Shown in pieces: positions 1-64,000 of a DNA stretch of 64,000 nucleotides. The stretch is from contig JAFYYH010000022.1 in NCBI GenBank assembly GCA_017557635.1, forward strand, positions 62,001 through 126,000, written 5' to 3'. The translations under genes were made by a program, and so were the position numbers. Numbering within the stretch: the stretch's first letter is position 1; the number at the start of each line of letters is the position of its first letter. The DNA is from Bacteroidaceae bacterium (GTDB lineage: Bacteria; Bacteroidota; Bacteroidia; Bacteroidales; Bacteroidaceae). The notes under the pieces were generated by a model. That model worked only from the letters and a program-made list of their open reading frames with translations. It did not search any database and had not been told where the DNA came from.

Positions 1-1
1 T

Positions 2-724
2 ACCCGCCACCCTCTGAACATTGTCAAGAATGAGATTATCGAAATATTCTCACGTCTTGGTTTCGTTCTGGCCGACGGTCCCGAAGTCGAAGATGACTGG
101 CACGTATTCTCAGCCATGAACTTCGCCGAGGATCACCCCGCACGCGACATGCAGGACACTTTCTTTGTAGAGGCACATCCCGACATCATCCTGCGTACCC
201 ACACATCATCCGTTCAGAGCCGCGTAATGGAGGTTTCAGAGCCCCCTATCCGCATCATCTGCCCGGGTCGTGTTTACCGTAACGAGGCCATAAGTTATCG
301 CGCACACTGTTTCTTCCACCAGGTTGAGGCCCTCTACGTTGACAAGAACGTAAGTTTCACAGACCTCAAGCAGGTACTGCTCTACTTTGCACAGCAGATG
401 TTCGGTCCCGACACCAAGATCCGTCTGCGCCCCAGTTACTTCCCCTTCACAGAGCCTTCAGCTGAGATGGATATCAGCTGCAACATCTGCGGCGGCAAGG
501 GTTGCCCCTTCTGCAAGGGTACCGGTTGGGTAGAGATCCTGGGGTGCGGTATGGTACATCCCAACGTGCTGGAACTGAACGGCATAAACAGCAAGGAATA
601 CACTGGTTTCGCTCTCGGTATGGGTATAGAGCGTATCACCAACCTCAAATACCAGGTCAAGGACCTGCGCATGTTCTCAGAGAACGACGTCCGCTTCCTC
701 AAGGAGTTTGAGGCAGCCAACTGA
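2..724 (+). CDS. pheS: Phenylalanyl-tRNA synthetase alpha subunit, 5' truncated by window edge
   Basis: Charges tRNA-Phe in the cytoplasm as an alpha2-beta2 enzyme with PheT. The reading frame is open from base 2, so the N-terminal coiled coil and start lie outside the window. Visible class II aminoacyl-tRNA synthetase motifs are the motif 2 region (CPGRVYRNE, then HCFFHQVE) and motif 3 ([11 protein letters not shown]). A Cys-rich insert ([14 protein letters not shown]) followed by [13 protein letters not shown] could bind metal, which is seen in some PheS. The end [12 protein letters not shown] is the normal end of the family. nth starts 12 bases after the stop, so the two may be co-transcribed. 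Confidence 0.97.
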
Positions 725-736
725 TAACACTTCCCT

Positions 737-1372
737 ATGAAAAAGAGGGAACTATATGATTTATGCAGCCAGAGGCTGGCCAAGGAGTATCCCCACGCCG
801 CCACCGAGCTGCATTTTTCATCTCCCTACGAACTGCTTGTAGCCGTCATGCTGTCAGCGCAGTGCACTGACAAGCGTGTCAACATGGTCACCCCGGCCCT
901 GTTTGAGGCATTCCCCACCGTCCAGGACATGGCCGCAGCCACTCCTGAGCAGATATTTCCCTACGTAAAGAGCGTATCATATCCCAACGCCAAATCCGAG
1001 CATCTGGCTCAGATGGCCCGCATGGTATGCGACCGTTTTGACGGCAAAATACCTGATACAATGGAGGATATGGTAACCCTGCCCGGTGTAGGACGCAAGA
1101 CCGCCAACGTAATGCTTGCAGTAGCCTTTGGAGGTCAGGCAATGCCTGTGGACACCCACGTCTTCCGTGTAAGCCACCGCATCGGCCTCGTACCCAAGCG
1201 CTGCACCACTCCGTTAAGCGTTGAAAAAGAGCTGGTTAAGTACTTTGAACAGAACCTCTTGTCCGATGCCCATCACTGGCTGATACTTCACGGCCGATAT
1301 GTCTGTACCGCCCGCGCACCAAAATGCGCAAATTGCTGTCTTAATGACATCTGTAGCGGTATTAATAAATAA
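737..1372 (+). CDS. nth: Endonuclease III, DNA glycosylase/AP lyase
   Basis: Removes oxidised pyrimidines and nicks abasic sites in base-excision repair. The 211-residue length is typical. The helix-hairpin-helix LPGVGRKTA places the catalytic lysine at residue 121, the conserved aspartate is D139 in PVDTHVFR, and the C-terminal [4Fe-4S] cysteines C190, C197, C200 and C206 show the classical C-X6-C-X2-C-X5-C spacing, so the protein looks complete and active. It begins 12 bases after pheS and is followed by a new promoter for cysE. Confidence 0.97.
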   Translation: MKKRELYDLCSQRLAKEYPHAATELHFSSPYELLVAVMLSAQCTDKRVNMVTPALFEAFPTVQDMAAATPEQIFPYVKSVSYPNAKSEHLAQMARMVCDRFDGKIPDTMEDMVTLPGVGRKTANVMLAVAFGGQAMPVDTHVFRVSHRIGLVPKRCTTPLSVEKELVKYFEQNLLSDAHHWLILHGRYVCTARAPKCANCCLNDICSGINK

Positions 1373-1379
1373 TATTTTG

Positions 1380-1387
1380 TAATTTTG
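1380..1387 (+). promoter_or_regulatory. Bacteroidota -7 box for cysE
   Basis: TAATTTTG matches the TAnnTTTG consensus. It overlaps a TTG that would otherwise be an in-frame start at 1385, so transcription should begin downstream of that codon and the ATG at 1406 is the start. Confidence 0.6.
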
Positions 1388-1405
1388 CGCTCAATTTCGC
1401 AGCAC

Positions 1406-2233
1406 ATGGAACAGAAAGACATATTTGAAAGCATCAGAGACGTAAAAAAGTCCTTGCAGAAAGCCGATAAGAACATTCCCAAGGTTGAGGAACGCTCCAT
1501 AGACCGTGCCGAGATCAAAGAGGCCGTAAAGCTCTTCCGTCACGTCGTATTCGGCAACTATTTCGGTGCAGTGGACCTGTCAACATCACTCAGCCGCCTC
1601 TACACAATCCTGTCACATCAGATTGATTACATAGGCCGCATCTTTCATGAGCCCCTTCCATGTAGCGCCGAGGACATTGCACAGCAGTTCATTGAGAGCA
1701 TACCGGAACTTCGCCGTCTGCTCGGAACCGATGTCAAGGCCATCTTTGACGGTGACCCCGCTGCCGTAAGCCACGAGGAGGTAATCCTGTGCTATCCTTC
1801 ACTGGTAGCCATGATACACTACCGCATGGCTCACAGCCTTCTCAAGCTGGGTGTGCCTATCCTGCCCCGTATCATCACTGAACTTGCCCATTCACTCACC
1901 GGAATCGACATTCATCCGGGAGCACAGATCGGCGAGTATTTCAGCATAGACCACGGAACCGGCGTGGTTATCGGCGAAACTGCAATAATCGGCAATCATG
2001 TTCAACTCTATCAGGGAGTTACGCTTGGTGCCAAGAGCTTCAAGTTCGACGAGAACGGCAATCCCATCAACATCCCGCGTCACCCCATCATCGAGGACAA
2101 TGTGGTCATATACTCCAACACCTCGGTTCTGGGCCGCATCACCATCGGCCACGATTCAATCATCGGCGGTAACGTATGGCTGACACTGGATCTGCCGCCC
2201 CACTCCAAGTTTTTTCAGAACAGAGAAAAGTAA
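1406..2233 (+). CDS. cysE: Serine O-acetyltransferase
   Basis: Makes O-acetylserine from serine and acetyl-CoA, the first committed step of cysteine synthesis. The 275-residue protein has an alpha-helical N-terminal half and a C-terminal left-handed beta-helix of hexapeptide repeats. The family signature runs [11 protein letters not shown], then [13 protein letters not shown], then [12 protein letters not shown], with the His and Gly residues typical of SAT. It resembles the longer EpsC-type SAT rather than the short E. coli form. The start at 1406 was chosen over an upstream TTG because the -7 box overlaps that codon. It is transcribed separately from nth. Confidence 0.92.
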
Positions 2234-2258
2234 CATTAACCATTTAATAACTGATATT

Positions 2259-3509
2259 ATGACAATTGACAAATTCAACTTTGCAGGAAAAAAGACTTTC
2301 GTGCGCGTTGACTTCAACGTTCCCGTTGATGAGAACTTCAACATCACCGATGATACCCGTATCGTCGCTGCTATGCCCACCCTGAAGAAGATCATCGCCG
2401 ATGGCGGTCGTCTTATCATCGCTTCACACATGGGTCGTCCCAAGAAGAACCCGGATCCCAAGTACTCACTCAAGTACATTCTGAAGCATGTATCAGAGTG
2501 CCTTGGTGTTGACGTAAAGTTCGCTGAGGACTGCGCAAAGGCACAGGAGCAGGTTGCCGCTCTTAAAGACGGTGAGGCTCTGCTGCTTGAGAACGTTCGT
2601 TTCTACGCTGAGGAGGAAGGCAAACCCCGTGGCATTGAGAAGGAGGATCCCGCATACGATGCAGCCAAGAAGGAACTCAAGGCCGCTCAGAAGGAGTTCG
2701 CCAAGACTCTTGCTTCATACGCTGACGTTTATGTAAACGACGCATTCGGTACCGCTCACCGCAAGCACGCTACCACAGCTGTTATGGCTGACTTCTTCGA
2801 CGCTGACCACAAGATGTTCGGCTACCTCATGGAGAAGGAGGTTGTAGCTGTTGAGAAGGTTCTGAACAACTCAGTTAAGCCTGTAACCGCTATCATCGGT
2901 GGTTCTAAGGTTTCTTCTAAGATCACCATCATCGAGAACCTGCTGCAGAAGGTTGATAACCTGGTTATCATCGGCGGTATGGCTTACACCTTCGTTCTGG
3001 CCAAGGGCGGTAAGGTTGGTAACTCACTCTGCGAGCCTGATCAGGTTGACGTTGCTCTGGCAGTTCTCAAGAAGGCCGAGGAGCTGGGCGTTAAGATCGT
3101 TCTGCCCGTTGACTGCCTTGCAGCCGATAACTTCGACAACAACGCCAACACTCAGGTTGTTGACAACAACAACGTACCCGACGGTTGGGAAGGTATGGAT
3201 ATAGGTCCTAAGTCAGCTGCTCTGATGGCTGGTGTAATCGAGTCATCAAAGACCATCCTTTGGAACGGTCCTGCCGGTGTATTCGAGTTCAGCAACTTCC
3301 AGGCCGGTACAAAGGCTATCGCTACCGCTGTTGCCAACGCAACTGCCAAGAACGGTGCTTTCTCACTCGTAGGTGGCGGTGACTCTGTAAGCGCTGTTAA
3401 GCAGTTCGGTTTTGCCGATAAGGTATCATACGTATCAACCGGTGGTGGTGCTCTTCTGGAGGCTATCGAGGGAAAAATCCTCCCGGGTATCGCTGCTATC
3501 AAGGGCTAA
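2259..3509 (+). CDS. pgk: Phosphoglycerate kinase
   Basis: Glycolytic enzyme that transfers phosphate from 1,3-bisphosphoglycerate to ADP. The 416 residues are near the family length. Recognisable are [10 protein letters not shown] near the N-terminus, the hinge region GGSKVSSKI, and the nucleotide-binding C-terminal end GGGDSVSAV followed by [10 protein letters not shown]. Codon use is more biased than in neighbours (many GTT, CTG and GAG codons), as expected of a highly expressed gene. A strong hairpin with a T-tract follows. Confidence 0.98.
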
Positions 3510-3524
3510 TCCGAATATTTTTCG

Positions 3525-3532
3525 TATATTTG
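3525..3532 (+). promoter_or_regulatory. Candidate -7 box directly before a hairpin
   Basis: TATATTTG fits TAnnTTTG. The next base begins the pgk terminator-like hairpin, which would then be in the leader of the TPR gene. It may be real or a chance match in AT-rich sequence. Confidence 0.35.
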
Positions 3533-3566
3533 AAACCGCAGGGCATCCGTTCCTGCGGTTTCTTTT
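3533..3566 (+). terminator. Intrinsic terminator after pgk, or attenuator before the TPR gene
   Basis: The 10-bp arms AAACCGCAGG and CCTGCGGTTT enclose a 9-nt loop and are followed by a T-rich stretch. It ends three bases before the ATG of the next gene, leaving no room for a separate leader. Confidence 0.75.
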
Positions 3567-3569
3567 ATT

Positions 3570-5705
3570 ATGGGTGTTGAGGAAGATATAAAGAAGCGTG
3601 CGCAGCATATCAGGGAACTCCTGCTGAATGCACATCTAAAGGAGGCGTTGGAGCAGATCCAGGCCCAGATGTCAGGTGTGGCCGATTGGTCCGCATCGTC
3701 CCGTTTTGAGGACATAGACCGTTCCTACAGGTACATGCTGCAGTATTACAGCCAGGGTTCGCCCGATGAGCACCGCAACGAGGTTTACCGTCAGCTGGTA
3801 CGCCGTGCCCTTCTGCTCAACGACGATGTGCTTCAGGCACGTCTGCAACCCGAATCCATGCTTCTCTACTACCAGCACCTTCGTTCACGTCTGTCCAGGA
3901 CCGAGAACATTGAAGGCCTGCGCCTGGCTCTGGAATCCTTTGTAGAGCTTGGAGATGTAGAATCACACGAGCGCAACCTGGGACTCCTTTTCGACCTCAT
4001 CTGGACCAACGGAGAATGGACTGTAGAAGATTCAGCATCACTGCTTGAACTCATTGATTCTCCGCTTGTTATGGAGGATGATTCAGCCCTTGCGATAAGT
4101 GCTGTGACACTCTCCCTGATGGAGCGTTTCGACCCCCTGAAATGCATCTTCCTGTGCCAGGCTGCCGAGAACCTGAGTACGGCCGTATCGGTCCGCGCCC
4201 TTACCGGACTGGCAGTCGCTTTAGGACGTTACAAGGACCTTATACCCTACTTCCCCGAGGTCACCAACCGCATCAGCCTGCTGCAGGACGTACCCGGCAT
4301 CACCGAGCGTATGCTCAAGGTGCAGATGTCACTGCTGCTGTGCCGTGAGACCAAGGAGATTGACCGCCGCATGCGTGAGGAATTCATCCCCACAATGCTG
4401 CGTAACCCCAAATTGGGCGATCTGATGCGTGAGGAACTTGAACGTGACGACGTAAGCCCCGACTGGAACGAGTGGATAGAGAAACCTGAGATCAAGGACA
4501 AACTCATGCAGATGTCCGAACTCCAGATGGAGGGGGCCGATGTCTATATGAGCACCTTCTCCAACCTCAAGAACTACCCCTTCTTCCGCGAGATACACAA
4601 CTGGTTCCGCATATTCAGCATGGACCAGCCCGATGTCCGCAAGGCCCTTGGAGACGATGCCCTGGCCTCTACAATCGGCAAATCAATGCTCGCCAGCGGC
4701 ATATTCTGCAATTCTGACAAGTATTCCATAGCACTCACCTTCTCACAGATACCGCGTGAGCAGCGTGACCTGCTTACGGGACAGATAAATGAAGAGGCCC
4801 TTGAGGCCATGGATGAGAAAGCCACCAGCGCATCACCCCAGAATGTCACCGAGACCTTCTCGGCCCGTCAGTATGCCCATGACCTGTACCGTTTCTTCAA
4901 CCTTTTCAGCCGCCGTCACGAGTTCCACAACCCCTTTGACGGCAATCTTAACCTGTTGACTGACAGTCCGGTATCACCGCTTCTCCAAACTGACGAATCG
5001 GAGCAGGCCATAGCCGCCTGGTTGCTTGGAAAGAACTATTATGACGAGGCCGTGCAGGCATTCCGCCTGATGGAATCCACCGCACACCCCTATTCCACCG
5101 ATTACCGTTTCTATCAGCAGATGGGATACGCCCTGCAGCGCACACAGTCATATAAGGAGGCTCTCGAGGCCTACCACCGCGCCGACCTTATCCAGGCCGA
5201 CAACAACTGGACTCTGCGCCACTCGGCCCAGTGTCTGCGCATATTGGGACAGCCCGAGCAGGCACTTGAGATGCTGCTTCAGGCCGAGAAACGAAGCGCC
5301 GACAACCTCTCGCTGCAGATACAGATAGGTGACTGCCTGGTTGACCTTAAGCGTTATGACGATGCCCTGACGCGTTTCTTCAAGGTGGATTACCTCAAGC
5401 CGGACTATCCCAAGGCATGGCGGGCCATCGGCTGGTGCGCCTTCCTAGCTGGCAGAACTGACAAATCCATAGAGTATTACGATAAACTGCTTAAAGGCAA
5501 ACCCACTGCCAACGACTGCCTCAATGCCGGTCACGCATACTTTGTTGAGGGAAACATACAGCGCGCCGTCTCCCTGTACCGTCAGAGCCGCAGCATGATG
5601 GGCCCCGATGAGTTTGAGGCCGAATTCAACAAAGACCGCCGCATTCTGGCCTCCAAAGGCATTGCCGAGCAGGATTTCCCGCTGCTCTGGGACCTTATAG
5701 AATAA
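3570..5705 (+). CDS. Cytoplasmic tetratricopeptide-repeat protein
   Basis: 711 residues without signal peptide or membrane segment. The C-terminal third (about residues 490-690) carries consecutive TPR-like helix pairs, for example around YRFYQQMGYALQRTQSYKEALEAYHRAD-type spacing with A/G at position 8 and A at 20 and 27. The N-terminal two thirds are helical and Leu-rich but show no family I can name. TPR arrays bind partner proteins; no enzymatic motif is visible. The GH3 gene starts 18 bases later. The function is unknown; similar long TPR proteins are widespread in Bacteroidales. Confidence 0.8.
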   Translation: MGVEEDIKKRAQHIRELLLNAHLKEALEQIQAQMSGVADWSASSRFEDIDRSYRYMLQYYSQGSPDEHRNEVYRQLVRRALLLNDDVLQARLQPESMLLYYQHLRSRLSRTENIEGLRLALESFVELGDVESHERNLGLLFDLIWTNGEWTVEDSASLLELIDSPLVMEDDSALAISAVTLSLMERFDPLKCIFLCQAAENLSTAVSVRALTGLAVALGRYKDLIPYFPEVTNRISLLQDVPGITERMLKVQMSLLLCRETKEIDRRMREEFIPTMLRNPKLGDLMREELERDDVSPDWNEWIEKPEIKDKLMQMSELQMEGADVYMSTFSNLKNYPFFREIHNWFRIFSMDQPDVRKALGDDALASTIGKSMLASGIFCNSDKYSIALTFSQIPREQRDLLTGQINEEALEAMDEKATSASPQNVTETFSARQYAHDLYRFFNLFSRRHEFHNPFDGNLNLLTDSPVSPLLQTDESEQAIAAWLLGKNYYDEAVQAFRLMESTAHPYSTDYRFYQQMGYALQRTQSYKEALEAYHRADLIQADNNWTLRHSAQCLRILGQPEQALEMLLQAEKRSADNLSLQIQIGDCLVDLKRYDDALTRFFKVDYLKPDYPKAWRAIGWCAFLAGRTDKSIEYYDKLLKGKPTANDCLNAGHAYFVEGNIQRAVSLYRQSRSMMGPDEFEAEFNKDRRILASKGIAEQDFPLLWDLIE

Positions 5706-5723
5706 CCAACAAACAATGCATAT

Positions 5724-8057
5724 ATGAGAAAAACTGCCCTTTTGTCCTTTACCTTGTCCATGCTCCTGTTGACAGCATGCAACAACACCCCGAAATCTAC
5801 TCTCAGTTACGCCTACGACCCACAGATTGAGGATAACGTAGAGCGTACTCTCAAGAAAATGACCCTTGACGAGAAGATAGGCCAGATGCTTCAGCTGAAC
5901 CTCCCTGTTATTGGTCATAACGACCGCACAGGCAAGTTTATCATAGATGAAGACAAACTTGAGGAGGTAATAGGCAAATACAAGGTAGGATCACTGCTCA
6001 ACAACCCCCAGAGCATTCCTCCCACCCCCGATGAATGGTACGCAATCGTAAAGAGAGTTCAGGATAAGTCACTGGATGTCATGGGAATACCCTGCCTCAT
6101 CGGACTTGACCAGAACCACGGCACCACCTATACCAGCGGCGGTACCCTGTTCCCCCAGAATATCAACATGGGCGCCACATTCAACCGTGAGGCCACTCAG
6201 GAGGCAGCCCGCATCACCGCGTATGAAACCCGCGCCAGCAATGTCCCCTGGACCTTCTGCCCCACACTTGACCTGAGCCGCAACCAACTCTGGTCACGCT
6301 GCTGGGAGAATTTCGGTGAGGATGCCTACGTGAACGCCGCCATGGCCCAGGCCGCCGTTATCGGATTCCAGGGAAATGACCCTAACCACGTTGACAACCG
6401 GCACATCTCAGTATCTCTGAAGCATTATATCGGCTACGGCGTACCCGTATCGGGCAAGGACCGCACACCTGCCGTAATCAGCCCGCTGGAACTGCGTGAG
6501 AAGTACTTTGCACCCTATCTGGCCGGTATCCGCGCCGGTGCCCTGAACATCATGGTCAACTCCGGAATGGTTAACGGTGTCATGACACACGCCAACCACG
6601 AACTCCTTACCGTATGGCTCAAGGAGCAGCTTGGCTGGGACGGAATGATCCTGACCGACTGGGCCGATATCGACAACCTCTACAACCGCGACAAGGTCGC
6701 CAAGGATAAGAAGGAAGCCATCAAGATGGCCATCAACGCCGGCATAGACATGTCCATGGACCCCTACAGCCTGCAGTTCTGCGATATCCTCAAGGAACTT
6801 GTCGAGGAGGGTTCAGTACCCATGAGCCGTATCGATGACGCCGTACGCCGCATACTGCGCATGAAATTCCGTCTGGGACTCTTCGGTACACCTTATACAG
6901 ATCCCAAGGAATACACGGAGTTTGCCAGCGCCAAGCACGCTGACGTTGCCCTGCACGCAGCCGAGGAGAGCATGATACTGCTCAAGAACGACGGCACACT
7001 GCCCCTCAAAAAGGGCGCCAGGATACTGCTCACCGGCCCCAACGCCAACAGCATGCGCTGCCTTGACGGCGGCTGGAGCTACTCATGGCAGGGAGATATT
7101 GCCGATGTCTGCGCAGCCGGCTACAACACCATCTATGAAGCATTCGTAAACAAGTTCGGAGCCGATAACGTAATCCTTGAGCAGGGTGTACGCTATACCC
7201 GCGGTGCCACTTTCGAGGCCGAGGCCAAGCCCGAGATCGAGAAAGCCGTTGCCGCAGCCCGTAAGGCCGATGTCATCGTAGCGTGCATCGGCGAGAACTC
7301 ATACTGCGAGACTCCCGGTAACATATCGGACCTGACGCTGTCAAAGAACCAGCGTGACCTGGTCAAGGCACTTGCTTCAACAGGCAAGCCTATCGTGCTG
7401 ATACTCAACGAAGGACGTGCACGCATAATAGCCGATATCGAGCCTCTGGCAAACGCCATTACAGACATCATGCTGCCCGGCAACTACGGCGGTGACGCAC
7501 TTGCCAACCTGATGGCCGGTGATGCCAATTTCAGTGGCCGTCTGCCGTTCACCTACCCCAAGGAGGTACATTCACTCATCACATATGACTACAAGCCTTG
7601 CCAGGAGGTCGACAAGATGCAGGGTGCCTACGACTACGACGCAGTGGTATCCGTACAGTGGCCCTTCGGCTATGGAAAGAGTTATACAACATTCAAATAC
7701 TCAAATCTCAAGGTTGACAAGGCTCAGTTCACTTCAAATGACAAGCTGACCTTCACTGTTGATGTTCAGAACACAGGTTCTGTAGCCGGTAAGGAGAGCG
7801 TTCTGCTCTTCAGCAGTGACCTTGTAGCTAGTGTTTCGCCCGATGTCCGCCGCCTGCGTGACTTCACCAAGATCGAACTCGCTCCCGGTGAGAAAAAAAG
7901 CGTACAGTTGAGCATCGACGCCAGTGAACTGGCCTTTGTGGGAGCCGACGGCAAGTGGGTTCTTGAGGAGGGTGAGTTCCGCATCCAGATAGGCACCGAG
8001 ACAGCAACAATCAACTGCACTGAGACACATAAATGGGATACTCCCAACATTATGTGA
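5724..8057 (+). CDS. Glycoside hydrolase family 3 lipoprotein (beta-glucosidase/xylosidase type)
   Basis: Hydrolyses terminal beta-linked sugars from oligosaccharides. An SPII signal with lipobox LTAC anchors it in the envelope. Domains in order are the GH3 N-terminal barrel with [10 protein letters not shown], where D312 is the expected nucleophile; the GH3 C-terminal alpha/beta domain ([13 protein letters not shown], later [14 protein letters not shown]); and a fibronectin III-like tail ([19 protein letters not shown]). The 777 residues match BglX-type enzymes. It follows the TPR gene by 18 bases and precedes a GH43 with its own promoter, suggesting shared use of hemicellulose-derived oligosaccharides. 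The exact substrate cannot be read from sequence. Confidence 0.92.
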
Positions 8058-8088
8058 AATAATGCCCCGGCTACGTTTAACTTTTTCC

Positions 8089-8096
8089 TATTTTTG
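8089..8096 (+). promoter_or_regulatory. -7 box for the GH43 gene
   Basis: TATTTTTG matches TAnnTTTG and lies about 50 bases before the ATG at 8146. Confidence 0.5.
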
Positions 8097-8145
8097 TAAT
8101 CTAATAGAAAGGAAAATTAAATAACCAAATAACCAATTATCTAAT

Positions 8146-10296
8146 ATGACAGCCAATAGACTTTTCAAAAGTATCATGCTGCTCTTGGCATGTGCTTTGG
8201 TTCTGTCCACACAGAACGTTTCCGCTGCGAAGAAGGTCCAGGAGGGCCAGGTAAAAGCCTCACAGCGTTTTGTTCATAACTACGGTGGTCGCGGTAACCC
8301 CTATCTGCCCCTTTGGGAGCATGTACCCGACGGCGAGCCCAAGGTATTCGAGGATCCCGACCGTCCCGGACATTACCGTGCATATATCATCGGCTCACAT
8401 GATGTAAGCGCAAACCGCTATTGCGGTCCCGATATCCGTATCTGGTCAGCTCCCGTTGAGAACCTGAACGAATGGCGTGATGACGGCCCGGTATTCACAT
8501 TCCAGGCAGCCAACGGCCGTTGGGACGTTATGTACGCTCCTGATCTTGTTGAGGTTATCGAGAAGGATGCCAAGGGTAAGGACAAGAAGGTTTATTATCT
8601 CTATCCCCACAGCCGTGGTCCCCGTCGTGAGGCAATGGTCTGCAAGGGTGACCGCCCCGACGGCCCCTTCACTCCCCTGAACCTCGATGAGAACCAGGCA
8701 GCCATCGCAGGCAGCTGCATCGGCTTCGACCCCTCTGTATTCATTGAGAAGATTACCGATAAGGATGATCCCGACTATGCAAAGGGCTTCCGCGCATACG
8801 GATTCTGGGGCTTCCAGCACTCAACAGGTGCACAGTTGGACCAGGAGACCATGTACTCTGTACGTCCCGGCACAACTCCCGTTGATCCCCTGCTCCCCGC
8901 AAGTTCAAGCTACGGCCGTGTACGTGACCGTCAGGGAACGGTTTACACTGCTCTTGCCGAGGGTCAGAATCCCGGTGACTTCAACTTCTTCGAGGCATCT
9001 TCAATCCGTCAGGTCGGAAACAAGTATGTCATGATATTCTCAGGTTACTCAGGTCCTGACTACGGTCTGGGTTCAACCAACTCAGCTCTGCGTTACTGCT
9101 ACGGCGATTCTCCTCTGGGTCCCTGGAAGAGCGGCGGTGTAGCTGTTGACTCACGTGGTCCTATCCTCAACGAGGACGGCACCAAGCTCATGACAGCAAA
9201 CTTTGCTCACAACACCCACGGCAGTATCGAGCAGATCAACGGCCAGTGGTACATATTCTATCATCGTCCTCCCAGAGGCAACGGTAACGCCCGTCAGGCT
9301 ATGGTTGCTCCTGTAAAGATCACATGGGATGAGAAACCCGTTTCAGAGGGCGGTAAGGTAGTCATCACAGGTTATGATCCCTATGCTCCCGATGAGGTTT
9401 GGACAGCCAAGGCTTCAAACGGTGACGAGTACACCGGCGCCGAGGTTACTTCCGAGGGCTTCAACATCTACGGTCTGCCTCCTTATGCTTACTATTCAGC
9501 CGGTTACGCTTGCGTATTCATGAACAAGGATGGTCGTCAGAACCCCAACTCACTGCAGGACAACTGGGATATCTGGAACAACGAGCAGGTTTGCAATGTT
9601 AACGCAGGTGATATCATCGGTTACAAATACTTCGGTCTGGGCGGTCTTAAGAAGGACAGCAAGGGTATCGAGGCATTTGACGGCACAACTTCAAAGCAGC
9701 ACTCTTCATTCAACCTCTGGTTCAAGAGAACTGCCGGTGAGGGCGGTATCAACATCAAGGTTATGATGGACGGTCCTTGGAAGAACGATGTTTGGAACGG
9801 TAAGGAGATCGGTAAGATCAAGATCCCGTCATCATCACCCGTTGACAAGATCGAGAAGTACACCATCGACGTATCTGAGTTCGTTGATGATGTTCAGGGC
9901 AAGCACGCCATCTATCTGGTATTCGATGCAGCCATTGACGGTGCTCTGGGTGTATTCTACGGTTGCGGATTCAGCACCAAGACCACATCACTCAAGCGCC
10001 CCGTACCTCCCACTCTTAACGTAACCATCGGCGGTAAGGCCATCGAGCTTCCTGCTGAGCCCGTTCACTCAAATGACAACAACGGTTACACCGACAACAC
10101 TCATTATGAGATGGACTACAAGCTGGAACCCGGTCAGAAGTCAAAGGTTTCTGTAGAGTGCCTCTGGTCAACAATGCAGTTCTGGGTAGAGCAGATCAAG
10201 GGTGATGAAGGCACCGCAGTCATCACAGCCGAGTACCTCTTCCCCGGTACCACCAGCAAGCAGACCAAGGTCTACAAGATCAACATCAGCAAGTAA
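8146..10296 (+). CDS. Secreted glycoside hydrolase family 43 with CBM6-like domain
   Basis: Likely arabinofuranosidase or beta-xylosidase acting on arabinoxylan side chains or ends. The signal peptide ends near residue 28. The five-bladed GH43 propeller spans about residues 45-420; FEDPD (D70) and YAPDLVE (D133) fit the two acidic residues of the family, and the Glu in FFEASSIRQ fits the general acid. A CBM6-like beta-sandwich follows (about 440-620, SAGYACVFMN ... YTIDVSEFV), then a C-terminal sandwich of roughly 90 residues (PTLNVTIGGKAIEL) that I do not recognise. Codon use is biased as in pgk, suggesting high expression. A hairpin terminator follows. Confidence 0.88.
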   Translation: MTANRLFKSIMLLLACALVLSTQNVSAAKKVQEGQVKASQRFVHNYGGRGNPYLPLWEHVPDGEPKVFEDPDRPGHYRAYIIGSHDVSANRYCGPDIRIWSAPVENLNEWRDDGPVFTFQAANGRWDVMYAPDLVEVIEKDAKGKDKKVYYLYPHSRGPRREAMVCKGDRPDGPFTPLNLDENQAAIAGSCIGFDPSVFIEKITDKDDPDYAKGFRAYGFWGFQHSTGAQLDQETMYSVRPGTTPVDPLLPASSSYGRVRDRQGTVYTALAEGQNPGDFNFFEASSIRQVGNKYVMIFSGYSGPDYGLGSTNSALRYCYGDSPLGPWKSGGVAVDSRGPILNEDGTKLMTANFAHNTHGSIEQINGQWYIFYHRPPRGNGNARQAMVAPVKITWDEKPVSEGGKVVITGYDPYAPDEVWTAKASNGDEYTGAEVTSEGFNIYGLPPYAYYSAGYACVFMNKDGRQNPNSLQDNWDIWNNEQVCNVNAGDIIGYKYFGLGGLKKDSKGIEAFDGTTSKQHSSFNLWFKRTAGEGGINIKVMMDGPWKNDVWNGKEIGKIKIPSSSPVDKIEKYTIDVSEFVDDVQGKHAIYLVFDAAIDGALGVFYGCGFSTKTTSLKRPVPPTLNVTIGGKAIELPAEPVHSNDNNGYTDNTHYEMDYKLEPGQKSKVSVECLWSTMQFWVEQIKGDEGTAVITAEYLFPGTTSKQTKVYKINISK

Positions 10297-10315
10297 AATA
10301 TTGCATCCTTATTCA

Positions 10316-10350
10316 AAATAGGCCGAGCTATATACTCGGCCTATTTTATT
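10316..10350 (+). terminator. Intrinsic terminator after GH43
   Basis: Arms AAATAGGCCGAG and CTCGGCCTATTT enclose a 7-nt loop, followed by a T-rich run. Confidence 0.85.
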
Positions 10351-10369
10351 TGTATTAAATAAATTTCAT

Positions 10370-10377
10370 TATCTTTG
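10370..10377 (+). promoter_or_regulatory. -7 box that decides the start of the next gene
   Basis: TATCTTTG overlaps a GTG at 10377 that is in frame with the next gene. The ATG at 10407 is therefore preferred as start. Confidence 0.65.
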
Positions 10378-10406
10378 TGCATAAACATTTAATCCTATTT
10401 CTGATT

Positions 10407-11420
10407 ATGAGAAAATATTCATTGTTGCTTCTGGCACTTCTTTGTACCAGAATATCGGCCCAAGTTACTCTTGAGAGCCAAGGACTTTACCTGATTCCCG
10501 ATAAGGACGAATACAAAGGCTATCATCAGCCCGAAGAATCCTCTTTTTATCTGGAGTACGGGCAGACTTACTATTTTCAGGCAGACAGTGACTATTATAT
10601 CACCATTACAGGTGTAGAACTGCCGGACCTCAAAATAGCAGAGTCCGGAAATAGCGTATTCATGTTCTTTGACTGGGACGGTCTGCTCAAAAAATATAAC
10701 ATGAATCAGAATTCTGATTTTGCTCTGGCTGGCTGCGATTGCTTCAAAATAGCATCAGGTATCTATAGCGTTGAGGCGCTTGATCCTGAATATGTAGGTG
10801 ATGCAGGTAATCTGAATTTCTGCTATCTGGGATCCATTGAGGACATTGGCGGTTTCTATAACGATATAAGCGTCAAGATGCGCTATACCACAAAAAAGTC
10901 CGTACAGAGAACAAGTACCTCCTATAGCAACGGTCCCTGGGTGTTCTCTTCAAGAAGCAGAACATATTATGAAACCGTAACGAGTCACGATGATATAATG
11001 GCTTCATCCAAACTGGCCAAGGTTCTTGGTTATGGCGATAACTACTATGCGTTTTTCATAGATAAACGTTGGAGTTCCGATGACGAGCTGACAGTAATGA
11101 TGGGTGGAAACCGATATGAGTTTGACTGGAACGGGGCAGTGAACGGATGGGTTAACCGCGGTCAGTCTTATGTCACATTCAGCAGATGTAAGATTCCGGC
11201 TCATTCCGGTAATGTGATTATTGTGGTATATGATGCTGTAAACTTCAAGTATCATGTACAGACAATGACTTATTACGGCACAATGGGTGATTATATCACC
11301 TCTGTACGTTCTATAAAAGATTCTGAGTCATCAACTGACCAGACCTACTCCGTATCAGGTATTCCCGGAGCTACAAAAGGTTTGATTATCAGGGACGGAA
11401 AGAAATACTATCAGTTCTGA
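10407..11420 (+). CDS. Secreted protein of unknown function
   Basis: 337 residues with a clear signal peptide (MRKYSLLLLALLCTRISAQ). No known domain is recognised; the body is beta-rich and aromatic (many Tyr, Phe, Trp), with a long Ser/Thr/Tyr stretch around STSYSNGPWVFSSRSRTYYE. The C-terminus, YSVSGIPGATKGLIIRDGKK, resembles the Bacteroidales tail pattern xIxGxx...KGLxIxxGKK, which is also seen at the end of the M6 protease in this window. It is a single-gene unit between two terminators. Composition is AT-richer than neighbours. Confidence 0.75.
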   Translation: MRKYSLLLLALLCTRISAQVTLESQGLYLIPDKDEYKGYHQPEESSFYLEYGQTYYFQADSDYYITITGVELPDLKIAESGNSVFMFFDWDGLLKKYNMNQNSDFALAGCDCFKIASGIYSVEALDPEYVGDAGNLNFCYLGSIEDIGGFYNDISVKMRYTTKKSVQRTSTSYSNGPWVFSSRSRTYYETVTSHDDIMASSKLAKVLGYGDNYYAFFIDKRWSSDDELTVMMGGNRYEFDWNGAVNGWVNRGQSYVTFSRCKIPAHSGNVIIVVYDAVNFKYHVQTMTYYGTMGDYITSVRSIKDSESSTDQTYSVSGIPGATKGLIIRDGKKYYQF

Positions 11421-11440
11421 TTCAATTAAAAAGAAAGAGA

Positions 11441-11468
11441 AAAGGCGCCGATTGGCGCCTTTCTTTTT
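11441..11468. terminator. Bidirectional terminator between the secreted protein and tRNA-Ser
   Basis: Arms AAAGGCGCC and GGCGCCTTT with a GATT loop have a T-run on each side when read on either strand. It serves the + gene ending at 11420 and the - strand tRNA. Confidence 0.85.
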
Positions 11469-11471
11469 TCG

Positions 11472-11556
11472 CGGAAGAAGAGGGATTCGAACCCCCGGAC
11501 CCGTGAAGGTCAACGGTTTTCAAGACCGCCGCATTCGACCACTCTGCCATCCTTCC
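11472..11556 (-). tRNA. tRNA-Ser(TGA)
   Basis: Read on the minus strand, the acceptor arm GGAAGGA pairs with TTCTTCC (one G-T pair), followed by discriminator G. The anticodon loop TTGAAAA gives anticodon TGA for serine UCA codons. A long variable arm and the T-loop GGTTCGAATCC are present, giving a class II tRNA of 85 nt. CCA is not encoded. Confidence 0.96.
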
Positions 11557-11678
11557 AAACCCGTCACGGATTTCTCTCCGTTTGAGCGGTGCAAAGGTGG
11601 ATATTTTTTTTGGATTCAGCAAGCAGTATCCAACTTTTTTGATTTCTTTTGCACAAAAATATACCATTATTTATAGAT

Positions 11679-13037
11679 ATGGACAAGAATAAGGTACTGG
11701 ACTTTATTAAGCATAAGGTTTTGGAGAGATTTGCTCTGGGTGCTGATGCGGCTTCTCAGGAGGAGGTTAACTCCAATATCCAGAAGGGAATCATGATTCG
11801 CGGCACTAATCTTTGGGTGCTGATATTCGCCATATTCATTGCTTCGCTTGGTCTTAACACCAACTCAACCGCCGTAATCATCGGCGCCATGCTTATATCC
11901 CCGTTGATGGGTCCTATCATCGGCATGGGTTATTCCATGGGTGTTTATGATTTCAAGCTGTTGAAGGAATCATTCCGTAACTTTGTGATAATGATTGTGG
12001 TAAGCTTGGCCACATCGGCCCTGTTCTTTACACTGCCGCTTATCACTACTACACAGAGCGAGCTTCTGGCCCGTACACAACCTACCACATATGATCTACT
12101 GATTGCGTTGTTTGGCGGTCTGGCCGGCATGGTTGCGCAGACCCGTAAGGAGCGTACAGGTACGGTCATTCCGGGTGTTGCCATTGCAACCGCTCTCATG
12201 CCCCCACTCTGCACCGTGGGTTACGGACTTGCCACACTGCAGTTCCGTTTCATGCTTGGAGCCCTCTATCTGTTCACTATCAACACCATTTTCATTGCCC
12301 TGGCATCCTTCCTGGTAACCAGAGTCATGAAATTCAAGATGATCGGTGAGATTGAGGAGCATCAGCTCAAGAAACTCAAGAACCTGATGATAATGGTTAT
12401 CGTTCTGGTTACTCTGCCCAGCGTGCTGATAGCCGTTTCAATTATTCAGAGGTCATCATTTGAGGCCAATTACAAGAAGTTTGTCGATGAGGCTTTCAAT
12501 TATGACAACACGTTTGTGGTAGAGTCAAACTGCCAATTCAATCCCGGCCGTAAGAAACAGTCAGTCATTGAGGTACGTCTGTTTGGTGAACCGCTCTCAG
12601 ATAACGTGATCAACAATATCCGCGGCCAGATGTCAAGCGTTTACCATCTGCCAAACGCCGATCTGGTGGTACGTCAGTCCAGTCAGGAGGACGGCGGAAT
12701 TGCCATCACGGCGCTCCAGAGCAACTACACCGAGATGCTCAACGAGAAAAACCGCCAGATTTCATACCTGCAAGAGCGTCTGGCTTCAATCGGTATGGCC
12801 GATACGCTGGCAGTGAGCAGCATGTCACGTGAACTGGGCGTATTTGTACCCGATATCAGCGATATGTCCATGCAGCGCCATATTTCATACGATATAAACG
12901 GCGCAGCAACCGATACAACCTACATCTGCATCATCTCGTTCCGCGATGACCTGGAGGCTGAACCGGACATGGACCTTATCAAGCACTGGCTCACCAACCG
13001 TACCGGTGCAAGCAACATTCAGATTCTTATAAAGTAA
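11679..13037 (+). CDS. DUF389 (TIGR00341-type) integral membrane protein
   Basis: 452 residues. About seven hydrophobic segments occupy residues 35-270 (for example LWVLIFAIFIASLGLN and AVIIGAMLISPLMGP, the characteristic conserved stretch of the family), followed by a soluble C-terminal domain with a short coiled region (NEKNRQISYLQERL). The molecular function of the family is not established. The ATG at 11679 is chosen over an in-frame TTG at 11649, since only the latter lengthens the protein with poorly conserved sequence. mutS2 begins one base after the stop, so the two are translated together. Confidence 0.85.
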   Translation: MDKNKVLDFIKHKVLERFALGADAASQEEVNSNIQKGIMIRGTNLWVLIFAIFIASLGLNTNSTAVIIGAMLISPLMGPIIGMGYSMGVYDFKLLKESFRNFVIMIVVSLATSALFFTLPLITTTQSELLARTQPTTYDLLIALFGGLAGMVAQTRKERTGTVIPGVAIATALMPPLCTVGYGLATLQFRFMLGALYLFTINTIFIALASFLVTRVMKFKMIGEIEEHQLKKLKNLMIMVIVLVTLPSVLIAVSIIQRSSFEANYKKFVDEAFNYDNTFVVESNCQFNPGRKKQSVIEVRLFGEPLSDNVINNIRGQMSSVYHLPNADLVVRQSSQEDGGIAITALQSNYTEMLNEKNRQISYLQERLASIGMADTLAVSSMSRELGVFVPDISDMSMQRHISYDINGAATDTTYICIISFRDDLEAEPDMDLIKHWLTNRTGASNIQILIK

Positions 13038-13038
13038 G

Positions 13039-15567
13039 ATGATATACCCTGACAACTTTGAACATAAGACCGGTTTCGATGAGATAAGGCAGATGCTTGC
13101 TGACCGCTGCATTTGCCCGCTTGGAGTGCAGATGGTTGACGAGATGCAGTTCCAGACCGATTTTGCACCCATTGAGAAAGCCCTCGACCAGACAATGGAG
13201 TTCGTCAGGATACTAACCGAGGGCAAATCATTCCCCGATCAGAACTACCATGACCTGCGCGAGGCCCTGGCTCGCATCAAAGTGGTAGGTACAATGCTTG
13301 ATGAGGCCGAGCTTTTAGGCCTGTGGCGCTCTCTTGAGACCATCAGCGGCATTGTCGAGTTCCTCTCCAAGGAAGAGAATCAGGGACTCTACCCCAACCT
13401 TACCGAACTGGCCCAGAGCGTAGCCGTATTCCCCTCAATCACTCAGGGAATCGCCCGCATACTCACCAAATTCGGCAAGCTCAAGGACAACGCAAGCCCC
13501 GAGCTGTACCGCATCCGCATGGACCTGACCAATACGTCATTCAGCATATCACGTATCCTGGGAAACATCCTCAAGCAGGCTCAGAGTGACGGTCTGGTTG
13601 ACAAGGATGCCGCTCCAACCATGCGTGACGGCCGATTGGTATTGCCCGTAGCACCCGGTCTGAAGCGTAAGATCCGCGGTATCGTACATGACGAGTCGGC
13701 ATCGGGCAAAACCGTATTCATCGAACCCGAGGAGGTTGTCGAGGCAAACAACCGCATTCGCGAACTTGAGGCCGATGAACGCCGCGAAGTCACCCGCATC
13801 CTGATTGCATTCACAGACAGCATACGCCCCGACATACCCTCAATCCTTGAATCATACGCCTTCATGGCACAGATAGACTTTATCCGCGCCAAGGCACGTC
13901 TGGCAATTGATTTTGACGGTTGCAAGCCCATTATGGAGCACAAGACCGTGGTTGACTGGGTACAGGCCGTGCATCCGCTGCTCAAACAGTCACTTGCCAA
14001 GCACGACAAGACAGTCGTTCCGCTTGACATCGACCTGGATTCCAAGAACAGCATACTGCTCATATCGGGCCCCAATGCCGGCGGTAAGTCAGTCTGCCTC
14101 AAGACCGTAGGCCTGCTGCAGTACATGCTGCAGTGCGGAATTCCCGTACCCATGCGCCCCAACAGCCACGCAGGCATATTCAAGAGCATCTTCATTGACA
14201 TAGGCGACGAGCAGAGCATTGACGATGACCTGTCAACCTACTCCAGCCACCTGCTCAACATGAAGAACATGATGAAGTATGCCGATAACCGCAGCCTGAT
14301 ACTAATTGACGAGTTCGGAAGCGGTACCGAGCCCAATATCGGCGGCGCCATTGCAGAATCCGTGCTGATGCGATTCAACCGTAACCGCGTATTCGGCATC
14401 ATAACCACACACTATCAGAACCTCAAGCATTACGCCGATGGCAATGAGGGTATCCGCAACGGTGCCATGCTCTATGACCGCCACCTGATGCAACCCCTTT
14501 ATATTCTGCAGATTGGCAATCCCGGCAGCTCATTCGCCGTTGAGATTGCCCGCAAGATAGGTCTGCCTGAGGATGTCATTGAGGACGCCACGCAGATTGT
14601 AGGCCGCGATTACGTCAATGCCGACAAATACCTCCAGGACATCGTGCGTGACAAGCGTTACTGGGAAAACAAGCGCCAGAACGTGCATCAACTTGAAAAA
14701 CAGCTTGATCAGCAGATAGAACAGCACCGTCAGGAGCTTGAATCACTGCAGAAAGAGCGCAAATCAATCATACGTGAGGCCCGCGAGAAGGCAGATCAGC
14801 TTATCCAGGACTCCAACGCCATGATTGAGAACACCATACGCACCATCAAGGAGGCCCAGGCCGATAAGGAACTCACCCGTCTGGCACGTCAGGAACTCAC
14901 TGATTTCAAGGAGACTATCGATGACCGCCAGGCCAACTCTGAGGACGAACTCAAGATACAGCGCAAGATGGAGCGCATCCGCCAGAGCCAGGAACGCCGC
15001 CAGCAGCGCAAACTCGACAAGATTAAGGAGCGCGGTCGTGAATCGGCCCCCTCTACCCCTGCCGATAAGCCTCTGAATATCCCTGCGTCCACTCTCAAGC
15101 GCACATTCAAGGTCGGTGACACCGTACGCTTGAACGGTCAGACACAGGTCGGTGAGGTTATATCGGTCAACAAGAATGATATCACGGTCGCTTTCGGCCA
15201 GATAACCAGCATAGTAAAAGCCAACCGTCTGGAGCCCGCCGAGCCCGTAAAGGTTCAGGAGGTACGCACCGCCACATATGTCAGCAAGCAGACCCACGAT
15301 GACATCTACAACCGCAAACTGGCGTTCAAGCCCGATATCGATGTCCGCGGAATGCGCGGTGACGAGGCCATCCAGGCCGTAATGCACTTCATCGACGACG
15401 CCACGCTCATAGGAATGAGCCGCGTCCGCATCCTCCACGGCACAGGAAACGGAATCCTCCGCAACCTGATCCGTCAATACCTCCACACCGTTCCCGCCGT
15501 CAAGGATTATCACGACGAGCATATACAGTTCGGCGGACATGGAATTACTGTTGTAGATTTAGGGTAA
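13039..15567 (+). CDS. mutS2: MutS2 family ATPase with Smr domain
   Basis: 842-residue MutS2, known to suppress recombination and/or rescue collided ribosomes in other bacteria. It lacks the mismatch-recognition N-terminal domain of MutS. Domains are the helical core, the ABC-type ATPase with Walker A SGPNAGGKS and Walker B LILIDEFGSGTEP, a long charged coiled coil (about residues 530-680, Gln/Glu/Arg/Lys-rich), a KOW-like segment, and the C-terminal Smr domain with DVRGMRGDEA and LHGTGNGILR. The length is slightly above the common ~780-830. The stop TAA directly abuts a REP pair. Confidence 0.95.
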   Translation: MIYPDNFEHKTGFDEIRQMLADRCICPLGVQMVDEMQFQTDFAPIEKALDQTMEFVRILTEGKSFPDQNYHDLREALARIKVVGTMLDEAELLGLWRSLETISGIVEFLSKEENQGLYPNLTELAQSVAVFPSITQGIARILTKFGKLKDNASPELYRIRMDLTNTSFSISRILGNILKQAQSDGLVDKDAAPTMRDGRLVLPVAPGLKRKIRGIVHDESASGKTVFIEPEEVVEANNRIRELEADERREVTRILIAFTDSIRPDIPSILESYAFMAQIDFIRAKARLAIDFDGCKPIMEHKTVVDWVQAVHPLLKQSLAKHDKTVVPLDIDLDSKNSILLISGPNAGGKSVCLKTVGLLQYMLQCGIPVPMRPNSHAGIFKSIFIDIGDEQSIDDDLSTYSSHLLNMKNMMKYADNRSLILIDEFGSGTEPNIGGAIAESVLMRFNRNRVFGIITTHYQNLKHYADGNEGIRNGAMLYDRHLMQPLYILQIGNPGSSFAVEIARKIGLPEDVIEDATQIVGRDYVNADKYLQDIVRDKRYWENKRQNVHQLEKQLDQQIEQHRQELESLQKERKSIIREAREKADQLIQDSNAMIENTIRTIKEAQADKELTRLARQELTDFKETIDDRQANSEDELKIQRKMERIRQSQERRQQRKLDKIKERGRESAPSTPADKPLNIPASTLKRTFKVGDTVRLNGQTQVGEVISVNKNDITVAFGQITSIVKANRLEPAEPVKVQEVRTATYVSKQTHDDIYNRKLAFKPDIDVRGMRGDEAIQAVMHFIDDATLIGMSRVRILHGTGNGILRNLIRQYLHTVPAVKDYHDEHIQFGGHGITVVDLG

Positions 15568-15652
15568 CAATGGGGACGGTTCTCTTTGGCAAGTGGATAA
15601 GTTAGCTATAATCGCATACAAAAGCACTTGCCAAAGAGAACCGTCCCCATTG
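15568..15652. repeat. Inverted pair of REP-like palindromes (REPIN-like)
   Basis: Two 28-nt arms in opposite orientation (15568-15595 and 15625-15652), each with core GGGGACGGTTCTCTTTGGCA, are separated by 29 nt. The arms extend into GGCAAGTG/CACTTGCC. It fills the gap between the convergent genes mutS2 and nfo, and no other terminator is visible there, so it may itself end both transcripts. Confidence 0.8.
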
Positions 15653-15676
15653 TCACCCGCTCACCGTGGAGCAGTA

Positions 15677-16510
15677 TCACTCGAGGGAGTGTAATAATTC
15701 TATTTCTTGGGCCCAGAGGGTTTCGTCTGGGGTTTCCAGGATGAGGGGGATGTCGTCAAGATTGGGGTCCTTCATTATTTTCTTGAAGAAATCAAGACCT
15801 AGGAAGCCTTGGCCTATTGAGTCGTGGCGATCTACGCGTGAACCAAGTTCTTTCTTGCTGTCGTTCAAATGAATGGCACGCAGGTAATTGTAACCAATTT
15901 CATTGTCAAACTCTTCCCAGACGCTCTCATAGGCGTTTTTGAGGTCATAACCAGCCGTAAATGTATGACATGTGTCTATGCACACTCCCACGCGGGATTT
16001 ATCGGCCACACCGTCTATTATGCGCTTGATATGCCAGAATGCAAAACCCATGTTTGAGCCTTGTCCTGCAGTATTCTCAATGACTGCAGTCACACCTTTG
16101 GTCTTTTCAAGCGTAATATTTATGCTCTCTGCAATCCGATCCAAGCATTCCTCGGGAGTAATCTGCTTGAGATGGCTGCCGGGATGGAAGTTGAGCATGG
16201 TCAGACCAAGCTGCTCACAACGCTGCATTTCGTCAAGGAATGAGGCACGTGATTTCTCCAGTCCCTCGGCATCAGGACTGCCTAAATTGATCAGGTAGCT
16301 GTCGTGGGGAAGGATATATTTGGACTCAATTCCAGACTTTAATACCTCAACCTTAAATTTCTCTATTTCAGTTTGTTGCAGAGGTGTGCTAAACCACTGG
16401 CGCTGGTTCTTTGTGAACAGGGCAAAAGCCGATGCGCCTACTGACATTGCATTGATGGGAGCGTTGAATACACCTCCTGAAGCTGATACGTGTGGTCCTA
16501 TTTTTTTCAT
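15677..16510 (-). CDS. nfo: Endonuclease IV (apurinic/apyrimidinic endonuclease)
   Basis: Cleaves 5' of abasic sites using three zinc ions. 277 residues, normal for the family. The metal ligand regions are all present: [67 protein letters not shown] and LILETPDE. It lies downstream of the HTCS gene on the same strand, separated by an inverted REP copy, and converges on mutS2. Confidence 0.96.
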
Positions 16511-16534
16511 ATTTCAGTTATTAATTATCCTTTT

Positions 16535-16555
16535 GTGATGTGTCCCCAGTGTCAC
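16535..16555. repeat. Small palindrome related to the TGACACA family
   Basis: A 21-nt imperfect palindrome, GTGAtgtgTCCCCAGTGTCAC. It resembles the two 31-nt TGACACA palindromes at 45039 and 52733 and lies nine bases from a GGGGACGG-type REP copy. Confidence 0.4.
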
Positions 16556-16563
16556 CAAAAGTA

Positions 16564-16587
16564 GCCAAAGAGAACCGTCCCCAATGG
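16564..16587 (-). repeat. REP-like copy, single, minus orientation
   Basis: Minus strand carries GGGGACGGTTCTCTTTGGC, preceded by CCATT. It lies one base beyond the HTCS stop codon. Confidence 0.75.
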
Positions 16588-16588
16588 A

Positions 16589-19500
16589 TTATTTGCCCGA
16601 TTCGTCTGCCTCCAACTGGCGGATGTACTCGGTGGGGCTGACGCCGTAGTATTGCTTGAAGGTGGTGGAGAAGTGAGTTTGGGAGGCGAAACCTACGCTG
16701 TAGGCTATTTGCGATACGTTTACGCGCTTCTCCTTGAGGAGCTTCATAGCCTGCTGCATACGGATGTTCTGCATGAAACGGGCGGCTGAGAAGCCTGTCA
16801 GTTCCTTGAGCTTGCGGTGCAGCTGCGTGCGGCTCATACCTACCTCATCGACCATCTGGGTGATGTTGAAGTCGCTGTTCGAGATATTGGCGTTCACAAT
16901 CTCCATGACACGCTTCATGAACTGCTCATCGCTTGACTCGAACTGTATCTCAGCCACGTTGGATGACTGCTCCTGCTGGCCCGAGTACTTACCCTTAACA
17001 ATCAGACGGTTGCTGATAAGATTAGACATAAGTGACTTAAGCTCACTCATATAGAACGGCTTGGGCAGGTAACTGTCGGCACCGGTATCCAGACCCAGCA
17101 TACGGTCCTGCAGTTTGTTCTTACCCGAAAGCATGATAACCGGAATGTGACTGACCAGCGAGTTGCCCTTAAGAGCCTTAACCAACTGAATACCATCCAT
17201 TTCCGGCATCACAACATCGGTAATGATAAGGTCTGGCATCTGCGATACGGCGTACTTGAGACCCTCCTTACCGTTGCGCGCGGTAATAATGCGGTAGTTA
17301 TGCTTAAGGCTGTCAGACAGATAATCCAGCATAGAATCATCATCATCCACCAGCAGCACCTTGACGTTGCTCTTGATATGGTTCCTATCCTCGGGCACGT
17401 CATAATCCAGGCTTGCGCGGTTACGCTCCAGCTGAGGACGTGCAATCTGATCAGTATCCACAATATCCTCAGGCGCGATATGGCTGTTGCCAAGCGGCAG
17501 ACGGAATGAGAACACGCTTCCCGACTGACCGTCCTTGCGGTTATCGGCCTTGATGGTACCGTGGTGCATGCGAACAAGCATCTGGCTGTAATTCAGGCCG
17601 ATACCCATACCCATGGTAACCGATGTCAACTTGTTGTCAGCCCTGTAGAAACGCTGGAAAATGCGCTCAATGTCATCCTTGTCCAGGCCGATACCCGTAT
17701 CTGAGATTGAAATCTCCACATAGTTATGAAGAGGTCCCTTCTCGCTGTCATCGGTCCCTACCTCAACGCTCATCTCGATCTTTCCGCCGTCATTGGTGTA
17801 CTTGAAAGCGTTTGAGAGCAGGTTCATCATAACCTTGTCAATGCTGTCACGGTCAATCCAGACAGTCTGCTCAGCCATTGAATGGTTGAATGTGAAGTCG
17901 ATATTGCGCTTCTCGGCCGTCTGAGTGTAGAGTTCGAACGGTCCCATCAGGAAGTTAATCAGGTCAGTCTCGGCAAAATGCAGCTGCATCTGACCCTCAT
18001 CGAACTTACGCATATCCAGCAGCTGGTTAATCAGCGACAGGATTCTGGTCGAACTCTTGTGCATCTGACGCAGGTTGCTCTGCACATCGGCCGGGATTGA
18101 ACTGTTCTGCAGCATATCCTCGAGCGGCGAAATCACCATCGTCATAGGAGCGCAGATCTCATGGGCCACATTGATGAATGACTGGAACTTAGCCTCATCC
18201 ATCTCCCTCTGACGGGTTCTGCGGCGCATTCTGAAGATAACCATCAGGAACGCCAGCATCAGCAGGATATACACCACCATCGCGATCGATGAAGCATACC
18301 AAGGCGCTTCAATCTTGATTATGTAAGTCCTTGGCAATGAGACGATATCGTTCAGGCGGGCCCTAACAGAGAGTGTGTATCGGCCGTAACCCAGCTGCGA
18401 GAAACTGAAACGGTTCTGACCGGCCGGGTTGCTAACCCACTCGCCTCCGCCGGGGGTCATGGAGTATTCGTAGATAAGACTCTGCTCGTCACCGTAGTTC
18501 AACGAACTGAACTCCAGCGTGAAAGAGTTGTCACGGTAAGCCAGTCTGAACTGGTCCGATACCGCCAGCGGCTTCTCAGAAATTGGTTTGCCGCCGGATA
18601 ATGCACCGGATGTTATCAATTCACCGTTCAGGTAGAATCCCGTCAGAACCACCTTGTTGACAGATGATTCAGTGAAAATCCTATAGGGATAGAATGCGGT
18701 AATACCCGTATTGCTTGCAAAATACGCCCTGTCGTCCATGACAGAGAAGGCCGATACGCCATTAAACGCCTTCTCCTCGGTATAGAATCGGCTTATCTCA
18801 AAATCATCGGGGTTAATGCGGTTTATGCCGCCCGGGGTCGATACCCAAATGTAGCCTTCGCTATCCTTAACCATGCTGCGCACATCGTTGCTGGATAGGC
18901 CGCGGGCGGTATTCAGAGTGGTTGCCACACCATTGGTCATGTTGTAAACAATCACGCCTTTGGTGGTGCCGAACCAGATAATGCCCTCCCTCTCCTCAAG
19001 GATGCATGTACAGCCCGATGTTCCCATTGCCTCAACCAGTTTGTCGTTGTCGATGAACTCGCTGCGGTCAATGTCAAAGCAGTCTGCACCGTTGTCATGA
19101 CCTATCCAGAGCCTGTTCCAACTGTCCACCATCATAATGTGGATCCAGTCATTGTTCAGTGAACGGCCCTTACGGCTGCTCTTTGCGAAATCACCGTACA
19201 CCTCGGTCTTCATGTCCACGGGGTTCAGACGGCTGAAACCGGTACCAAGTTCTGAATAGTAGATACGTCCTTTACTGTCCTCGGCAATGGATGAAACGTT
19301 TGAATACTCATTGGAAATAACCATATCCAGACGACAGTTTTGAGTATTCAGTATTCCAAGACCCATGTTAGGACATCCTGCCCATATCCTGTTACGGCTG
19401 TCACGGAACAGGCAACTGATGAAAGGTGTGTTCCATCCTATCCTCAGAACCTGACCCGTACTTGACATGCAGGTAACGCTGTTATTGTTATAGCCTATCC

Positions 19501-20560
19501 ACAGACGGTTATCGGAATCAACAACCATAGCTGTCACAGTACCGGAAATATCTTCCTCATAATTGGAGAACTTCCAATAGTCAAACTCGTTGCGGTCCTT
19601 AGTCACCAGAATCAGGTCCGACAGGAAACAGCCGATCCATCTGTTACCTGCACGGTCCAGGTACATTGCACTCACATCCAGTCTTTCAAGGCTTCGGTCG
19701 GACGGTTTAATGTCATACTGCTCAAGTTTTCCGTCATCATTCAGATACAGAAGGCCCTTTCCTCGCAGCGATACCTTTAGACCCTCACGGTCAATGAATG
19801 AATGGGTTATCTCCCAGATACCCTCCTCGGGTGTTATACGTGTCAGGCGTCTTCTTGAAGTGCTCCACATGTACAGATGACTGTGATTGCTTATGAAAAT
19901 GTCACCGTCTTCATTCATGTTCACGCCAGTGATATCACCTGTAATGACATCCGTACTGAATTCCGTAATCTTGTCATTATGAGGATCATACAACAGTATA
20001 CCTGTAGCGGTTCCAATCCAGATGGTACCTTCCCTGTCCTCGACAAAACCCCTGAATATTCCCTGTGCCGGCGCGTAGTTGTTCAGGCTGACAATACCGT
20101 TCATCTGAACCGGATTCTGCGGATCTACCCAGTAGAGACCGTCTCCGGGGGCCGCAATCCATATCCTGCCGTCGCTCAGCTTGGTAATCTGCTGGATGTA
20201 TGGCAGCCTGTCTCCAGGAAACAAAACCGTATGGAAACTCTTTTCACTGGGTTTCAGATACTGTATGCCATGGTTGGTACCTATCCATAATGTTCCATCC
20301 TCATCAGTGTAAAGACTGCGGATGTAGTTACTCATCAATGACAGCGAATCATTGTTGTCATGAAAGAATTTCTGGAAATTGTAACCGTCATAGCGGTTCA
20401 GACCGTTCTCCGTACCAATCCAAATAAAACCCGAATTATCCTCACAGATAGCCTGGAAGCGGTTGTTTGACAACTGTCCCATCGAGTAGCGGTACGTCCT
20501 TTGTGCATTGACAGGAAGAAAGAACAATCCTGCAAGAAGAGCAATTATTGGCTTACGCAT
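16589..20560 (-). CDS. Hybrid two-component system sensor/regulator (HTCS)
   Basis: Senses an oligosaccharide in the periplasm and activates carbohydrate genes, all in one 1,323-residue protein. Order: signal peptide/first membrane segment (1-20), beta-propeller repeats (about 25-680, repeated IWIGTxxGLxxY units), Y_Y_Y domain (about 690-750), membrane helix (about 757-778), histidine kinase with phosphorylated H800 in VAHEICAP and an ATPase domain with LSNAFKYTNDGG, receiver with D1115 in DLIITDVVMPEMDG, and a C-terminal AraC-type DNA-binding domain (about 1215-1320, ending GVSPTEYIRQLE). It is divergent from the SGNH esterase, a likely target. The ligand is not predictable from sequence. 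Confidence 0.95.
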   Translation of the reverse strand: MRKPIIALLAGLFFLPVNAQRTYRYSMGQLSNNRFQAICEDNSGFIWIGTENGLNRYDGYNFQKFFHDNNDSLSLMSNYIRSLYTDEDGTLWIGTNHGIQYLKPSEKSFHTVLFPGDRLPYIQQITKLSDGRIWIAAPGDGLYWVDPQNPVQMNGIVSLNNYAPAQGIFRGFVEDREGTIWIGTATGILLYDPHNDKITEFSTDVITGDITGVNMNEDGDIFISNHSHLYMWSTSRRRLTRITPEEGIWEITHSFIDREGLKVSLRGKGLLYLNDDGKLEQYDIKPSDRSLERLDVSAMYLDRAGNRWIGCFLSDLILVTKDRNEFDYWKFSNYEEDISGTVTAMVVDSDNRLWIGYNNNSVTCMSSTGQVLRIGWNTPFISCLFRDSRNRIWAGCPNMGLGILNTQNCRLDMVISNEYSNVSSIAEDSKGRIYYSELGTGFSRLNPVDMKTEVYGDFAKSSRKGRSLNNDWIHIMMVDSWNRLWIGHDNGADCFDIDRSEFIDNDKLVEAMGTSGCTCILEEREGIIWFGTTKGVIVYNMTNGVATTLNTARGLSSNDVRSMVKDSEGYIWVSTPGGINRINPDDFEISRFYTEEKAFNGVSAFSVMDDRAYFASNTGITAFYPYRIFTESSVNKVVLTGFYLNGELITSGALSGGKPISEKPLAVSDQFRLAYRDNSFTLEFSSLNYGDEQSLIYEYSMTPGGGEWVSNPAGQNRFSFSQLGYGRYTLSVRARLNDIVSLPRTYIIKIEAPWYASSIAMVVYILLMLAFLMVIFRMRRRTRQREMDEAKFQSFINVAHEICAPMTMVISPLEDMLQNSSIPADVQSNLRQMHKSSTRILSLINQLLDMRKFDEGQMQLHFAETDLINFLMGPFELYTQTAEKRNIDFTFNHSMAEQTVWIDRDSIDKVMMNLLSNAFKYTNDGGKIEMSVEVGTDDSEKGPLHNYVEISISDTGIGLDKDDIERIFQRFYRADNKLTSVTMGMGIGLNYSQMLVRMHHGTIKADNRKDGQSGSVFSFRLPLGNSHIAPEDIVDTDQIARPQLERNRASLDYDVPEDRNHIKSNVKVLLVDDDDSMLDYLSDSLKHNYRIITARNGKEGLKYAVSQMPDLIITDVVMPEMDGIQLVKALKGNSLVSHIPVIMLSGKNKLQDRMLGLDTGADSYLPKPFYMSELKSLMSNLISNRLIVKGKYSGQQEQSSNVAEIQFESSDEQFMKRVMEIVNANISNSDFNITQMVDEVGMSRTQLHRKLKELTGFSAARFMQNIRMQQAMKLLKEKRVNVSQIAYSVGFASQTHFSTTFKQYYGVSPTEYIRQLEADESGK

Positions 20561-20593
20561 TTATATAAACAGACTGTAGTTTAGTAATTGTTC

Positions 20594-20601
20594 CAAAGGT
20601 A
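20594..20601 (-). promoter_or_regulatory. -7 box for the HTCS gene
   Basis: Minus strand TACCTTTG, about 34 bases before the HTCS ATG. Confidence 0.55.
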
Positions 20602-20604
20602 TCA

Positions 20605-20665
20605 TTAATTAGTATATGTTCCAAACCTTAAGTGTATCAATGGAACAAATCTTAATGTATATGAC
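20605..20665. promoter_or_regulatory. Candidate operator: three TTAA(n)GTAT direct repeats
   Basis: TTAAttaGTAT, TTAAgtGTAT and TTAAtGTAT have their GTAT elements at 20612, 20634 and 20657, that is 22 and 23 bases apart, about two helical turns. Direct repeats at such spacing are what AraC-type domains often bind. They lie between the HTCS promoter and the esterase promoter. TTCCAAA is also repeated at 20591 and 20619. This is an inference from pattern only. Confidence 0.3.
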
Positions 20666-20704
20666 AAACACGCCCGGTTTATAACAAGCGTCAGGTATAT
20701 TTAG

Positions 20705-20712
20705 TATCTTTA
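20705..20712 (+). promoter_or_regulatory. Weak -7 box for the SGNH esterase
   Basis: TATCTTTA departs from TAnnTTTG only at the last base, which would suit a promoter that needs an activator. It lies 43 bases before the ATG. Confidence 0.35.
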
Positions 20713-20754
20713 CCGCATCGAAAGAAGACTACGTAAACACTAAAATAACCAATT

Positions 20755-21954
20755 ATGAAACTTAAATCCTTCATTCTGACCGCCGTCATGACGGCATTCG
20801 TTTTGACACCCGCCAACGCAGGCAAGCATTGGGTAGCAACATGGGCAACAGCCGAGCAGGTTGTAGAACCGCATAACTGCCCCCCTGCCCCCGGTCTGCA
20901 GAACAACTCAATCCGTCAGATAGTCCAGACATCCATCAGCGGTAAGGAGGTCAGAGTAAAGTTCTCAAATGAATTCAGCCAGGGTCCTGTAACCATCAAC
21001 GCTGCAGAGATTGCACATGCAGCCACAGCAGGCGCCAGCAGCGACATCGTAGCCGGAACAGAGGTATCACTCACATTCAACGGCAGCAAGTCAGTAACAA
21101 TCCAGCCGGGTCAGCTTGTAACATCAGATCCCGTCAAGTTCCCCATGGCAAACCGTCAGAATGTGGCCATCACAATGCATCTGGGCGAGGCTTCATCAAC
21201 CAGCGTAACCGGTCACCCCGGTTCACGTACCGACTCATATCTCATTGAAGGTCAGGGTTCAGACTTTACAAACGCAGTCAAGACCGCTCACTGGTACATC
21301 ATCAACGCCATTGAGATCAAGGCCGAGAAGAAAGCCCGCGCAATCGTCGTTCTGGGCAACTCCATCACCGATGGCCGCGGATCAACCACCAACGAGCAGA
21401 ACCGCTGGACCGATAACCTGTCACGCCGTCTGCTTGCCAATAAGAAAACCAGCCGCGTATCAGTCCTTAACATGGGTCTGGGTGGCAACTGCGTACTCCA
21501 GGGCGGCCTTGGACCGACCGGTAAGAGCCGTTATCCGCGTGACCTCTTCCAGCAGGAGGGCGTCAAGTACATCATCCTCTTTGAGGGTGTGAATGACCTT
21601 GGCGGACGCGGTGATGCCACAGCAAAGGCAACTCAGATTGAGGAGGTTTACAAGCAGATCATTGCCGAGGCTCACGAGCGCGGAATCAAAGTTTACGGTG
21701 CTCCTGTAATGCAGTTCAAGGGTAACAACTACTATAGCGAGAACCACGAGGCAGGCCGTCAGCAGCTCAACCAGTGGATCCGTACAAGCGGTTACTTTGA
21801 CGGAGTCATCGACTTTGATGCCGCCATGGGTAACCCCGAAGATCCCGCACAGCTCAATCCCAAGTACCTCTTCGAGAACGACTACCTCCACCCCAATGCC
21901 GAGGGATACGTGCAGATGGGAAACTGCATCGACCTCAACCTCTTCGAGAAGTAA
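20755..21954 (+). CDS. Secreted SGNH/GDSL-type esterase
   Basis: 399 residues with a signal peptide ending at ANAG. An N-terminal beta-sandwich (about 25-190) precedes the SGNH fold. Block I is VVLGNSITDG with nucleophile S203, block II GLGGNC, block III FEGVNDLG, and block V DYLHPNAEGY with the Asp/His pair. Such two-domain enzymes include rhamnogalacturonan and acetyl-xylan esterases, so deacetylation of a plant polysaccharide is likely but unproven. It is divergent from the HTCS. A 44-bp tandem REP array begins at its stop codon. Confidence 0.88.
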   Translation: MKLKSFILTAVMTAFVLTPANAGKHWVATWATAEQVVEPHNCPPAPGLQNNSIRQIVQTSISGKEVRVKFSNEFSQGPVTINAAEIAHAATAGASSDIVAGTEVSLTFNGSKSVTIQPGQLVTSDPVKFPMANRQNVAITMHLGEASSTSVTGHPGSRTDSYLIEGQGSDFTNAVKTAHWYIINAIEIKAEKKARAIVVLGNSITDGRGSTTNEQNRWTDNLSRRLLANKKTSRVSVLNMGLGGNCVLQGGLGPTGKSRYPRDLFQQEGVKYIILFEGVNDLGGRGDATAKATQIEEVYKQIIAEAHERGIKVYGAPVMQFKGNNYYSENHEAGRQQLNQWIRTSGYFDGVIDFDAAMGNPEDPAQLNPKYLFENDYLHPNAEGYVQMGNCIDLNLFEK

Positions 21955-22118
21955 GCCATTGGGGACGGTTCTCTTTGGCACTATTTTATGACACTTAAGC
22001 CATTGGGGACGGTTCTCTTTGGCACTATTTTATGACACTTGGGGACGGATCTCTATTGGCAGGGAAATAATGCCAAAGAGAAGGTTTAGCTCGACGAAGT
22101 CAACCGTCCCCAAGTGGC
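21953..22118. repeat. Array of four REP-like copies, with 44-bp tandem duplication and one interrupted copy
   Basis: Two near-identical 44-bp units (starting 21953 and 21997) contain GCCATTGGGGACGGTTCTC followed by ACTATTTTATGACACTT. A third, degenerate plus copy lies at 22040-22060 (GGGGACGGATCTCTATTGG). A minus-orientation copy starts at 22072 but is split: CCAAAGAGAA and AACCGTCCCC are separated by about 20 extra bases. No terminator other than these palindromes is seen between the esterase and CotH genes. Confidence 0.8.
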
Positions 22119-22167
22119 TTACGCTCACCTGGGAACTTTTGTACAACCATTTAACTTTCTGCTATTC

Positions 22168-22199
22168 TAACGCTATTTAAATTGAAAAAAACAGCGTTA
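22168..22199 (+). promoter_or_regulatory. Hairpin reaching the CotH start codon
   Basis: TAACGCT (22168-22174) can pair with AGCGTTA (22193-22199), whose last base is the A of the ATG. The loop is an A-rich 18-nt stretch that would include any ribosome-binding region. This may modulate initiation, but a 7-bp stem can also be chance. Confidence 0.3.
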
Positions 22200-23899
22200 T
22201 GAAAGCAAGAAAAATATTTCCATTACTTGTACTATTATCTTCAAGTTGTTTTGCGCAGTTCCCAGGTGGCGGATTCGGAGGTGGTTTTCCGGGTGGTTTT
22301 GGGGGTAGATTTCCTTTTGATCCTCAGGAGGAGGGCGGTCAGATGCCGGGATTTCCTGGCGGTGGCGGCTTTGGCGGCGGATTCGGCGGCGGTTTTATGA
22401 TGGGAACGGAGTATGATCCTACTAGTAGTCGTAATGATGTGGATTTTACTTCTTCAGACCTGCCTATCGTAATCATCCAGACCGAGAACAAGACACTTAC
22501 CAACCGTGAAAAGACAGGTGCCACGATGAAAGTCATCGACAACGGCAAAAAGCGCAATAAAGTGACTGATCCCGCCAACGGATATGACGGGAACATCAAG
22601 ATCAAGCTTCGCGGAAATTCATCGTTATTCTTTGACCAGAAGCGTTTTACGTTCGAGACCGTAACCCCCGAGGGCAAGGCAAACAACGTAGAACTCCTAG
22701 GCATGCCGGCCGATAACGACTGGGTGCTGCTGGCCCCCTACAACGACATCTCCATGATGCGTGACGTCTTTGCCTTCGACATGTGGAACAACATGGGCCA
22801 CTGGGCACCCCGCACACGCTACTGCGAGGTCGTCATGAACGGCAAGTACATCGGCGTCTATATACTCTGCGAAAAAATCAAACGCGCTGAGAACCGCATC
22901 AACATCTCCAAACTCAAAAAGACCGATATTGAAGGCCTAGACCTGACCGGCGGCTACATCGTACGCATCGATCCGCCTGATGAAGGTGAGAAATCCTTCC
23001 AGTCCGAAGTTCCCGGCCTTATCTCAAACGGCGGATTCGGAGGCTTCGGCGGCGGTATGGGCGGCTTTGGAGGCGGCATGGGCGGTTTCGGAGGAGGCCG
23101 GGCCACAGTAACCTGGAGTTACTTCTACCCCAAGTCCGATAAGCTCACACCCGAGCAGGAAAAATACATCAGCGATTACATCAAAACCACCGAGAAGGTC
23201 ATTCAGAGCGATAATTTCGCTGATCCCAAGGAGGGTTACGCCAAATACATCGACGTAGAGTCATTCGTGGATTACCTTATCCATACCGAACTGAGCCTCA
23301 ACGCCGACGGTCTGAAGCGCAGCACCTACTTCTATAAGGAGAAGCAGAACGCTGACGGCACAGGCGGCAAACTCCACGCAGGAACCGTCTGGGACTACAA
23401 TCTGGCATACGGCAACTGCAACTTTGCAAACGCCAACAACCTGGAGGCCTGGGTATATAACGGCAGTGAGACCAACCCCACCCCCGCAATGTGGAAACGC
23501 CTCATGGAGGATCCCGCATTCGTGGCAAAGGTCAAGGCCCGCTGGCAGGAACTGCGCAAGGGTTACCTGAGCGACGCAAATATCGACAAGTTCATCGATG
23601 AGCATGCAGCCGTCCTCAAGGAGGCTCAGGCCCGTCAGTACGCCAAATATCCTGACCTGCTGGTTCCCAAATCCAACAATCAGCAGAACGGCCAGCGCGG
23701 CGGTGGATTCGGAGGCGGATTCGGTGGCGGCTTTGGCGGAGGATTCCCCGGCGGAGGCGGCTTTGGAGGCGGTTTCGGCGGCGGAAACGCAGCCGGTATG
23801 TTCTCGGCCTACTCGGTAGCCAGTTACGATGAAGAGATCACTGTTATCAAAAAGTGGTTCCACGACCGCATAGCATTCCTCGATAAGAATTGGAAGTGA
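22199..23899 (+). CDS. Secreted CotH-like protein with three Gly/Phe-rich segments
   Basis: CotH proteins are atypical kinases first described in spore coats; bacterial homologues are often cell-surface proteins. The signal peptide ends at CFAQ. Recognisable core elements are IKLRGNSS, DWVLLAPYNDISMMRDV and VMNGKYIGVYILCEKI, followed by a YIVRID strand and WDYNLAYGN, which holds the probable metal-binding Asp. Low-complexity GGGF/GGFGG runs occur at about residues 21-67, 278-300 (inside the core) and 500-533. The family usually lacks these. The next Gly-rich gene begins 56 bases later. Confidence 0.85.
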   Translation: MKARKIFPLLVLLSSSCFAQFPGGGFGGGFPGGFGGRFPFDPQEEGGQMPGFPGGGGFGGGFGGGFMMGTEYDPTSSRNDVDFTSSDLPIVIIQTENKTLTNREKTGATMKVIDNGKKRNKVTDPANGYDGNIKIKLRGNSSLFFDQKRFTFETVTPEGKANNVELLGMPADNDWVLLAPYNDISMMRDVFAFDMWNNMGHWAPRTRYCEVVMNGKYIGVYILCEKIKRAENRINISKLKKTDIEGLDLTGGYIVRIDPPDEGEKSFQSEVPGLISNGGFGGFGGGMGGFGGGMGGFGGGRATVTWSYFYPKSDKLTPEQEKYISDYIKTTEKVIQSDNFADPKEGYAKYIDVESFVDYLIHTELSLNADGLKRSTYFYKEKQNADGTGGKLHAGTVWDYNLAYGNCNFANANNLEAWVYNGSETNPTPAMWKRLMEDPAFVAKVKARWQELRKGYLSDANIDKFIDEHAAVLKEAQARQYAKYPDLLVPKSNNQQNGQRGGGFGGGFGGGFGGGFPGGGGFGGGFGGGNAAGMFSAYSVASYDEEITVIKKWFHDRIAFLDKNWK

Positions 23900-23955
23900 T
23901 TAAACCTTTTGCGCTTTTTCCGGTCAAAGAAATGATCCTTTGATTTACAACCGTT

Positions 23956-24690
23956 ATGCGCATCAAGAAATTCCTCTCACTGATAATTGTCGCAATGCTC
24001 TCAATCACTGCTGTGGCACAGCCTGGCGGCGGTGGCGGCGGCTTTGGAGGTGGCGGCGGCTTCGGCGGCAGTATGGGCGGCGGAGGCGGAATGCGCGGTG
24101 GCGGAGGTGGCTTCCAGGGCGGAGGCGGCCAACGCGGCGGCGGAGGTTTCCAAGGCGGTGGCGGTGCCCGTGGCGGTTGGGGCGGATTTGCAACCATCAA
24201 TGACAGCACCGAGATTGAAAGATTCAGCGGCAGCCTCACATTCGTTGAGGGCCGAGGCGCAGGCAATGCCATCCGTGAAGATGACCTCAAGCAACTCCTG
24301 GATTCCATTCAGTTCCAGAGATATGAGGTTGCCAACCGCAAGTTCATCAAGGGCGACAACAAGGAAAGCATCGGCGTAATGTGCGGAATACCCACCGCAA
24401 TCCTCACGCTGATTGCCGTAACCCACTACAGTTCCGATGATCCTGAACTGTCGAGGAAACTCTACATAATATCAGGCGCATTGGCCGTACCCACAATAAC
24501 CTTCTACACGTGGGGCCGACTCCAGAAAGGCAAAGCAAAACGTACTCTGGAGAATATAGCCGATGAATACAACAAAGAACTGCCATTCAAAAAGGCAGCC
24601 AAACTCCTTCAGTTTGAGTTTGAACCCACGGTCTTTCTAGACAAGCAAAACAATACTTCATTCGGAGCGTCAGTCAATCTAACCTTCTGA
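23956..24690 (+). CDS. Gly-rich exported protein with two hydrophobic helices, unknown function
   Basis: 244 residues. The signal peptide MRIKKFLSLIIVAMLSITAV ends before residues 22-75, which are almost entirely Gly with Phe, Gln and Arg (GGGGFGG, GGGFQGGGGQRGG). The remainder is a normal globular sequence with two hydrophobic stretches (VMCGIPTAILTLIAV and LYIISGALAVPTITFY) and an amphipathic C-terminus ending in FGASVNLTF, a pattern seen in many Bacteroidales envelope proteins. No domain name is offered. It probably shares a transcript with the CotH gene. Confidence 0.75.
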   Translation: MRIKKFLSLIIVAMLSITAVAQPGGGGGGFGGGGGFGGSMGGGGGMRGGGGGFQGGGGQRGGGGFQGGGGARGGWGGFATINDSTEIERFSGSLTFVEGRGAGNAIREDDLKQLLDSIQFQRYEVANRKFIKGDNKESIGVMCGIPTAILTLIAVTHYSSDDPELSRKLYIISGALAVPTITFYTWGRLQKGKAKRTLENIADEYNKELPFKKAAKLLQFEFEPTVFLDKQNNTSFGASVNLTF

Positions 24691-24703
24691 GTATCCGAAA
24701 AAA

Positions 24704-24731
24704 GAAAGGCGGGAATCAAATCCCGCCTTTC
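24704..24731. terminator. Bidirectional terminator between convergent genes
   Basis: Arms GAAAGGCGGGA and TCCCGCCTTTC with a 6-nt loop; A/T-runs on both sides. No REP copy is present here. Confidence 0.85.
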
Positions 24732-24738
24732 TTCATTA

Positions 24739-27288
24739 TTATTCTCTCACATATGGAGATTCCGGCATGAACAGGTAACTCTTTATGTAGCCGCCCGCAT
24801 CAATCACCACCTTCTCAAATACCGTACCCGGCTCAATGGGTCGGAATGTGATTGTATGCTCACCCTTGGCAGCCTTGCCCAGCTCTACGCGGTCATCCTT
24901 TACGCGTGTTGCAACTGTGGGATAGTATACTGAGTAGATGTTACGCTGATCCTCGTTCAGACGCTCGTTGAACACAACCTCAACCTCAGGACCGCCGTCC
25001 AGGCTTACCATGTAGCGGTGACCCTCCAGACGGTAGAATGTCAGTGTGGCGTTCACAGCGACAACTGCAGACAGATTCTCGACATCCTCGGTCAGGTTGA
25101 ACTTGTAAGTCATTGTAGCGCCGTCTGTAGGCTGGCTGTAAGGCATCAAAGCCACACCTGAGAGTGTACGGCCCATGTAAGGAATTGTAGTCCACTTTGC
25201 AGAACCTGCGTTAACAGCGGTCTGAGCGTAGAAGTGCTCTGCCTCCATAGCAACAACGCCGTTCTTCTCAGTGAATACATATCCGCCAACCTTGTCCCCT
25301 ACCTCAACGCGTGAAACTCTCGGCTGTGTATCGGCACGGAAATTATCGTTCCATGATGTGTAGCCGATGTGCTTCTGGATCATCATGCCGTTCCACTTGC
25401 CGCCGGCCATCTCCTTGTTATAATATGCGCAGAGCTCGGCGTCACGCTGGAAATCACGCTCGCAACGCTCAGCCCAGTAGTTTGCAGCGGGATCGTTGTT
25501 GCGTGCCAGTTTCTGGTTCATAGCCTGGCTGTAGTACATGTCGTAGATGTTGCCCATTGCCTGTACGGGGAACAGGATAATCTGCTGATATGCATCGCGA
25601 TACTCGGGTTTCAGACGCAGATACTGACGCAGTGCCTCAGCCTCCAGACGTGCGTAATCGTCGCAAACCTGCTCAAACTCACCGGTCTCAAGAGTGTAGT
25701 ACTGACGAGCGTCAAGCATCTCGGCACTTATGCGGCCGTTATACTTGCAGCACAGGTTCAGAATACGTGCAGCCTCCTTAGCCTCCTCCTCACCAAAGAA
25801 CTCAAGGCAGAAGTCATAAGTGTGATCCAGCAGGTTGTCAACAGTGAATGATGTGGGGTTCCATGCCATATCCAGGAACAGGGTTATAGGATATTCCATA
25901 GGCTTAAGGTCACCTACGTTGAGCACCCAGATCTTATCTACACCGTAATCATATGTAAGCTGCATCTGCTCCCAGAGGTGCTGTATCGGAGTGATGTTCA
26001 GCCACTTTGAGTTACGTGGAGCACCCACATAGTCAACGTGGTAGTACATACCCCAGCCGCCCTTGCGCTTACGCTCCTCGGCATTGGGAAGACGGCGTAT
26101 GTCGCCCCAGTTGTCATCGGACAGAAGGATGATTACATCGTCAGGCACGCGCAGGCCCTTGTTGTAATAGGTTTGAACCTCCTTGTAGAGTGCCCAAACC
26201 TGCGGACGCTTCTCGGCGGGCTTGCCGGTAACCTCCTTGATTATCTGGCGCTGGTCGGCGAACAGGCCCTCCAGCATCTTCATGTTGTCCTCATCGCTTC
26301 CGCGAAGCTCGGCGTCACCGTCACCGCGCATACCGATGGTAATCAGATCTTCGGTATCTTTGGCGCGCTCAATACCCTCACGGAAGAAACGCTTCAGCTC
26401 ATCCTTGTTCACATTGTAGTCCCACTGACCGCCGTAAGCCCTGGGATTGCGAGCCCATTCCTGATGGTTACGGGCCATCGGCTCATGGTGGCTTGTACCC
26501 ATGATCACACCCATCTCATTGGCAGTCTTTGAGTTCTCGGGATCATCGGCATAGAAAGCCCAGCCCCACATTGCGGGCCACATGAAGTTACCGCGCAGAC
26601 GCAGGATCAGTTCAAAGCAGCATGCATAGAACTCATGTCCGCCGCGCTGTGTTCCGAATGTATTCCTTACCCATGTTGTCAGACACGGATCCTCATCATT
26701 CAGGAAAATGCCGCGGTAGGTAACTGCAGGCTCACCTGCGGTATATGTACCCTTGACAAGAGATACATTATCCTTGTGCTCGATTGGAACATCGGCCCAA
26801 TAGTACCAGGGAGATACGCCAATCTGCTCGGACAACTCGTAAATACCGTAAATGGCACCGCGCATATCGCTACCGGCAATCACCAAAGCCTCATCGATGC
26901 CCTTCAACGGATTGCTTACAACAGTCATGATATACTTCTCACGCTTGCCCTGAAGTTCCTTCTTGTCAATCTTCTTGGCCTTGATAATCTGTGAGATATA
27001 CTTGCTGTCAATAGTACCCACAATCACGGGTTTACCCTGACCCGGCTCATAAACAATCTGAGCCTCCTGCCCTGCTACGGCCTTAAAATCCTTCTGCAGA
27101 GCCTTCAGAGCAATCTGAACACCGCTCTTGTCGGCCTCATCGGCCAGAATCTGAACCGGCTTACCGTTCTCAATGAGCGTGAACCTGTCGGCCGATAACT
27201 CATCAAATGAAATTCCCTTATTGTCAGCAGCAAATGCTGAAACAAAACCAAGCGCCACCGCGCCAAGGACCATTAATACTTTTCTCAT
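24739..27288 (-). CDS. Glycoside hydrolase family 115 (xylan alpha-1,2-glucuronidase)
   Basis: Removes (4-O-methyl)glucuronic acid from glucuronoxylan. 849 residues with signal peptide ending at SAFAAD. The N-terminal alpha/beta domain resembles the start of GH67/GH115 proteins. The central barrel carries typical segments: VTYRGIFLNDEDPCL, FYACCFELILRLRGNFMWPAMWG, GTSHHEPMARN, ITIGMRGDGD and ILLSDDNWGD. A C-terminal sandwich domain follows (about 690-849). It shares the envelope with GH43, GH3 and SGNH enzymes, fitting use of decorated xylan. Its own -7 box is upstream. Confidence 0.93.
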   Translation of the reverse strand: MRKVLMVLGAVALGFVSAFAADNKGISFDELSADRFTLIENGKPVQILADEADKSGVQIALKALQKDFKAVAGQEAQIVYEPGQGKPVIVGTIDSKYISQIIKAKKIDKKELQGKREKYIMTVVSNPLKGIDEALVIAGSDMRGAIYGIYELSEQIGVSPWYYWADVPIEHKDNVSLVKGTYTAGEPAVTYRGIFLNDEDPCLTTWVRNTFGTQRGGHEFYACCFELILRLRGNFMWPAMWGWAFYADDPENSKTANEMGVIMGTSHHEPMARNHQEWARNPRAYGGQWDYNVNKDELKRFFREGIERAKDTEDLITIGMRGDGDAELRGSDEDNMKMLEGLFADQRQIIKEVTGKPAEKRPQVWALYKEVQTYYNKGLRVPDDVIILLSDDNWGDIRRLPNAEERKRKGGWGMYYHVDYVGAPRNSKWLNITPIQHLWEQMQLTYDYGVDKIWVLNVGDLKPMEYPITLFLDMAWNPTSFTVDNLLDHTYDFCLEFFGEEEAKEAARILNLCCKYNGRISAEMLDARQYYTLETGEFEQVCDDYARLEAEALRQYLRLKPEYRDAYQQIILFPVQAMGNIYDMYYSQAMNQKLARNNDPAANYWAERCERDFQRDAELCAYYNKEMAGGKWNGMMIQKHIGYTSWNDNFRADTQPRVSRVEVGDKVGGYVFTEKNGVVAMEAEHFYAQTAVNAGSAKWTTIPYMGRTLSGVALMPYSQPTDGATMTYKFNLTEDVENLSAVVAVNATLTFYRLEGHRYMVSLDGGPEVEVVFNERLNEDQRNIYSVYYPTVATRVKDDRVELGKAAKGEHTITFRPIEPGTVFEKVVIDAGGYIKSYLFMPESPYVRE

Positions 27289-27322
27289 AATTATATTTGG
27301 TTGAATTGATTGCTATACGTTA

Positions 27323-27330
27323 CAAAGATA
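27323..27330 (-). promoter_or_regulatory. -7 box for the GH115 gene
   Basis: Minus strand TATCTTTG, 35 bases before the ATG. It lies only a few bases beyond the stop of the upstream M6 protease gene, so GH115 can be expressed independently. Confidence 0.6.
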
Positions 27331-27335
27331 ATCAT

Positions 27336-28817
27336 TTATCTTATCAGAATCACCCTGCCCTCGTGGATGTACAAGCCCTTTCCTGAAGGTGCTTCCAGTA
27401 ACTGGCGGCCGTCGATGGTGAACCATCCGCCGTCATTTGACGGGGATTCATTGACGGGAGCGATGCCGGTAAAGGTGTTCTGGAACTTGAACTGGGCCAT
27501 ACCCTTTATTACAGCCATCTCAGTCATCGGTTTGTTCATGAGCAGCGTGCTGTCCTTGTTCAGGTTGAAGAGTTCGGCTGCAGGGGTTGAGGTGTTGGTC
27601 AGGCTGTTGTTGCCGTTGTTGGGATACGCCCAGCCGCTCTGGTTTGTACCGGATACAGTCGGTTTGTTGTTTGCCGGGATAATCAGGTAATGCTGACCGT
27701 TTGAGGTATTGGGCTGACCGTATTTGAACACAGTCTCGTCATAATCAACATGGAATACCACAATGCCGCTGCCCGGAAGTTTCTCATCCCATCCGGCCTT
27801 CTGCCTGTTCTCAACCATGTAATACTCATCGGCCTTACCTTCATTGCGGATAATGTACGCTACGGGTTGGGTAATGAGTGAAGGCAGACCCATAACTGTC
27901 TGTGACCTATTGAGTTCAACGGGTGTCAGCCATCCCATGAAAGCACGCTCGAATGCTGAATAACCGCATGGACGGAAGCCGTTTCCGTTGTATAAACCGT
28001 TGTCCATAAGGTCCCATGAGCCCACATATTTGGTGGATCCTTCATAAAAATCAGGAAGGCCCAAGCAGTGGCTGAACTCGTGACACAGAGTTCCGAAAGA
28101 GCCGTAAGTGCCCCTGCCGTCCAACTCCTGAACGCAGCAGTGAGAATCAATAAGATAATCCTTACCACCGCTGCTCACGGTTATGGCAGAGCCCGAATTA
28201 TATTCGCTGAGCCACCACTGATGCGGCCATATGGTGTTGCTGCCGCCGCCGTCTGACTGGCCTTTGCCCGCATAGATAATGAGCAGCTGGTCAACATAAC
28301 CGTCGCCGTCCCAGTCATAAGGAGCCCAATCAGAAACCTTGCCGCCAATGACATTCAGAACGTCACGGACCAGATATTTTGAATTCTCATCACTTGTAAT
28401 TGTACTGCGATACTTAACCATGCTGTCCACCACAGCGTAATACAGGTCAAAGCTCAGGTCAAACTGCCCGTAACTCTGATCATAGAAATAGTCGTGCACG
28501 GAACCATAGAAAGAGTCCTCGCTTAAGTATCTGGTATTCAATATCCTGCCCCACTGGGACATAGTCTGGGCGCTGTCTCCCTTGAACGCCTGGTCCTTAA
28601 ACTCAGCCAAGACCACCAACTGATGGCGGTCACCTATGTAGGGATTGTTTCCCGTAGCCCTGTAAGTACCCGTTAAGGCCGATGCACGGCGCGCGGCATG
28701 CTTGGACAGGTCAATCTCAGAAAGCAGCGGACGGCAGCTTCTGGTGCGGTTAATCTCCTGGCCGATGGCCGGAAACACAATCATAAATGTCAGTACAAGC
28801 AAACTAATCCTTTTCAT
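27336..28817 (-). CDS. Secreted M6-family metalloprotease
   Basis: Zinc endopeptidase of the immune inhibitor A/M6 type. 493 residues with signal peptide. A propeptide-like region is followed by the catalytic domain with HEFSHCLGLPDFY (H246, E247, H250 and a downstream Asp), preceded by WPHQWWLSEY and followed by WDLMDNG, both usual in the family. The C-terminus IDGRQLLEAPSGKGLYIHEG matches a tail pattern common in Bacteroidales exported proteins and akin to sorting tails. The gene starts 12 bases after the UPF0280 gene, so it may be a late member of that operon, although no functional link is apparent. Confidence 0.9.
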   Translation of the reverse strand: MKRISLLVLTFMIVFPAIGQEINRTRSCRPLLSEIDLSKHAARRASALTGTYRATGNNPYIGDRHQLVVLAEFKDQAFKGDSAQTMSQWGRILNTRYLSEDSFYGSVHDYFYDQSYGQFDLSFDLYYAVVDSMVKYRSTITSDENSKYLVRDVLNVIGGKVSDWAPYDWDGDGYVDQLLIIYAGKGQSDGGGSNTIWPHQWWLSEYNSGSAITVSSGGKDYLIDSHCCVQELDGRGTYGSFGTLCHEFSHCLGLPDFYEGSTKYVGSWDLMDNGLYNGNGFRPCGYSAFERAFMGWLTPVELNRSQTVMGLPSLITQPVAYIIRNEGKADEYYMVENRQKAGWDEKLPGSGIVVFHVDYDETVFKYGQPNTSNGQHYLIIPANNKPTVSGTNQSGWAYPNNGNNSLTNTSTPAAELFNLNKDSTLLMNKPMTEMAVIKGMAQFKFQNTFTGIAPVNESPSNDGGWFTIDGRQLLEAPSGKGLYIHEGRVILIR

Positions 28818-28829
28818 ATCTGTCTGTTT

Positions 28830-29567
28830 TTATCTGAATAATCTAAGTTCAAACCGGCCTGTAATGGCCATGCGGTCATCCTTGACTGCTATTGCGCCAA
28901 GAATCTCGGGAATCTCCTGTATGCGGTCAATCACGGGCTGTAAATCATCTGTGGTCTTGATGCGGTTAGCCATTGCCGTAGCGTAACTGTCGGCCAGCAA
29001 AACGTCCCTGCACACAATCATCACGGCATCCGCGCGGCCCAGACTGAGTGACGGACCAACCGTACCGCTCGATGTGCAGATGCCCAGCGGAAAACTGGCT
29101 GCAGGTATGTGCAGACCTATCTTCTCGGATAGCGGAGACTGTCCCGCAAACACTGCTATATCCATGTCAGAGCCCGCTTTGGCGTATATGTCTCCCCCAT
29201 TCTCCACTATCACCTCGTTGGTTCCCAGGAACTCCGCAACCTTTAGGGCAACCGCCCCGGCCACCGCGCTCATCGGCCCTATTCCGGTCTTGTGGCTAAC
29301 GCGTGACATCTCTTTAAGTATCTCAGGAGCCTCCAGACCCGCATCGTAGGGCATCAGAGCGGCCTTGTATGCGGGATCCATAAGCAGGTATGCATCCATC
29401 GAGCGGCGCAGTTCCACCAGCATGGCGTATGCATCGGCCTCCATAGACGCAGAATAGGAACCGCGGTCGACCCCTATCCATAAATCCGACTCAAGGAATT
29501 TGACACAGAACCAGCGTCTCTCATCATCTGAGAAACGGCTACGGTAACTGCGTTCCCTGTACTCCAT
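28830..29567 (-). CDS. UPF0280 (COG2122) protein, probable sulfide-assimilation partner
   Basis: 245 residues without signal peptide. It belongs to the UPF0280 family, distantly related to ApbE: RRWFCVKFLESDLWIGVD at the start, then GPMSAVAGAVALKVAEFL and VENGGDIYAKA, GICTSSGTVGPSLSLG and DSYATAMANRI. A homologue in Methanosarcina acetivorans (MA1715) is reported to help sulfide assimilation. Here it sits 10 bases after the NIL-ferredoxin gene, in the same module as DUF39, which supports a joint role in homocysteine formation. The biochemical role is still uncertain. Confidence 0.88.
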   Translation of the reverse strand: MEYRERSYRSRFSDDERRWFCVKFLESDLWIGVDRGSYSASMEADAYAMLVELRRSMDAYLLMDPAYKAALMPYDAGLEAPEILKEMSRVSHKTGIGPMSAVAGAVALKVAEFLGTNEVIVENGGDIYAKAGSDMDIAVFAGQSPLSEKIGLHIPAASFPLGICTSSGTVGPSLSLGRADAVMIVCRDVLLADSYATAMANRIKTTDDLQPVIDRIQEIPEILGAIAVKDDRMAITGRFELRLFR

Positions 29568-29577
29568 AGCACAAAGG

Positions 29578-29988
29578 CTAATCGGCGAACTCTATCTTGA
29601 AAAGCTTTAAAGGACAAGCAGTTATGCACAGTTTGCACACAACGCACTTGTCGGGCTGGAAGCGTAACTTCCAGTCGGGAGCACCTATTGAAAGGGCACC
29701 AGAGGGACAGGCCGATGTACATGCGCCGCAACTCACGCACTTTGAATCGTCAAAACTGATCTTCTTCTCCAGCGGGCTTACATCCACACCGCTTTTCTGC
29801 ATGAAATCAATAGCCTGAGCAATATGGTCGGAGTCCGAATCCAGTTCCAGAACCAGCTTTCCGCGACGTCCGCCGTCAATGTCAGCCTTAATGATGCTGA
29901 CCATTATATCGTACTTCTTAATCAGCTCATAGATAAGCGGGCGGCTGGCCTCGCCATCAGGGAATGATATAACTACTTTCTTTGTCAT
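29578..29988 (-). CDS. NIL-domain 4Fe-4S ferredoxin
   Basis: 136 residues. The N-terminal NIL domain (about 1-75: VVISFPDGEASRPLIYELIK ...) is the ACT-like fold also found in methionine ABC transporter ATPases. Two [4Fe-4S] motifs follow: CVSCGACTSACPSGAL and CVVCKLCITACPLKL. The combination matches the ferredoxin partner (MA1822 type) of the DUF39 homocysteine-forming protein. Presumably it donates electrons or carries sulfur in that reaction. The gap to DUF39 is 11 bases. Confidence 0.93.
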   Translation of the reverse strand: MTKKVVISFPDGEASRPLIYELIKKYDIMVSIIKADIDGGRRGKLVLELDSDSDHIAQAIDFMQKSGVDVSPLEKKISFDDSKCVSCGACTSACPSGALSIGAPDWKLRFQPDKCVVCKLCITACPLKLFKIEFAD

Positions 29989-29999
29989 AATTAGCTGAT

Positions 30000-31145
30000 T
30001 TACAAGTTCAAATCCCTAAGTCCCTGAAGCGACGTTCCGGTGGGCATCGGCCTTACCGGAGCCGTCAGTTCAAACTGTCCCTTCTCAATCCAATCCTTCA
30101 GGATTGCAGCAATCTTACGTGCCTTGTTGAGGCTTGAGAGCGGAGCCGTATGGATCTTCTTGCCCATGAACTCAATCTCGCCTGAACGCAACTGCTCGTA
30201 GTTGACCTTACCTATCAGGTCACCCTTGCAGCCGTAATCCTCAATAAAGGTGTCAATCTGGCTGTTACGGATACTTACGCGGTGAGCCAGGTCCTCATCC
30301 AGCAGAGGAATGGGCACACCCACACCAACGTACATCGTAACGCCGTATTTCTCAAAATATGCGCCGCGCAGGAACTCGCTTGACATCTCGCGCATCTCAC
30401 CCATCAGGGCCAATGTACGCGCATTGCCCATCGGCACACCATACTCATTCAAAGGCTTGCTGCAGTTGAACTGAGTGCCGTTCCAGACTACGTAACCCTG
30501 GGTTCCGCAAAGGAAGATACGGGTTCCAAGGCCGATGGTGCGACATTCGGGGTCATTCAGCAGCGGTGAGAGCTCACCTGCCGAGCTGTATGACGCGTTC
30601 TTCATATGAGGCAGCAGAGTGCCCATGTAAGTATAAAGAGTGCGGTCTGTGGAGTTCACAGCCACATTATAGTTCTGATATGCGTTACGGGGATTCATCA
30701 GAATGGCCTCGTTGATGGTCTTAAGGCTGATCTGGGTCTTTATGTGCTTGCGCGGATAGCAGTCAGTACCCTTACCCCAGGCCTCCAAAGTCAGTTCCTT
30801 GCCGTCAATCAGCTCCTGGATAATGTGTGCACCGCCGTAAGTAGGATTCTGCGGATTGCAGTCCGTAGCACCCACAAATGTATCCACAGCAGCCAGACCG
30901 CCGCTTACAGGCACGCCGTTAATCTCAATCTTCTCCATGCGGATGGGCGGATTTGCGTGACCGAAGTTCAGGAACGCACCGCTCGAGCACATAGCGCCGA
31001 AAGTAGCGGTAGTAACCACATCAACCTTCTCAAGAATCTCCTTGGGGGACATAGTCTTGGCCATCTCTGACACCTCCTCGGCCGTCAGAACCACCGCCTT
31101 ACCCTTGCGGATCTTCTCATTAATCTCCTCGTATGATTTAGTCAT
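30000..31145 (-). CDS. DUF39/COG1900 homocysteine biosynthesis protein
   Basis: 381 residues. The family (MA1821 in Methanosarcina) is reported to make homocysteine directly from aspartate semialdehyde and sulfide with a NIL-ferredoxin. Visible conserved pieces are TTATFGAMCSSGAFLNFG with a central Cys, GAHIIQELIDGKEL, LGTRIFLCGTQGYVVWNGTQ and YVGVGVPIPLLDEDLA. The ATG at 31145 is chosen because the in-frame GTG at 31169 is inside the -7 box. First gene of the minus-strand module with NIL-ferredoxin and UPF0280. It would provide methionine precursors without homoserine activation. Confidence 0.9.
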   Translation of the reverse strand: MTKSYEEINEKIRKGKAVVLTAEEVSEMAKTMSPKEILEKVDVVTTATFGAMCSSGAFLNFGHANPPIRMEKIEINGVPVSGGLAAVDTFVGATDCNPQNPTYGGAHIIQELIDGKELTLEAWGKGTDCYPRKHIKTQISLKTINEAILMNPRNAYQNYNVAVNSTDRTLYTYMGTLLPHMKNASYSSAGELSPLLNDPECRTIGLGTRIFLCGTQGYVVWNGTQFNCSKPLNEYGVPMGNARTLALMGEMREMSSEFLRGAYFEKYGVTMYVGVGVPIPLLDEDLAHRVSIRNSQIDTFIEDYGCKGDLIGKVNYEQLRSGEIEFMGKKIHTAPLSSLNKARKIAAILKDWIEKGQFELTAPVRPMPTGTSLQGLRDLNL

Positions 31146-31168
31146 TATATCAGTTTTAAAACTGGACA

Positions 31169-31176
31169 CAAAGATA
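31169..31176 (-). promoter_or_regulatory. -7 box of the homocysteine operon
   Basis: Minus strand TATCTTTG, giving a leader of about 15-20 nt. There is no room for a SAM or other riboswitch in this leader. Confidence 0.65.
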
Positions 31177-31200
31177 GTGCTTTTGTCCCCATTTGCACAA

Positions 31201-31390
31201 GCTGGACATTAGTTTTTGGGAGCATCGTGGAGAGGCGTAAGCGGAGTGCCCAGGAGAATCCCGTTAAGAACGGCGCATGTTTGACGAACGTTAGACCCCG
31301 TAGGGGGCTATAAGGAGGAGTTCGACGTTTAGGGTCCGGAGGGGTACGTAGTAGCCTCGGAGCGTTGTCTCCCAAAAACTAATGTCCAGC
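31201..31390. mobile_element. 190-bp element with 22-bp perfect terminal inverted repeats (element A)
   Basis: The stretch 31177-31461 has no gene and holds this element. Left end 31201-31222 (GCTGGACATTAGTTTTTGGG plus AG) is exactly repeated in inverse at 31369-31390. The interior has strong hairpins, CCGTT-AAG-AACGG at 31261-31273 and TAGaCCCC-GTA-GGGGgCTA at 31292-31310. No target-site duplication is seen next to the ends and no transposase is encoded. It lies between divergent promoters. It could be a MITE or a structured RNA-encoding repeat. Confidence 0.55.
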
Positions 31391-31461
31391 GTTTCGCCAC
31401 AAATGAGTATTAATTAACCACAATTATAGATTAGTAGAATGTTTATTGTATATATATAAAC

Positions 31462-31469
31462 TACTTTTG
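31462..31469 (+). promoter_or_regulatory. -7 box of the acyl-lipid gene cluster
   Basis: TACTTTTG, 24 bases before the ATG of the acyltransferase gene. Confidence 0.6.
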
Positions 31470-31492
31470 CGCCCAAAATCAAACAAGACTAT

Positions 31493-32044
31493 ATGTGGCG
31501 TAAATTCTGCGGATGGATTTTGAGAGTATGGGGTTGGGAAACGAGCCCGTTTTTGCCCCCTGAACCCAAGTGCATACTTCTGGGCGTTCCCCATACATCG
31601 ATGCTGGACTTTGTAGTGGCTTACCTGTTCTACGTTTCAATAGGCGGCAAGACCTTCTGCATGGTCAAGAAAAGCCTCTTCTTCCCGCCTCTGGGCTGGA
31701 TTCTCCGCGCCATCGGCGGCATCCCCGTAGACCGCAAGCATCCCGGATCAGTAGTCCGCTCCGTCATCAAAGAGATGGAAAAGACCGACCTGATGCACCT
31801 GGCAATAGCCCCCGAGGGCACCCGCAAGCCAATCTCAAGATGGAAAACCGGCTATCACTTCATTGCAAAAGCCGCAAACATACCCGTATACCTGTGCTAC
31901 TTTGACTGGGGCACCAAGAAAGTCGCAGTAGACCAAAAGGTAGAGCTTACTGACGATGCCAACGCCGATACCCGCCGCATCCAGGAGATCTACGAGAAGA
32001 TGAATTTGAAAGGACGTCACCCCGAAAAATACCTTACCAGATAA
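31493..32044 (+). CDS. Short PlsC-like acyltransferase
   Basis: 183 residues. The acyltransferase signature HTSMLDF fits HX4D and APEGTRK fits the acyl-acceptor EGTR motif, with GGIPVDRKHPGS between them. A hydrophobic N-terminal stretch could associate with the membrane. It transfers an acyl group to a lysophospholipid-like acceptor; the short length resembles the small Bacteroidales PlsC-like proteins rather than housekeeping PlsC (~240 residues). The next gene's ATG directly follows the stop TAA, indicating coupled translation with the acyl-CoA ligase. Confidence 0.88.
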   Translation: MWRKFCGWILRVWGWETSPFLPPEPKCILLGVPHTSMLDFVVAYLFYVSIGGKTFCMVKKSLFFPPLGWILRAIGGIPVDRKHPGSVVRSVIKEMEKTDLMHLAIAPEGTRKPISRWKTGYHFIAKAANIPVYLCYFDWGTKKVAVDQKVELTDDANADTRRIQEIYEKMNLKGRHPEKYLTR

Positions 32045-33691
32045 ATGAGACACAGATTCAGCACTCTTGCCGACGTACTCGACTACTCGGCTTCAGTCAA
32101 CAACAGCCGCATGGTCTCCAACTACGTAGACGGCGGCTGCGGCTATACCTTCGGACAGTTCCGTGACAAATGCCTCCAGCTTTCAGGCGTACTCTCCACC
32201 TTCGGAATCAATGCCGATGACAAAGTCGCCATCCTGTCCGAGAACATGCCCAACTGGGCCCTGGCCTTCTTCTCAATCACCGCCAGTGGCCGAATCGCAG
32301 TCCCCATGCTGCCCGAGCTCTCACCCAACGAGGTTGAGAACATACTCACCCACTCCGACACCAAGGCCATATTCGTAAGCCACAGGCAACTGCCCAAAAT
32401 CAGTCAGGAAACGCTCGCTAAGTTACACTTAGTCATAGACATAAGCACGCTGGACTTCATTAAGGCCGAAGACGACCGATACACATGCGACGGCCGCGGA
32501 AAGGTACCCGAGCCCATGGACATAGCCGCCATCATCTACACATCGGGCACCACCGGCAACGCCAAAGGCGTCATGCTGAGCCACCGCAACTTCTGCCACA
32601 ACATACTCACAGCCTGGCACGCCCATAAGGTACATCGCCGCAAGGACGTCTTCCTGTCCATCCTGCCGCTGGCGCACACCTATGAGATGAGCATCGGCAT
32701 GCTCTACCCCTTCAGCACCGGCTGCCCCGTATATTACATTCAGAAGCCCCCTACACCGACAATTCTGGCCGATGCCATATTACGCATCCGCCCCACAACC
32801 ATACTGTCCGTTCCGCTCATAATTGAAAAGATCATACGCGGCAAAATCTTCCCCACAATAGCCTCCAGCAAGTATCTGCGCTATCTCAAGAAGCATTTCC
32901 CGCGCGTGCTCTACTTCCTTGTAGGCAAGAAGGTAAAGCAGCAGTTCGGCGGCCGCGTACGCTTCTTCGGCGTCGGCGGCTCCAAGCTTGACAAAGAGGT
33001 CGAGCAGTTCCTGCGCAACATAAAGTTCCCCTACGCCATCGGCTACGGCCTAACCGAGACCGCTCCTTTGATATGCGACGCCGGCCCCAAACGCACCCAT
33101 CTGGGCACCACCGGAACCGCATCATACGAGGTAAATGTACGTCTGGCCGATGTCAACCCCGAAACCGGTCAGGGCGAACTCCAGGTCAAAGGCCCCAACG
33201 TAATGCTTGGCTACTACAAAGATTATCAGCGCACTAAGGCAGTCTTCACCGAGGACGGCTGGATGCGCACCGGAGATATCGCCACCGTCGACAAGAAAGG
33301 CCGATACTCCATCCTGGGCCGCTCCGGCAGCGTCATCATCGGCGCATCGGGCGAAAACATCTACCCCGAGGAGATTGAGAGCGTCATTAACAACATATCG
33401 GACGTGAACGAATCACTCGTAATAAGCCGCTCAGGCCAGCTGGTAGCCCTTGTACAGTTCAACGACGGCGCCATCGACTGGAACCTTGAGGGTCAGGAGA
33501 AGTTCCTGGAGAACCTTGAGAAACGCAAGAAAGAGGTAATGGAATTCGTCAACTCAAAAGTGAGCCAGTTCCTCAAGATCAAGGACGTCGAGGTCATGAA
33601 AGAGCCCTTCAGCAAGACCGCCACGCACAAGATCCGCCGCTTCCTCTATCAGGACAAACAGAATAAGAACAATAAAACAGATAAGAAATGA
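32045..33691 (+). CDS. AMP-dependent acyl-CoA/acyl-acid ligase
   Basis: Activates a fatty acid through an acyl-adenylate. 548 residues with the ANL superfamily motifs: IIYTSGTTGNAKGVMLSH (P-loop), GYGLTETAPLI (A5), TGDIATVDKKGRYSILGR (A8 hinge) and GENIYPEEIE; the catalytic Lys near the C-terminus is probably in FSKTATHKIRR. It may produce acyl-CoA or acyl-ACP. It starts next to the acyltransferase stop and overlaps the hotdog gene by ATGA, so the three are a coupled operon. Confidence 0.92.
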   Translation: MRHRFSTLADVLDYSASVNNSRMVSNYVDGGCGYTFGQFRDKCLQLSGVLSTFGINADDKVAILSENMPNWALAFFSITASGRIAVPMLPELSPNEVENILTHSDTKAIFVSHRQLPKISQETLAKLHLVIDISTLDFIKAEDDRYTCDGRGKVPEPMDIAAIIYTSGTTGNAKGVMLSHRNFCHNILTAWHAHKVHRRKDVFLSILPLAHTYEMSIGMLYPFSTGCPVYYIQKPPTPTILADAILRIRPTTILSVPLIIEKIIRGKIFPTIASSKYLRYLKKHFPRVLYFLVGKKVKQQFGGRVRFFGVGGSKLDKEVEQFLRNIKFPYAIGYGLTETAPLICDAGPKRTHLGTTGTASYEVNVRLADVNPETGQGELQVKGPNVMLGYYKDYQRTKAVFTEDGWMRTGDIATVDKKGRYSILGRSGSVIIGASGENIYPEEIESVINNISDVNESLVISRSGQLVALVQFNDGAIDWNLEGQEKFLENLEKRKKEVMEFVNSKVSQFLKIKDVEVMKEPFSKTATHKIRRFLYQDKQNKNNKTDKK

Positions 33692-34158
33692 GTCTACGCA
33701 AAATCAAGAACCCCTGGGTAGGTACCGAAGGTTACAACTGCTTTGTCTGCAGCCCTAACAACCCCATCGGCCTGCACCTGTCGTTCTACGAGGATGGTGA
33801 TTACATAGTAACCAAGTTCAAGCCTACACATGATTACGAAAGCTGGCAAAACACGCTCCACGGAGGTATTCAGGCCCTCCTGATCGATGAGACCGCCGGC
33901 TGGGTAGTCTGCCGCAAACTGCAGACCAACGGCGTCACCTCAAAGATGGACATGCAGTACCTCAAGCCCGTCAGCACCCTGCTGGACGAAATCACCGTCC
34001 GCGCCAAAATCACCAAAATGATGCGCAACGTAGCCTTCATCGAGGCCGAACTCATGGATGCCGATGAAACCGTGCTGACCCGTGCAGACTTAGTCTACTT
34101 CTGCACACCCCAGTTCAAACTCAAACCCGGTGATTTCCCCGGCTGCGAACTGGAATGA
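33688..34158 (+). CDS. PaaI-type hotdog-fold thioesterase
   Basis: 156 residues, one hotdog domain with the helix signature NTLHGGIQALLIDETAGW, where HGG and the following acidic residue are typical of PaaI/YbgC-like acyl-CoA thioesterases. A Cys pair in GYNCFVCSPNNP near the N-terminus is usual in this subgroup. It would release acyl groups from CoA in the same pathway as the upstream ligase. The start overlaps the ligase stop by four bases (ATGA). The stop TGA is the second to fourth base of a REP copy. Confidence 0.9.
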   Translation: MSLRKIKNPWVGTEGYNCFVCSPNNPIGLHLSFYEDGDYIVTKFKPTHDYESWQNTLHGGIQALLIDETAGWVVCRKLQTNGVTSKMDMQYLKPVSTLLDEITVRAKITKMMRNVAFIEAELMDADETVLTRADLVYFCTPQFKLKPGDFPGCELE

Positions 34159-34187
34159 TACCATTGGGGACGGTTCTGTTTGGTACC
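34157..34187 (+). repeat. REP-like copy overlapping the hotdog gene stop codon
   Basis: GATACCATTGGGGACGGTTC continues with TGTTTGGTACC; outer arms ATACCA/TGGTA pair. The GA of the TGA stop is the start of the repeat. It separates the hotdog gene from the promoter of the acyl-ACP thioesterase. Confidence 0.8.
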
Positions 34188-34194
34188 GTTTTGC

Positions 34195-34202
34195 TAAATT
34201 TG
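34195..34202 (+). promoter_or_regulatory. -7 box for the acyl-ACP thioesterase
   Basis: TAAATTTG, 16 bases before the ATG at 34218. It supports this start over the upstream ATG at 34155, which would read through the REP copy. Confidence 0.6.
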
Positions 34203-34217
34203 CGAAAAAACTCAAAG

Positions 34218-34949
34218 ATGATCAAAAAACAAGTCCACACATATACGGTAAAGAGCTTTGAGTGCGATCGTAATGACACTCTGAGATTGCTCACTTTGCT
34301 TAATTTGTTTCAGGATATTGCCGATGACAGCGCCAACGAGATAGGCATCGGCTACGATTATCTGCGTACTGTCGGCAAGGCTTGGGTGCTCATTGCCATG
34401 AATGTGGAGATAGACCGCATGCCGCATCTGCAGGAGGAGATTACGCTCAAGAGTTGGCCATCGGACTTTTCGGCCCTTTATACAGAGCGTGAGTTTGAGG
34501 TGTGGAGTGCTGACGGACAGCGTATTATACGTGCCTGCAGCCAGTGGATAGTGATTGATTTCGAGTCACGCCGCCCCGTACATCTTAAGGAATGGCTGCC
34601 CGAATACGAGCCCATTCAAGAGAAGGTTATTATTGACGGCCGATTCCCGAAACTGCCGGTAGCCGAGCGCGATGATTACACTGAGCAGTTCCTGGTACGT
34701 TACGATGACATAGACCGTAACAATCACGTTAACAACGCAATATACCCACTCTGGGCAAGTGAAAGTCTACAGCCCGAGTATCGCATCGGCCATCAGCCCG
34801 CACGCCTGGAAATCAACTTCCGAAAAGAAGGTCTCTTTGGTGAGAAGATCAAGGTGCACACGCAAATGGAAGGCGACACCTCACTCCACAGCATCCAGTC
34901 CCTCAGCGACAACCGCGAGCTGGCCCGAATCCGCTTCACCTGGAGGTGA
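34218..34949 (+). CDS. Acyl-ACP thioesterase
   Basis: Terminates fatty-acid elongation by releasing free fatty acid from ACP. 243 residues with tandem hotdog domains of the plant FatA/FatB-like family. FQDIADDSANEIGIGYDYL and WVLIAMNVEIDRMP are in the first, and the active-site element YDDIDRNNHVNNAIYPLW with Asn/His in the second. It stands next to acyl-CoA ligase and acyltransferase genes, so the four may recycle or remodel acyl chains. The TGA stop is part of a REP (GTGACAAAGGGGACGG). Confidence 0.9.
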   Translation: MIKKQVHTYTVKSFECDRNDTLRLLTLLNLFQDIADDSANEIGIGYDYLRTVGKAWVLIAMNVEIDRMPHLQEEITLKSWPSDFSALYTEREFEVWSADGQRIIRACSQWIVIDFESRRPVHLKEWLPEYEPIQEKVIIDGRFPKLPVAERDDYTEQFLVRYDDIDRNNHVNNAIYPLWASESLQPEYRIGHQPARLEINFRKEGLFGEKIKVHTQMEGDTSLHSIQSLSDNRELARIRFTWR

Positions 34950-35065
34950 CAAAGGGGACGGTTCCGTTTGGCACGTCTGAATAAAACAAAAACCCCACCT
35001 GAGCATACTGTAGCGCAGATGGGGTTCTTTTTGTGCGTGCCAAACGGAACCGTCCCCTTTGTCAC
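34946..35065. repeat. Inverted pair of REP-like palindromes around a terminator
   Basis: Plus copy 34946-34974 and minus copy 35037-35065, each GTGACAAAGGGGACGGTTCC plus GTTTGGCAC. The TGA in each outer end is the stop codon of the adjoining gene: the acyl-ACP thioesterase on + and GH3 on -. A normal terminator lies between the two arms. Confidence 0.85.
34988..35032. terminator. Bidirectional terminator nested in the REP pair
   Basis: AACCCCACCTG (34991-35001) pairs with CAGATGGGGTT (35016-35026) with one mismatch; A-rich sequence precedes it and T-rich sequence follows it, so it can act for both convergent genes. Confidence 0.75.
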
Positions 35066-37383
35066 TGGAGATTCACTTCGATCTTGGAGACGATGTTTCC
35101 GGCATCGCGGGCAAGGAGGGCTTCCATTTTGCCCAGATCCATTACCCAATCGTGCTTATCCTCATTCCAGTATTTGAGTGACTCAAACGGAATTGTGAGG
35201 GTTACAGGTACGCTCTCACCGGCCTTGACCAGCACCTTGTCAAATGCCTTGAGCTCCTTGTAAGGCCACTCAACCGATGAATCCACGTGACGGATGTAAA
35301 CCTGAGGCACCTCATACTGGTCATACTTGCCTACATTGGTCAGAGTTACTGTGAACTTAATGTCTTTGCCGCCCAAAGGCAAAACCGGCTGGAAAGCTGA
35401 ATATATAACCTCAGAGTAACCCAGACCATATCCGAACGGATACATAACCGGCTTTTCCTTGGTGTCAAACCAACGGTAACCTACCAGCAGGTCCTCTGAA
35501 TACAATGCTGTACCGCGGCCTGTAGCGCCCTTGAGCATCTCCTCGGCCTTGCTGTCCTCCTGAACCAGTGATACGAATACATCCTGGTTGACGGGAGCAT
35601 CGGTCTGCGGGAAATTACCCATTGCATAAGCGGGGCTGTCCTCAAGCTTGAAGGGATATGAGAACGGCAGACGGCCGCTGGGAGAATATTGGCCGATAAG
35701 AATGTCGGCCAGAGCATTACCGCCCTCGGTACCGTTGAACCATGACTGTATGATTGCGGGGCTGCAAGCCTGAACGCGGTTCAGATCAACCGGAGCACCT
35801 GCAACTGCAATGAACACAACATTAGGATTAACAGCAGCTACAGCCTCCAGAACGTTCTCCTGATCATACGGGAGCATCATGCTGCGACGGTCACTGCCCT
35901 CGGTCTCATGTGAACGGTTGTCACCACCGATGAACAGCACCAGGTCAGCACCCTTGGCAGCCTTTACAGCCTCATCCTGCAGCTTCTTTGCAGTATCATC
36001 GGGCTTAGACTGAGCAGCGGGAGCCTGAGCAGCACCTCCGCCACGACGCCCAAATCCGCCAAAACCGCCTCCAAATCCGCCGAATCCGCCACGTGCCTGC
36101 TGTGAAGTATAACCCTGAGCATAAACGATCTTGGCCTTATCACCTATCCTATTCTTCAGACCGGCCAGAGGAGTAACCTCATACAGAGCCTTCACGCCTG
36201 CACCAACGCCGCCGGTAGCCATGATCTTATCGGCATTGTCACCGATAACGGCAATGGTCTTAACCTTATCAAAGTCAATAGGCAGCAGATCACCCTCATT
36301 CTTAAGCAGAACGATAGACTGCAGGGCAACCTGATAGGCAATCTGAGCCTGCTCGGGCTTAGCGGTCATCTCAATGTTGGCCTTATCCTCGGGAACCGGC
36401 TCAATGGCAAGACGAACACGCAGAATCTCACGAACGCGCTCATCGATAACAGCCTCAGATACAGCGCCTGCAGCAACAGAATCCAGCAGAGCCTGACCCA
36501 GATACTGAGAGTTAGGCATCTCAACGTTCAGACCGGCCACGACAGAACCCACAGTGCTGTGAGTGCCGCCCCAGTCAGAGATAACCATACCCTTGAAACC
36601 CCAGTCCTTACGCAGGATAGAGTTCAGCAGCTCATAATTCTCGGCGCACCAGAAGCCGTTAATCTTATTGTAGGCCGACATCACACCGAATGCGTTACCC
36701 TCAACGATTGCAGCCTCAAACGGCGGCAGATAGATCTCACGCATGGCACGCGGGCTAACGATAACGTTCACGCTGCCGCGGTTGGTCTCCTGGTTGTTCA
36801 GCGCAAAATGCTTCACGCAGACAGCCACGCCGTTATCCTGAACACCTTTTGTATAAGCGACCGATAACTTTGAACTCAGCAGAGGATCCTCACTGAGATA
36901 CTCGTATGTACGTCCGCCGGTAGGAATACGCTGAATGTTGATGGCAGGACCCAGAATCATGTCCTTACCGCGCAGACGGGCCTCACGGGCCATTCCCACG
37001 CCGTATATATAAGCCATATCACTGTTCCAGGTAGCAGCCAGGGCCGATCCTGTGGGGAAGAAAGTAGCAGAGTCAGTAGTCAGATGCAGAGAGTTCCATG
37101 AATGGGGCTCCATCTCCTCACGGATACCAAAAGGACCATCGGCATAAACCATATCGGCAATACCCTGGGCGGGCACACCCTCGGAAGTGAACATATGCTT
37201 TCCGTGAAGCATTGCGACCTTCTCCTCGAGCGTCATCTTCTTGATGATGGCCGTAATCTTTTTCTCATTCTGCATCAGAGGGTCATCGTACCCTTTGACA
37301 TCACGCGACAATGTTGCGTCACCACCCTTGCAACCGCAAACAGCCAAAGCAAAAATGGCGACAATCAGAAGATTCTTTCTCAT
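35062..37383 (-). CDS. Glycoside hydrolase family 3 lipoprotein with Gly-rich insert
   Basis: Beta-glucosidase-type enzyme, 773 residues. SPII signal with Cys near residue 18 (VCGCKGG). GH3 N-terminal domain with KHFALNNQETNRG and GMVISDWGGTHS, where D270 is the expected nucleophile; C-terminal domain with LLKNEGDLLP; FnIII-like end with WPYKELKAFDKV. About residues 432-463 form a low-complexity insert (RGGFGGFGGGFGGFGRRGGG then Ala/Pro) between the two domains, which GH3 enzymes normally lack. Last gene of the beta-helix/PepSY/C11 operon (14-base gap). The TGA stop belongs to a REP copy. Confidence 0.92.
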   Translation of the reverse strand: MRKNLLIVAIFALAVCGCKGGDATLSRDVKGYDDPLMQNEKKITAIIKKMTLEEKVAMLHGKHMFTSEGVPAQGIADMVYADGPFGIREEMEPHSWNSLHLTTDSATFFPTGSALAATWNSDMAYIYGVGMAREARLRGKDMILGPAINIQRIPTGGRTYEYLSEDPLLSSKLSVAYTKGVQDNGVAVCVKHFALNNQETNRGSVNVIVSPRAMREIYLPPFEAAIVEGNAFGVMSAYNKINGFWCAENYELLNSILRKDWGFKGMVISDWGGTHSTVGSVVAGLNVEMPNSQYLGQALLDSVAAGAVSEAVIDERVREILRVRLAIEPVPEDKANIEMTAKPEQAQIAYQVALQSIVLLKNEGDLLPIDFDKVKTIAVIGDNADKIMATGGVGAGVKALYEVTPLAGLKNRIGDKAKIVYAQGYTSQQARGGFGGFGGGFGGFGRRGGGAAQAPAAQSKPDDTAKKLQDEAVKAAKGADLVLFIGGDNRSHETEGSDRRSMMLPYDQENVLEAVAAVNPNVVFIAVAGAPVDLNRVQACSPAIIQSWFNGTEGGNALADILIGQYSPSGRLPFSYPFKLEDSPAYAMGNFPQTDAPVNQDVFVSLVQEDSKAEEMLKGATGRGTALYSEDLLVGYRWFDTKEKPVMYPFGYGLGYSEVIYSAFQPVLPLGGKDIKFTVTLTNVGKYDQYEVPQVYIRHVDSSVEWPYKELKAFDKVLVKAGESVPVTLTIPFESLKYWNEDKHDWVMDLGKMEALLARDAGNIVSKIEVNLQ

Positions 37384-37397
37384 ATGAATGTAATTAA

Positions 37398-38570
37398 TTA
37401 GTAGCCAGTGTAATCACTCCACTCCGTCTTGCGGTATTCGGCATTAAGGCCCGATGCCTCATACGCGGCCAGCGGTATGTAAATGCTCATTCCGCAGTAA
37501 GAGTTGACCGGAATCTCCTCCCTGTCACCCGGGAAGATTGAAGGAGTGGAAATCTTGAACGGAACGCACTTGTCCAGCTGCAGGCGGAACTCGTTCATCA
37601 GTTCCCTATCGGTACCCATCTTAACCAGCAGATCCTCAAGGTCAAAGAACACATGATGGTCAAAACGGTCAAAGCATTGGATATTGCTTGTGTCGATACT
37701 GTCTATCCTGCCCTCGTACCCGCTTATAATCTTACGGAAACAACGCGCCAGACTGTCCAGCCCCTCGGTATTGACCAGCGAAATGCCCGCCATCTTCTCC
37801 CAACCGCTCATGGAGTTGTAATAGTTGTAGAACTCATTGCATGACTTGAGCACGTTACCGTTCAGCAAATCACGCGTAACTATATGATACGGGAAACCGT
37901 AACTAACTATCTCATAGCATGATGACACAATCTCCTGAGCCTTGTTGCGCAGCGCGTACGCCACCTCGACGTTACCCATGTAGCAGGCATCGAACACAAT
38001 GAAATCAAACACGTTGTCCGGAATCGCCTCAACCAGCCCGTCCAGTTCCATGCATGAATACGGAGGCGTCTGACCCTTATGGTCCTCCCACGAGAAAGCA
38101 CGCCTGGGCGCATATTTCATGTTAGGAGCCACAAAATGCAGTTTGTCAGTAGGCAGCCAGCCCGTACCGTGGCTCCACATCACCAGTCCGTAATGCTCGG
38201 CCTTCCAGTTCTCCAGCACGTTGTCAATCACCTCGCGCAGGAGCACGGGGTCCGATGAATCCCTCTCAGGGAACTTTGCAACAGTGTCAATCTTGAAATT
38301 ATGCACGTGAAGCAGTGCCGGAGCCACATCCCTGCGGTCCACGAATACAAGCAGGTTATAATTGTCCATGCCGCTGCTGATGCAGCTGTTCATGGAGTAG
38401 ATATTGGAGTTTGCCGTGTTTGACAGGTTGTTATCGGCCCCGATATAGACCAGAACCGTCCTGTTGATCTTGTGCTCAACCTCAGCGTTGAAAATACACG
38501 AGTTCATCATCAAAAGGGCCGATGCCACCAGCACACCCCACTTAATCCTTCTCATAAATATCATACTCAT
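37398..38570 (-). CDS. Clostripain-family (C11) cysteine protease lipoprotein
   Basis: 390 residues. SPII signal with lipobox ending NSC at residue 25. C11 catalytic His134 in MWSHGTGW and Cys196 in FDACYMGNVE, with TVLVYIGADNNLS at the domain start, as in clostripain relatives that cleave after Arg/Lys. The ATG at 38570 overlaps the upstream TGA (ATGA), arguing for this start; ATG at 38555 would give a more canonical signal peptide. It is the third gene of the operon, before GH3. Confidence 0.9.
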   Translation of the reverse strand: MSMIFMRRIKWGVLVASALLMMNSCIFNAEVEHKINRTVLVYIGADNNLSNTANSNIYSMNSCISSGMDNYNLLVFVDRRDVAPALLHVHNFKIDTVAKFPERDSSDPVLLREVIDNVLENWKAEHYGLVMWSHGTGWLPTDKLHFVAPNMKYAPRRAFSWEDHKGQTPPYSCMELDGLVEAIPDNVFDFIVFDACYMGNVEVAYALRNKAQEIVSSCYEIVSYGFPYHIVTRDLLNGNVLKSCNEFYNYYNSMSGWEKMAGISLVNTEGLDSLARCFRKIISGYEGRIDSIDTSNIQCFDRFDHHVFFDLEDLLVKMGTDRELMNEFRLQLDKCVPFKISTPSIFPGDREEIPVNSYCGMSIYIPLAAYEASGLNAEYRKTEWSDYTGY

Positions 38571-39022
38571 TTCTGTTCTACTGCCCGGTCTATGTCTATA
38601 AGCCGATATGAACTGTTAAAACTCAGTTCGTCGCCGTTGTCAAGCAACAGTTCATACAGTTTGCTGTCGTGTTCAAAACGACGTATCTCCCTGCCGGGAA
38701 ACTCCTGGGCCAGAAAATCCTTGATCTTGGCCGGAATCAGGACAGCCGGCACAGAACCCTTGGTGCACTCACACTCAGTCAGAGTGCCGTCCTTTGAGAA
38801 CTGCAGCTTGGCGCCTCCCGTCATCTTGACCTCATACTGGATCAGGCTGGCCCGGCGTTCCATCTCCACCTTCTTGACCTTGACATCGGGAAACGCCTTC
38901 TGAACAACCTTCTGAGCCTTCTCAGGAAGCTTGTCGAACGCAATCTCCGAATCCTCGGCCGCCACAGGCAGCGCCATCATCAGCGCCAAAAGCGTGTACA
39001 GGAACATTTTCATACTTATCAT
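38567..39022 (-). CDS. Exported PepSY-like protein
   Basis: 151 residues. The signal peptide (MKMFLYTLLALMMALPVAA) precedes two ~55-residue repeats of the pattern LPEKAQKVVQKAFPDVKVKK / IPAKIKDFLAQEFPGREIRR, each followed by beta-strands, typical of the PepSY-like (DUF2874) fold common in Bacteroidales. PepSY domains are often inhibitory to proteases; next to a C11 protease this could be a modulator or chaperone, but that is inference. Both ends overlap neighbours by four bases (ATGA). Confidence 0.82.
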   Translation of the reverse strand: MISMKMFLYTLLALMMALPVAAEDSEIAFDKLPEKAQKVVQKAFPDVKVKKVEMERRASLIQYEVKMTGGAKLQFSKDGTLTECECTKGSVPAVLIPAKIKDFLAQEFPGREIRRFEHDSKLYELLLDNGDELSFNSSYRLIDIDRAVEQK

Positions 39023-40293
39023 TTCATAGGACGCAACCAGCCGCCTCCGGTCTTGTACTCCTTACCCTCCAGGTAACTGTTTATCAGGTTTGAGGCATCG
39101 TAATAGATCACATGCTTGCCCTTCAACTGCTTCAGGCCCTTCTCCAGAGGCTGCTCAAACAGAATCGAACTTATGTAAACGTCACCCTTGGCTGTCCAGG
39201 TTGATCCCTTATTAACCATCACCTTCACCGAACGCGTATCCACCGGGTTACCGGTAATCTCTCCGTTCAGCTTGGCACCCTTACCCAGCGTAAGGTTCAG
39301 TGAACTAATGCTGTCAACGTAGATGTCACCCTTCAGAGTCTGCTTCTCCACATTGATGGTAGCATCACCCTGATTGAGCCCCTTGGTGCCCCACTCATCG
39401 GCCCTGATGGAGATAATCTCATCGCCGCGATAGGATATCTTGTTGTTGATCAGAGTGATATCGGCACATGCGTTGGTAACGAATATGGCCGGTCCCTCAT
39501 CGACAGTGATATTGTTCTTGTTCAGAACCAGTGTGCCGGTTGACCTGTGAGTCCTCTGCTTGCCGTCAGCTCCGTAAATCATGAATCCGCTCACGCCACC
39601 TGACCTGAGTTCGCAACCGGTCAGTTCCAGCAGGCCGTCATCAACGTTACCCACGGTCCATTTGGCCGAATACGCCTTGCTTTGGCTGGCCTTGATGACA
39701 CCTGTCGAAGCATAGAACGAGGGAGCAGCCTGTCCGCCGGTTGAAATCTCACCACCTGTAACATTTACCATGCCGGAGTCCGATGCATATATGCCGAAAC
39801 TATGGTTGTCAACGCACTTGACATTGACCGTGCGCATGTCAAACTCACCCTTGTGCTGGGCGTTTACACCCACTGATGCGTTCCAGTTGGTCACAATTGT
39901 TCCGCCAATCATCTTAATGAGAGTACCCTCACCGTAGGCGGTAACGCCGTCGGCCATAGCGGTATGTGATGATATCGTGCAGTTCTCAACCGTAACTATG
40001 CTGGCGCCGTCGGCAAACAGAACCGAGTTGATACCCCTCTCACGACGGTCTTCATCCATGATGGAGCCCGACGTCTTATTCAAGCGCAATTGTGTCAGAA
40101 TCAGTTTCACGCCGTTTGTGGCATATATAACACTCGATCCCGGCTCCATTGATTCCAGGGATGTGTGGGAACGGTTTTCGGACTGAACTTTAGCCCCGTC
40201 CACGAACCAAGCCGCGCGGTGAACCCTGTTCTGCCCCCATGCAAACATCGGGAGCATGCAAACACAAAAGAGGACTTTAATTCTCATAAGCAT
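39019..40293 (-). CDS. Secreted right-handed beta-helix protein, unknown function
   Basis: 424 residues, signal peptide ending at FAWGQ. The body repeats short strands with Gly/Asn/Thr turns (GEGTLIKMIGGTIV, GMVNVTGGEISTGG, GLLELTGCELRSGG, STGTLVLNKNNITV, ADITLINNKISYRG), the pattern of parallel beta-helix adhesins or polysaccharide-binding proteins; no lyase catalytic set is obvious. First gene of the operon with PepSY-like, C11 and GH3. A TACCTTTA box lies at 40313-40320 on the minus strand. Confidence 0.78.
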   Translation of the reverse strand: MLMRIKVLFCVCMLPMFAWGQNRVHRAAWFVDGAKVQSENRSHTSLESMEPGSSVIYATNGVKLILTQLRLNKTSGSIMDEDRRERGINSVLFADGASIVTVENCTISSHTAMADGVTAYGEGTLIKMIGGTIVTNWNASVGVNAQHKGEFDMRTVNVKCVDNHSFGIYASDSGMVNVTGGEISTGGQAAPSFYASTGVIKASQSKAYSAKWTVGNVDDGLLELTGCELRSGGVSGFMIYGADGKQRTHRSTGTLVLNKNNITVDEGPAIFVTNACADITLINNKISYRGDEIISIRADEWGTKGLNQGDATINVEKQTLKGDIYVDSISSLNLTLGKGAKLNGEITGNPVDTRSVKVMVNKGSTWTAKGDVYISSILFEQPLEKGLKQLKGKHVIYYDASNLINSYLEGKEYKTGGGWLRPMK

Positions 40294-40361
40294 AATTATA
40301 CCTTTAATTCGGTAAAGGTAGCATTATTTTGTAACTTCGCACCCATTATAAACAAAAAAGT

Positions 40362-42449
40362 ATGAACCACAGAATCATCAGGTGTATCCTCTGTGCTACA
40401 CTCTTAACCGCTTGTAACATGCATCAGAACCCGTTACTTACAGAATCACCGCTTCCCTACGGTGCCCCTCAGTTTGACAAGATCCAGACCAGTGACTACA
40501 TGCCCGCCTTCCAGGAGGCCTTCCGCCAGGGCAAGCAGGAGATTGACGCCATCGTAGCCAACCCCGACGCCCCCACCTTCCAGAACACCATCGAGGCCCT
40601 TGAATACTCCGGCAGCCTGGTAAACAAGGTAGGCGCCATCTTCTATAACCTTTTGGAGGCCGATGCCACCGACGAGCTCCAGGAGATAGCCGAGAAGGTA
40701 TCGCCCCTGCAGACCGAGTACTCCATGTACATAAGCCTGAACGACAAACTCTTTGAGCGCATCAAAACAGTTTATAATCAGCGCGAAAGCCTGGGTCTGG
40801 AACCCGATCAGATGAAACTGCTTGAAGACACCTACAAGTCATTCGAGCGCAGCGGAGCCAACCTGAACGACGAGGACAAGAAGAAATACAGCGAGATCAG
40901 CGAGCGCCTCTCCCTGCTCTCCCTCCAGTATCAGAAGAACCAGCTCTCATCAACCAACAATTTCCAGATGGTACTGACCGATGAGGCCGACCTTGCAGGA
41001 CTTCCCGGATATATCCGTGATATGGCCGCACAGGCAGCCAGGGACAAGGAGGTAGAAGGCTGGTTGTTTGACCTCTCCGCACCCAGTTACGGCGGATTCA
41101 TCAAGTTCAGTGACCGCCGCGACCTGCGTGAAAAGATGTACCGCGCCTACAACCGCCGCGCATACGGCGATGAGTGGGACAACACCGAGACCATCCGCCA
41201 GATCGTAGATCTGCGCTATCAGGAGGCCGCTCTGCTGGGTTACAAGGACTACGCAGACTACAAGACTGAACTGCGCATGGTCAAGAACGGTGACGCCGTT
41301 TGGAACTTCATCGAGAAGCTGCGTGCCCCCGCCCTGCCCAAGGCTAAGGAGGAGGTTGCAGAACTCAACAAATACGCAAAATCCATTGGTTTTGACGGAG
41401 ATCAGATCCGCCCCTGGGACTTCAGTTACTACGCTGAGAAACAGCGCGTAGCCAAGTACAACCTGACTGATGAGGAACTCAAGCCCTACTTCCGTCTTGA
41501 GGACTGTATCGACGCCATCTTCAGTCTTGCCAACCGTCTGTACGGCATCACCTTCCAGCCCGCCGACGTACCCGTTTATCACCCCGACGTAAAGGTCTAT
41601 GAGGTACGTGACGCAGACGGCTCCTTCCTGGCACTCTTCTACGCAGATTTCTTCCCCCGCGCCACCAAGCGCAGCGGCGCCTGGATGACATCGTTCCGCG
41701 AGCTCAAGATAGAGAACGGCGTCGAGGAGCGTCCCTTCATCAGCCTGGTAACCAACTTCACCAAACCCACGGCCGATACCCCCTCACTGATAACACACGA
41801 TGAGTTCACCACCATGCTCCACGAGTTCGGCCACTCACTGCACGGCATCCTGGCAAAGGGCCGCTACCCCTCAATGACCGGCACCAGCGTGGATCACGAC
41901 TTTGTGGAACTGCCCTCACAGATAATGGAGAACTGGGCATATGAGAAGGAGTATCTGACCACCTTCGCCAAGCACTACCAGACCGGCGACGCCCTGCCCG
42001 ACTCGCTCATCAACAAGATCAAGGCCTCCAAGAACTACCTGTCGGCCTACTATCACATGCGTCAGCTGCAGTTCGGCATCCTGGATATGAACTACCACAC
42101 CCTCACCGCACCCATCGACGGCGAAATCATCAAGTTTGAGAAGAACGCTCTGCTCTCAACCGATGTACTCCCCTCAGTACCCGAGTGCATAATCTCCACC
42201 TCATTCAGCCACATCTTCGCAGGCGGCTACGCAGCAGGCTACTACTCATACAAATGGGCCGAAGTCCTTGCAGCCGACGGTTTCAGCCTCTTCGAAGAGA
42301 AGGGAATCTTCGATAAGGAAACCGCCAGCAAGTTCAGACATTTATTAGAGCAAGGAGGAAGTGTAGAAGCCGCGAAATTGTATCGTGACTTCCGCGGCCA
42401 CGACCCAGAGCCTGAGGCTCTGTTGAGACAACTGGAGATTATAAAGTAA
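40362..42449 (+). CDS. dcp: M3-family peptidyl-dipeptidase, lipoprotein
   Basis: Removes C-terminal dipeptides. 695 residues, SPII signal with LTAC box, so periplasm- or envelope-anchored. The zinc motif is HEFGHSLH (H487, E488, H491), with the third ligand Glu downstream in the DHDFVELPSQIMENW stretch. The length fits Dcp. The promoter resembles TAACTTCG at 40332-40339. Its 3' end overlaps the convergent GH3 gene by 11 bases, with no terminator between them. Confidence 0.94.
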   Translation: MNHRIIRCILCATLLTACNMHQNPLLTESPLPYGAPQFDKIQTSDYMPAFQEAFRQGKQEIDAIVANPDAPTFQNTIEALEYSGSLVNKVGAIFYNLLEADATDELQEIAEKVSPLQTEYSMYISLNDKLFERIKTVYNQRESLGLEPDQMKLLEDTYKSFERSGANLNDEDKKKYSEISERLSLLSLQYQKNQLSSTNNFQMVLTDEADLAGLPGYIRDMAAQAARDKEVEGWLFDLSAPSYGGFIKFSDRRDLREKMYRAYNRRAYGDEWDNTETIRQIVDLRYQEAALLGYKDYADYKTELRMVKNGDAVWNFIEKLRAPALPKAKEEVAELNKYAKSIGFDGDQIRPWDFSYYAEKQRVAKYNLTDEELKPYFRLEDCIDAIFSLANRLYGITFQPADVPVYHPDVKVYEVRDADGSFLALFYADFFPRATKRSGAWMTSFRELKIENGVEERPFISLVTNFTKPTADTPSLITHDEFTTMLHEFGHSLHGILAKGRYPSMTGTSVDHDFVELPSQIMENWAYEKEYLTTFAKHYQTGDALPDSLINKIKASKNYLSAYYHMRQLQFGILDMNYHTLTAPIDGEIIKFEKNALLSTDVLPSVPECIISTSFSHIFAGGYAAGYYSYKWAEVLAADGFSLFEEKGIFDKETASKFRHLLEQGGSVEAAKLYRDFRGHDPEPEALLRQLEIIK

Positions 42450-45000
42450 CCTCTAATTTGGTAAGTGTAGAGAGGTCTGAGTTGGAACCAACCAGCACTT
42501 CGTACTGACCAGGCAGGACATTCATAAGATTGATGTTGGGATCGAACCACTCGAACTGTTCCGGGGTGAGTTCGATCTCAACTTTTTGTGTCTTGCCTGC
42601 GCCGATGTTCACACGCTTGAAGGCACGCAGGGCGTGTGACGGACCCTCGGTGTCACCCGGGCGACGCACGTAAACCTGAACGACCTCATCACCGGCCATC
42701 TTGCCGTTGTTCTTGACCTTGAGTGAAACAACGTAGTTCTCACCGGACTTCTTAATCTTGATACCCTTGTAAGTGAACTTGCTGTAACTCAGACCGTAAC
42801 CGAACGGATAGAGCGGCTTCTCTGTCATATAACGGTATGTGCGGCCCTTCATTGAGTAATCCTCAAAGTCAGGCAGCTGGTCTGTTGACTTGTAGAAAGT
42901 AACGGGCAGACGTCCGCCGGGATTGTACTCACCGTAAAGCACGGACTTGATGGCGTTACCGCCCTCCTCGCCCGGATACCAGGCCTGCAGGATAGCGTCG
43001 CATGCCGGCTCAACCTCAGCCAGACCCATTGCTGAACCTGAGAAGTTCACAAACACAACCTTAAGTCCGGCAGCCTTCAGAGCCTTAACCAGCTCAGTCT
43101 GAGCGGTAGGAAGCTCAATCTTTGTGCGGTCACCGCCACGGAAACCCTCAATGCTTACAGGCATCTCCTCACCCTCCAGTGAAGGTGAAATGCCGCCGGC
43201 AAATATCACAACGTCAGCACCCTGACACTCGGCAACCGTCTTGTCTACGCTAACCTCAACCTCATATCCAAGGTCAAATGAGAGCGATGCCTCACCACGG
43301 CGGCATGAGTAGTTGATTGTAATCTCGTAATCCTGACCTGCCTTAGCATCCAGAGTGTAGACCTTACGGGCCTCGGTGCCGTTACGGCCCATAGCCACGC
43401 GGCGTCCGTCAACGCTTATTGAAGCCTGGCCCTGATTCTGCATAAAGAATGCCACCTGACCGTCCTCTTCGGCATGGAAGACCGATGTATAAACCGCTGC
43501 AAAGTCCTCCAGGTTTACGTTGGGAGCAAATACTGTTGCACCGCCGGTTGAGAAACGCAGAGGAGTTGCATTGTGACGCAGAACGTCGGGCTCACCCTCA
43601 CCGCGTGCGTTGTTCCAGTACTGAGCATCAAAACCCTGCTGACCGCTGGCCTTGCACTGGCTGAACAGACTTACCAGAGCCATTGAGTTTGATGCGTAGT
43701 CACATCCGCGCATGAATTTGACATCGGCCCCGGTATTCTGGAGTGCCTCCAGAAGGGTTATTGTGCGTGAAGGTGTGCCGTTGTAGTTACCCCACTGCAT
43801 TACTGAATCGTTGGCGTTGGGACCCATTACAACCACCTTCTGACCCTTGTTAAGAGGCAGCAGGCCGTTGTTCTTGAGCAGAACCATGCTCTCCTGAGCC
43901 ATCTTCAGAGCCAGTGCCCTGTGCTCCTTGCTGTCAACGGTGCTGTACGGGATTTTGGTCCACTCCACCAGAACGGGATCATCCATCTCACCCAGCTCAA
44001 AACGGGCTGTGAGCAGACGTGTAAGTGACAAATCTATGTCTGATTCCTTGATCAGGCCGTCAGCAACAGCCTGAGGCAGGTTTGCATATGAACTACCGCA
44101 CTCCAGGTCAGTTCCGGTCAGAACGGCCTTTGAAGTGGCGTGCTTGGCATCGGGCTCAGTGTTGTGATGGCCCTCGGTAAAGAAGTCGTTGATGGCCCAG
44201 CAGTCCGATACAACTATACCCTTGTAGCCCCACTCGTTGCGCAGAATCTGCTGCAGCAGGCGGCTGCTTCCGCAGCAAGGCTCGTCCTCATAGCGGTTGT
44301 AGGCGCACATAACCTCCTTAACATCAGCCTCCTGTACAAGTGCCTTGAAAGCGGGCAGATAGGTCTCTCTTAAATCACGTGCTTCAATATTCTCAGCGTT
44401 ATAGACGTGACGGTTCCACTCCGGACCGCTGTGCACCGCAAAGTGCTTGGCGCAGGCGTGCAGCTTGTCGTACTTGGCATCGGCCGGACCCTGAAGTCCG
44501 TTTACCACCGATACGCCCATCCTGGATGTCAGGTACGGATCCTCGCCGTAGGTCTCCTGGCCGCGTCCCCAGCGCGGATCGCGGAATATGTTGACGTTCG
44601 GGGTCCAGAATGTCAGACCCTGATAGCGGCGCAGACCGCCGTTCTCACCGAATTCGGCAGACTTGGCGCGGGCCTCATCGCTCACTGCGGTAAATACGTC
44701 CAGCAGCAGGGCGTCATCGAACGATGCTGCCATACCGATGGCCTGAGGGAATACCGTTGCCAGTCCGGCGCGGCCTACTCCGTGCAGAGCCTCGTTCCAC
44801 CAGTCATACGCCTTGATTCCGAACTCCGGAATTGCGGGCGAACCGTTCTGCATCAATGCTGCTTTCTGCTCGAGCGTTAATCGGCCCACAAGGTCTTTGG
44901 CACGCTCCTGAGCGGGTAAATCACTGTTTTTGTAAGGTTGGGCATTAACTGCCATAGTTGCTGCAAATGCGCACAGCAACGCAAAGGATACTCTTTTCAT
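42439..45000 (-). CDS. Glycoside hydrolase family 3 with PA14-like insert (beta-xylosidase type)
   Basis: 853 residues with signal peptide (VNAQ). N-terminal domain begins DLVGRLTLEQKAALM and has KHFAVHSGPEWNRH and GIVVSDCWAINDFF, where D266 is the expected nucleophile. The C-terminal domain is interrupted by a ~140-residue PA14-like sandwich (FDAQYWNN ... FDLGYEVEV). It ends in an FnIII domain. This arrangement and the SDCWAIND sequence are seen in bacterial beta-xylosidases. ATG at 45000 is chosen since the in-frame GTG at 45024 is inside the -7 box. Confidence 0.92.
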   Translation of the reverse strand: MKRVSFALLCAFAATMAVNAQPYKNSDLPAQERAKDLVGRLTLEQKAALMQNGSPAIPEFGIKAYDWWNEALHGVGRAGLATVFPQAIGMAASFDDALLLDVFTAVSDEARAKSAEFGENGGLRRYQGLTFWTPNVNIFRDPRWGRGQETYGEDPYLTSRMGVSVVNGLQGPADAKYDKLHACAKHFAVHSGPEWNRHVYNAENIEARDLRETYLPAFKALVQEADVKEVMCAYNRYEDEPCCGSSRLLQQILRNEWGYKGIVVSDCWAINDFFTEGHHNTEPDAKHATSKAVLTGTDLECGSSYANLPQAVADGLIKESDIDLSLTRLLTARFELGEMDDPVLVEWTKIPYSTVDSKEHRALALKMAQESMVLLKNNGLLPLNKGQKVVVMGPNANDSVMQWGNYNGTPSRTITLLEALQNTGADVKFMRGCDYASNSMALVSLFSQCKASGQQGFDAQYWNNARGEGEPDVLRHNATPLRFSTGGATVFAPNVNLEDFAAVYTSVFHAEEDGQVAFFMQNQGQASISVDGRRVAMGRNGTEARKVYTLDAKAGQDYEITINYSCRRGEASLSFDLGYEVEVSVDKTVAECQGADVVIFAGGISPSLEGEEMPVSIEGFRGGDRTKIELPTAQTELVKALKAAGLKVVFVNFSGSAMGLAEVEPACDAILQAWYPGEEGGNAIKSVLYGEYNPGGRLPVTFYKSTDQLPDFEDYSMKGRTYRYMTEKPLYPFGYGLSYSKFTYKGIKIKKSGENYVVSLKVKNNGKMAGDEVVQVYVRRPGDTEGPSHALRAFKRVNIGAGKTQKVEIELTPEQFEWFDPNINLMNVLPGQYEVLVGSNSDLSTLTKLEVTL

Positions 45001-45023
45001 TAAACGTAATATTGACTTTCGCA

Positions 45024-45031
45024 CAAAGGTA
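45024..45031 (-). promoter_or_regulatory. -7 box of the PA14-type GH3 gene
   Basis: Minus strand TACCTTTG, 23 bases from the ATG at 45000. Confidence 0.6.
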
Positions 45032-45038
45032 AAAAAAA

Positions 45039-45069
45039 TGACACAATAGGGATTGTCCCCACTGTGTCA
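45039..45069. repeat. TGACACA-type palindrome, copy 1
   Basis: 31 nt with perfect 7-bp outer arms TGACACA/TGTGTCA and inner AGGGATTGTCCCC. Flanked by A- and T-runs, so it could also terminate transcription. Confidence 0.65.
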
Positions 45070-45075
45070 TTTTCT

Positions 45076-45108
45076 ATTCTCAATTCTCAATTCTTAATTC
45101 TCAATTCC
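45076..45108. repeat. ATTCTCA heptamer array 1
   Basis: Nearly five tandem copies of ATTCTCA (one is ATTCTTA), ending at the stop codon of the Gly-rich gene. Confidence 0.75.
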
Positions 45109-46110
45109 TTAGAAGCCGCCGCCAAAGCCGCCACCGCCGAAGCCACCGGCACCACCGCCGAAGCCACCGCCGCCGAAGCCGCCGCCACCGAAGTCACCGC
45201 CGCCCATGCCGCCGCCGAAGCCGCCCATGCCAGCGCCACCGCCAAAGTTACCCATCTGCATCTCCTCTACCTTATAGTCAGCAGGGAGTTCGAACAGTGA
45301 AGGATCAACCTCGGTCTCCTCGAGTTTCTCAACGGTCTGGCCCATTGTGCCATAATCGGTGATGGTCTCTGACTTCATGGTCAGGTTCTTGTAGATCCAA
45401 AGAGTCATCTGGGTCTGATAGCCCTGATTGCTCTGGGTTACGGAGTACATCTTGCACATAACGCCTGCAACTTCCTCCTCGCCTAACTCCTTGATCTTAT
45501 TCTTCTTGATTGTCTTAGCATCCAGGTTTTCCCAGTCGAACATAGGAGTGGTCTGGGCACCCATGCCCATGCCGCCCATCATACCCATGCCCATGCCACG
45601 GCCACCGCCGCCCTGACCGCCACGACGTCCGCCGAATGACGGCATCTTGGTAGCAGACTTCTCAGCGTCGTTGATCTGGTAGTTGTCCTCGCCGATGGCA
45701 AGTGAACGGGTTGTACCGGCCTCACCGCGCTCGGTAACGGTTACGGTCTTCTTGCCGTAGTCATCAAAGTAAATCTTTGTAACCATTGTGCTGGGGTCAA
45801 AGTTCATCTGACGCTCACCACGCTGGCCACCCTGACCGCGCTGACCGCCCTGAGGAGCACCCTGAGGACGCTGGCCGCCGCCCATGCCGCCGCCAAAGCC
45901 GCCCATCTGACCGCCCATCTGACCGCCGCCAAAGCCACCGCCGAAACCACCGGCACCGCCCTGGAACTGGCCCATATTGTTAGCCATTGTTATAACACCT
46001 GATTTGATGCCCAGAACAGGCTCTGCCGGCTGGGTCTTATCCTTCTTGGCCGCATTTACTGAAAGGCTCACTGCCGCAAGCATCATAGCGGCGATCATAA
46101 GTTTTCTCAT
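45109..46110 (-). CDS. Gly/Phe/Met-rich exported protein, DUF4412-like
   Basis: 333 residues. Signal peptide MRKLMIAAMMLAAVSLSVNA. Two ordered parts (about residues 100-160, KIYFDDYGKKTVTVTERG, and 185-285, KNKIKELGEEEVAGVMCKMY then LWIYKNLTMKSE) look like a LolA/DUF4412-type beta-sheet that follows "metal or lipid" carrier folds in related proteins, but the assignment is tentative. Gly-rich segments surround them: residues ~44-100, ~160-185 and the last 47 residues (repeats of GGFGGG). The ATG at 46110 is chosen because the upstream extension has no signal-peptide character. It lies between two heptamer arrays. Confidence 0.72.
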   Translation of the reverse strand: MRKLMIAAMMLAAVSLSVNAAKKDKTQPAEPVLGIKSGVITMANNMGQFQGGAGGFGGGFGGGQMGGQMGGFGGGMGGGQRPQGAPQGGQRGQGGQRGERQMNFDPSTMVTKIYFDDYGKKTVTVTERGEAGTTRSLAIGEDNYQINDAEKSATKMPSFGGRRGGQGGGGRGMGMGMMGGMGMGAQTTPMFDWENLDAKTIKKNKIKELGEEEVAGVMCKMYSVTQSNQGYQTQMTLWIYKNLTMKSETITDYGTMGQTVEKLEETEVDPSLFELPADYKVEEMQMGNFGGGAGMGGFGGGMGGGDFGGGGFGGGGFGGGAGGFGGGGFGGGF

Positions 46111-46161
46111 TGCAAAGTAGTATTTAAGGTTTATAATTTGATTCTTTCTACTTATATAAGG

Positions 46162-46180
46162 TTTAACCCTAAAGGTTAAA
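46162..46180. repeat. Short palindrome next to heptamer array 2
   Basis: TTTAACC-CTAAA-GGTTAAA, a 7-bp perfect stem between the DUF3108 and Gly-rich genes. It could be a weak terminator or an operator. Confidence 0.35.
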
Positions 46181-46217
46181 ATCTCAATTCCCAATTCTCA
46201 ATTCTCAATTCTCAATT
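46181..46217. repeat. ATTCTCA heptamer array 2
   Basis: About five copies of ATTCTCA/ATTCCCA. It runs into the 3' end of the DUF3108 gene, whose last residues (IEN) and TGA stop are read from the array. Confidence 0.75.
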
Positions 46218-46957
46218 AACTTAGCCTTTGCCGAACCCACCTTAAACTTAATGTCCATCTGCACGATCTTGTGAGCATTGTCATCAGTAATATAAATCGT
46301 CAGGATGTCGCGGAATTTATTCTTTCCCTTCTCCCAATAAGGCTCCACAAGCTTGAATACCAAACAATTGTACTTCTTGCCTGAGAGCTTGACTGTCTCG
46401 CGACCCTCATAGATCAGGCACTCGTCCAGAATCTCGGCGGCATCGACCAATCTGAAGTCAATATGCTTGCCCTCCTTAAGGCCCGATGTATTCATGGCGC
46501 GGGCGTAACCCATCACGCTCACCATATCGTACACCGCGGTCCGGCTGGTCTCGGTCTTCTCCTTGACGCGGCCGTCCATGTAGTTCTTGCGCATCTGCGC
46601 CTTGCAGACGCCATCGGCCGTATATGTGTAACGTGCTGTCTCTGTGTAGATATCGCCGCCCTCGTTGCATGATTTGCGGAAATATACCGGGCGCACGTTA
46701 TCGGCGTCCAGATATGTCGTGAGCGTATCGTTCATGCTGAACAGTTTCTCAGCGGCGCTGGTAGTGCGGGCAATCAGATCCATGCGCACCACCTTCTGGC
46801 CCTCAAAAGTCGTGTTACGGGTCACGAAACTGGCCTCACCCGCTTTTATCGGACCGATATAGAGAGCATACTTAAGAGTCTCGTTCTTCCAAGTCTGTGC
46901 GGCAAACCCGTTCACCGCCAGAACCATCAAAGCCATAAACAAACCAATCTTTTTCAT
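46205..46957 (-). CDS. Exported DUF3108 protein
   Basis: 250 residues with a signal peptide ending GFAAQ. The DUF3108 pattern is clear: LKYALYIGPIKAGEASFVTR near the start and VKLSGKKYNCLVFKLVEP ... DILTIYITDDNAHKIVQMDIKFKVGSAKAKL at the end, a beta-rich domain common in Bacteroidota and Proteobacteria whose function is not established. The C-terminal IEN and the stop derive from an ATTCTCA array. It may share a transcript with the Gly-rich gene downstream. Confidence 0.87.
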   Translation of the reverse strand: MKKIGLFMALMVLAVNGFAAQTWKNETLKYALYIGPIKAGEASFVTRNTTFEGQKVVRMDLIARTTSAAEKLFSMNDTLTTYLDADNVRPVYFRKSCNEGGDIYTETARYTYTADGVCKAQMRKNYMDGRVKEKTETSRTAVYDMVSVMGYARAMNTSGLKEGKHIDFRLVDAAEILDECLIYEGRETVKLSGKKYNCLVFKLVEPYWEKGKNKFRDILTIYITDDNAHKIVQMDIKFKVGSAKAKLIEN

Positions 46958-47003
46958 AAGTTCATCTTTTATGGTTTCTACATATAAGATTCCGAATTCA
47001 CAG

Positions 47004-47011
47004 CAAAGTTA
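47004..47011 (-). promoter_or_regulatory. -7 box for the DUF3108 gene
   Basis: Minus strand TAACTTTG, 47 bases before the ATG at 46957. Confidence 0.5.
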
Positions 47012-47019
47012 AAAAAAGA

Positions 47020-47080
47020 GCCAAAGGGGACGGTTCTCTTTGGCCCTTTTTGGTGACAAAGGGGACGGTTCTCTTTGGCA
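47020..47080 (+). repeat. Two tandem REP-like copies between divergent promoters
   Basis: Copy 1 at 47020-47044 is a continuous hairpin with CGG loop (GCCAAAGGGGA / TTCTCTTTGGC, using two G-T pairs). Copy 2 at 47053-47080 begins GTGACAAAGGGGACGG. TTTG at 47074-47077 in copy 2 is 21 bases upstream of the pepP -7 box. Confidence 0.8.
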
Positions 47081-47098
47081 TCATTTTGGAACTTTTAC

Positions 47099-47106
47099 TA
47101 TCTTTG
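47099..47106 (+). promoter_or_regulatory. -7 box for pepP
   Basis: TATCTTTG, 26 bases before the ATG. A TTTG lies 21 bases upstream, the correct distance for a Bacteroidota -33 element, and is inside a REP copy. Confidence 0.6.
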
Positions 47107-47131
47107 AAACAAATTACTAATTCTATTCAAT

Positions 47132-48523
47132 ATGCTTTTTGACGCTAAAACATACTCGAGCCGCAGAGCTGAACTGAGAGAGAAAGTCGGCAGCGGCCTG
47201 ATAATCCTGCTGGGCAACAATAACGCCCCCTGTAACTACCCCGCTAACGGCTACACCTTCCGCCAGGACAGTTCGTTCCTGTACTACACCGGTCAGGACC
47301 GCGACACGCTGGCGCTTGTAATTGACGCCGATAACGGTCAGGAGTGGCTCCTGGGCGACGACATCGACATCGAGGACATCATCTGGACCGGTTTTGTACC
47401 CTCCGTTGCTGACCTTGCAGCCGAATGCGGAATCGCAAACTCCGCACCATTTGGAAAGCTCTCTGAAATGGTGGCCGATGCCCGTAAAGCCGGCCGCAAA
47501 ATCCATTTCCTCCCGCCCTACCGCCACGACCACATGATCCTGCTGTCCGATATGCTGGGCATTCACCCGCTGAAGACCCGCGAGAGTGCATCGGTCGAAC
47601 TCATAAAGGCAGTTGTCAGCATGCGTTCCATTAAGTCAGCCGCCGAGATTGAGGAGATTGAGCGTGCAATGGCCATAGGTTACCAGATGCACTGCGGCGC
47701 CATGAAGGCCTGCAAACCGGGCGTGACCGAGAAGTCTATCGGCGGCCTGATGGAGGGAATCGCAATGTCACAGGGCGCAAAGGTATCATTCAGCAGCATC
47801 GTTTCAATGCACGGCGAGATATTCCACGGCGACCCTTCACTCAAGAAACTGGAGCCCGGACGCCTATTATTGGTCGATGCCGGAGCCGAGACCGTCAACA
47901 ACTACTGCAGCGACAACACCCGCACAATGCCCATCAGCGGCAAATTCACCACAAAGCAGCGCGAGATTTACTCAATCGTTGAGGCCTGCCACGACCTTGT
48001 GATTGAGAAGGCAAAACCCGCCATGAAATGGATGGACATGCATCTTGACGTTTGCCGCCTCATGACTGACCGACTCAAGGATCTTGGCCTCATGAAGGGC
48101 AACACAGACGACGCAGTAGCAGCCGGAGCACACGCAATGTTCCTCCAGCACGGCCTTGGCCACATGATGGGAATGGACGTTCACGATATGGAAGGACTCG
48201 GCCAGATTTACGTCGGCTTTGACGATGAAGTCCGCCCCAGCACCCAGTTTGGCACCAACTGCCTGCGCTGCGGCCGTCGCCTCCAGCCCGGCTTCGTAAT
48301 GACCGATGAGCCCGGAATCTACTTCATCCCCGCCCTCATCGACAAATGGAAATCCGAGAAAATGCATCTTGATTTCCTCAACTACGACAAAATAGAGCAG
48401 TACCGCGACTTCGGAGGCATCCGCCTGGAGGATGACATCCTCATCACCGAAACCGGTTGCAGAGTATTAGGAAAGGATATAATCCCCTACCATCCTGATG
48501 ATGTAGAGGCATTCATGCAATAA
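47132..48523 (+). CDS. pepP: Xaa-Pro aminopeptidase (aminopeptidase P)
   Basis: Cleaves the N-terminal residue before proline. 463 residues, cytoplasmic. N-terminal domain with SSFLYYTGQDRDTLALVID. C-terminal pita-bread domain with metal ligands in LLVDAGAE, SDNTRTMPISGKF, HGLGHMMGMDVHD, MTDEPGIYF and GGIRLEDDILIT. A CLRCGRRLQPG stretch with two Cys just before the Glu ligand is characteristic of the Bacteroidales version. Single-gene unit ended by a strong hairpin. Confidence 0.95.
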   Translation: MLFDAKTYSSRRAELREKVGSGLIILLGNNNAPCNYPANGYTFRQDSSFLYYTGQDRDTLALVIDADNGQEWLLGDDIDIEDIIWTGFVPSVADLAAECGIANSAPFGKLSEMVADARKAGRKIHFLPPYRHDHMILLSDMLGIHPLKTRESASVELIKAVVSMRSIKSAAEIEEIERAMAIGYQMHCGAMKACKPGVTEKSIGGLMEGIAMSQGAKVSFSSIVSMHGEIFHGDPSLKKLEPGRLLLVDAGAETVNNYCSDNTRTMPISGKFTTKQREIYSIVEACHDLVIEKAKPAMKWMDMHLDVCRLMTDRLKDLGLMKGNTDDAVAAGAHAMFLQHGLGHMMGMDVHDMEGLGQIYVGFDDEVRPSTQFGTNCLRCGRRLQPGFVMTDEPGIYFIPALIDKWKSEKMHLDFLNYDKIEQYRDFGGIRLEDDILITETGCRVLGKDIIPYHPDDVEAFMQ

Positions 48524-48526
48524 AAG

Positions 48527-48557
48527 GAAAGCGCGAAAATATTCGCGCTTTCTTTTT
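48527..48557. terminator. Bidirectional terminator between pepP and a lipoprotein gene
   Basis: Arms GAAAGCGCGAA and TTCGCGCTTTC, 4-nt loop, T-run on the + side and A-rich flank on the other. Confidence 0.85.
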
Positions 48558-49906
48558 TACTTAAGTTCATGTATCGGACCGGTAATCATTGAGGGATCGG
48601 GCTTGAGGACCTTGAGTGAGCCGGGGGCTCTACGCGGAGCTGAGGTATCCCATGGGTCGGCCGTTCCGTCTTCGTTAAGTCTGATTCTTATACTGTACGG
48701 TGATGCCCAATCATCGTAAGTTATTTGTATTGCAACGAATTCGGTGTCATTGGTGGGAGTAGCAACCTGAACCATATTCTCTACAAGGACAAAGTATATA
48801 TAAGTTCCTTCGTTAAGATAATAATTGCTCTTTATAGGAGTGCCGTAAGAACCTCGGCAATCAAACATTACGCCATTTTTAGGACCGCCAATGGCTGTTC
48901 CCCATGATTCTTTACCCGTGAACCATCCGCCGAATTCAGTATGATACTCGCTCTTGGCTATCATCTGAGCGTATTTCCAACCGTCCTCATACCAAAGAAT
49001 GTTCATAGTATAACGCATCACGTTCTTGTTCTTCTTATCGTTCCAGTAGAAGAACATATTGTCGTAGCGCTGGGTAGAAGCGGTAAAATGAGTATATGTA
49101 CAGTAAGTGTCTGTGACATCGTAAGTTTCGCAACCGGACGGAATATAACCCTTGTGAGTGCCATCGGGCAACGGAATATCATACGCAATAAGTTCCATGC
49201 TTGAACGCGAACTTGAAATGGGGTACTCCTTGCCGTTGCACCAGTAAGTGCTTTCACGCAGGAAACCGCATTCAGTGCACCATGTCTCGCTGATATCCCA
49301 GTCCCACGTATATGAATCGTGGAATCCGGTATAGGGTTGGTACGATGCCCCCACACTCATTCCGACCGATGTCCCACCGGGAATTGAAACGCTGCTTACC
49401 GAAACCTTATCGGACAGGCTGCCGTAGATGCCCGATGGGATACTGGGCTTATAATTAAACAGGTAGTTCACATCGCCGGTGCTGCTTACCACGGGCTTGA
49501 ATTCGCCGTACTTGGTGAACTCAATCATTCCGTTGTTGTTACGGATCTGAATCTCTCCGGGATCCTCGTCGGGGTACTGGGTCTGAATTGTCGCGGTCTT
49601 GGTCTGTGCGTTGTAATCGGTCACGGTCCAAACCACTTTCTGTTTCAGATCACTGCCTACAGTGCGTTTGTAGATGAACTTCGAGCCGGGATAGTAGTAG
49701 ACAAAGCAGTCGGGATAGTTCTGCTGAGTGTTTTGATTGCCGTTCGGATTAGAGGGAGTTCCACCTCCTTCACCCTCACTTTCATCGTCATCCTGACCGC
49801 CTTCAGAATACCGTTCGTCATCAAAATCTCTGGAAGGCTTGTCACAGGCCGTGAAAAGGGAAAAAGATACAGCACAAAGCGCTGCAAGGAAAAGGGTCTT
49901 TTTCAT
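48557..49906 (-). CDS. Lipoprotein of unknown function
   Basis: 449 residues. SPII signal FTAC-DKPS followed by an acidic, Gly/Asn-rich linker (GGQDDDESEGEGGG). The rest is beta-rich, with many Tyr/Trp and repeated short strands; FVYYYPGSKFIYKRTVG ... KVVWTVTDYNAQTKTATIQ resembles a stable single domain, but I recognise no family. The start ATG 49906 gives a proper signal peptide; the upstream TTG at 49990 lies in the terminal repeat of element B. It is probably exposed on the surface, given an acidic linker after the lipid Cys. Confidence 0.75.
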   Translation of the reverse strand: MKKTLFLAALCAVSFSLFTACDKPSRDFDDERYSEGGQDDDESEGEGGGTPSNPNGNQNTQQNYPDCFVYYYPGSKFIYKRTVGSDLKQKVVWTVTDYNAQTKTATIQTQYPDEDPGEIQIRNNNGMIEFTKYGEFKPVVSSTGDVNYLFNYKPSIPSGIYGSLSDKVSVSSVSIPGGTSVGMSVGASYQPYTGFHDSYTWDWDISETWCTECGFLRESTYWCNGKEYPISSSRSSMELIAYDIPLPDGTHKGYIPSGCETYDVTDTYCTYTHFTASTQRYDNMFFYWNDKKNKNVMRYTMNILWYEDGWKYAQMIAKSEYHTEFGGWFTGKESWGTAIGGPKNGVMFDCRGSYGTPIKSNYYLNEGTYIYFVLVENMVQVATPTNDTEFVAIQITYDDWASPYSIRIRLNEDGTADPWDTSAPRRAPGSLKVLKPDPSMITGPIHELK

Positions 49907-49937
49907 AAATATGCAGTAATTAGGTTGATTTACTGCA

Positions 49938-49945
49938 CAAATATA
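49938..49945 (-). promoter_or_regulatory. -7 box of the lipoprotein gene
   Basis: Minus strand TATATTTG, 32 bases before the ATG, 22 bases from the end of element B. Confidence 0.6.
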
Positions 49946-49966
49946 CGTAAATTTTTTATAGGCCGA

Positions 49967-50150
49967 ACTTTTTGGGGGTATTGACGTCAAAACTACGCGC
50001 CTTTGGCGCTATCCCTCCCATCCCTAATAAGACGCTCTGAAAGGCATGAGTTTTACTCCTACCTTCCAGAGCATCTTCTTAGGCACGGGCCCCTCCCGTT
50101 CACAAGGCCACGGGCGGCCATGGTTTTGCCTGCCAATACCCCCAAAAAGT
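49967..50150. mobile_element. 184-bp element with 17-bp perfect terminal inverted repeats (element B)
   Basis: Left end ACTTTTTGGGGGTATTG (49967-49983) is exactly inverted at 50134-50150; a CAAAAC on each inner side extends the match imperfectly. Internal hairpins are GCGCC-TTT-GGCGC (49997-50009) and a long one, 50034-50072 (GCTCTGaAAGG/CCTTcCAGAGC, with a nested GAGT/ACTC). It ends two bases before the stop codon of the Cys-rich Feo protein. It resembles element A in length, TTTTTGGG-containing ends and internal structure. Confidence 0.55.
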
Positions 50151-50152
50151 AC

Positions 50153-50305
50153 TCAGTGCGTGTTTGCAGTATTTCTGCAGCAGGAGTCTTTCATTGGGCA
50201 GCCGCAGCAGGAGTTTCCTTTCTTGCGGTTGTTTATGGCGCCGATGACCGCGACTATGACCAGACCGGTTACGGCGATTATTGCGATTATTGTTGAGGCG
50301 TTCAT
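50153..50305 (-). CDS. FeoB-associated Cys-rich membrane protein
   Basis: 50 residues: one membrane helix (STIIAIIAVTGLVIVAVIGAI), a basic turn (NNRKKG) and a Cys cluster NSCCGCPMKDSCC. This fits the FeoB-associated Cys-rich family that accompanies ferrous-iron transporters. Its ATG overlaps the feoB TGA by four bases (ATGA), so translation is coupled. Presumably it assists the FeoB channel or handles iron at the membrane; the mechanism is not known. Confidence 0.9.
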   Translation of the reverse strand: MNASTIIAIIAVTGLVIVAVIGAINNRKKGNSCCGCPMKDSCCRNTANTH

Positions 50306-52659
50306 AGTAATACTGCTTGAGCGATTAAATATCCCAACCAGGCTACAAACCAGGCAATTACGCACTGGAATATAACTACGTAGATTGCCCACTTGTCACC
50401 TAATTCGCGGCGGACGCTGCTGATTGCGGCAACGCAGGGCGTATAGAGAAGGCTGAATATCAGCATGGGCACTGCAGTGATTACGGTAAGCGTTTCAGTT
50501 ACACCAAGAACTTCCATTGTAGCTACTACGCTTTCCTTAGCCAGGAAACCGCTTACAAATGAGGTGACGATGCGCCAATCACCCAAGCCGAGCGGACGGA
50601 AGAGCGGTTCCAGGATACCGGCAACCCAGGCCATCATTGAGCCTTCGCCGTTCTCAACCATGTTGAAGCGGAAATCGAAGGTTTGCAGCAGCCAGATTAC
50701 GATTGTGGCCACGAATATCACGGTAAAGGCCCTCTGGCAGAAGTCCTTCGTCTTGTCCCAGAGCAAGTGACTCACGTTTTTAAGTCCCGGCATACGGTAG
50801 TTGGGCAGTTCCATTACGAACGGAGCGGCCACGTAGTTTTTGCGGAACAGTTTGGTTACCAGCGCTACTATTATGCCCACCAGAATGGACAGAAGGTACA
50901 ATCCTGCCAGAATCACGCCGCCCTTTCCCGGGAAGAAAGCTGCAGTAAAGAATCCGTAAATAGGGATTTTGGCGCTGCAACTCATGAACGGAGTAAGCAG
51001 AATCGTCATCTTACGGTCACGGGCCGATGGCAACGTCCTTGTGGCCATCACAGCTGGTACAGAGCAACCAAAGCCGATGAGCAGCGGTACGATTGAACGT
51101 CCCGAAAGACCCAGTTTACGCAGCAGCTTATCTGTCACGAAAGCGATTCGGGCCATATATCCGCTGTCCTCGATCAGACTCAGGAAGAAGAACAGGATGA
51201 TGATTATTGGCACAAAGCTCAGTACGCTTCCAACGCCGCCAAATATGCCGTCTTCTATCAGCGAGATGATTGCGGGGCTTACATCGGCCTTTTCAAGACC
51301 GGCTACGCAAATGCCTGCAAGCCACTGAATTCCCTGATCCAGCCAATCCTGGAGCGGTGCACCAAGTACATCAATTGAAAGCCAGATTACCAAGCACATT
51401 ACAACCAGGAATATGGGTATTGCGGTCCAGCGGCCGGTCAGAACGCGGTCAATCCTGCGGCTGCGGATATATTCCTTGCTCTTTTGAGGCTTGATTACGG
51501 TCTGCGCGCACAGGCGCTCAATGAATGAGAAACGCATATCGGCAATGGCGGCTGAGCGGTCCATGCCTCTCTCCTCCTCCATCTGGAGGATTATGTGTTC
51601 CATCATTTCTTTCTCGTTCTGTGACAGTTGCAGTGCCTCCAGAACGGTATGATCACCCTCTACCAGTTTGCCGGCTGCGAATCGGCCAGGAATTCCGGCG
51701 CGCTCGGTGTGATCCTCAACCAGATGCATTATGCTGTGCAGGCAGCGGTGAACTGCGCCGCCGTGATCATCCTTGGTGCAGAAATCGGTGCGGGCGGGCA
51801 CCTCCTGGAACTCTGCCACGTGGATTGCGTGCTCTACAAGTTCCTGAATACCTTCACCCTTAGAAGCAGAAATCGGGATCACGGGAATGCCCAGAATACG
51901 CTCCATCTCGTTCACGCGGACCGAACCACCGTTACCCGTAAGCTCATCCATCATATTGAGAGCCAGCACCATAGGCACGCCCAGCTCCATCAGCTGAACG
52001 GTCAGGTAGAGGTTGCGCTCAATGTTCGTGGCATCGACGATATTGATGATGCAGTTGGGTTTCTCCTCCAGGATAAAGCGGCGCGAAACCGTCTCCTCCT
52101 GCGTGTAAGGTGACAGCGAGTAAATGCCCGGCAGGTCAGTAACCAAAGTCTCAGGATGGCCCTTTATCTGGCCGTCCTTGCGGTCAACCGTCACGCCCGG
52201 GAAGTTTCCAACGTGCTGGTTTGAACCTGTCAGCTGATTAAATAAGGTAGTCTTACCGCAGTTCTGCTGTCCGGCCAGCGCAAACTTCAGCACCGTACCC
52301 TTGGGAACCGCATTCTCATGTGCAGGATCATGGTATTTGCCGGCCTCACCCAAACCAGGATGAGAGTTATGCTCGTGCAGAGTCAGATTGTAGCCAAAAT
52401 CAACATCAGGGGCCGATGCCTGTCCGTCGCTGGCCTCAACCGCCTTGATTTTTATCTGAGCAGCCTCTTCAAGACGCAGCGAAAGCGTATATCCGCGCAC
52501 CAGCAACTCCATCGGATCGCCCATCGGCGCAAACTTAAGTAACTTAACCTCAACGCCCGGCAGCAGTCCCATATCAAGGAAATGCTGCCTCAAAGCACCC
52601 TCACCACCAACCGCAGTAACAACTGCGCTCTTTCCTACTTTAAGTTCCCTAAGTGTCAT
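50302..52659 (-). CDS. feoB: Fused FeoA-FeoB ferrous iron transporter
   Basis: 785 residues. Residues 1-75 are a FeoA (SH3-like) domain (MTLRELKVGKSAVVTAVGGE). A linker leads to the FeoB G domain with G1 AGQQNCGKTT (130-139), G3 DLPG and G4 NMMD, then a helical regulatory region, then the membrane core with Gate motifs (IVPLLIGFGCSVPAVMATR, FMSCSAKIPIYGFF). FeoA-FeoB fusions are normal in Bacteroidales. ATG 52659 is selected by FeoA homology and by the TAATTTTG box at 52680-52687. Takes up Fe(II), important for anaerobes. Confidence 0.96.
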   Translation of the reverse strand: MTLRELKVGKSAVVTAVGGEGALRQHFLDMGLLPGVEVKLLKFAPMGDPMELLVRGYTLSLRLEEAAQIKIKAVEASDGQASAPDVDFGYNLTLHEHNSHPGLGEAGKYHDPAHENAVPKGTVLKFALAGQQNCGKTTLFNQLTGSNQHVGNFPGVTVDRKDGQIKGHPETLVTDLPGIYSLSPYTQEETVSRRFILEEKPNCIINIVDATNIERNLYLTVQLMELGVPMVLALNMMDELTGNGGSVRVNEMERILGIPVIPISASKGEGIQELVEHAIHVAEFQEVPARTDFCTKDDHGGAVHRCLHSIMHLVEDHTERAGIPGRFAAGKLVEGDHTVLEALQLSQNEKEMMEHIILQMEEERGMDRSAAIADMRFSFIERLCAQTVIKPQKSKEYIRSRRIDRVLTGRWTAIPIFLVVMCLVIWLSIDVLGAPLQDWLDQGIQWLAGICVAGLEKADVSPAIISLIEDGIFGGVGSVLSFVPIIIILFFFLSLIEDSGYMARIAFVTDKLLRKLGLSGRSIVPLLIGFGCSVPAVMATRTLPSARDRKMTILLTPFMSCSAKIPIYGFFTAAFFPGKGGVILAGLYLLSILVGIIVALVTKLFRKNYVAAPFVMELPNYRMPGLKNVSHLLWDKTKDFCQRAFTVIFVATIVIWLLQTFDFRFNMVENGEGSMMAWVAGILEPLFRPLGLGDWRIVTSFVSGFLAKESVVATMEVLGVTETLTVITAVPMLIFSLLYTPCVAAISSVRRELGDKWAIYVVIFQCVIAWFVAWLGYLIAQAVLL

Positions 52660-52679
52660 ACCATCTCTAATTTTGCCTG

Positions 52680-52687
52680 CAAAATTA
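52680..52687 (-). promoter_or_regulatory. -7 box for feoAB
   Basis: Minus strand TAATTTTG, 21 bases before the ATG at 52659. Confidence 0.6.
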
Positions 52688-52732
52688 CACCATCCCCCCA
52701 AACAAATCAATACCCACTTGTGAGTATAAAAA

Positions 52733-52763
52733 TGACACAATAGGGACAGTCCCCTTTGTGTCA
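52733..52763. repeat. TGACACA-type palindrome, copy 2
   Basis: 31 nt, same length and arms as the copy at 45039; inner AGGGACAGTCCCCT. The two differ only in the inner part. It is followed by a T-run and the promoter of the C10 protease. Confidence 0.7.
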
Positions 52764-52778
52764 TTTTTTCAAAAACAC

Positions 52779-52786
52779 TACCTTTG
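52779..52786 (+). promoter_or_regulatory. -7 box for the C10 protease
   Basis: TACCTTTG, 25 bases before the ATG at 52811. Confidence 0.6.
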
Positions 52787-52810
52787 CTCTCCGATTAAAC
52801 TAACGTGCTG

Positions 52811-54598
52811 ATGAAAAAGATTGCATTAAGAGCCGCAGCGCTCATTTTTTGTTTGTTTGTAACAGTCAATAGTCCCGCGCAGGAGATCTATCATGAAGGA
52901 AATGTGCGGGTTGTGCTTGAGGACGGATGGAAAATCTATCACGGAGACATCCAGGTGGCACACGGCGAAGGCATCCTTGACATGGACAACCTGCCGCCGG
53001 CCTTCAAAGCCGTCATTGACAATTACGCCAACACACCGGTTCAAAATACCGCCAGACGCGCACCCCAAAACACTTCAACCACCTACGGCCCCTACATCAC
53101 AGTTAACTGGAACCAGGGCGAGCCCTACAACCAGGCCTTCCCCACAGTGAACGGCACACACACCCTGGTAGGTTGCTCCACCATAGCCACCGCTCAGGTA
53201 CTCAACTTCTTCCGCCACTGCGACACCCTCAAGCTGAGCGGCCGCAACCAGGCCTACAGCGACCTCCAGTCACCCTACTTCTTTGATTATGAGAAGAATA
53301 TGGACGGCACCTTCTATAACTACACATACAACTACACCCCTGATTTTGACAAAATCAATGCCGATACCGCCGAACTCTCCAAGTTCCTGTTTGCCATCGC
53401 CCTGGCCCAGCACGCATACTTTGACCTGGACGGCACGATGACATCCATCTACACCCAGCGCGGTGCCCTGGACAACGTATTCGGCTATGATTATGACCTT
53501 TATGAGGGCAACAGCATCCAGAGCGCCATCCAGCAGGCCATAATCAGCGGCGTGCCCGTGATCCTGAACGGCAACAACAGCGCAGCCGGCCACTCCTTCA
53601 ACGTGGACGGTTATAACGGGTCCGAATTCCACTTCAACTACGGTTGGGGCGGCTATTGTGACGGCTGGTTCCTTATGACCGAAAACCTGTTCCCCGAACA
53701 CATGACAGCCGTCGTGGTGCGCCCATCGGACGGAAGCAGAGTCAAAATGCAGCCGGCTCCTTCCAAAATCAGGATATACAGCACAGACCCCGATAACGAT
53801 TATGACATGACCTTCAATATGGCACCTGCATGGGAAGGAACAACCACTTATTGTCCCCAAAATGTAGTTCTCACCCCCGGCAATTACGCCTTCTATATTA
53901 TATATCCCGACGGTTCCACAATCGCCCCCTATCTTGAGGACAACACCCCGCTCACCAAATTGCACGAAGACGTCATCTCATACGGCAAGTACATTACTTC
54001 TCCCGCCGCGTTCAGCGTAGGTTACAATTGTAGGATTACCTTCTATCACTCTCCTGAAATGGGTTACATTCAGGTCATTGCATGGAATTTTGAGGATCCT
54101 GATTTCAAAAACTACGGCGTTTCACTTCTCTTGAACGGTGAAAATACGCCCATGAATTATGATGCTCAAAGCAACCAGTACTACCTGACATTTGATTGGG
54201 CTCCGGGAACATATGATTTCCAGTTCTATATTGCCAAGCATGATACCACTATCGGTCCTGCCCCCGCATGCGGCGAGGGCCCTTGGGAAATATATTATCA
54301 GGTTGAAGACGGTTCCGGTATAAATTATAATAATCATGGATGGAGGTCAACCTATACAGACGTCCATTACAAAGTCATTCTGGCTGATTACGCCATTGTA
54401 AACGGGCAGCGCATCCCAGTGACCAAGACACAGCTCAAGGTTGTTTTGGATCAGTATTGCGACGGAAGAATCCTCTTCCAATCATACACTTATGATCCCA
54501 CAGGCATCACCCCCGTCAAGGCCGATGCCCCCGCCCCCGCCTACCGTCTGAACGACAGGATCATAATAATAGACAATAAGAAAATCCTGATCAAATAA
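52811..54598 (+). CDS. Secreted C10 (streptopain-type) cysteine protease
   Basis: 595 residues with signal peptide ending SPAQ. A short prodomain (about 25-90) precedes the papain-like domain: VNWNQGEPYNQAFP, then VGCSTIATAQVLNF with nucleophile C122, and AGHSFNVDGYNG with H261, followed by FHFNYGWGGYCDGWF, which holds the expected Asn/Trp. The C-terminal ~280 residues are beta-rich extension domains ending in YRLNDRIIIIDNKK, a degenerate Bacteroidales C-terminal tail. ATG at 52811 preferred over the GTG two codons before. It probably degrades host or dietary protein. Confidence 0.92.
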   Translation: MKKIALRAAALIFCLFVTVNSPAQEIYHEGNVRVVLEDGWKIYHGDIQVAHGEGILDMDNLPPAFKAVIDNYANTPVQNTARRAPQNTSTTYGPYITVNWNQGEPYNQAFPTVNGTHTLVGCSTIATAQVLNFFRHCDTLKLSGRNQAYSDLQSPYFFDYEKNMDGTFYNYTYNYTPDFDKINADTAELSKFLFAIALAQHAYFDLDGTMTSIYTQRGALDNVFGYDYDLYEGNSIQSAIQQAIISGVPVILNGNNSAAGHSFNVDGYNGSEFHFNYGWGGYCDGWFLMTENLFPEHMTAVVVRPSDGSRVKMQPAPSKIRIYSTDPDNDYDMTFNMAPAWEGTTTYCPQNVVLTPGNYAFYIIYPDGSTIAPYLEDNTPLTKLHEDVISYGKYITSPAAFSVGYNCRITFYHSPEMGYIQVIAWNFEDPDFKNYGVSLLLNGENTPMNYDAQSNQYYLTFDWAPGTYDFQFYIAKHDTTIGPAPACGEGPWEIYYQVEDGSGINYNNHGWRSTYTDVHYKVILADYAIVNGQRIPVTKTQLKVVLDQYCDGRILFQSYTYDPTGITPVKADAPAPAYRLNDRIIIIDNKKILIK

Positions 54599-54629
54599 AA
54601 AAATCTCGAGCGCACGCTCGAGATTTTTT
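54599..54629. terminator. Bidirectional terminator between C10 protease and guaA
   Basis: AAAAATCTCGAGCG pairs with CGCTCGAGATTTTT; symmetric, with A- and T-runs for either strand. Confidence 0.9.
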
Positions 54630-54631
54630 AT

Positions 54632-55615
54632 TTATTCCCATTCTATGGTTCCTGTTGGTTTCGGAGTCAAATCATACAATACTCTGTTAACTCCCGGAAC
54701 CTCGGTAATTATTCTCTGTGTAATATGATGTAACAGCTTGTAGGGAATCTCCTCGATGGTGGCGGTCATTGCATCACGGGTGTTGACGGCGCGAATGATA
54801 ACGGGCCAATCCCATGAGCGCTTGTTGTCCTTTACGCCGGTTGACTTGTAATCAGGTACAATTGTAAAGTACTGCCAAACCTTGCCCTCCAGGCCATTAG
54901 CCGCAAACTCCTCACGCAGGATAGCATCGCTCTCACGCAGAGCCTCCAGACGGTCACGTGTAATGGCGCCGGTGCAGCGAACACCCAGACCCGGACCCGG
55001 GAACGGCTGACGGTAAACCATATTATCGGGCAGCCCCAGCTCCTTACCAACCACGCGAACCTCGTCCTTAAACAGCAGCTTGATGGGCTCAACCAACTCA
55101 AACTGCAGGTCATCAGGCAGACCGCCAACATTATGATGTGACTTTACGGGACCGGACTCAACAATATCGGGATAAATGGTACCCTGAGCCAGGAAAGAAA
55201 TACCCTCCTGCTTGCGGGCCTCCTCCTCAAACACGCGGATAAACTCTGCGCCTATGATCTTGCGCTTCTGCTCGGGATCGGCCACACCCGCCAGCTTGTC
55301 AAGGAAGCGGTCTGTAGCGTCAACATAAACCAGATTGGCGTTCAGTTCGTCGCGGAACACGCGGACTACCTGCTCGGGCTCGCCCTTGCGCAGCAAACCG
55401 TGATTAACGTGTACTGAAACAAGCTGCTTGCCCACAGCCTTAATCAGCAGGGCTGCTACAACCGATGAGTCAACACCGCCGGACAGCGCCAGCAGCACCT
55501 TCTTGTCACCAATCTGAGCCCTAAGCTCCTTAATCTGTTCGTCAATGAATTTCTTGGCCAGCGCCGGAGTCGTGATGCGCTCCATATCGGCCGGACGTAC
55601 ATTACCTTGTGTCAT
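54632..55615 (-). CDS. guaA: GMP synthase ATP-pyrophosphatase domain, without glutaminase domain
   Basis: Converts XMP to GMP using ATP and ammonia. 327 residues: PP-loop LSGGVDSS (45-50 region), ATP-PPase domain with FLAQGTIYPDIVES and SHHNVGGLPDD, then the dimerisation domain ending KPTGTIEWE. The N-terminal class I amidotransferase of usual GuaA (~190 residues) is absent; the first residues are a short MTQGNVRPAD lead. It thus belongs to the two-subunit type, with the amidotransferase (GuaAa) expected elsewhere. The gene follows a BACON lipoprotein gene by four bases. Confidence 0.92.
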   Translation of the reverse strand: MTQGNVRPADMERITTPALAKKFIDEQIKELRAQIGDKKVLLALSGGVDSSVVAALLIKAVGKQLVSVHVNHGLLRKGEPEQVVRVFRDELNANLVYVDATDRFLDKLAGVADPEQKRKIIGAEFIRVFEEEARKQEGISFLAQGTIYPDIVESGPVKSHHNVGGLPDDLQFELVEPIKLLFKDEVRVVGKELGLPDNMVYRQPFPGPGLGVRCTGAITRDRLEALRESDAILREEFAANGLEGKVWQYFTIVPDYKSTGVKDNKRSWDWPVIIRAVNTRDAMTATIEEIPYKLLHHITQRIITEVPGVNRVLYDLTPKPTGTIEWE

Positions 55616-55619
55616 AAAA

Positions 55620-56954
55620 TCAATTGTTTCTAAAATATACTATTTCTCGTTTTGTTGCATTCTGAAGCGGTTCAGTATAACCCGGCCGCATAAGTTCCTC
55701 CACGCGTGCCGCCCAGTTGTGCTGAGCGTCATACTGGTACTGCGGATATTTCTCAACCGTCACGCCGGTAGCGCCGCTGTAGCGCGTCCGTTTCTCAATC
55801 AGGTCATGGTTGGCATTATAATCGCACTCATAAAAATCAATCTCATGCGGCTCGTCGGTCCCTACAAATGAGTAAGAAGCAACAAGCATCCTTTGCGAAT
55901 TATCCACAAAATCATAAGCATCAACCGCCGTACGCAGCATCTTGAGCATGCCGTTGGCGTAATAGCCGCAATTGGTCACATACCCGCGGCTGGTGTAAGG
56001 CAGCATCATCCGGCAGTTATTGAAGTACTGATAAGACACCCTTGACGTATCACACTTGAGCGTAATCTTATCGCCGGAGCCGTCCTGAACCCATTTTTCC
56101 TCAACAATCAACAGCCTGCTGTCACCGTCAAAGACATAACGGGTGTCAATGTGCGTCTCATCGGCCCCGTCAATCAAAGTCAGGCATGAAGCCGACAGGT
56201 CCGGCACAATCATACCCTCCAGCGACTCACTGAGCGGATCAGGATCCATCCAACCCTTGGCCGATGCAGCCACGAACTTGCCCGCGTTCCCATACTCATA
56301 GCGCCACTTGCGTACTACCGTACCGGTAGCATCGGCCTTAACCGTACAGGTGAGCCTGTGGTCAGCCTCATCATAAGTGTACGTACGCGTAGTATCGTAT
56401 CGGTTGGCAACCTTGTCAACATTCTTATGCTCCAACAGGTTACCGCGCTGGTCAAACTTATAGATTGAAGATTCCGTAGAGCGCCTGTTATCCGTAATAG
56501 TCATCTGCTCCGGCATCCCGTGCAGTCCAAGACGCTGAGTCACAGTACGTTTCCAGTAAGTCATGTCATGCCACAACTCGCCCGCAATCTGCTGCACCTT
56601 AAACACCATTATCATCGTGGCCGATTCCACCACGATCGATGTCTGACGCGCCTGAGTCCCCGAATTCTCCTCCACATGGATATAGATGGTATCGCAGCCC
56701 TTTGAGCCGTCATGCTTTGAAAGAGTGCACCAGTCGCCGCCCTTGGCCACATCCGCGTGCCAATCGGACCCCGAATTAATTACCAGTTCGGCCGAATCCG
56801 GAACACTGCTCATAACAGGAATTGTGGTCGAATCATTCACCACAGTCTTAACGCCCTCATCAATCAGGACCTCCTTGTCCAACAGGTCACAGCCGGACAT
56901 AATCATCCCGATTACGGCCGATGCCAGCAAGGCGGCAAAAACAGTTCTTCTCAT
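55620..56954 (-). CDS. BACON-domain lipoprotein with YD-like repeats
   Basis: 444 residues. SPII signal with Cys22 (MSGCD). Residues about 50-130 form a BACON-like beta-sandwich (SGSDWHADVAKGGDWCTLSK ... GTQARQTSIVV), a domain often proposed to bind carbohydrate or mucin. The remainder has YD/RHS-like strands (YKFDQRGNLLEHKN, YTYDEADHRLTCTV, YQYDAQHNWAARVEE). Likely a surface binding protein. It may be co-transcribed with guaA although no functional link is apparent. A TAAATTTG box lies at 56977-56984 on the minus strand. Confidence 0.82.
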   Translation of the reverse strand: MRRTVFAALLASAVIGMIMSGCDLLDKEVLIDEGVKTVVNDSTTIPVMSSVPDSAELVINSGSDWHADVAKGGDWCTLSKHDGSKGCDTIYIHVEENSGTQARQTSIVVESATMIMVFKVQQIAGELWHDMTYWKRTVTQRLGLHGMPEQMTITDNRRSTESSIYKFDQRGNLLEHKNVDKVANRYDTTRTYTYDEADHRLTCTVKADATGTVVRKWRYEYGNAGKFVAASAKGWMDPDPLSESLEGMIVPDLSASCLTLIDGADETHIDTRYVFDGDSRLLIVEEKWVQDGSGDKITLKCDTSRVSYQYFNNCRMMLPYTSRGYVTNCGYYANGMLKMLRTAVDAYDFVDNSQRMLVASYSFVGTDEPHEIDFYECDYNANHDLIEKRTRYSGATGVTVEKYPQYQYDAQHNWAARVEELMRPGYTEPLQNATKREIVYFRNN

Positions 56955-56976
56955 AAAAAGCGTAATTAGGTTCTTA

Positions 56977-56984
56977 CAAATTTA
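56977..56984 (-). promoter_or_regulatory. -7 box of the BACON lipoprotein gene
   Basis: Minus strand TAAATTTG, 23 bases from the ATG. Confidence 0.55.
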
Positions 56985-57028
56985 TATATTTTTATAACAA
57001 CATGAAAAGCCCAATTGTCACAATAAGT

Positions 57029-57036
57029 TAACTTTG
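57029..57036 (+). promoter_or_regulatory. -7 box of the adk-cupin gene
   Basis: TAACTTTG, 35 bases before the ATG at 57071. Confidence 0.55.
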
Positions 57037-57070
57037 TGCAGTTTTTTGAAAAACAATAGCCATACACAAT

Positions 57071-58054
57071 ATGAAATACTACATCCTATTCGGCCCTCCG
57101 GGCGCAGGTAAAGGCACACAGGCAGGTGCCATATCAGAGAAATACAACCTGAAACACATAAGCACAGGTGAGATGCTGCGTAATGAGATCGCAGCAGGTA
57201 CAGAACTTGGCAAACAGGCCAAGGAACTGATCGATGCCGGCAATCTGGTACCCGACAGCGTAGTTGAGGGCATGATTGAGAGCACCTTCAACAACAACAA
57301 GAACGTAGCAGGATTCCTGCTCGACGGATTCCCCCGCACCCTTGGCCAGGCTGTTGACCTGGATGAGATGCTTGCCCGCCGCGGTGAGAAGGTAAATGCC
57401 GTAATCTCAATAATGATTAAGGATGAGACCATCAAGCAGCGCATCCAGCACCGCGCCGAGATTGAGGGTCGTGCCGATGACGCCAATGAGGAGACCATAA
57501 AGAACCGCATAGCAACATATCACAAGCAGACCGAGCCCCTTATCACATATTACAAGAACGCCGGCAAGTACCAGGAGGTAGACGGCGAGTGCGGCGGCAT
57601 TGAGGACGTACGCAAGGCCATGTTCCGCGTGTTCAAGGGCATCGACCGCAAGTTCATGGAGCGTCAGGTAGTACTTGATGACTCACTGCTTGATAAGGTA
57701 CAGATGCTGGCTCAGGAGTCACCCCGTCTGCGCATGAATTACGATTTGCGCAACAGTGAGGATGACCAGTCACAGCGTATGCTCAACGTAATGCTGCCCG
57801 GCACCCACACCACCATCCACAAGCACAATCTGTCAAGCGAGACCGTTATGCTTATGCGCGGTAAGATGGATACCGTATTCTACAACAACAAGGGCGTTGA
57901 GATGCAGCGCATCCACATGGGTGGCGATACAGGCGTCTTTGGCGTGAACATCCCCAAGGGCCAGTGGCACACCTTTGAGGTCTATGACCTTAGCATCATC
58001 TTCATGGCTCAGGATGGTCCCTGGAGCCCCCTCTCCAAGGAGAACATGCTCTAA
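57071..58054 (+). CDS. adk: Adenylate kinase fused to a WbuC-type cupin
   Basis: 327 residues. Residues 1-190 are a complete short adenylate kinase: P-loop GPPGAGKGTQ (8-17), AMP site FLLDGFPRT (82-90), and the short lid RIQHRAEIEGRADD, converting ATP + AMP to 2 ADP. Residues ~199-320 are a full WbuC-family cupin: DDSLLDKVQMLAQESPRLRM, HTTIHKH, an ET pair and GQWHTFEV, with probable metal ligands H250, H252, E257 and H300. Adenylate kinases normally end near residue 190-215. The junction is continuous in one frame with no stop, so this is a fusion rather than two genes. WbuC is often found near O-antigen genes; the polysaccharide operon follows downstream. Confidence 0.94.
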   Translation: MKYYILFGPPGAGKGTQAGAISEKYNLKHISTGEMLRNEIAAGTELGKQAKELIDAGNLVPDSVVEGMIESTFNNNKNVAGFLLDGFPRTLGQAVDLDEMLARRGEKVNAVISIMIKDETIKQRIQHRAEIEGRADDANEETIKNRIATYHKQTEPLITYYKNAGKYQEVDGECGGIEDVRKAMFRVFKGIDRKFMERQVVLDDSLLDKVQMLAQESPRLRMNYDLRNSEDDQSQRMLNVMLPGTHTTIHKHNLSSETVMLMRGKMDTVFYNNKGVEMQRIHMGGDTGVFGVNIPKGQWHTFEVYDLSIIFMAQDGPWSPLSKENML

Positions 58055-58065
58055 GCAGCACCAGC

Positions 58066-58200
58066 GGCGGTACCATTGGGGACGGTTCTGTTTGGTACCG
58101 TTTTATAACTAGCTACAAAAAGAACAGCGACTTACAATTAAGCCGCTGTTTCTTATTTAGCAAAACGGTACCAAACAGAACCGTCCCCAATGGTACCGCC
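58066..58200. repeat. Inverted pair of REP-like palindromes with 39-nt perfect arms
   Basis: Arms 58066-58104 and 58162-58200 are perfect inverted copies (GGCGGTACCATTGGGGACGG continuing TTCTGTTTGGTACCGTTTT). It lies between convergent adk and the Wzz-like gene and encloses a normal terminator. Confidence 0.85.
58117..58155. terminator. Bidirectional terminator nested in the REP pair
   Basis: GAACAGCG (58122-58129) pairs with CGCTGTTT (58144-58151), A-rich before and T-rich after. Confidence 0.7.
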
Positions 58201-58208
58201 TCAGCTCG

Positions 58209-59324
58209 CTAAGCGAACTGCTCTTTCAGTTTGGGCCAGTAGTTCTTGGCAAGGACGATTCCGCAGCCTAGGATGCCTCCGAAGAATGTCCAGACGATTA
58301 ATGTCTTGGCGCGGCTGTTTGACGGTCTGTCGGGAACTGTGACGGGCTGGATCACTGTCAGCACAGGAGTATCGCGCTTTACTTGGAGCTTGGCCTGCTC
58401 CAACTGCTTGGCAAGTTCGCTGTAGATAGCATTTGACGTATTGTACTTAGACTGAATACGGTCATGCTCAATACGGTCCTTAGTTGTAGTGATGTTCTGA
58501 GTCTTATCAGTAATCTTAGCTAACTGCTCCTGATATGACTCAGTCTCCTTCTTGATTTCATCATAGCGGGCCTGAATATACTCAAGTTCACTCTCAGACT
58601 TCTCAATACGGAAACGTGTAATCTCCTCCTGCAGCAACTGCTGAGCCTTCATAGCCAGTTCTGCGGTCTGAATCGGCTCAGAACCCACAACATTCAGAGT
58701 GATGTAACCCTCCTTCTTATCGACGGCAAGCGAAACACTCTCGCTTATAGCCTTCAGGACCTTGACCTCATCCTTGGTCAGGACCAGCGGCTTGGGATTG
58801 TCATCGGCCCCGTCAGAAGGCAGCACGATATCGGGTTTCTCCTTACGGATAGCGCCCAGGATTACGCCAGGAAGGCCGATGGTGTACTTCTTGATTGTAC
58901 CCATTACGGTAGGCTTTGCAATCTCGGTTGCATATGTGAACATGCTCACTGCGGTGTCAACCTTTGCGTAGTGTACCGGAGTGTACATCAGCTCCTTACG
59001 GAAAGGAACACTGTTTACAATCTGCGGATAGATAAGCGGTGAAAGCTCGGCACCACCGGCCGATGAACCTAAATCTATGCCTGCCAGTGAGGCCAGACTG
59101 CTCAGAGATGAACTTGACTTGGAACCACCCACCTGAGGCACCATTACAGTGCTAACCGAGTAGGTACGCTTCATAGTCAGCGCAGCCACAAAACCAAGCA
59201 CAATAAACGCACAGGTCCAGATAATGATGGTCTTGCGGCCATCCCAAAGCTGCTTAACCAGCGCCATTATGTCTATGCCCTCCTCATCATCCATGAGAGG
59301 AGCGTTATTCATATCTTCCTGCAT
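58209..59324 (-). CDS. Wzz-type polysaccharide co-polymerase
   Basis: 371 residues. Membrane helices near both ends (TIIIWTCAFIVLGFVAALTM and VWTFFGGILGCGIVLAKNYW) enclose a periplasmic domain with a long coiled coil (about 215-300, EITRFRIEKSESELEYIQ...). A Pro-rich pre-TM2 motif VIQPVTVPDRPSN is typical of the family. It sets chain length and/or couples export. No tyrosine kinase domain is attached. One base separates its ATG from the Wza-like gene's stop, so the two are co-translated. Confidence 0.92.
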   Translation of the reverse strand: MQEDMNNAPLMDDEEGIDIMALVKQLWDGRKTIIIWTCAFIVLGFVAALTMKRTYSVSTVMVPQVGGSKSSSSLSSLASLAGIDLGSSAGGAELSPLIYPQIVNSVPFRKELMYTPVHYAKVDTAVSMFTYATEIAKPTVMGTIKKYTIGLPGVILGAIRKEKPDIVLPSDGADDNPKPLVLTKDEVKVLKAISESVSLAVDKKEGYITLNVVGSEPIQTAELAMKAQQLLQEEITRFRIEKSESELEYIQARYDEIKKETESYQEQLAKITDKTQNITTTKDRIEHDRIQSKYNTSNAIYSELAKQLEQAKLQVKRDTPVLTVIQPVTVPDRPSNSRAKTLIVWTFFGGILGCGIVLAKNYWPKLKEQFA

Positions 59325-59325
59325 A

Positions 59326-61995
59326 TTACTTAAGTCTGTCTATCAGAATGATAAGTGAAATAACCGATGTCAGAGTAGATACAGACTGGTTGAATGTCTG
59401 ACCCCAGTTAACCTTCTCCTTAGGAGTCTCCAGTTTCTCACGCTTCTCGCGGTCAATGCTAACTGAAATCACACTACCCGGCTCAACCTCAGGATAGTTG
59501 CGGATACCCAGGAAACCGCGTTTTGTACCCTCAGTCTGATAGTTAGGCATGGTCACAGTCACACTGTTCTTGTTTGCAACCTTCTGGAAACCACCGGCAT
59601 AATGACGTATGTACCACGCAGCGCTGTGCTTGCCGTCATACACCATAATCTTATTGGCAGCAGAGAACTCCTCAGGAACATACTGTCCCATACGTGTACC
59701 AATCTCGCGGATTGTAATGATGTTCTCCTGACGAACAATGTTGACTACATCACCCTCCATCAGAATAATGTCAGAACTTACCTTACCCTTGTTGCTCTTT
59801 GCCTTATCCAGGTTCACGCCTATGTTGCCACGACCGTTATATGTACGGAACAGACGTGCATACGGATCGGCATCATCCAAAAGACCGCCTGCCATCTGGA
59901 TAACCTCCCAGAGCTGTGTCTTGTTGTCATCCAGCATATAAACGCCCGGGTATTTAACTCGGCCGTTAATCTCAACTGTACGGCCTGTGGTAAAGTCAGG
60001 AGTCATGCGGACAACAATCTGATCAAACGGCTGGAGCTGGAAATCAGTCTTAGGATTATAATCCTCATCAACCTCAAGGGTTATAAGGTCGAATGACGAA
60101 GTCTTCTCAGATACGTTCAGGCGGAACACCTCAACACGGTCAAAAGCAGCTCCAACCTCAAAACCTCCAGCCATTGTGAGCAGGTCGTGGATGGTAACTG
60201 ACTCGTCATAAGTGATGTTCACGGGGTTCTTAACCGCACCGTTAACTCTGAGTTCACCCACGTTGGCGTATGTAGAGTTGTCATAAACGTTCAACTGGTC
60301 ACCCGGCTGCAACTCCTTGTCAAGGTCATTGTCAAGAGAAACAGTGATGTACTCCATCTTGGCTGGGTTCTCCAGATCCTTGCGGAATATGTAAGCAACG
60401 GGATAAACGCTCGGTTTCAGACCGCCGGCGTACTCGATTGCCTGCCCCACTGTCATGCGGTCATTAAGACCGAATGTGCGGCTGAACGGCTCACGAACCT
60501 GGCCGTTCACGCTGATTGTCTCAACGTCACGGTATGCAGACTGAGCAAGCACCTTAACAACGTCACGTGCCTGAAGCTCAAAATCAGGATTGCCGTCAAT
60601 GCCCGGGAACGGAACCGTCAGAATCTCAACGGTTTCATCGGACTTGGTGCGCTCTACGAATACGAAGTCTGTCTTTGCGGTATATCTGGGTTTTGCCTTC
60701 TCAATCAGTCCCTGCAGGCTGCTGTTGCCCTCCAGGTCATAATTACCGCCGTAGTAAACATCACCGTTAATGGCAACGTAATTCTCCATCGGCACAGTTG
60801 ACTGGTGAATCATAACGGCATCACCGTTGCGCAGGTCAACCTTCTGCTTGCCGCTCATGACATCGGCCAGGTTGAACTCCAGATACTTGCGCTCGCCGTT
60901 CTCATAACGCTCCACCTGAACATAATCCATATAAGCGTTGTAAACCAGACCGCCGGCATACTCAATCAGTTCCTTAAGTCCCTCACCCTTTACCATCTCA
61001 TAGCGCATGGGGCGGTTAACGGCACCGCTGATGCGTACAATGTTCTGAGCAACAGGAATATACAGAACATCACCGTTCTGCAGGTCATACTGTATCTTTG
61101 AATCGGGCTTGGTCATGTAGGTGTACAAGTCAAGACGGCTGTTCTTACCGCCGCGTGACAGCTGAATCTCACGAACAGATCCCATCTCCAGCGGACCGCC
61201 CGCAGCAGCAATGGCGTTGAAAACAGAGTTCAGAGCCGACAGAGTAAAGCCGCCCTGAACGCCAACCTCACCGTAAATGCTCACCTGAATGGTACGGGCG
61301 GTGGTGATTGTAACCGCAATCTGATCCTCGCGGAACGAGTAGTGACTTGCCAGTTTGCTCTGAATGGCCTTGCGAGCCTGAGCAATGGTCATACCCTTAA
61401 GGAATATCTTGCTAGAACCTGCGGGCTGAATTGAACCGTCGGCAGCAATGCGCTGGTGTATCTCGGTCTGTGATGAACCGAATATTGAGATGTGAACCTC
61501 ATCGCCCTCACCCAACACGTATGTATCAGGGGCCTGAGCGCCATCGGTTGTACGGAACACCTCTAATGACTTGCCGGTAAAGAGCGAGTGGCCGTAGATA
61601 TCGTTTCCTTCGGTTGGTGAAACATTATTTTCTTGGAGAGCAGTCTCAAGAGCAGCCTCTGCAGCAGCCTCACCATTGGTTGACTGAGGTATATCAATTG
61701 CGCTGGTCACTACCTCAACGCCACCGGTTGCGGCAGCAGCGGGGTTTGTATCGGCCGCAGCCTTCTCAGCCTGCATCCTGTTCAGGATCTCCATCACACG
61801 GCCCTGATAATTAGCATATTCTGTAGGAGGAATGTTATCCACGTCAATACCCTCCTCCATAAGTCGGGTACGGACCTCAGTCTCATTAAGTCCTCTTTTC
61901 TGCAACTCGGCCTGAGCCATTGCCATCATCGAAGCGCTCTGTGCAAACGCCACCATAGGCAACATCGCAAACAAAACTGCCAAAACTTTCTTCAT
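59326..61995 (-). CDS. Wza-like outer membrane polysaccharide export protein
   Basis: 889 residues. Signal peptide (MKKVLAVLFAMLPMVAFAQ) then Gln/Ala-rich helix, Poly_export domain (GEGDEVHISIFGSSQTEIHQ ... TIAQARKAIQSKL), and a series of about six SLBB domains (each with VxINGxVxxPG-like strands, for example VRISGAVNRPMRYEM, ISVNGQVREPFSRTF, VEINGRVKYPGVYML), ending in a hydrophobic helix. It is longer than E. coli Wza (~380), as usual for Bacteroidota. ATG at 62004 is three codons upstream and equally possible. The stop is one base before the Wzz-like ATG. Confidence 0.93.
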   Translation of the reverse strand: MKKVLAVLFAMLPMVAFAQSASMMAMAQAELQKRGLNETEVRTRLMEEGIDVDNIPPTEYANYQGRVMEILNRMQAEKAAADTNPAAAATGGVEVVTSAIDIPQSTNGEAAAEAALETALQENNVSPTEGNDIYGHSLFTGKSLEVFRTTDGAQAPDTYVLGEGDEVHISIFGSSQTEIHQRIAADGSIQPAGSSKIFLKGMTIAQARKAIQSKLASHYSFREDQIAVTITTARTIQVSIYGEVGVQGGFTLSALNSVFNAIAAAGGPLEMGSVREIQLSRGGKNSRLDLYTYMTKPDSKIQYDLQNGDVLYIPVAQNIVRISGAVNRPMRYEMVKGEGLKELIEYAGGLVYNAYMDYVQVERYENGERKYLEFNLADVMSGKQKVDLRNGDAVMIHQSTVPMENYVAINGDVYYGGNYDLEGNSSLQGLIEKAKPRYTAKTDFVFVERTKSDETVEILTVPFPGIDGNPDFELQARDVVKVLAQSAYRDVETISVNGQVREPFSRTFGLNDRMTVGQAIEYAGGLKPSVYPVAYIFRKDLENPAKMEYITVSLDNDLDKELQPGDQLNVYDNSTYANVGELRVNGAVKNPVNITYDESVTIHDLLTMAGGFEVGAAFDRVEVFRLNVSEKTSSFDLITLEVDEDYNPKTDFQLQPFDQIVVRMTPDFTTGRTVEINGRVKYPGVYMLDDNKTQLWEVIQMAGGLLDDADPYARLFRTYNGRGNIGVNLDKAKSNKGKVSSDIILMEGDVVNIVRQENIITIREIGTRMGQYVPEEFSAANKIMVYDGKHSAAWYIRHYAGGFQKVANKNSVTVTMPNYQTEGTKRGFLGIRNYPEVEPGSVISVSIDREKREKLETPKEKVNWGQTFNQSVSTLTSVISLIILIDRLK

Positions 61996-62018
61996 ATAGT
62001 GCATTAATTAATTTGCCG

Positions 62019-62026
62019 CAAAATTA
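62019..62026 (-). promoter_or_regulatory. -7 box for the Wza/Wzz-like genes
   Basis: Minus strand TAATTTTG, 23 bases before the ATG at 61995. It suggests these two genes are transcribed separately from manA-manC. Confidence 0.55.
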
Positions 62027-62071
62027 CTAATAATATATATAATAACGCGCCCAAGCCCCGATTATTGCGCA

Positions 62072-62137
62072 GCGGTACCATTGGGGACGGTTCCGTTTGG
62101 TATCGCGGTACCATTGGGGACGGTTCCGTTTGGTATC
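62072..62137 (+). repeat. Two tandem REP-like copies (33-bp unit) after manC
   Basis: Two identical 33-bp units GCGGTACCATTGGGGACGG plus TTCCGTTTGGTATC, at 62072-62104 and 62105-62137. They lie between the manC stop codon and the Wza-like promoter. Confidence 0.85.
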
Positions 62138-62141
62138 GTTT

Positions 62142-63206
62142 TTAAGCTCCAAACTCTTTGATGCGCTGCTCCTCAGAACGCTTGCAAACCAACAGTTGTC
62201 CACCCTTCTCTGAGACAATATAACCGTCAAGTCCCTGAAGAACAACCTTCTTAAGTCCCTCAGTATGAACTACGCAATTATCACTCTCATAGAACTTTAC
62301 GTTGCCAACCACAGCGTTATTATGCTCATCCTTAACCAGTTTCTCATGAAGTGATTGCCAATTGCCCAAATCACTCCATCCAAAGTCCGCCGGATAAGTA
62401 AACACCTTACCATCAGCTGCCGCCGGCTCCATTACAGCATAGTCAATAGAAATCTTCTCACACTGCGGGAAAATCTGCAAAACGATACCATTGGGGACGG
62501 TTCCGTTTGGTACTGTTTTCAAATCCGGAACCATCTCATCCATTTGCGCAGCAAGGTCAGCCTTGTAAGCCCTGATAGATTCCGTGATCGTCTTAATGTT
62601 CCAAACAAATATTCCGGCATTCCACAGGTAGTTGCCATCGGCCAAATACTTCTTTGCAGTCTCCAGGTCCGGTTTCTCCTTGAAAGCCTCAACTGCCTGA
62701 ATCTCCATCTTAGCATCCTTAACAGGTACAGCCTTAACGTATCCATAGCCCGTTTCCGGCCTATTTGGTTTAATGCCGATGGTAACGATGAAATCATGGC
62801 CCGATGTAAACTCCAATGCGCCCGATATAACGCGTCTAAACTCCTCGGGATTCATAACCACAGCATCGCTAGGAGTAACAACAACATTAGCCTCAGGATC
62901 CTCACGCTTAATGCTCCAACAAGCCCATGCAATGCAAGGAGCCGTATTACGAGCAGCAGGCTCAGCCAGAATGTGCTCTGCAGGTATTCCAGGAATCTGC
63001 TCCTTAACAATATCCACGTAAGCCTGGTTGGTAACCACCCAGAAGTTGCTCTCAGGGCAAATACCCTTGAATCGGTCCACGGTCAACTGAATCAGCGACC
63101 GACCACAACCCAAAATATCAATAAACTGCTTAGGAAACTCCGGAGTACTAAGAGGCCAAAAACGGCTTCCAATACCACCAGCCATAATAACAACGTGATT
63201 TGCCAT
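62142..63206 (-). CDS. manC: Mannose-1-phosphate guanylyltransferase with in-frame REP copy
   Basis: Makes GDP-mannose from mannose-1-phosphate and GTP. 354 residues: MAGGIGSRFWPLSTPEFPKQ signature, ILAEPAARNTAPCIAWA, the substrate-binding TGYGYV and YLWNAGIFVW, then PQCEKISIDYAVME. Residues 231-241 (VPNGTVPNGI) are encoded by a REP copy of 30 bases, a multiple of three, just before PQCEKISID; the frame is intact. The class IV phosphomannose isomerase domain of long ManC is absent; manA lies upstream. Start at 63206 is chosen because homology begins there; its ATG is two bases after the manA stop. Confidence 0.95.
   Translation of the reverse strand: MANHVVIMAGGIGSRFWPLSTPEFPKQFIDILGCGRSLIQLTVDRFKGICPESNFWVVTNQAYVDIVKEQIPGIPAEHILAEPAARNTAPCIAWACWSIKREDPEANVVVTPSDAVVMNPEEFRRVISGALEFTSGHDFIVTIGIKPNRPETGYGYVKAVPVKDAKMEIQAVEAFKEKPDLETAKKYLADGNYLWNAGIFVWNIKTITESIRAYKADLAAQMDEMVPDLKTVPNGTVPNGIVLQIFPQCEKISIDYAVMEPAAADGKVFTYPADFGWSDLGNWQSLHEKLVKDEHNNAVVGNVKFYESDNCVVHTEGLKKVVLQGLDGYIVSEKGGQLLVCKRSEEQRIKEFGA
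62484..62513 (+). repeat. REP-like copy inside manC
   Basis: GATACCATTGGGGACGGTTC then CGTTTGGTAC, 30 bases in frame. Outer flanks AAAAC/GTTTT extend the palindrome, so the inserted unit may be 41 bases (62479-62519). Confidence 0.85.
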
Positions 63207-63208
63207 AT

Positions 63209-64000
63209 CTATTTTTCTGTTTTTCTGAAAGTTTGCCAAAGCCAACGACGTACAATTCCACGCTTCTGATTGTCAATAAACGCATCCAGGACACGCGTAG
63301 AACCGTTCATCGGCTCAATATCATAATTCGCTATTGCAGCTGGAATCAGGCAACTATAACCCTCGCGAAGCACAATTCCATCACCAGTCTCTCTAATCTT
63401 GATTCTGCAATCACCTTTAAGACACATAGTTATGATGAAGCTGTCATACTTCTTAAGGTCTCTATGGAAACGCTGGGCAATATCTGTCACGCGAGCACTG
63501 AAGAACGCCGTCTCCACCACCCTGTTTGCGTGATTCGCCTTTACTGAATATGCCGTCCGATACCTGCTCTCAACCCGATAATTCAAAGCCCGAGCAGCCA
63601 GTTCAGTATGCAACTGACGAGGTTTCCCATCCAAACCGGGACGGTTATAATCAAATATTCTGTAAGTTACGTCACTTGACTGCTGAATCTCAGCCAGCAT
63701 GATTCCGCCGCAAATAGCATGCACGCGGCCAGCCGGAATGTAGAACACATCGCCCGCATGAACCTCATGCTTAGCCAGGGCCTCCACAATAGTCCCGTCC
63801 TGAACCATCCGCTTATACTCATCGGGAGTAAGTGATTTCTTAAATCCGGAATAGATGCAAGCCCCGGGCTCAGCATCCAGAATATACCACATCTCGGTTT
63901 TGCCATTCTTGCCATGCTCACGCATAGCCATAGCATCGTCCGGATGCACCTGAATGGAAAGGTCTTTCTGAGCATCAATAAACTTAACCAGTAGCGGCAT
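63209..64000 (-). CDS. manA: Mannose-6-phosphate isomerase, class I, 5' truncated by window edge
   Basis: Interconverts mannose-6-phosphate and fructose-6-phosphate, supplying GDP-mannose synthesis. 263 residues are visible. Zinc-binding elements QVHPDD and KTEMWYIL, then YIPAGRVHAICGGIMLAEIQQSSDVTYRIFDYNR are characteristic. The ATG at 64000 is internal to the family pattern (PLLVKFIDA), so the true start is beyond the window. Its TAG is two bases before the manC ATG, indicating coupled translation of the pair. Confidence 0.94.
   Translation of the reverse strand: MPLLVKFIDAQKDLSIQVHPDDAMAMREHGKNGKTEMWYILDAEPGACIYSGFKKSLTPDEYKRMVQDGTIVEALAKHEVHAGDVFYIPAGRVHAICGGIMLAEIQQSSDVTYRIFDYNRPGLDGKPRQLHTELAARALNYRVESRYRTAYSVKANHANRVVETAFFSARVTDIAQRFHRDLKKYDSFIITMCLKGDCRIKIRETGDGIVLREGYSCLIPAAIANYDIEPMNGSTRVLDAFIDNQKRGIVRRWLWQTFRKTEK

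Follow-up and report, generated by a model that had tools for sequence, protein, structure and literature searches.

The closest described relatives of the system reported here are the TIRYT elements, or TIRtrons, in which a RAYT-like transposase is described as lying between inverted repeats with a GGGG motif of consensus GGGGWSAS (PMC3733652; PMC6006769). The same accounts already note that the TIR families occur as dimers or clusters, that the TIRs are partly self-complementary, and that Stenotrophomonas maltophilia K279a carries two TIR families matching two TIRYT genes. For the subclass 2.1 genes, the automatic and manual searches reported in the later survey gave no REP-like sequences, which is a survey result and not part of the definition of the subclass (PMC6006769). 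The termini of classical REPs with a GTAG or CGTC tag are reported often to provide a stop codon and to be found near the 3′ ends of both genes in convergent pairs (PMC3733652), and a set of Escherichia coli REPs is placed near stop codons (PMC12306157). In Pseudomonas fluorescens SBW25, inverted REP doublets (REPINs) are described as the dispersed unit, with three REPIN groups in one genome each tied to one RAYT (PMC3116915).

The window analysed here is a stretch of 64,000 nucleotides (C20:62001-126000) from a 2.44 Mb Bacteroidaceae assembly of 24 contigs that is 89.3% complete. A first-pass annotation had listed 17 palindromes in it and read them as REP elements. All 17 are present, with GGGGACGG matching 17 times against 2.07 expected (largest count 6 in 100 shuffles) and GGGGACGGTTCNNTTTGGY, at up to 3 mismatches, matching 16 times against 0.29 expected. 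The core said to be common to all copies, GGGGACGGTTC, holds for 15 of the 17 and fails in two degenerate copies, GGGGACGGATC at 22041 and GGGGACGGTTGAC at 22104 on the minus strand. One of the proposed outer-arm pairs, GATACCA/TGGTATC, occurs within no single window copy: the arms are GATACCA/TGGTACC at 34166, GATACCA/TGGTACT at 62493 and GGTACCA/TGGTATC at both 62083 and 62116. Searched with Rfam at gathering thresholds, the window yields only a tRNA. The copies, assigned to the arm classes a, b and c described below, are arranged as follows.

15562-15658, plus and minus: inverted class a pair (GGGG at 15572 plus and 15648 minus) between convergent genes, the left end being fused to ORF 13039-15567 at its TAA stop.
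16563-16589, minus: one class a copy, fused to ORF 16589-20560 (minus) at its TAA stop.
21954-22118, plus and minus: cluster of exact class a copies at 21961 and 22005 (both plus) and degenerate copies at 22041 (plus) and 22104 (minus), the left end being fused to ORF 20755-21954 at its TAA stop.
34159-34185, plus: one class b copy, fused to ORF 33688-34158 at its TGA stop.
34946-35065, no single strand: class c unit of 120 bp whose centre contains a terminator-like hairpin; its spacing is shared by all 12 class c pairs, of which it is one, and its two ends supply the TGA stops of the convergent ORFs 34155-34949 (plus) and 35062-37383 (minus).
47019-47080, plus: tandem class a copies at 47026 and 47061, between divergent ORFs.
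58066-58200, no single strand: class b unit with a central hairpin between the convergent ORFs 57071-58054 (plus) and 58209-59324 (minus), unfused, with the stops at -26 and -23.
62076-62135, plus: tandem class b copies at 62083 and 62116.
62486-62512, plus: single class b copy within a called ORF.

Genome-wide, the exact core GGGGACGGTTC occurs 163 times (88 + 75) against a single match (1 + 0) for the reversed-pattern control. All 163 copies were recovered in the stretches analysed, and their dispersal over 15 of the 24 contigs disposes of the concern that they might be restricted to this region. Each copy has a nearly fixed head of 13 nt, formed by a 5-nt inner stem GGGGA, a CGG loop and a 5-nt TTC-type inner stem with G.T pairs, outside which lie two mostly unpaired positions (T.T) and then the variable arms. 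Three arm classes, a (GCC/GGC, 72 copies), b (GTACC/GGTAC, 54) and c (GTGACAAA/TTTGGCAC, 25), account for 151 of the 163, the remainder being five class a variants and seven unclassed copies. Only 41 and 50 of the 159 distinct copies have a pair at these two core-adjacent positions. Further out there is an excess of paired copies, strong at arm position 6: 2000 shuffles gave a mean of 107.0 (maximum 118) for position 6 and 94.7 (maximum 109) for position 7, where 139 and 112 copies are paired; positions 9 and 10 are each paired in 98, against means of 78.4 and 66.7 and maxima of 94 and 86, and position 8 has no excess (102 against a mean of 101.0). Since such shuffles ignore relatedness, this within-genome signal mostly reflects two or three inherited classes, and comparison of arms across species is the better test of covariation.

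The copies are strongly ordered relative to one another. Among 70 neighbour pairs no more than 160 bp apart, 59 are in the plus-minus orientation, eight are plus-plus, three minus-minus and none minus-plus, and all 59 plus-minus pairs join copies of the same class (27 a-a, 3 a-variant, 17 b-b and 12 c-c). The repeated unit is an inverted doublet of like REPs, as in a REPIN. Core-to-core spacing is quantised, mainly at 37, 66 and 90 bp in class a, at 93 bp in 12 of 12 class c pairs and at 35-45 or 94-112 bp in class b, and the units are either near-palindromes of 62-72 bp or longer elements of 93-139 bp, often with an enclosed terminator-like hairpin. Folded as RNA, the class c unit at 34946-35065 forms a single long hairpin (z -14.0). 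For the 36 pairs with cores at least 60 bp apart, and with the arms removed, a strong central hairpin (stem length minus twice the mismatches of at least 8) is found in 28 against a shuffled mean of 1.3 (maximum 4, 40 rounds): 12/12 in class b, 11/12 in class c and 5/12 in class a. A laxer count gives 34 of 36, some with arm letters included. A T-rich stretch follows the hairpin in 27 of the 28 centres, and in 25 there is an A-rich stretch before it as well, a composition suggesting that these centres may act as transcription terminators. There are multiple centre families with paired changes, such as GCAGCGACG/CGTCGCTGC and GCAGCTACG/CGTAGCTGC in class b. Centres may be exchanged between classes, since the class a pair at C19:316626 has a class-b-like centre.

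The first-pass annotation stated correctly that the window holds no RAYT gene; one nevertheless begins 387 bp beyond its last base, and the genome has two RAYT-type Y1 genes with the same palindromes on both flanks.

C20:126387-127184: RAYT-1, cognate class b.
C20:227274-228071: RAYT-2, cognate class a.

These proteins, both encoded on the window's contig, are 63% identical. RAYT-2 has class a pairs on either side, while RAYT-1 is followed by class b copies and preceded by a pair of class b copies that have GGGACGG heads and enclose a central hairpin. Within 10 kb of RAYT-1 there are 12 class b and no class a copies, where a uniform distribution predicts 0.44 class b; within 10 kb of RAYT-2 there are 19 class a and no class b copies, with 0.59 class a expected. 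Both own RAYTs have genome repeats on both sides; a weak third match is without copies. The NF047646 profile (REP-associated tyrosine transposase) scores the two at 58 and 59.3 bits, below its cut-off of 80, with E-values of 9e-16 and 4e-16. In 62 homologues H68, H70, Y127 and N131 are invariant and P132 is present in at least 90%, and both own proteins carry HVH and YIHQNP, the HUH and Y-x-x-x-NP motifs of the family. The modelled own RAYT has the fold of a REP-bound RAYT (the VIA second look covered residues 1-197), and the model adds a helical C-terminal region at residues 204-260. The profiles HTH_38 and HTH_23 each match 5 of the 62 homologues, RAYT-2 matching HTH_23 weakly (E 0.12). We are highly confident that the RAYTs and the palindromes belong to one system. 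Class c, with 25 copies, 12 pairs and related centres, has no RAYT of its own in the 89.3%-complete assembly, and its mobiliser may be absent from the assembly or may be RAYT-1 or RAYT-2.

A divergent third RAYT-like protein (L035, C20:211846-212214; 28-30 bits with NF047646) has no palindromes nearby, and the frames beside it we take to be recA-like and dnaK-like. The segment bearing RAYT-2 (L154:9654-11905, or C20:225954-228205) is missing at the orthologous sites in two related genomes, which have 120 bp (G024) and 71 bp (G070) between the flanks. A neighbouring gene, at L154:9792-10594, sits at a different place in G024, pointing to the shuffling of genes between palindromes.

The closest homologues of these RAYTs come from Bacteroidaceae and other Bacteroidales metagenome-assembled genomes, including ones from sheep reticulum and horse faeces, and this puts the host itself within the Bacteroidales. 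Among the best 80 of 82 relatives, 51 loci show, no further than 300 bp away, a GGGGAC hairpin whose arms reach 4 bp or more, and at 28 of these loci such hairpins lie on either side; when the core is widened to GGGG[ACT]C[AGT][GC] and the distance to 400 bp, 69 of 80 loci have a copy and 11 have none. The arm covariation that had been proposed from the window is borne out across these systems: the best arm is complementary over at least 5 bp at 46 of the 69 loci (23 fall below), against a mean of 6.4 and a maximum of 16 when partners are drawn from other loci in 200 rounds. The homologous loci span three phyla, keeping the GGGG core while the arms change and stay complementary, and inner-stem variants such as GGGGTCAGACCCC also preserve pairing. 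Alignment A2 includes 62 loci, 37 of which have arms of 5 bp or longer; across these 37, the similarity of the arms rises with that of the RAYTs (r 0.444), as it does in the 12 from Bacteroidales (r 0.673) and the 25 others (r 0.420), with 0 of 5000 permutations reaching the observed value in each case, a correlation that can arise from shared descent alone. Beyond 1 kb from a RAYT, 128 of 274 copies are armed, and closer in the figure is 137 of 249; with far copies armed nearly as often, this comparison fails as a negative control and does not single out the RAYT flanks.

A tree of 64 proteins places RAYT-2 with L039 (100/99) and then L049 (91/80), both of which have GCCAAA arms, and RAYT-1 with seven others (100/95), six of which have GTAC or ATAC arms, the exception being L041 with GAGCCAA. 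In the sister genome G024, two RAYTs have different arms of their own, GAGCCAA and GCACACAAA, and none were found at a third. Recent transfer between phyla was considered and is unsupported, the 19 Bacteroidota rows all falling to the same side of a branch (100/98). The homologues present in plasmid and phage records (12 and 1 records at E ≤1e-10) are all below 60% identity.

These homologous loci also bear on which strand folds. Calculated as single-stranded DNA, a class c copy gives -7.4 kcal/mol on the GGGG strand and -3.2 on the opposite strand, class b differs little (-7.9 on the GGGG strand against -7.2), and the class a copy at 47020 gives -6.4 on both, so that a preference by folding energy is clear for one class of three (c). 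The wobbles of the inner stem are one-sided across the 46 homologous loci, with 72 G.T against 2 A.C among 230 cells, which suggests that the GGGG strand is the folded one.

Alternatively, the palindromes could be MITEs of the ordinary kind, bounded by terminal inverted repeats, mobilised by some unrelated transposase and only incidentally near the RAYTs. The class c units, at 120 bp with a conserved centre and without a RAYT of their own here, do look MITE-like. This account is nevertheless improbable given the class-specific clustering at two RAYTs, the recurrence of the core beside homologous RAYTs of three phyla, and the way in which the arms vary in step with the identity of the RAYT.

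Co-occurrence within the family is narrow. Of 81 genomes (own and family), seven have a RAYT homologue at E ≤1e-20, and a strong excess of GGGGACRGWYC is confined to G000 (172 against 4 in the control) and G024 (54 against 4). The other five RAYT-bearing family genomes, whose homologues are more distant, have the core at background. The same-genus genomes G050 and G070 have no RAYT at E ≤1e-20 and 1 and 3 copies, respectively, and a small excess of the core without a RAYT match is seen in G065 (11 against 1), G006 (9 against 1) and G048 (11 against 3).

The elements meet genes chiefly at their ends. Counting mechanically called ORFs of at least 100 codons (60 if running off the stretch) that end between -200 and +40 of the GGGG, 113 of 152 outer element ends meet an ORF, and in 54 of these the stop lies exactly at the element boundary (20/48 in class a, 16/36 in b and 17/23 in c). 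Among 59 clusters with both ends tabulated, nine are fused at both, 26 at one and 24 at neither. The class c arm itself contains TGA. Unfused class b ends mostly read CGATACC or CAGTACC, and at position -10 class b has T in 16 of 16 fused ends, giving TGA, TAG or TAA, and C in 23 of the 36 others. A fixed stop-like target motif was rejected as the source of fusion; because many ends have no preceding stop-like triplet, selection for the stop, or its regeneration, fits better. Truncation of genes by insertion was likewise set aside, element-free sister orthologues stopping within one codon in 10 of 11 comparisons covering six fused ends. The exception is C20:225968, where the G070 orthologue is 8 codons longer and that of G024, which bears another element, is also 8 longer. 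Fusion to stop codons is common to REPs and not new in kind, having been reported for those with GTAG and CGTC tags (PMC3733652).

Of 93 clusters, 51 lie between tandem genes, 28 between convergent and 7 between divergent ones, with 4 intragenic and 3 at the ends of stretches. Compared with element-free gaps of at least 30 bp, convergent gaps are enriched (28/86 against 6/60, p 0.0014) and divergent gaps depleted (7/86 against 16/60, p 0.0047). One could suppose that the palindromes are selected gene-end signals, either bidirectional terminators or mRNA-stabilising hairpins, whose mobility is ancient or minor. This supposition, which is compatible with a REPIN-RAYT system, draws on the fused stops, the convergent excess and the terminator-like centres of the long pairs. 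As a replacement for mobility it has little probability, since G050 and G070 of the same genus do without the elements, sister orthologues end without them (in G024 no element follows the orthologous stop of ORF 20755-21954), and local clustering at cognate RAYTs indicates spread.

Rearrangements adjoin some of the window's elements. The gene at 15677-16510, of the AP_endonuc_2 (endonuclease IV-like) family, is inverted with respect to its neighbours relative to the common orientation in G024 and G050, and because palindromes bound it (15562-15658 and 16563-16589) a palindrome-bounded inversion in this lineage is likely. A second gene bordered by palindromes, that of an acyl-ACP thioesterase at 34155-34949, is inverted with respect to the surrounding genes in G024, and its stop is fused to an element in both genomes, though of a different class, TGA here and TAG in G024. 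Its called start, in the stretch 34155-34220, lies inside a palindrome; as G024 shows no similarity at the DNA level before 34214, the real start codon probably lies further downstream.

That the palindromes are classical GTAG- or CGTC-tagged REPs is very improbable, for although they share with these the palindromes, inverted doublets, RAYT flanking and 3′-end location (PMC3733652; PMC3116915), GTAG or GTGG stands 5′ of the hairpin (-14 to -9 from GGGG) in only 6 of 163 copies and is no constant feature, and it is the head of the hairpin, not its foot, that holds the conserved letters. The REP/RAYT reading of the first-pass annotation is upheld and refined, towards the GGGG-motif, TIRYT-like branch.

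With TIRYT and subclass 2.1 elements the system shares GGGG-motif inverted-repeat flanks and a C-terminal extension, and it differs in that its classes are separated by the stem and not the head (PMC3733652; PMC6006769) and, compared with what the subclass 2.1 survey reports, in its 163 hairpin copies and same-class inverted doublets (PMC6006769). At its seventh letter the own head, GGGGACGG, does not match GGGGWSAS, whereas relatives' heads, GGGGACAG and GGGGTCAG, fit. The SBW25 REPINs are alike in the dispersed unit and in the tie of each group to one RAYT; they have another core sequence and another RAYT branch, and their groups are different REP sequences where ours are one head with different arms (PMC3116915). 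Compared with E. coli REP/BIME and TnpA-REP (PDB 4er8), there is no constant GTAG foot here, and the protein has the further helical C-terminal region seen in the model. Among the papers found in open-access literature, no title or abstract describes a GGGG-core REPIN system of this kind; with that coverage, a printed precedent is possible. The letters of GGGGACGGTTC turned up in two papers with unrelated titles.

We propose that this is very probably a REPIN-RAYT system of the GGGG-core (TIRYT-like) branch, in which the head marks the family, the arms mark the cognate RAYT, and doublets are spread by the RAYT. Each copy would act as a single-strand hairpin, a near-fixed head on a variable outer stem, and inverted copies of the same class form the dispersed unit. 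By the most likely mechanism, the HUH-Y1 RAYT would bind and cleave the hairpin on the GGGG strand, taking the head as the family mark and possibly reading the arms as its own. It would spread the doublet through a single-stranded intermediate, favouring sites near its own gene. The persisting copies would be those located at gene 3′ ends; there the terminus of the element may supply or rebuild the stop codon.

More tentatively, and more likely wrong than right, these features may be read jointly as a two-part address and a set of mobile gene-end cassettes. The address would combine the GGGG head, kept across Bacteroidota, Bacillota and Actinomycetota, with a re-codable, RAYT-read stem, such that paralogous RAYTs run separate, non-mixing populations. 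The cassettes would land in or beside stops and restore them with their own ends, the class b ends CAG and CGA becoming TAG and TGA after T, and would carry an exchangeable bidirectional terminator between the hairpins, making insertion nearly harmless.

A RAYT-like branch for which a survey reported no REP-like repeats (PMC6006769) is accompanied here by an extensive, well-structured population of REPINs. The classes have one head in common but different arms, and a single genome contains two cognate pairs side by side, so that arm swaps can test which part of a REP its RAYT reads. For such a recognition code, the arms at the 46 related loci form a natural series and a ready data set. The fusion to stop codons, together with the enclosed terminator-like hairpins, offers a concrete reason for the persistence of such elements in compact genomes.
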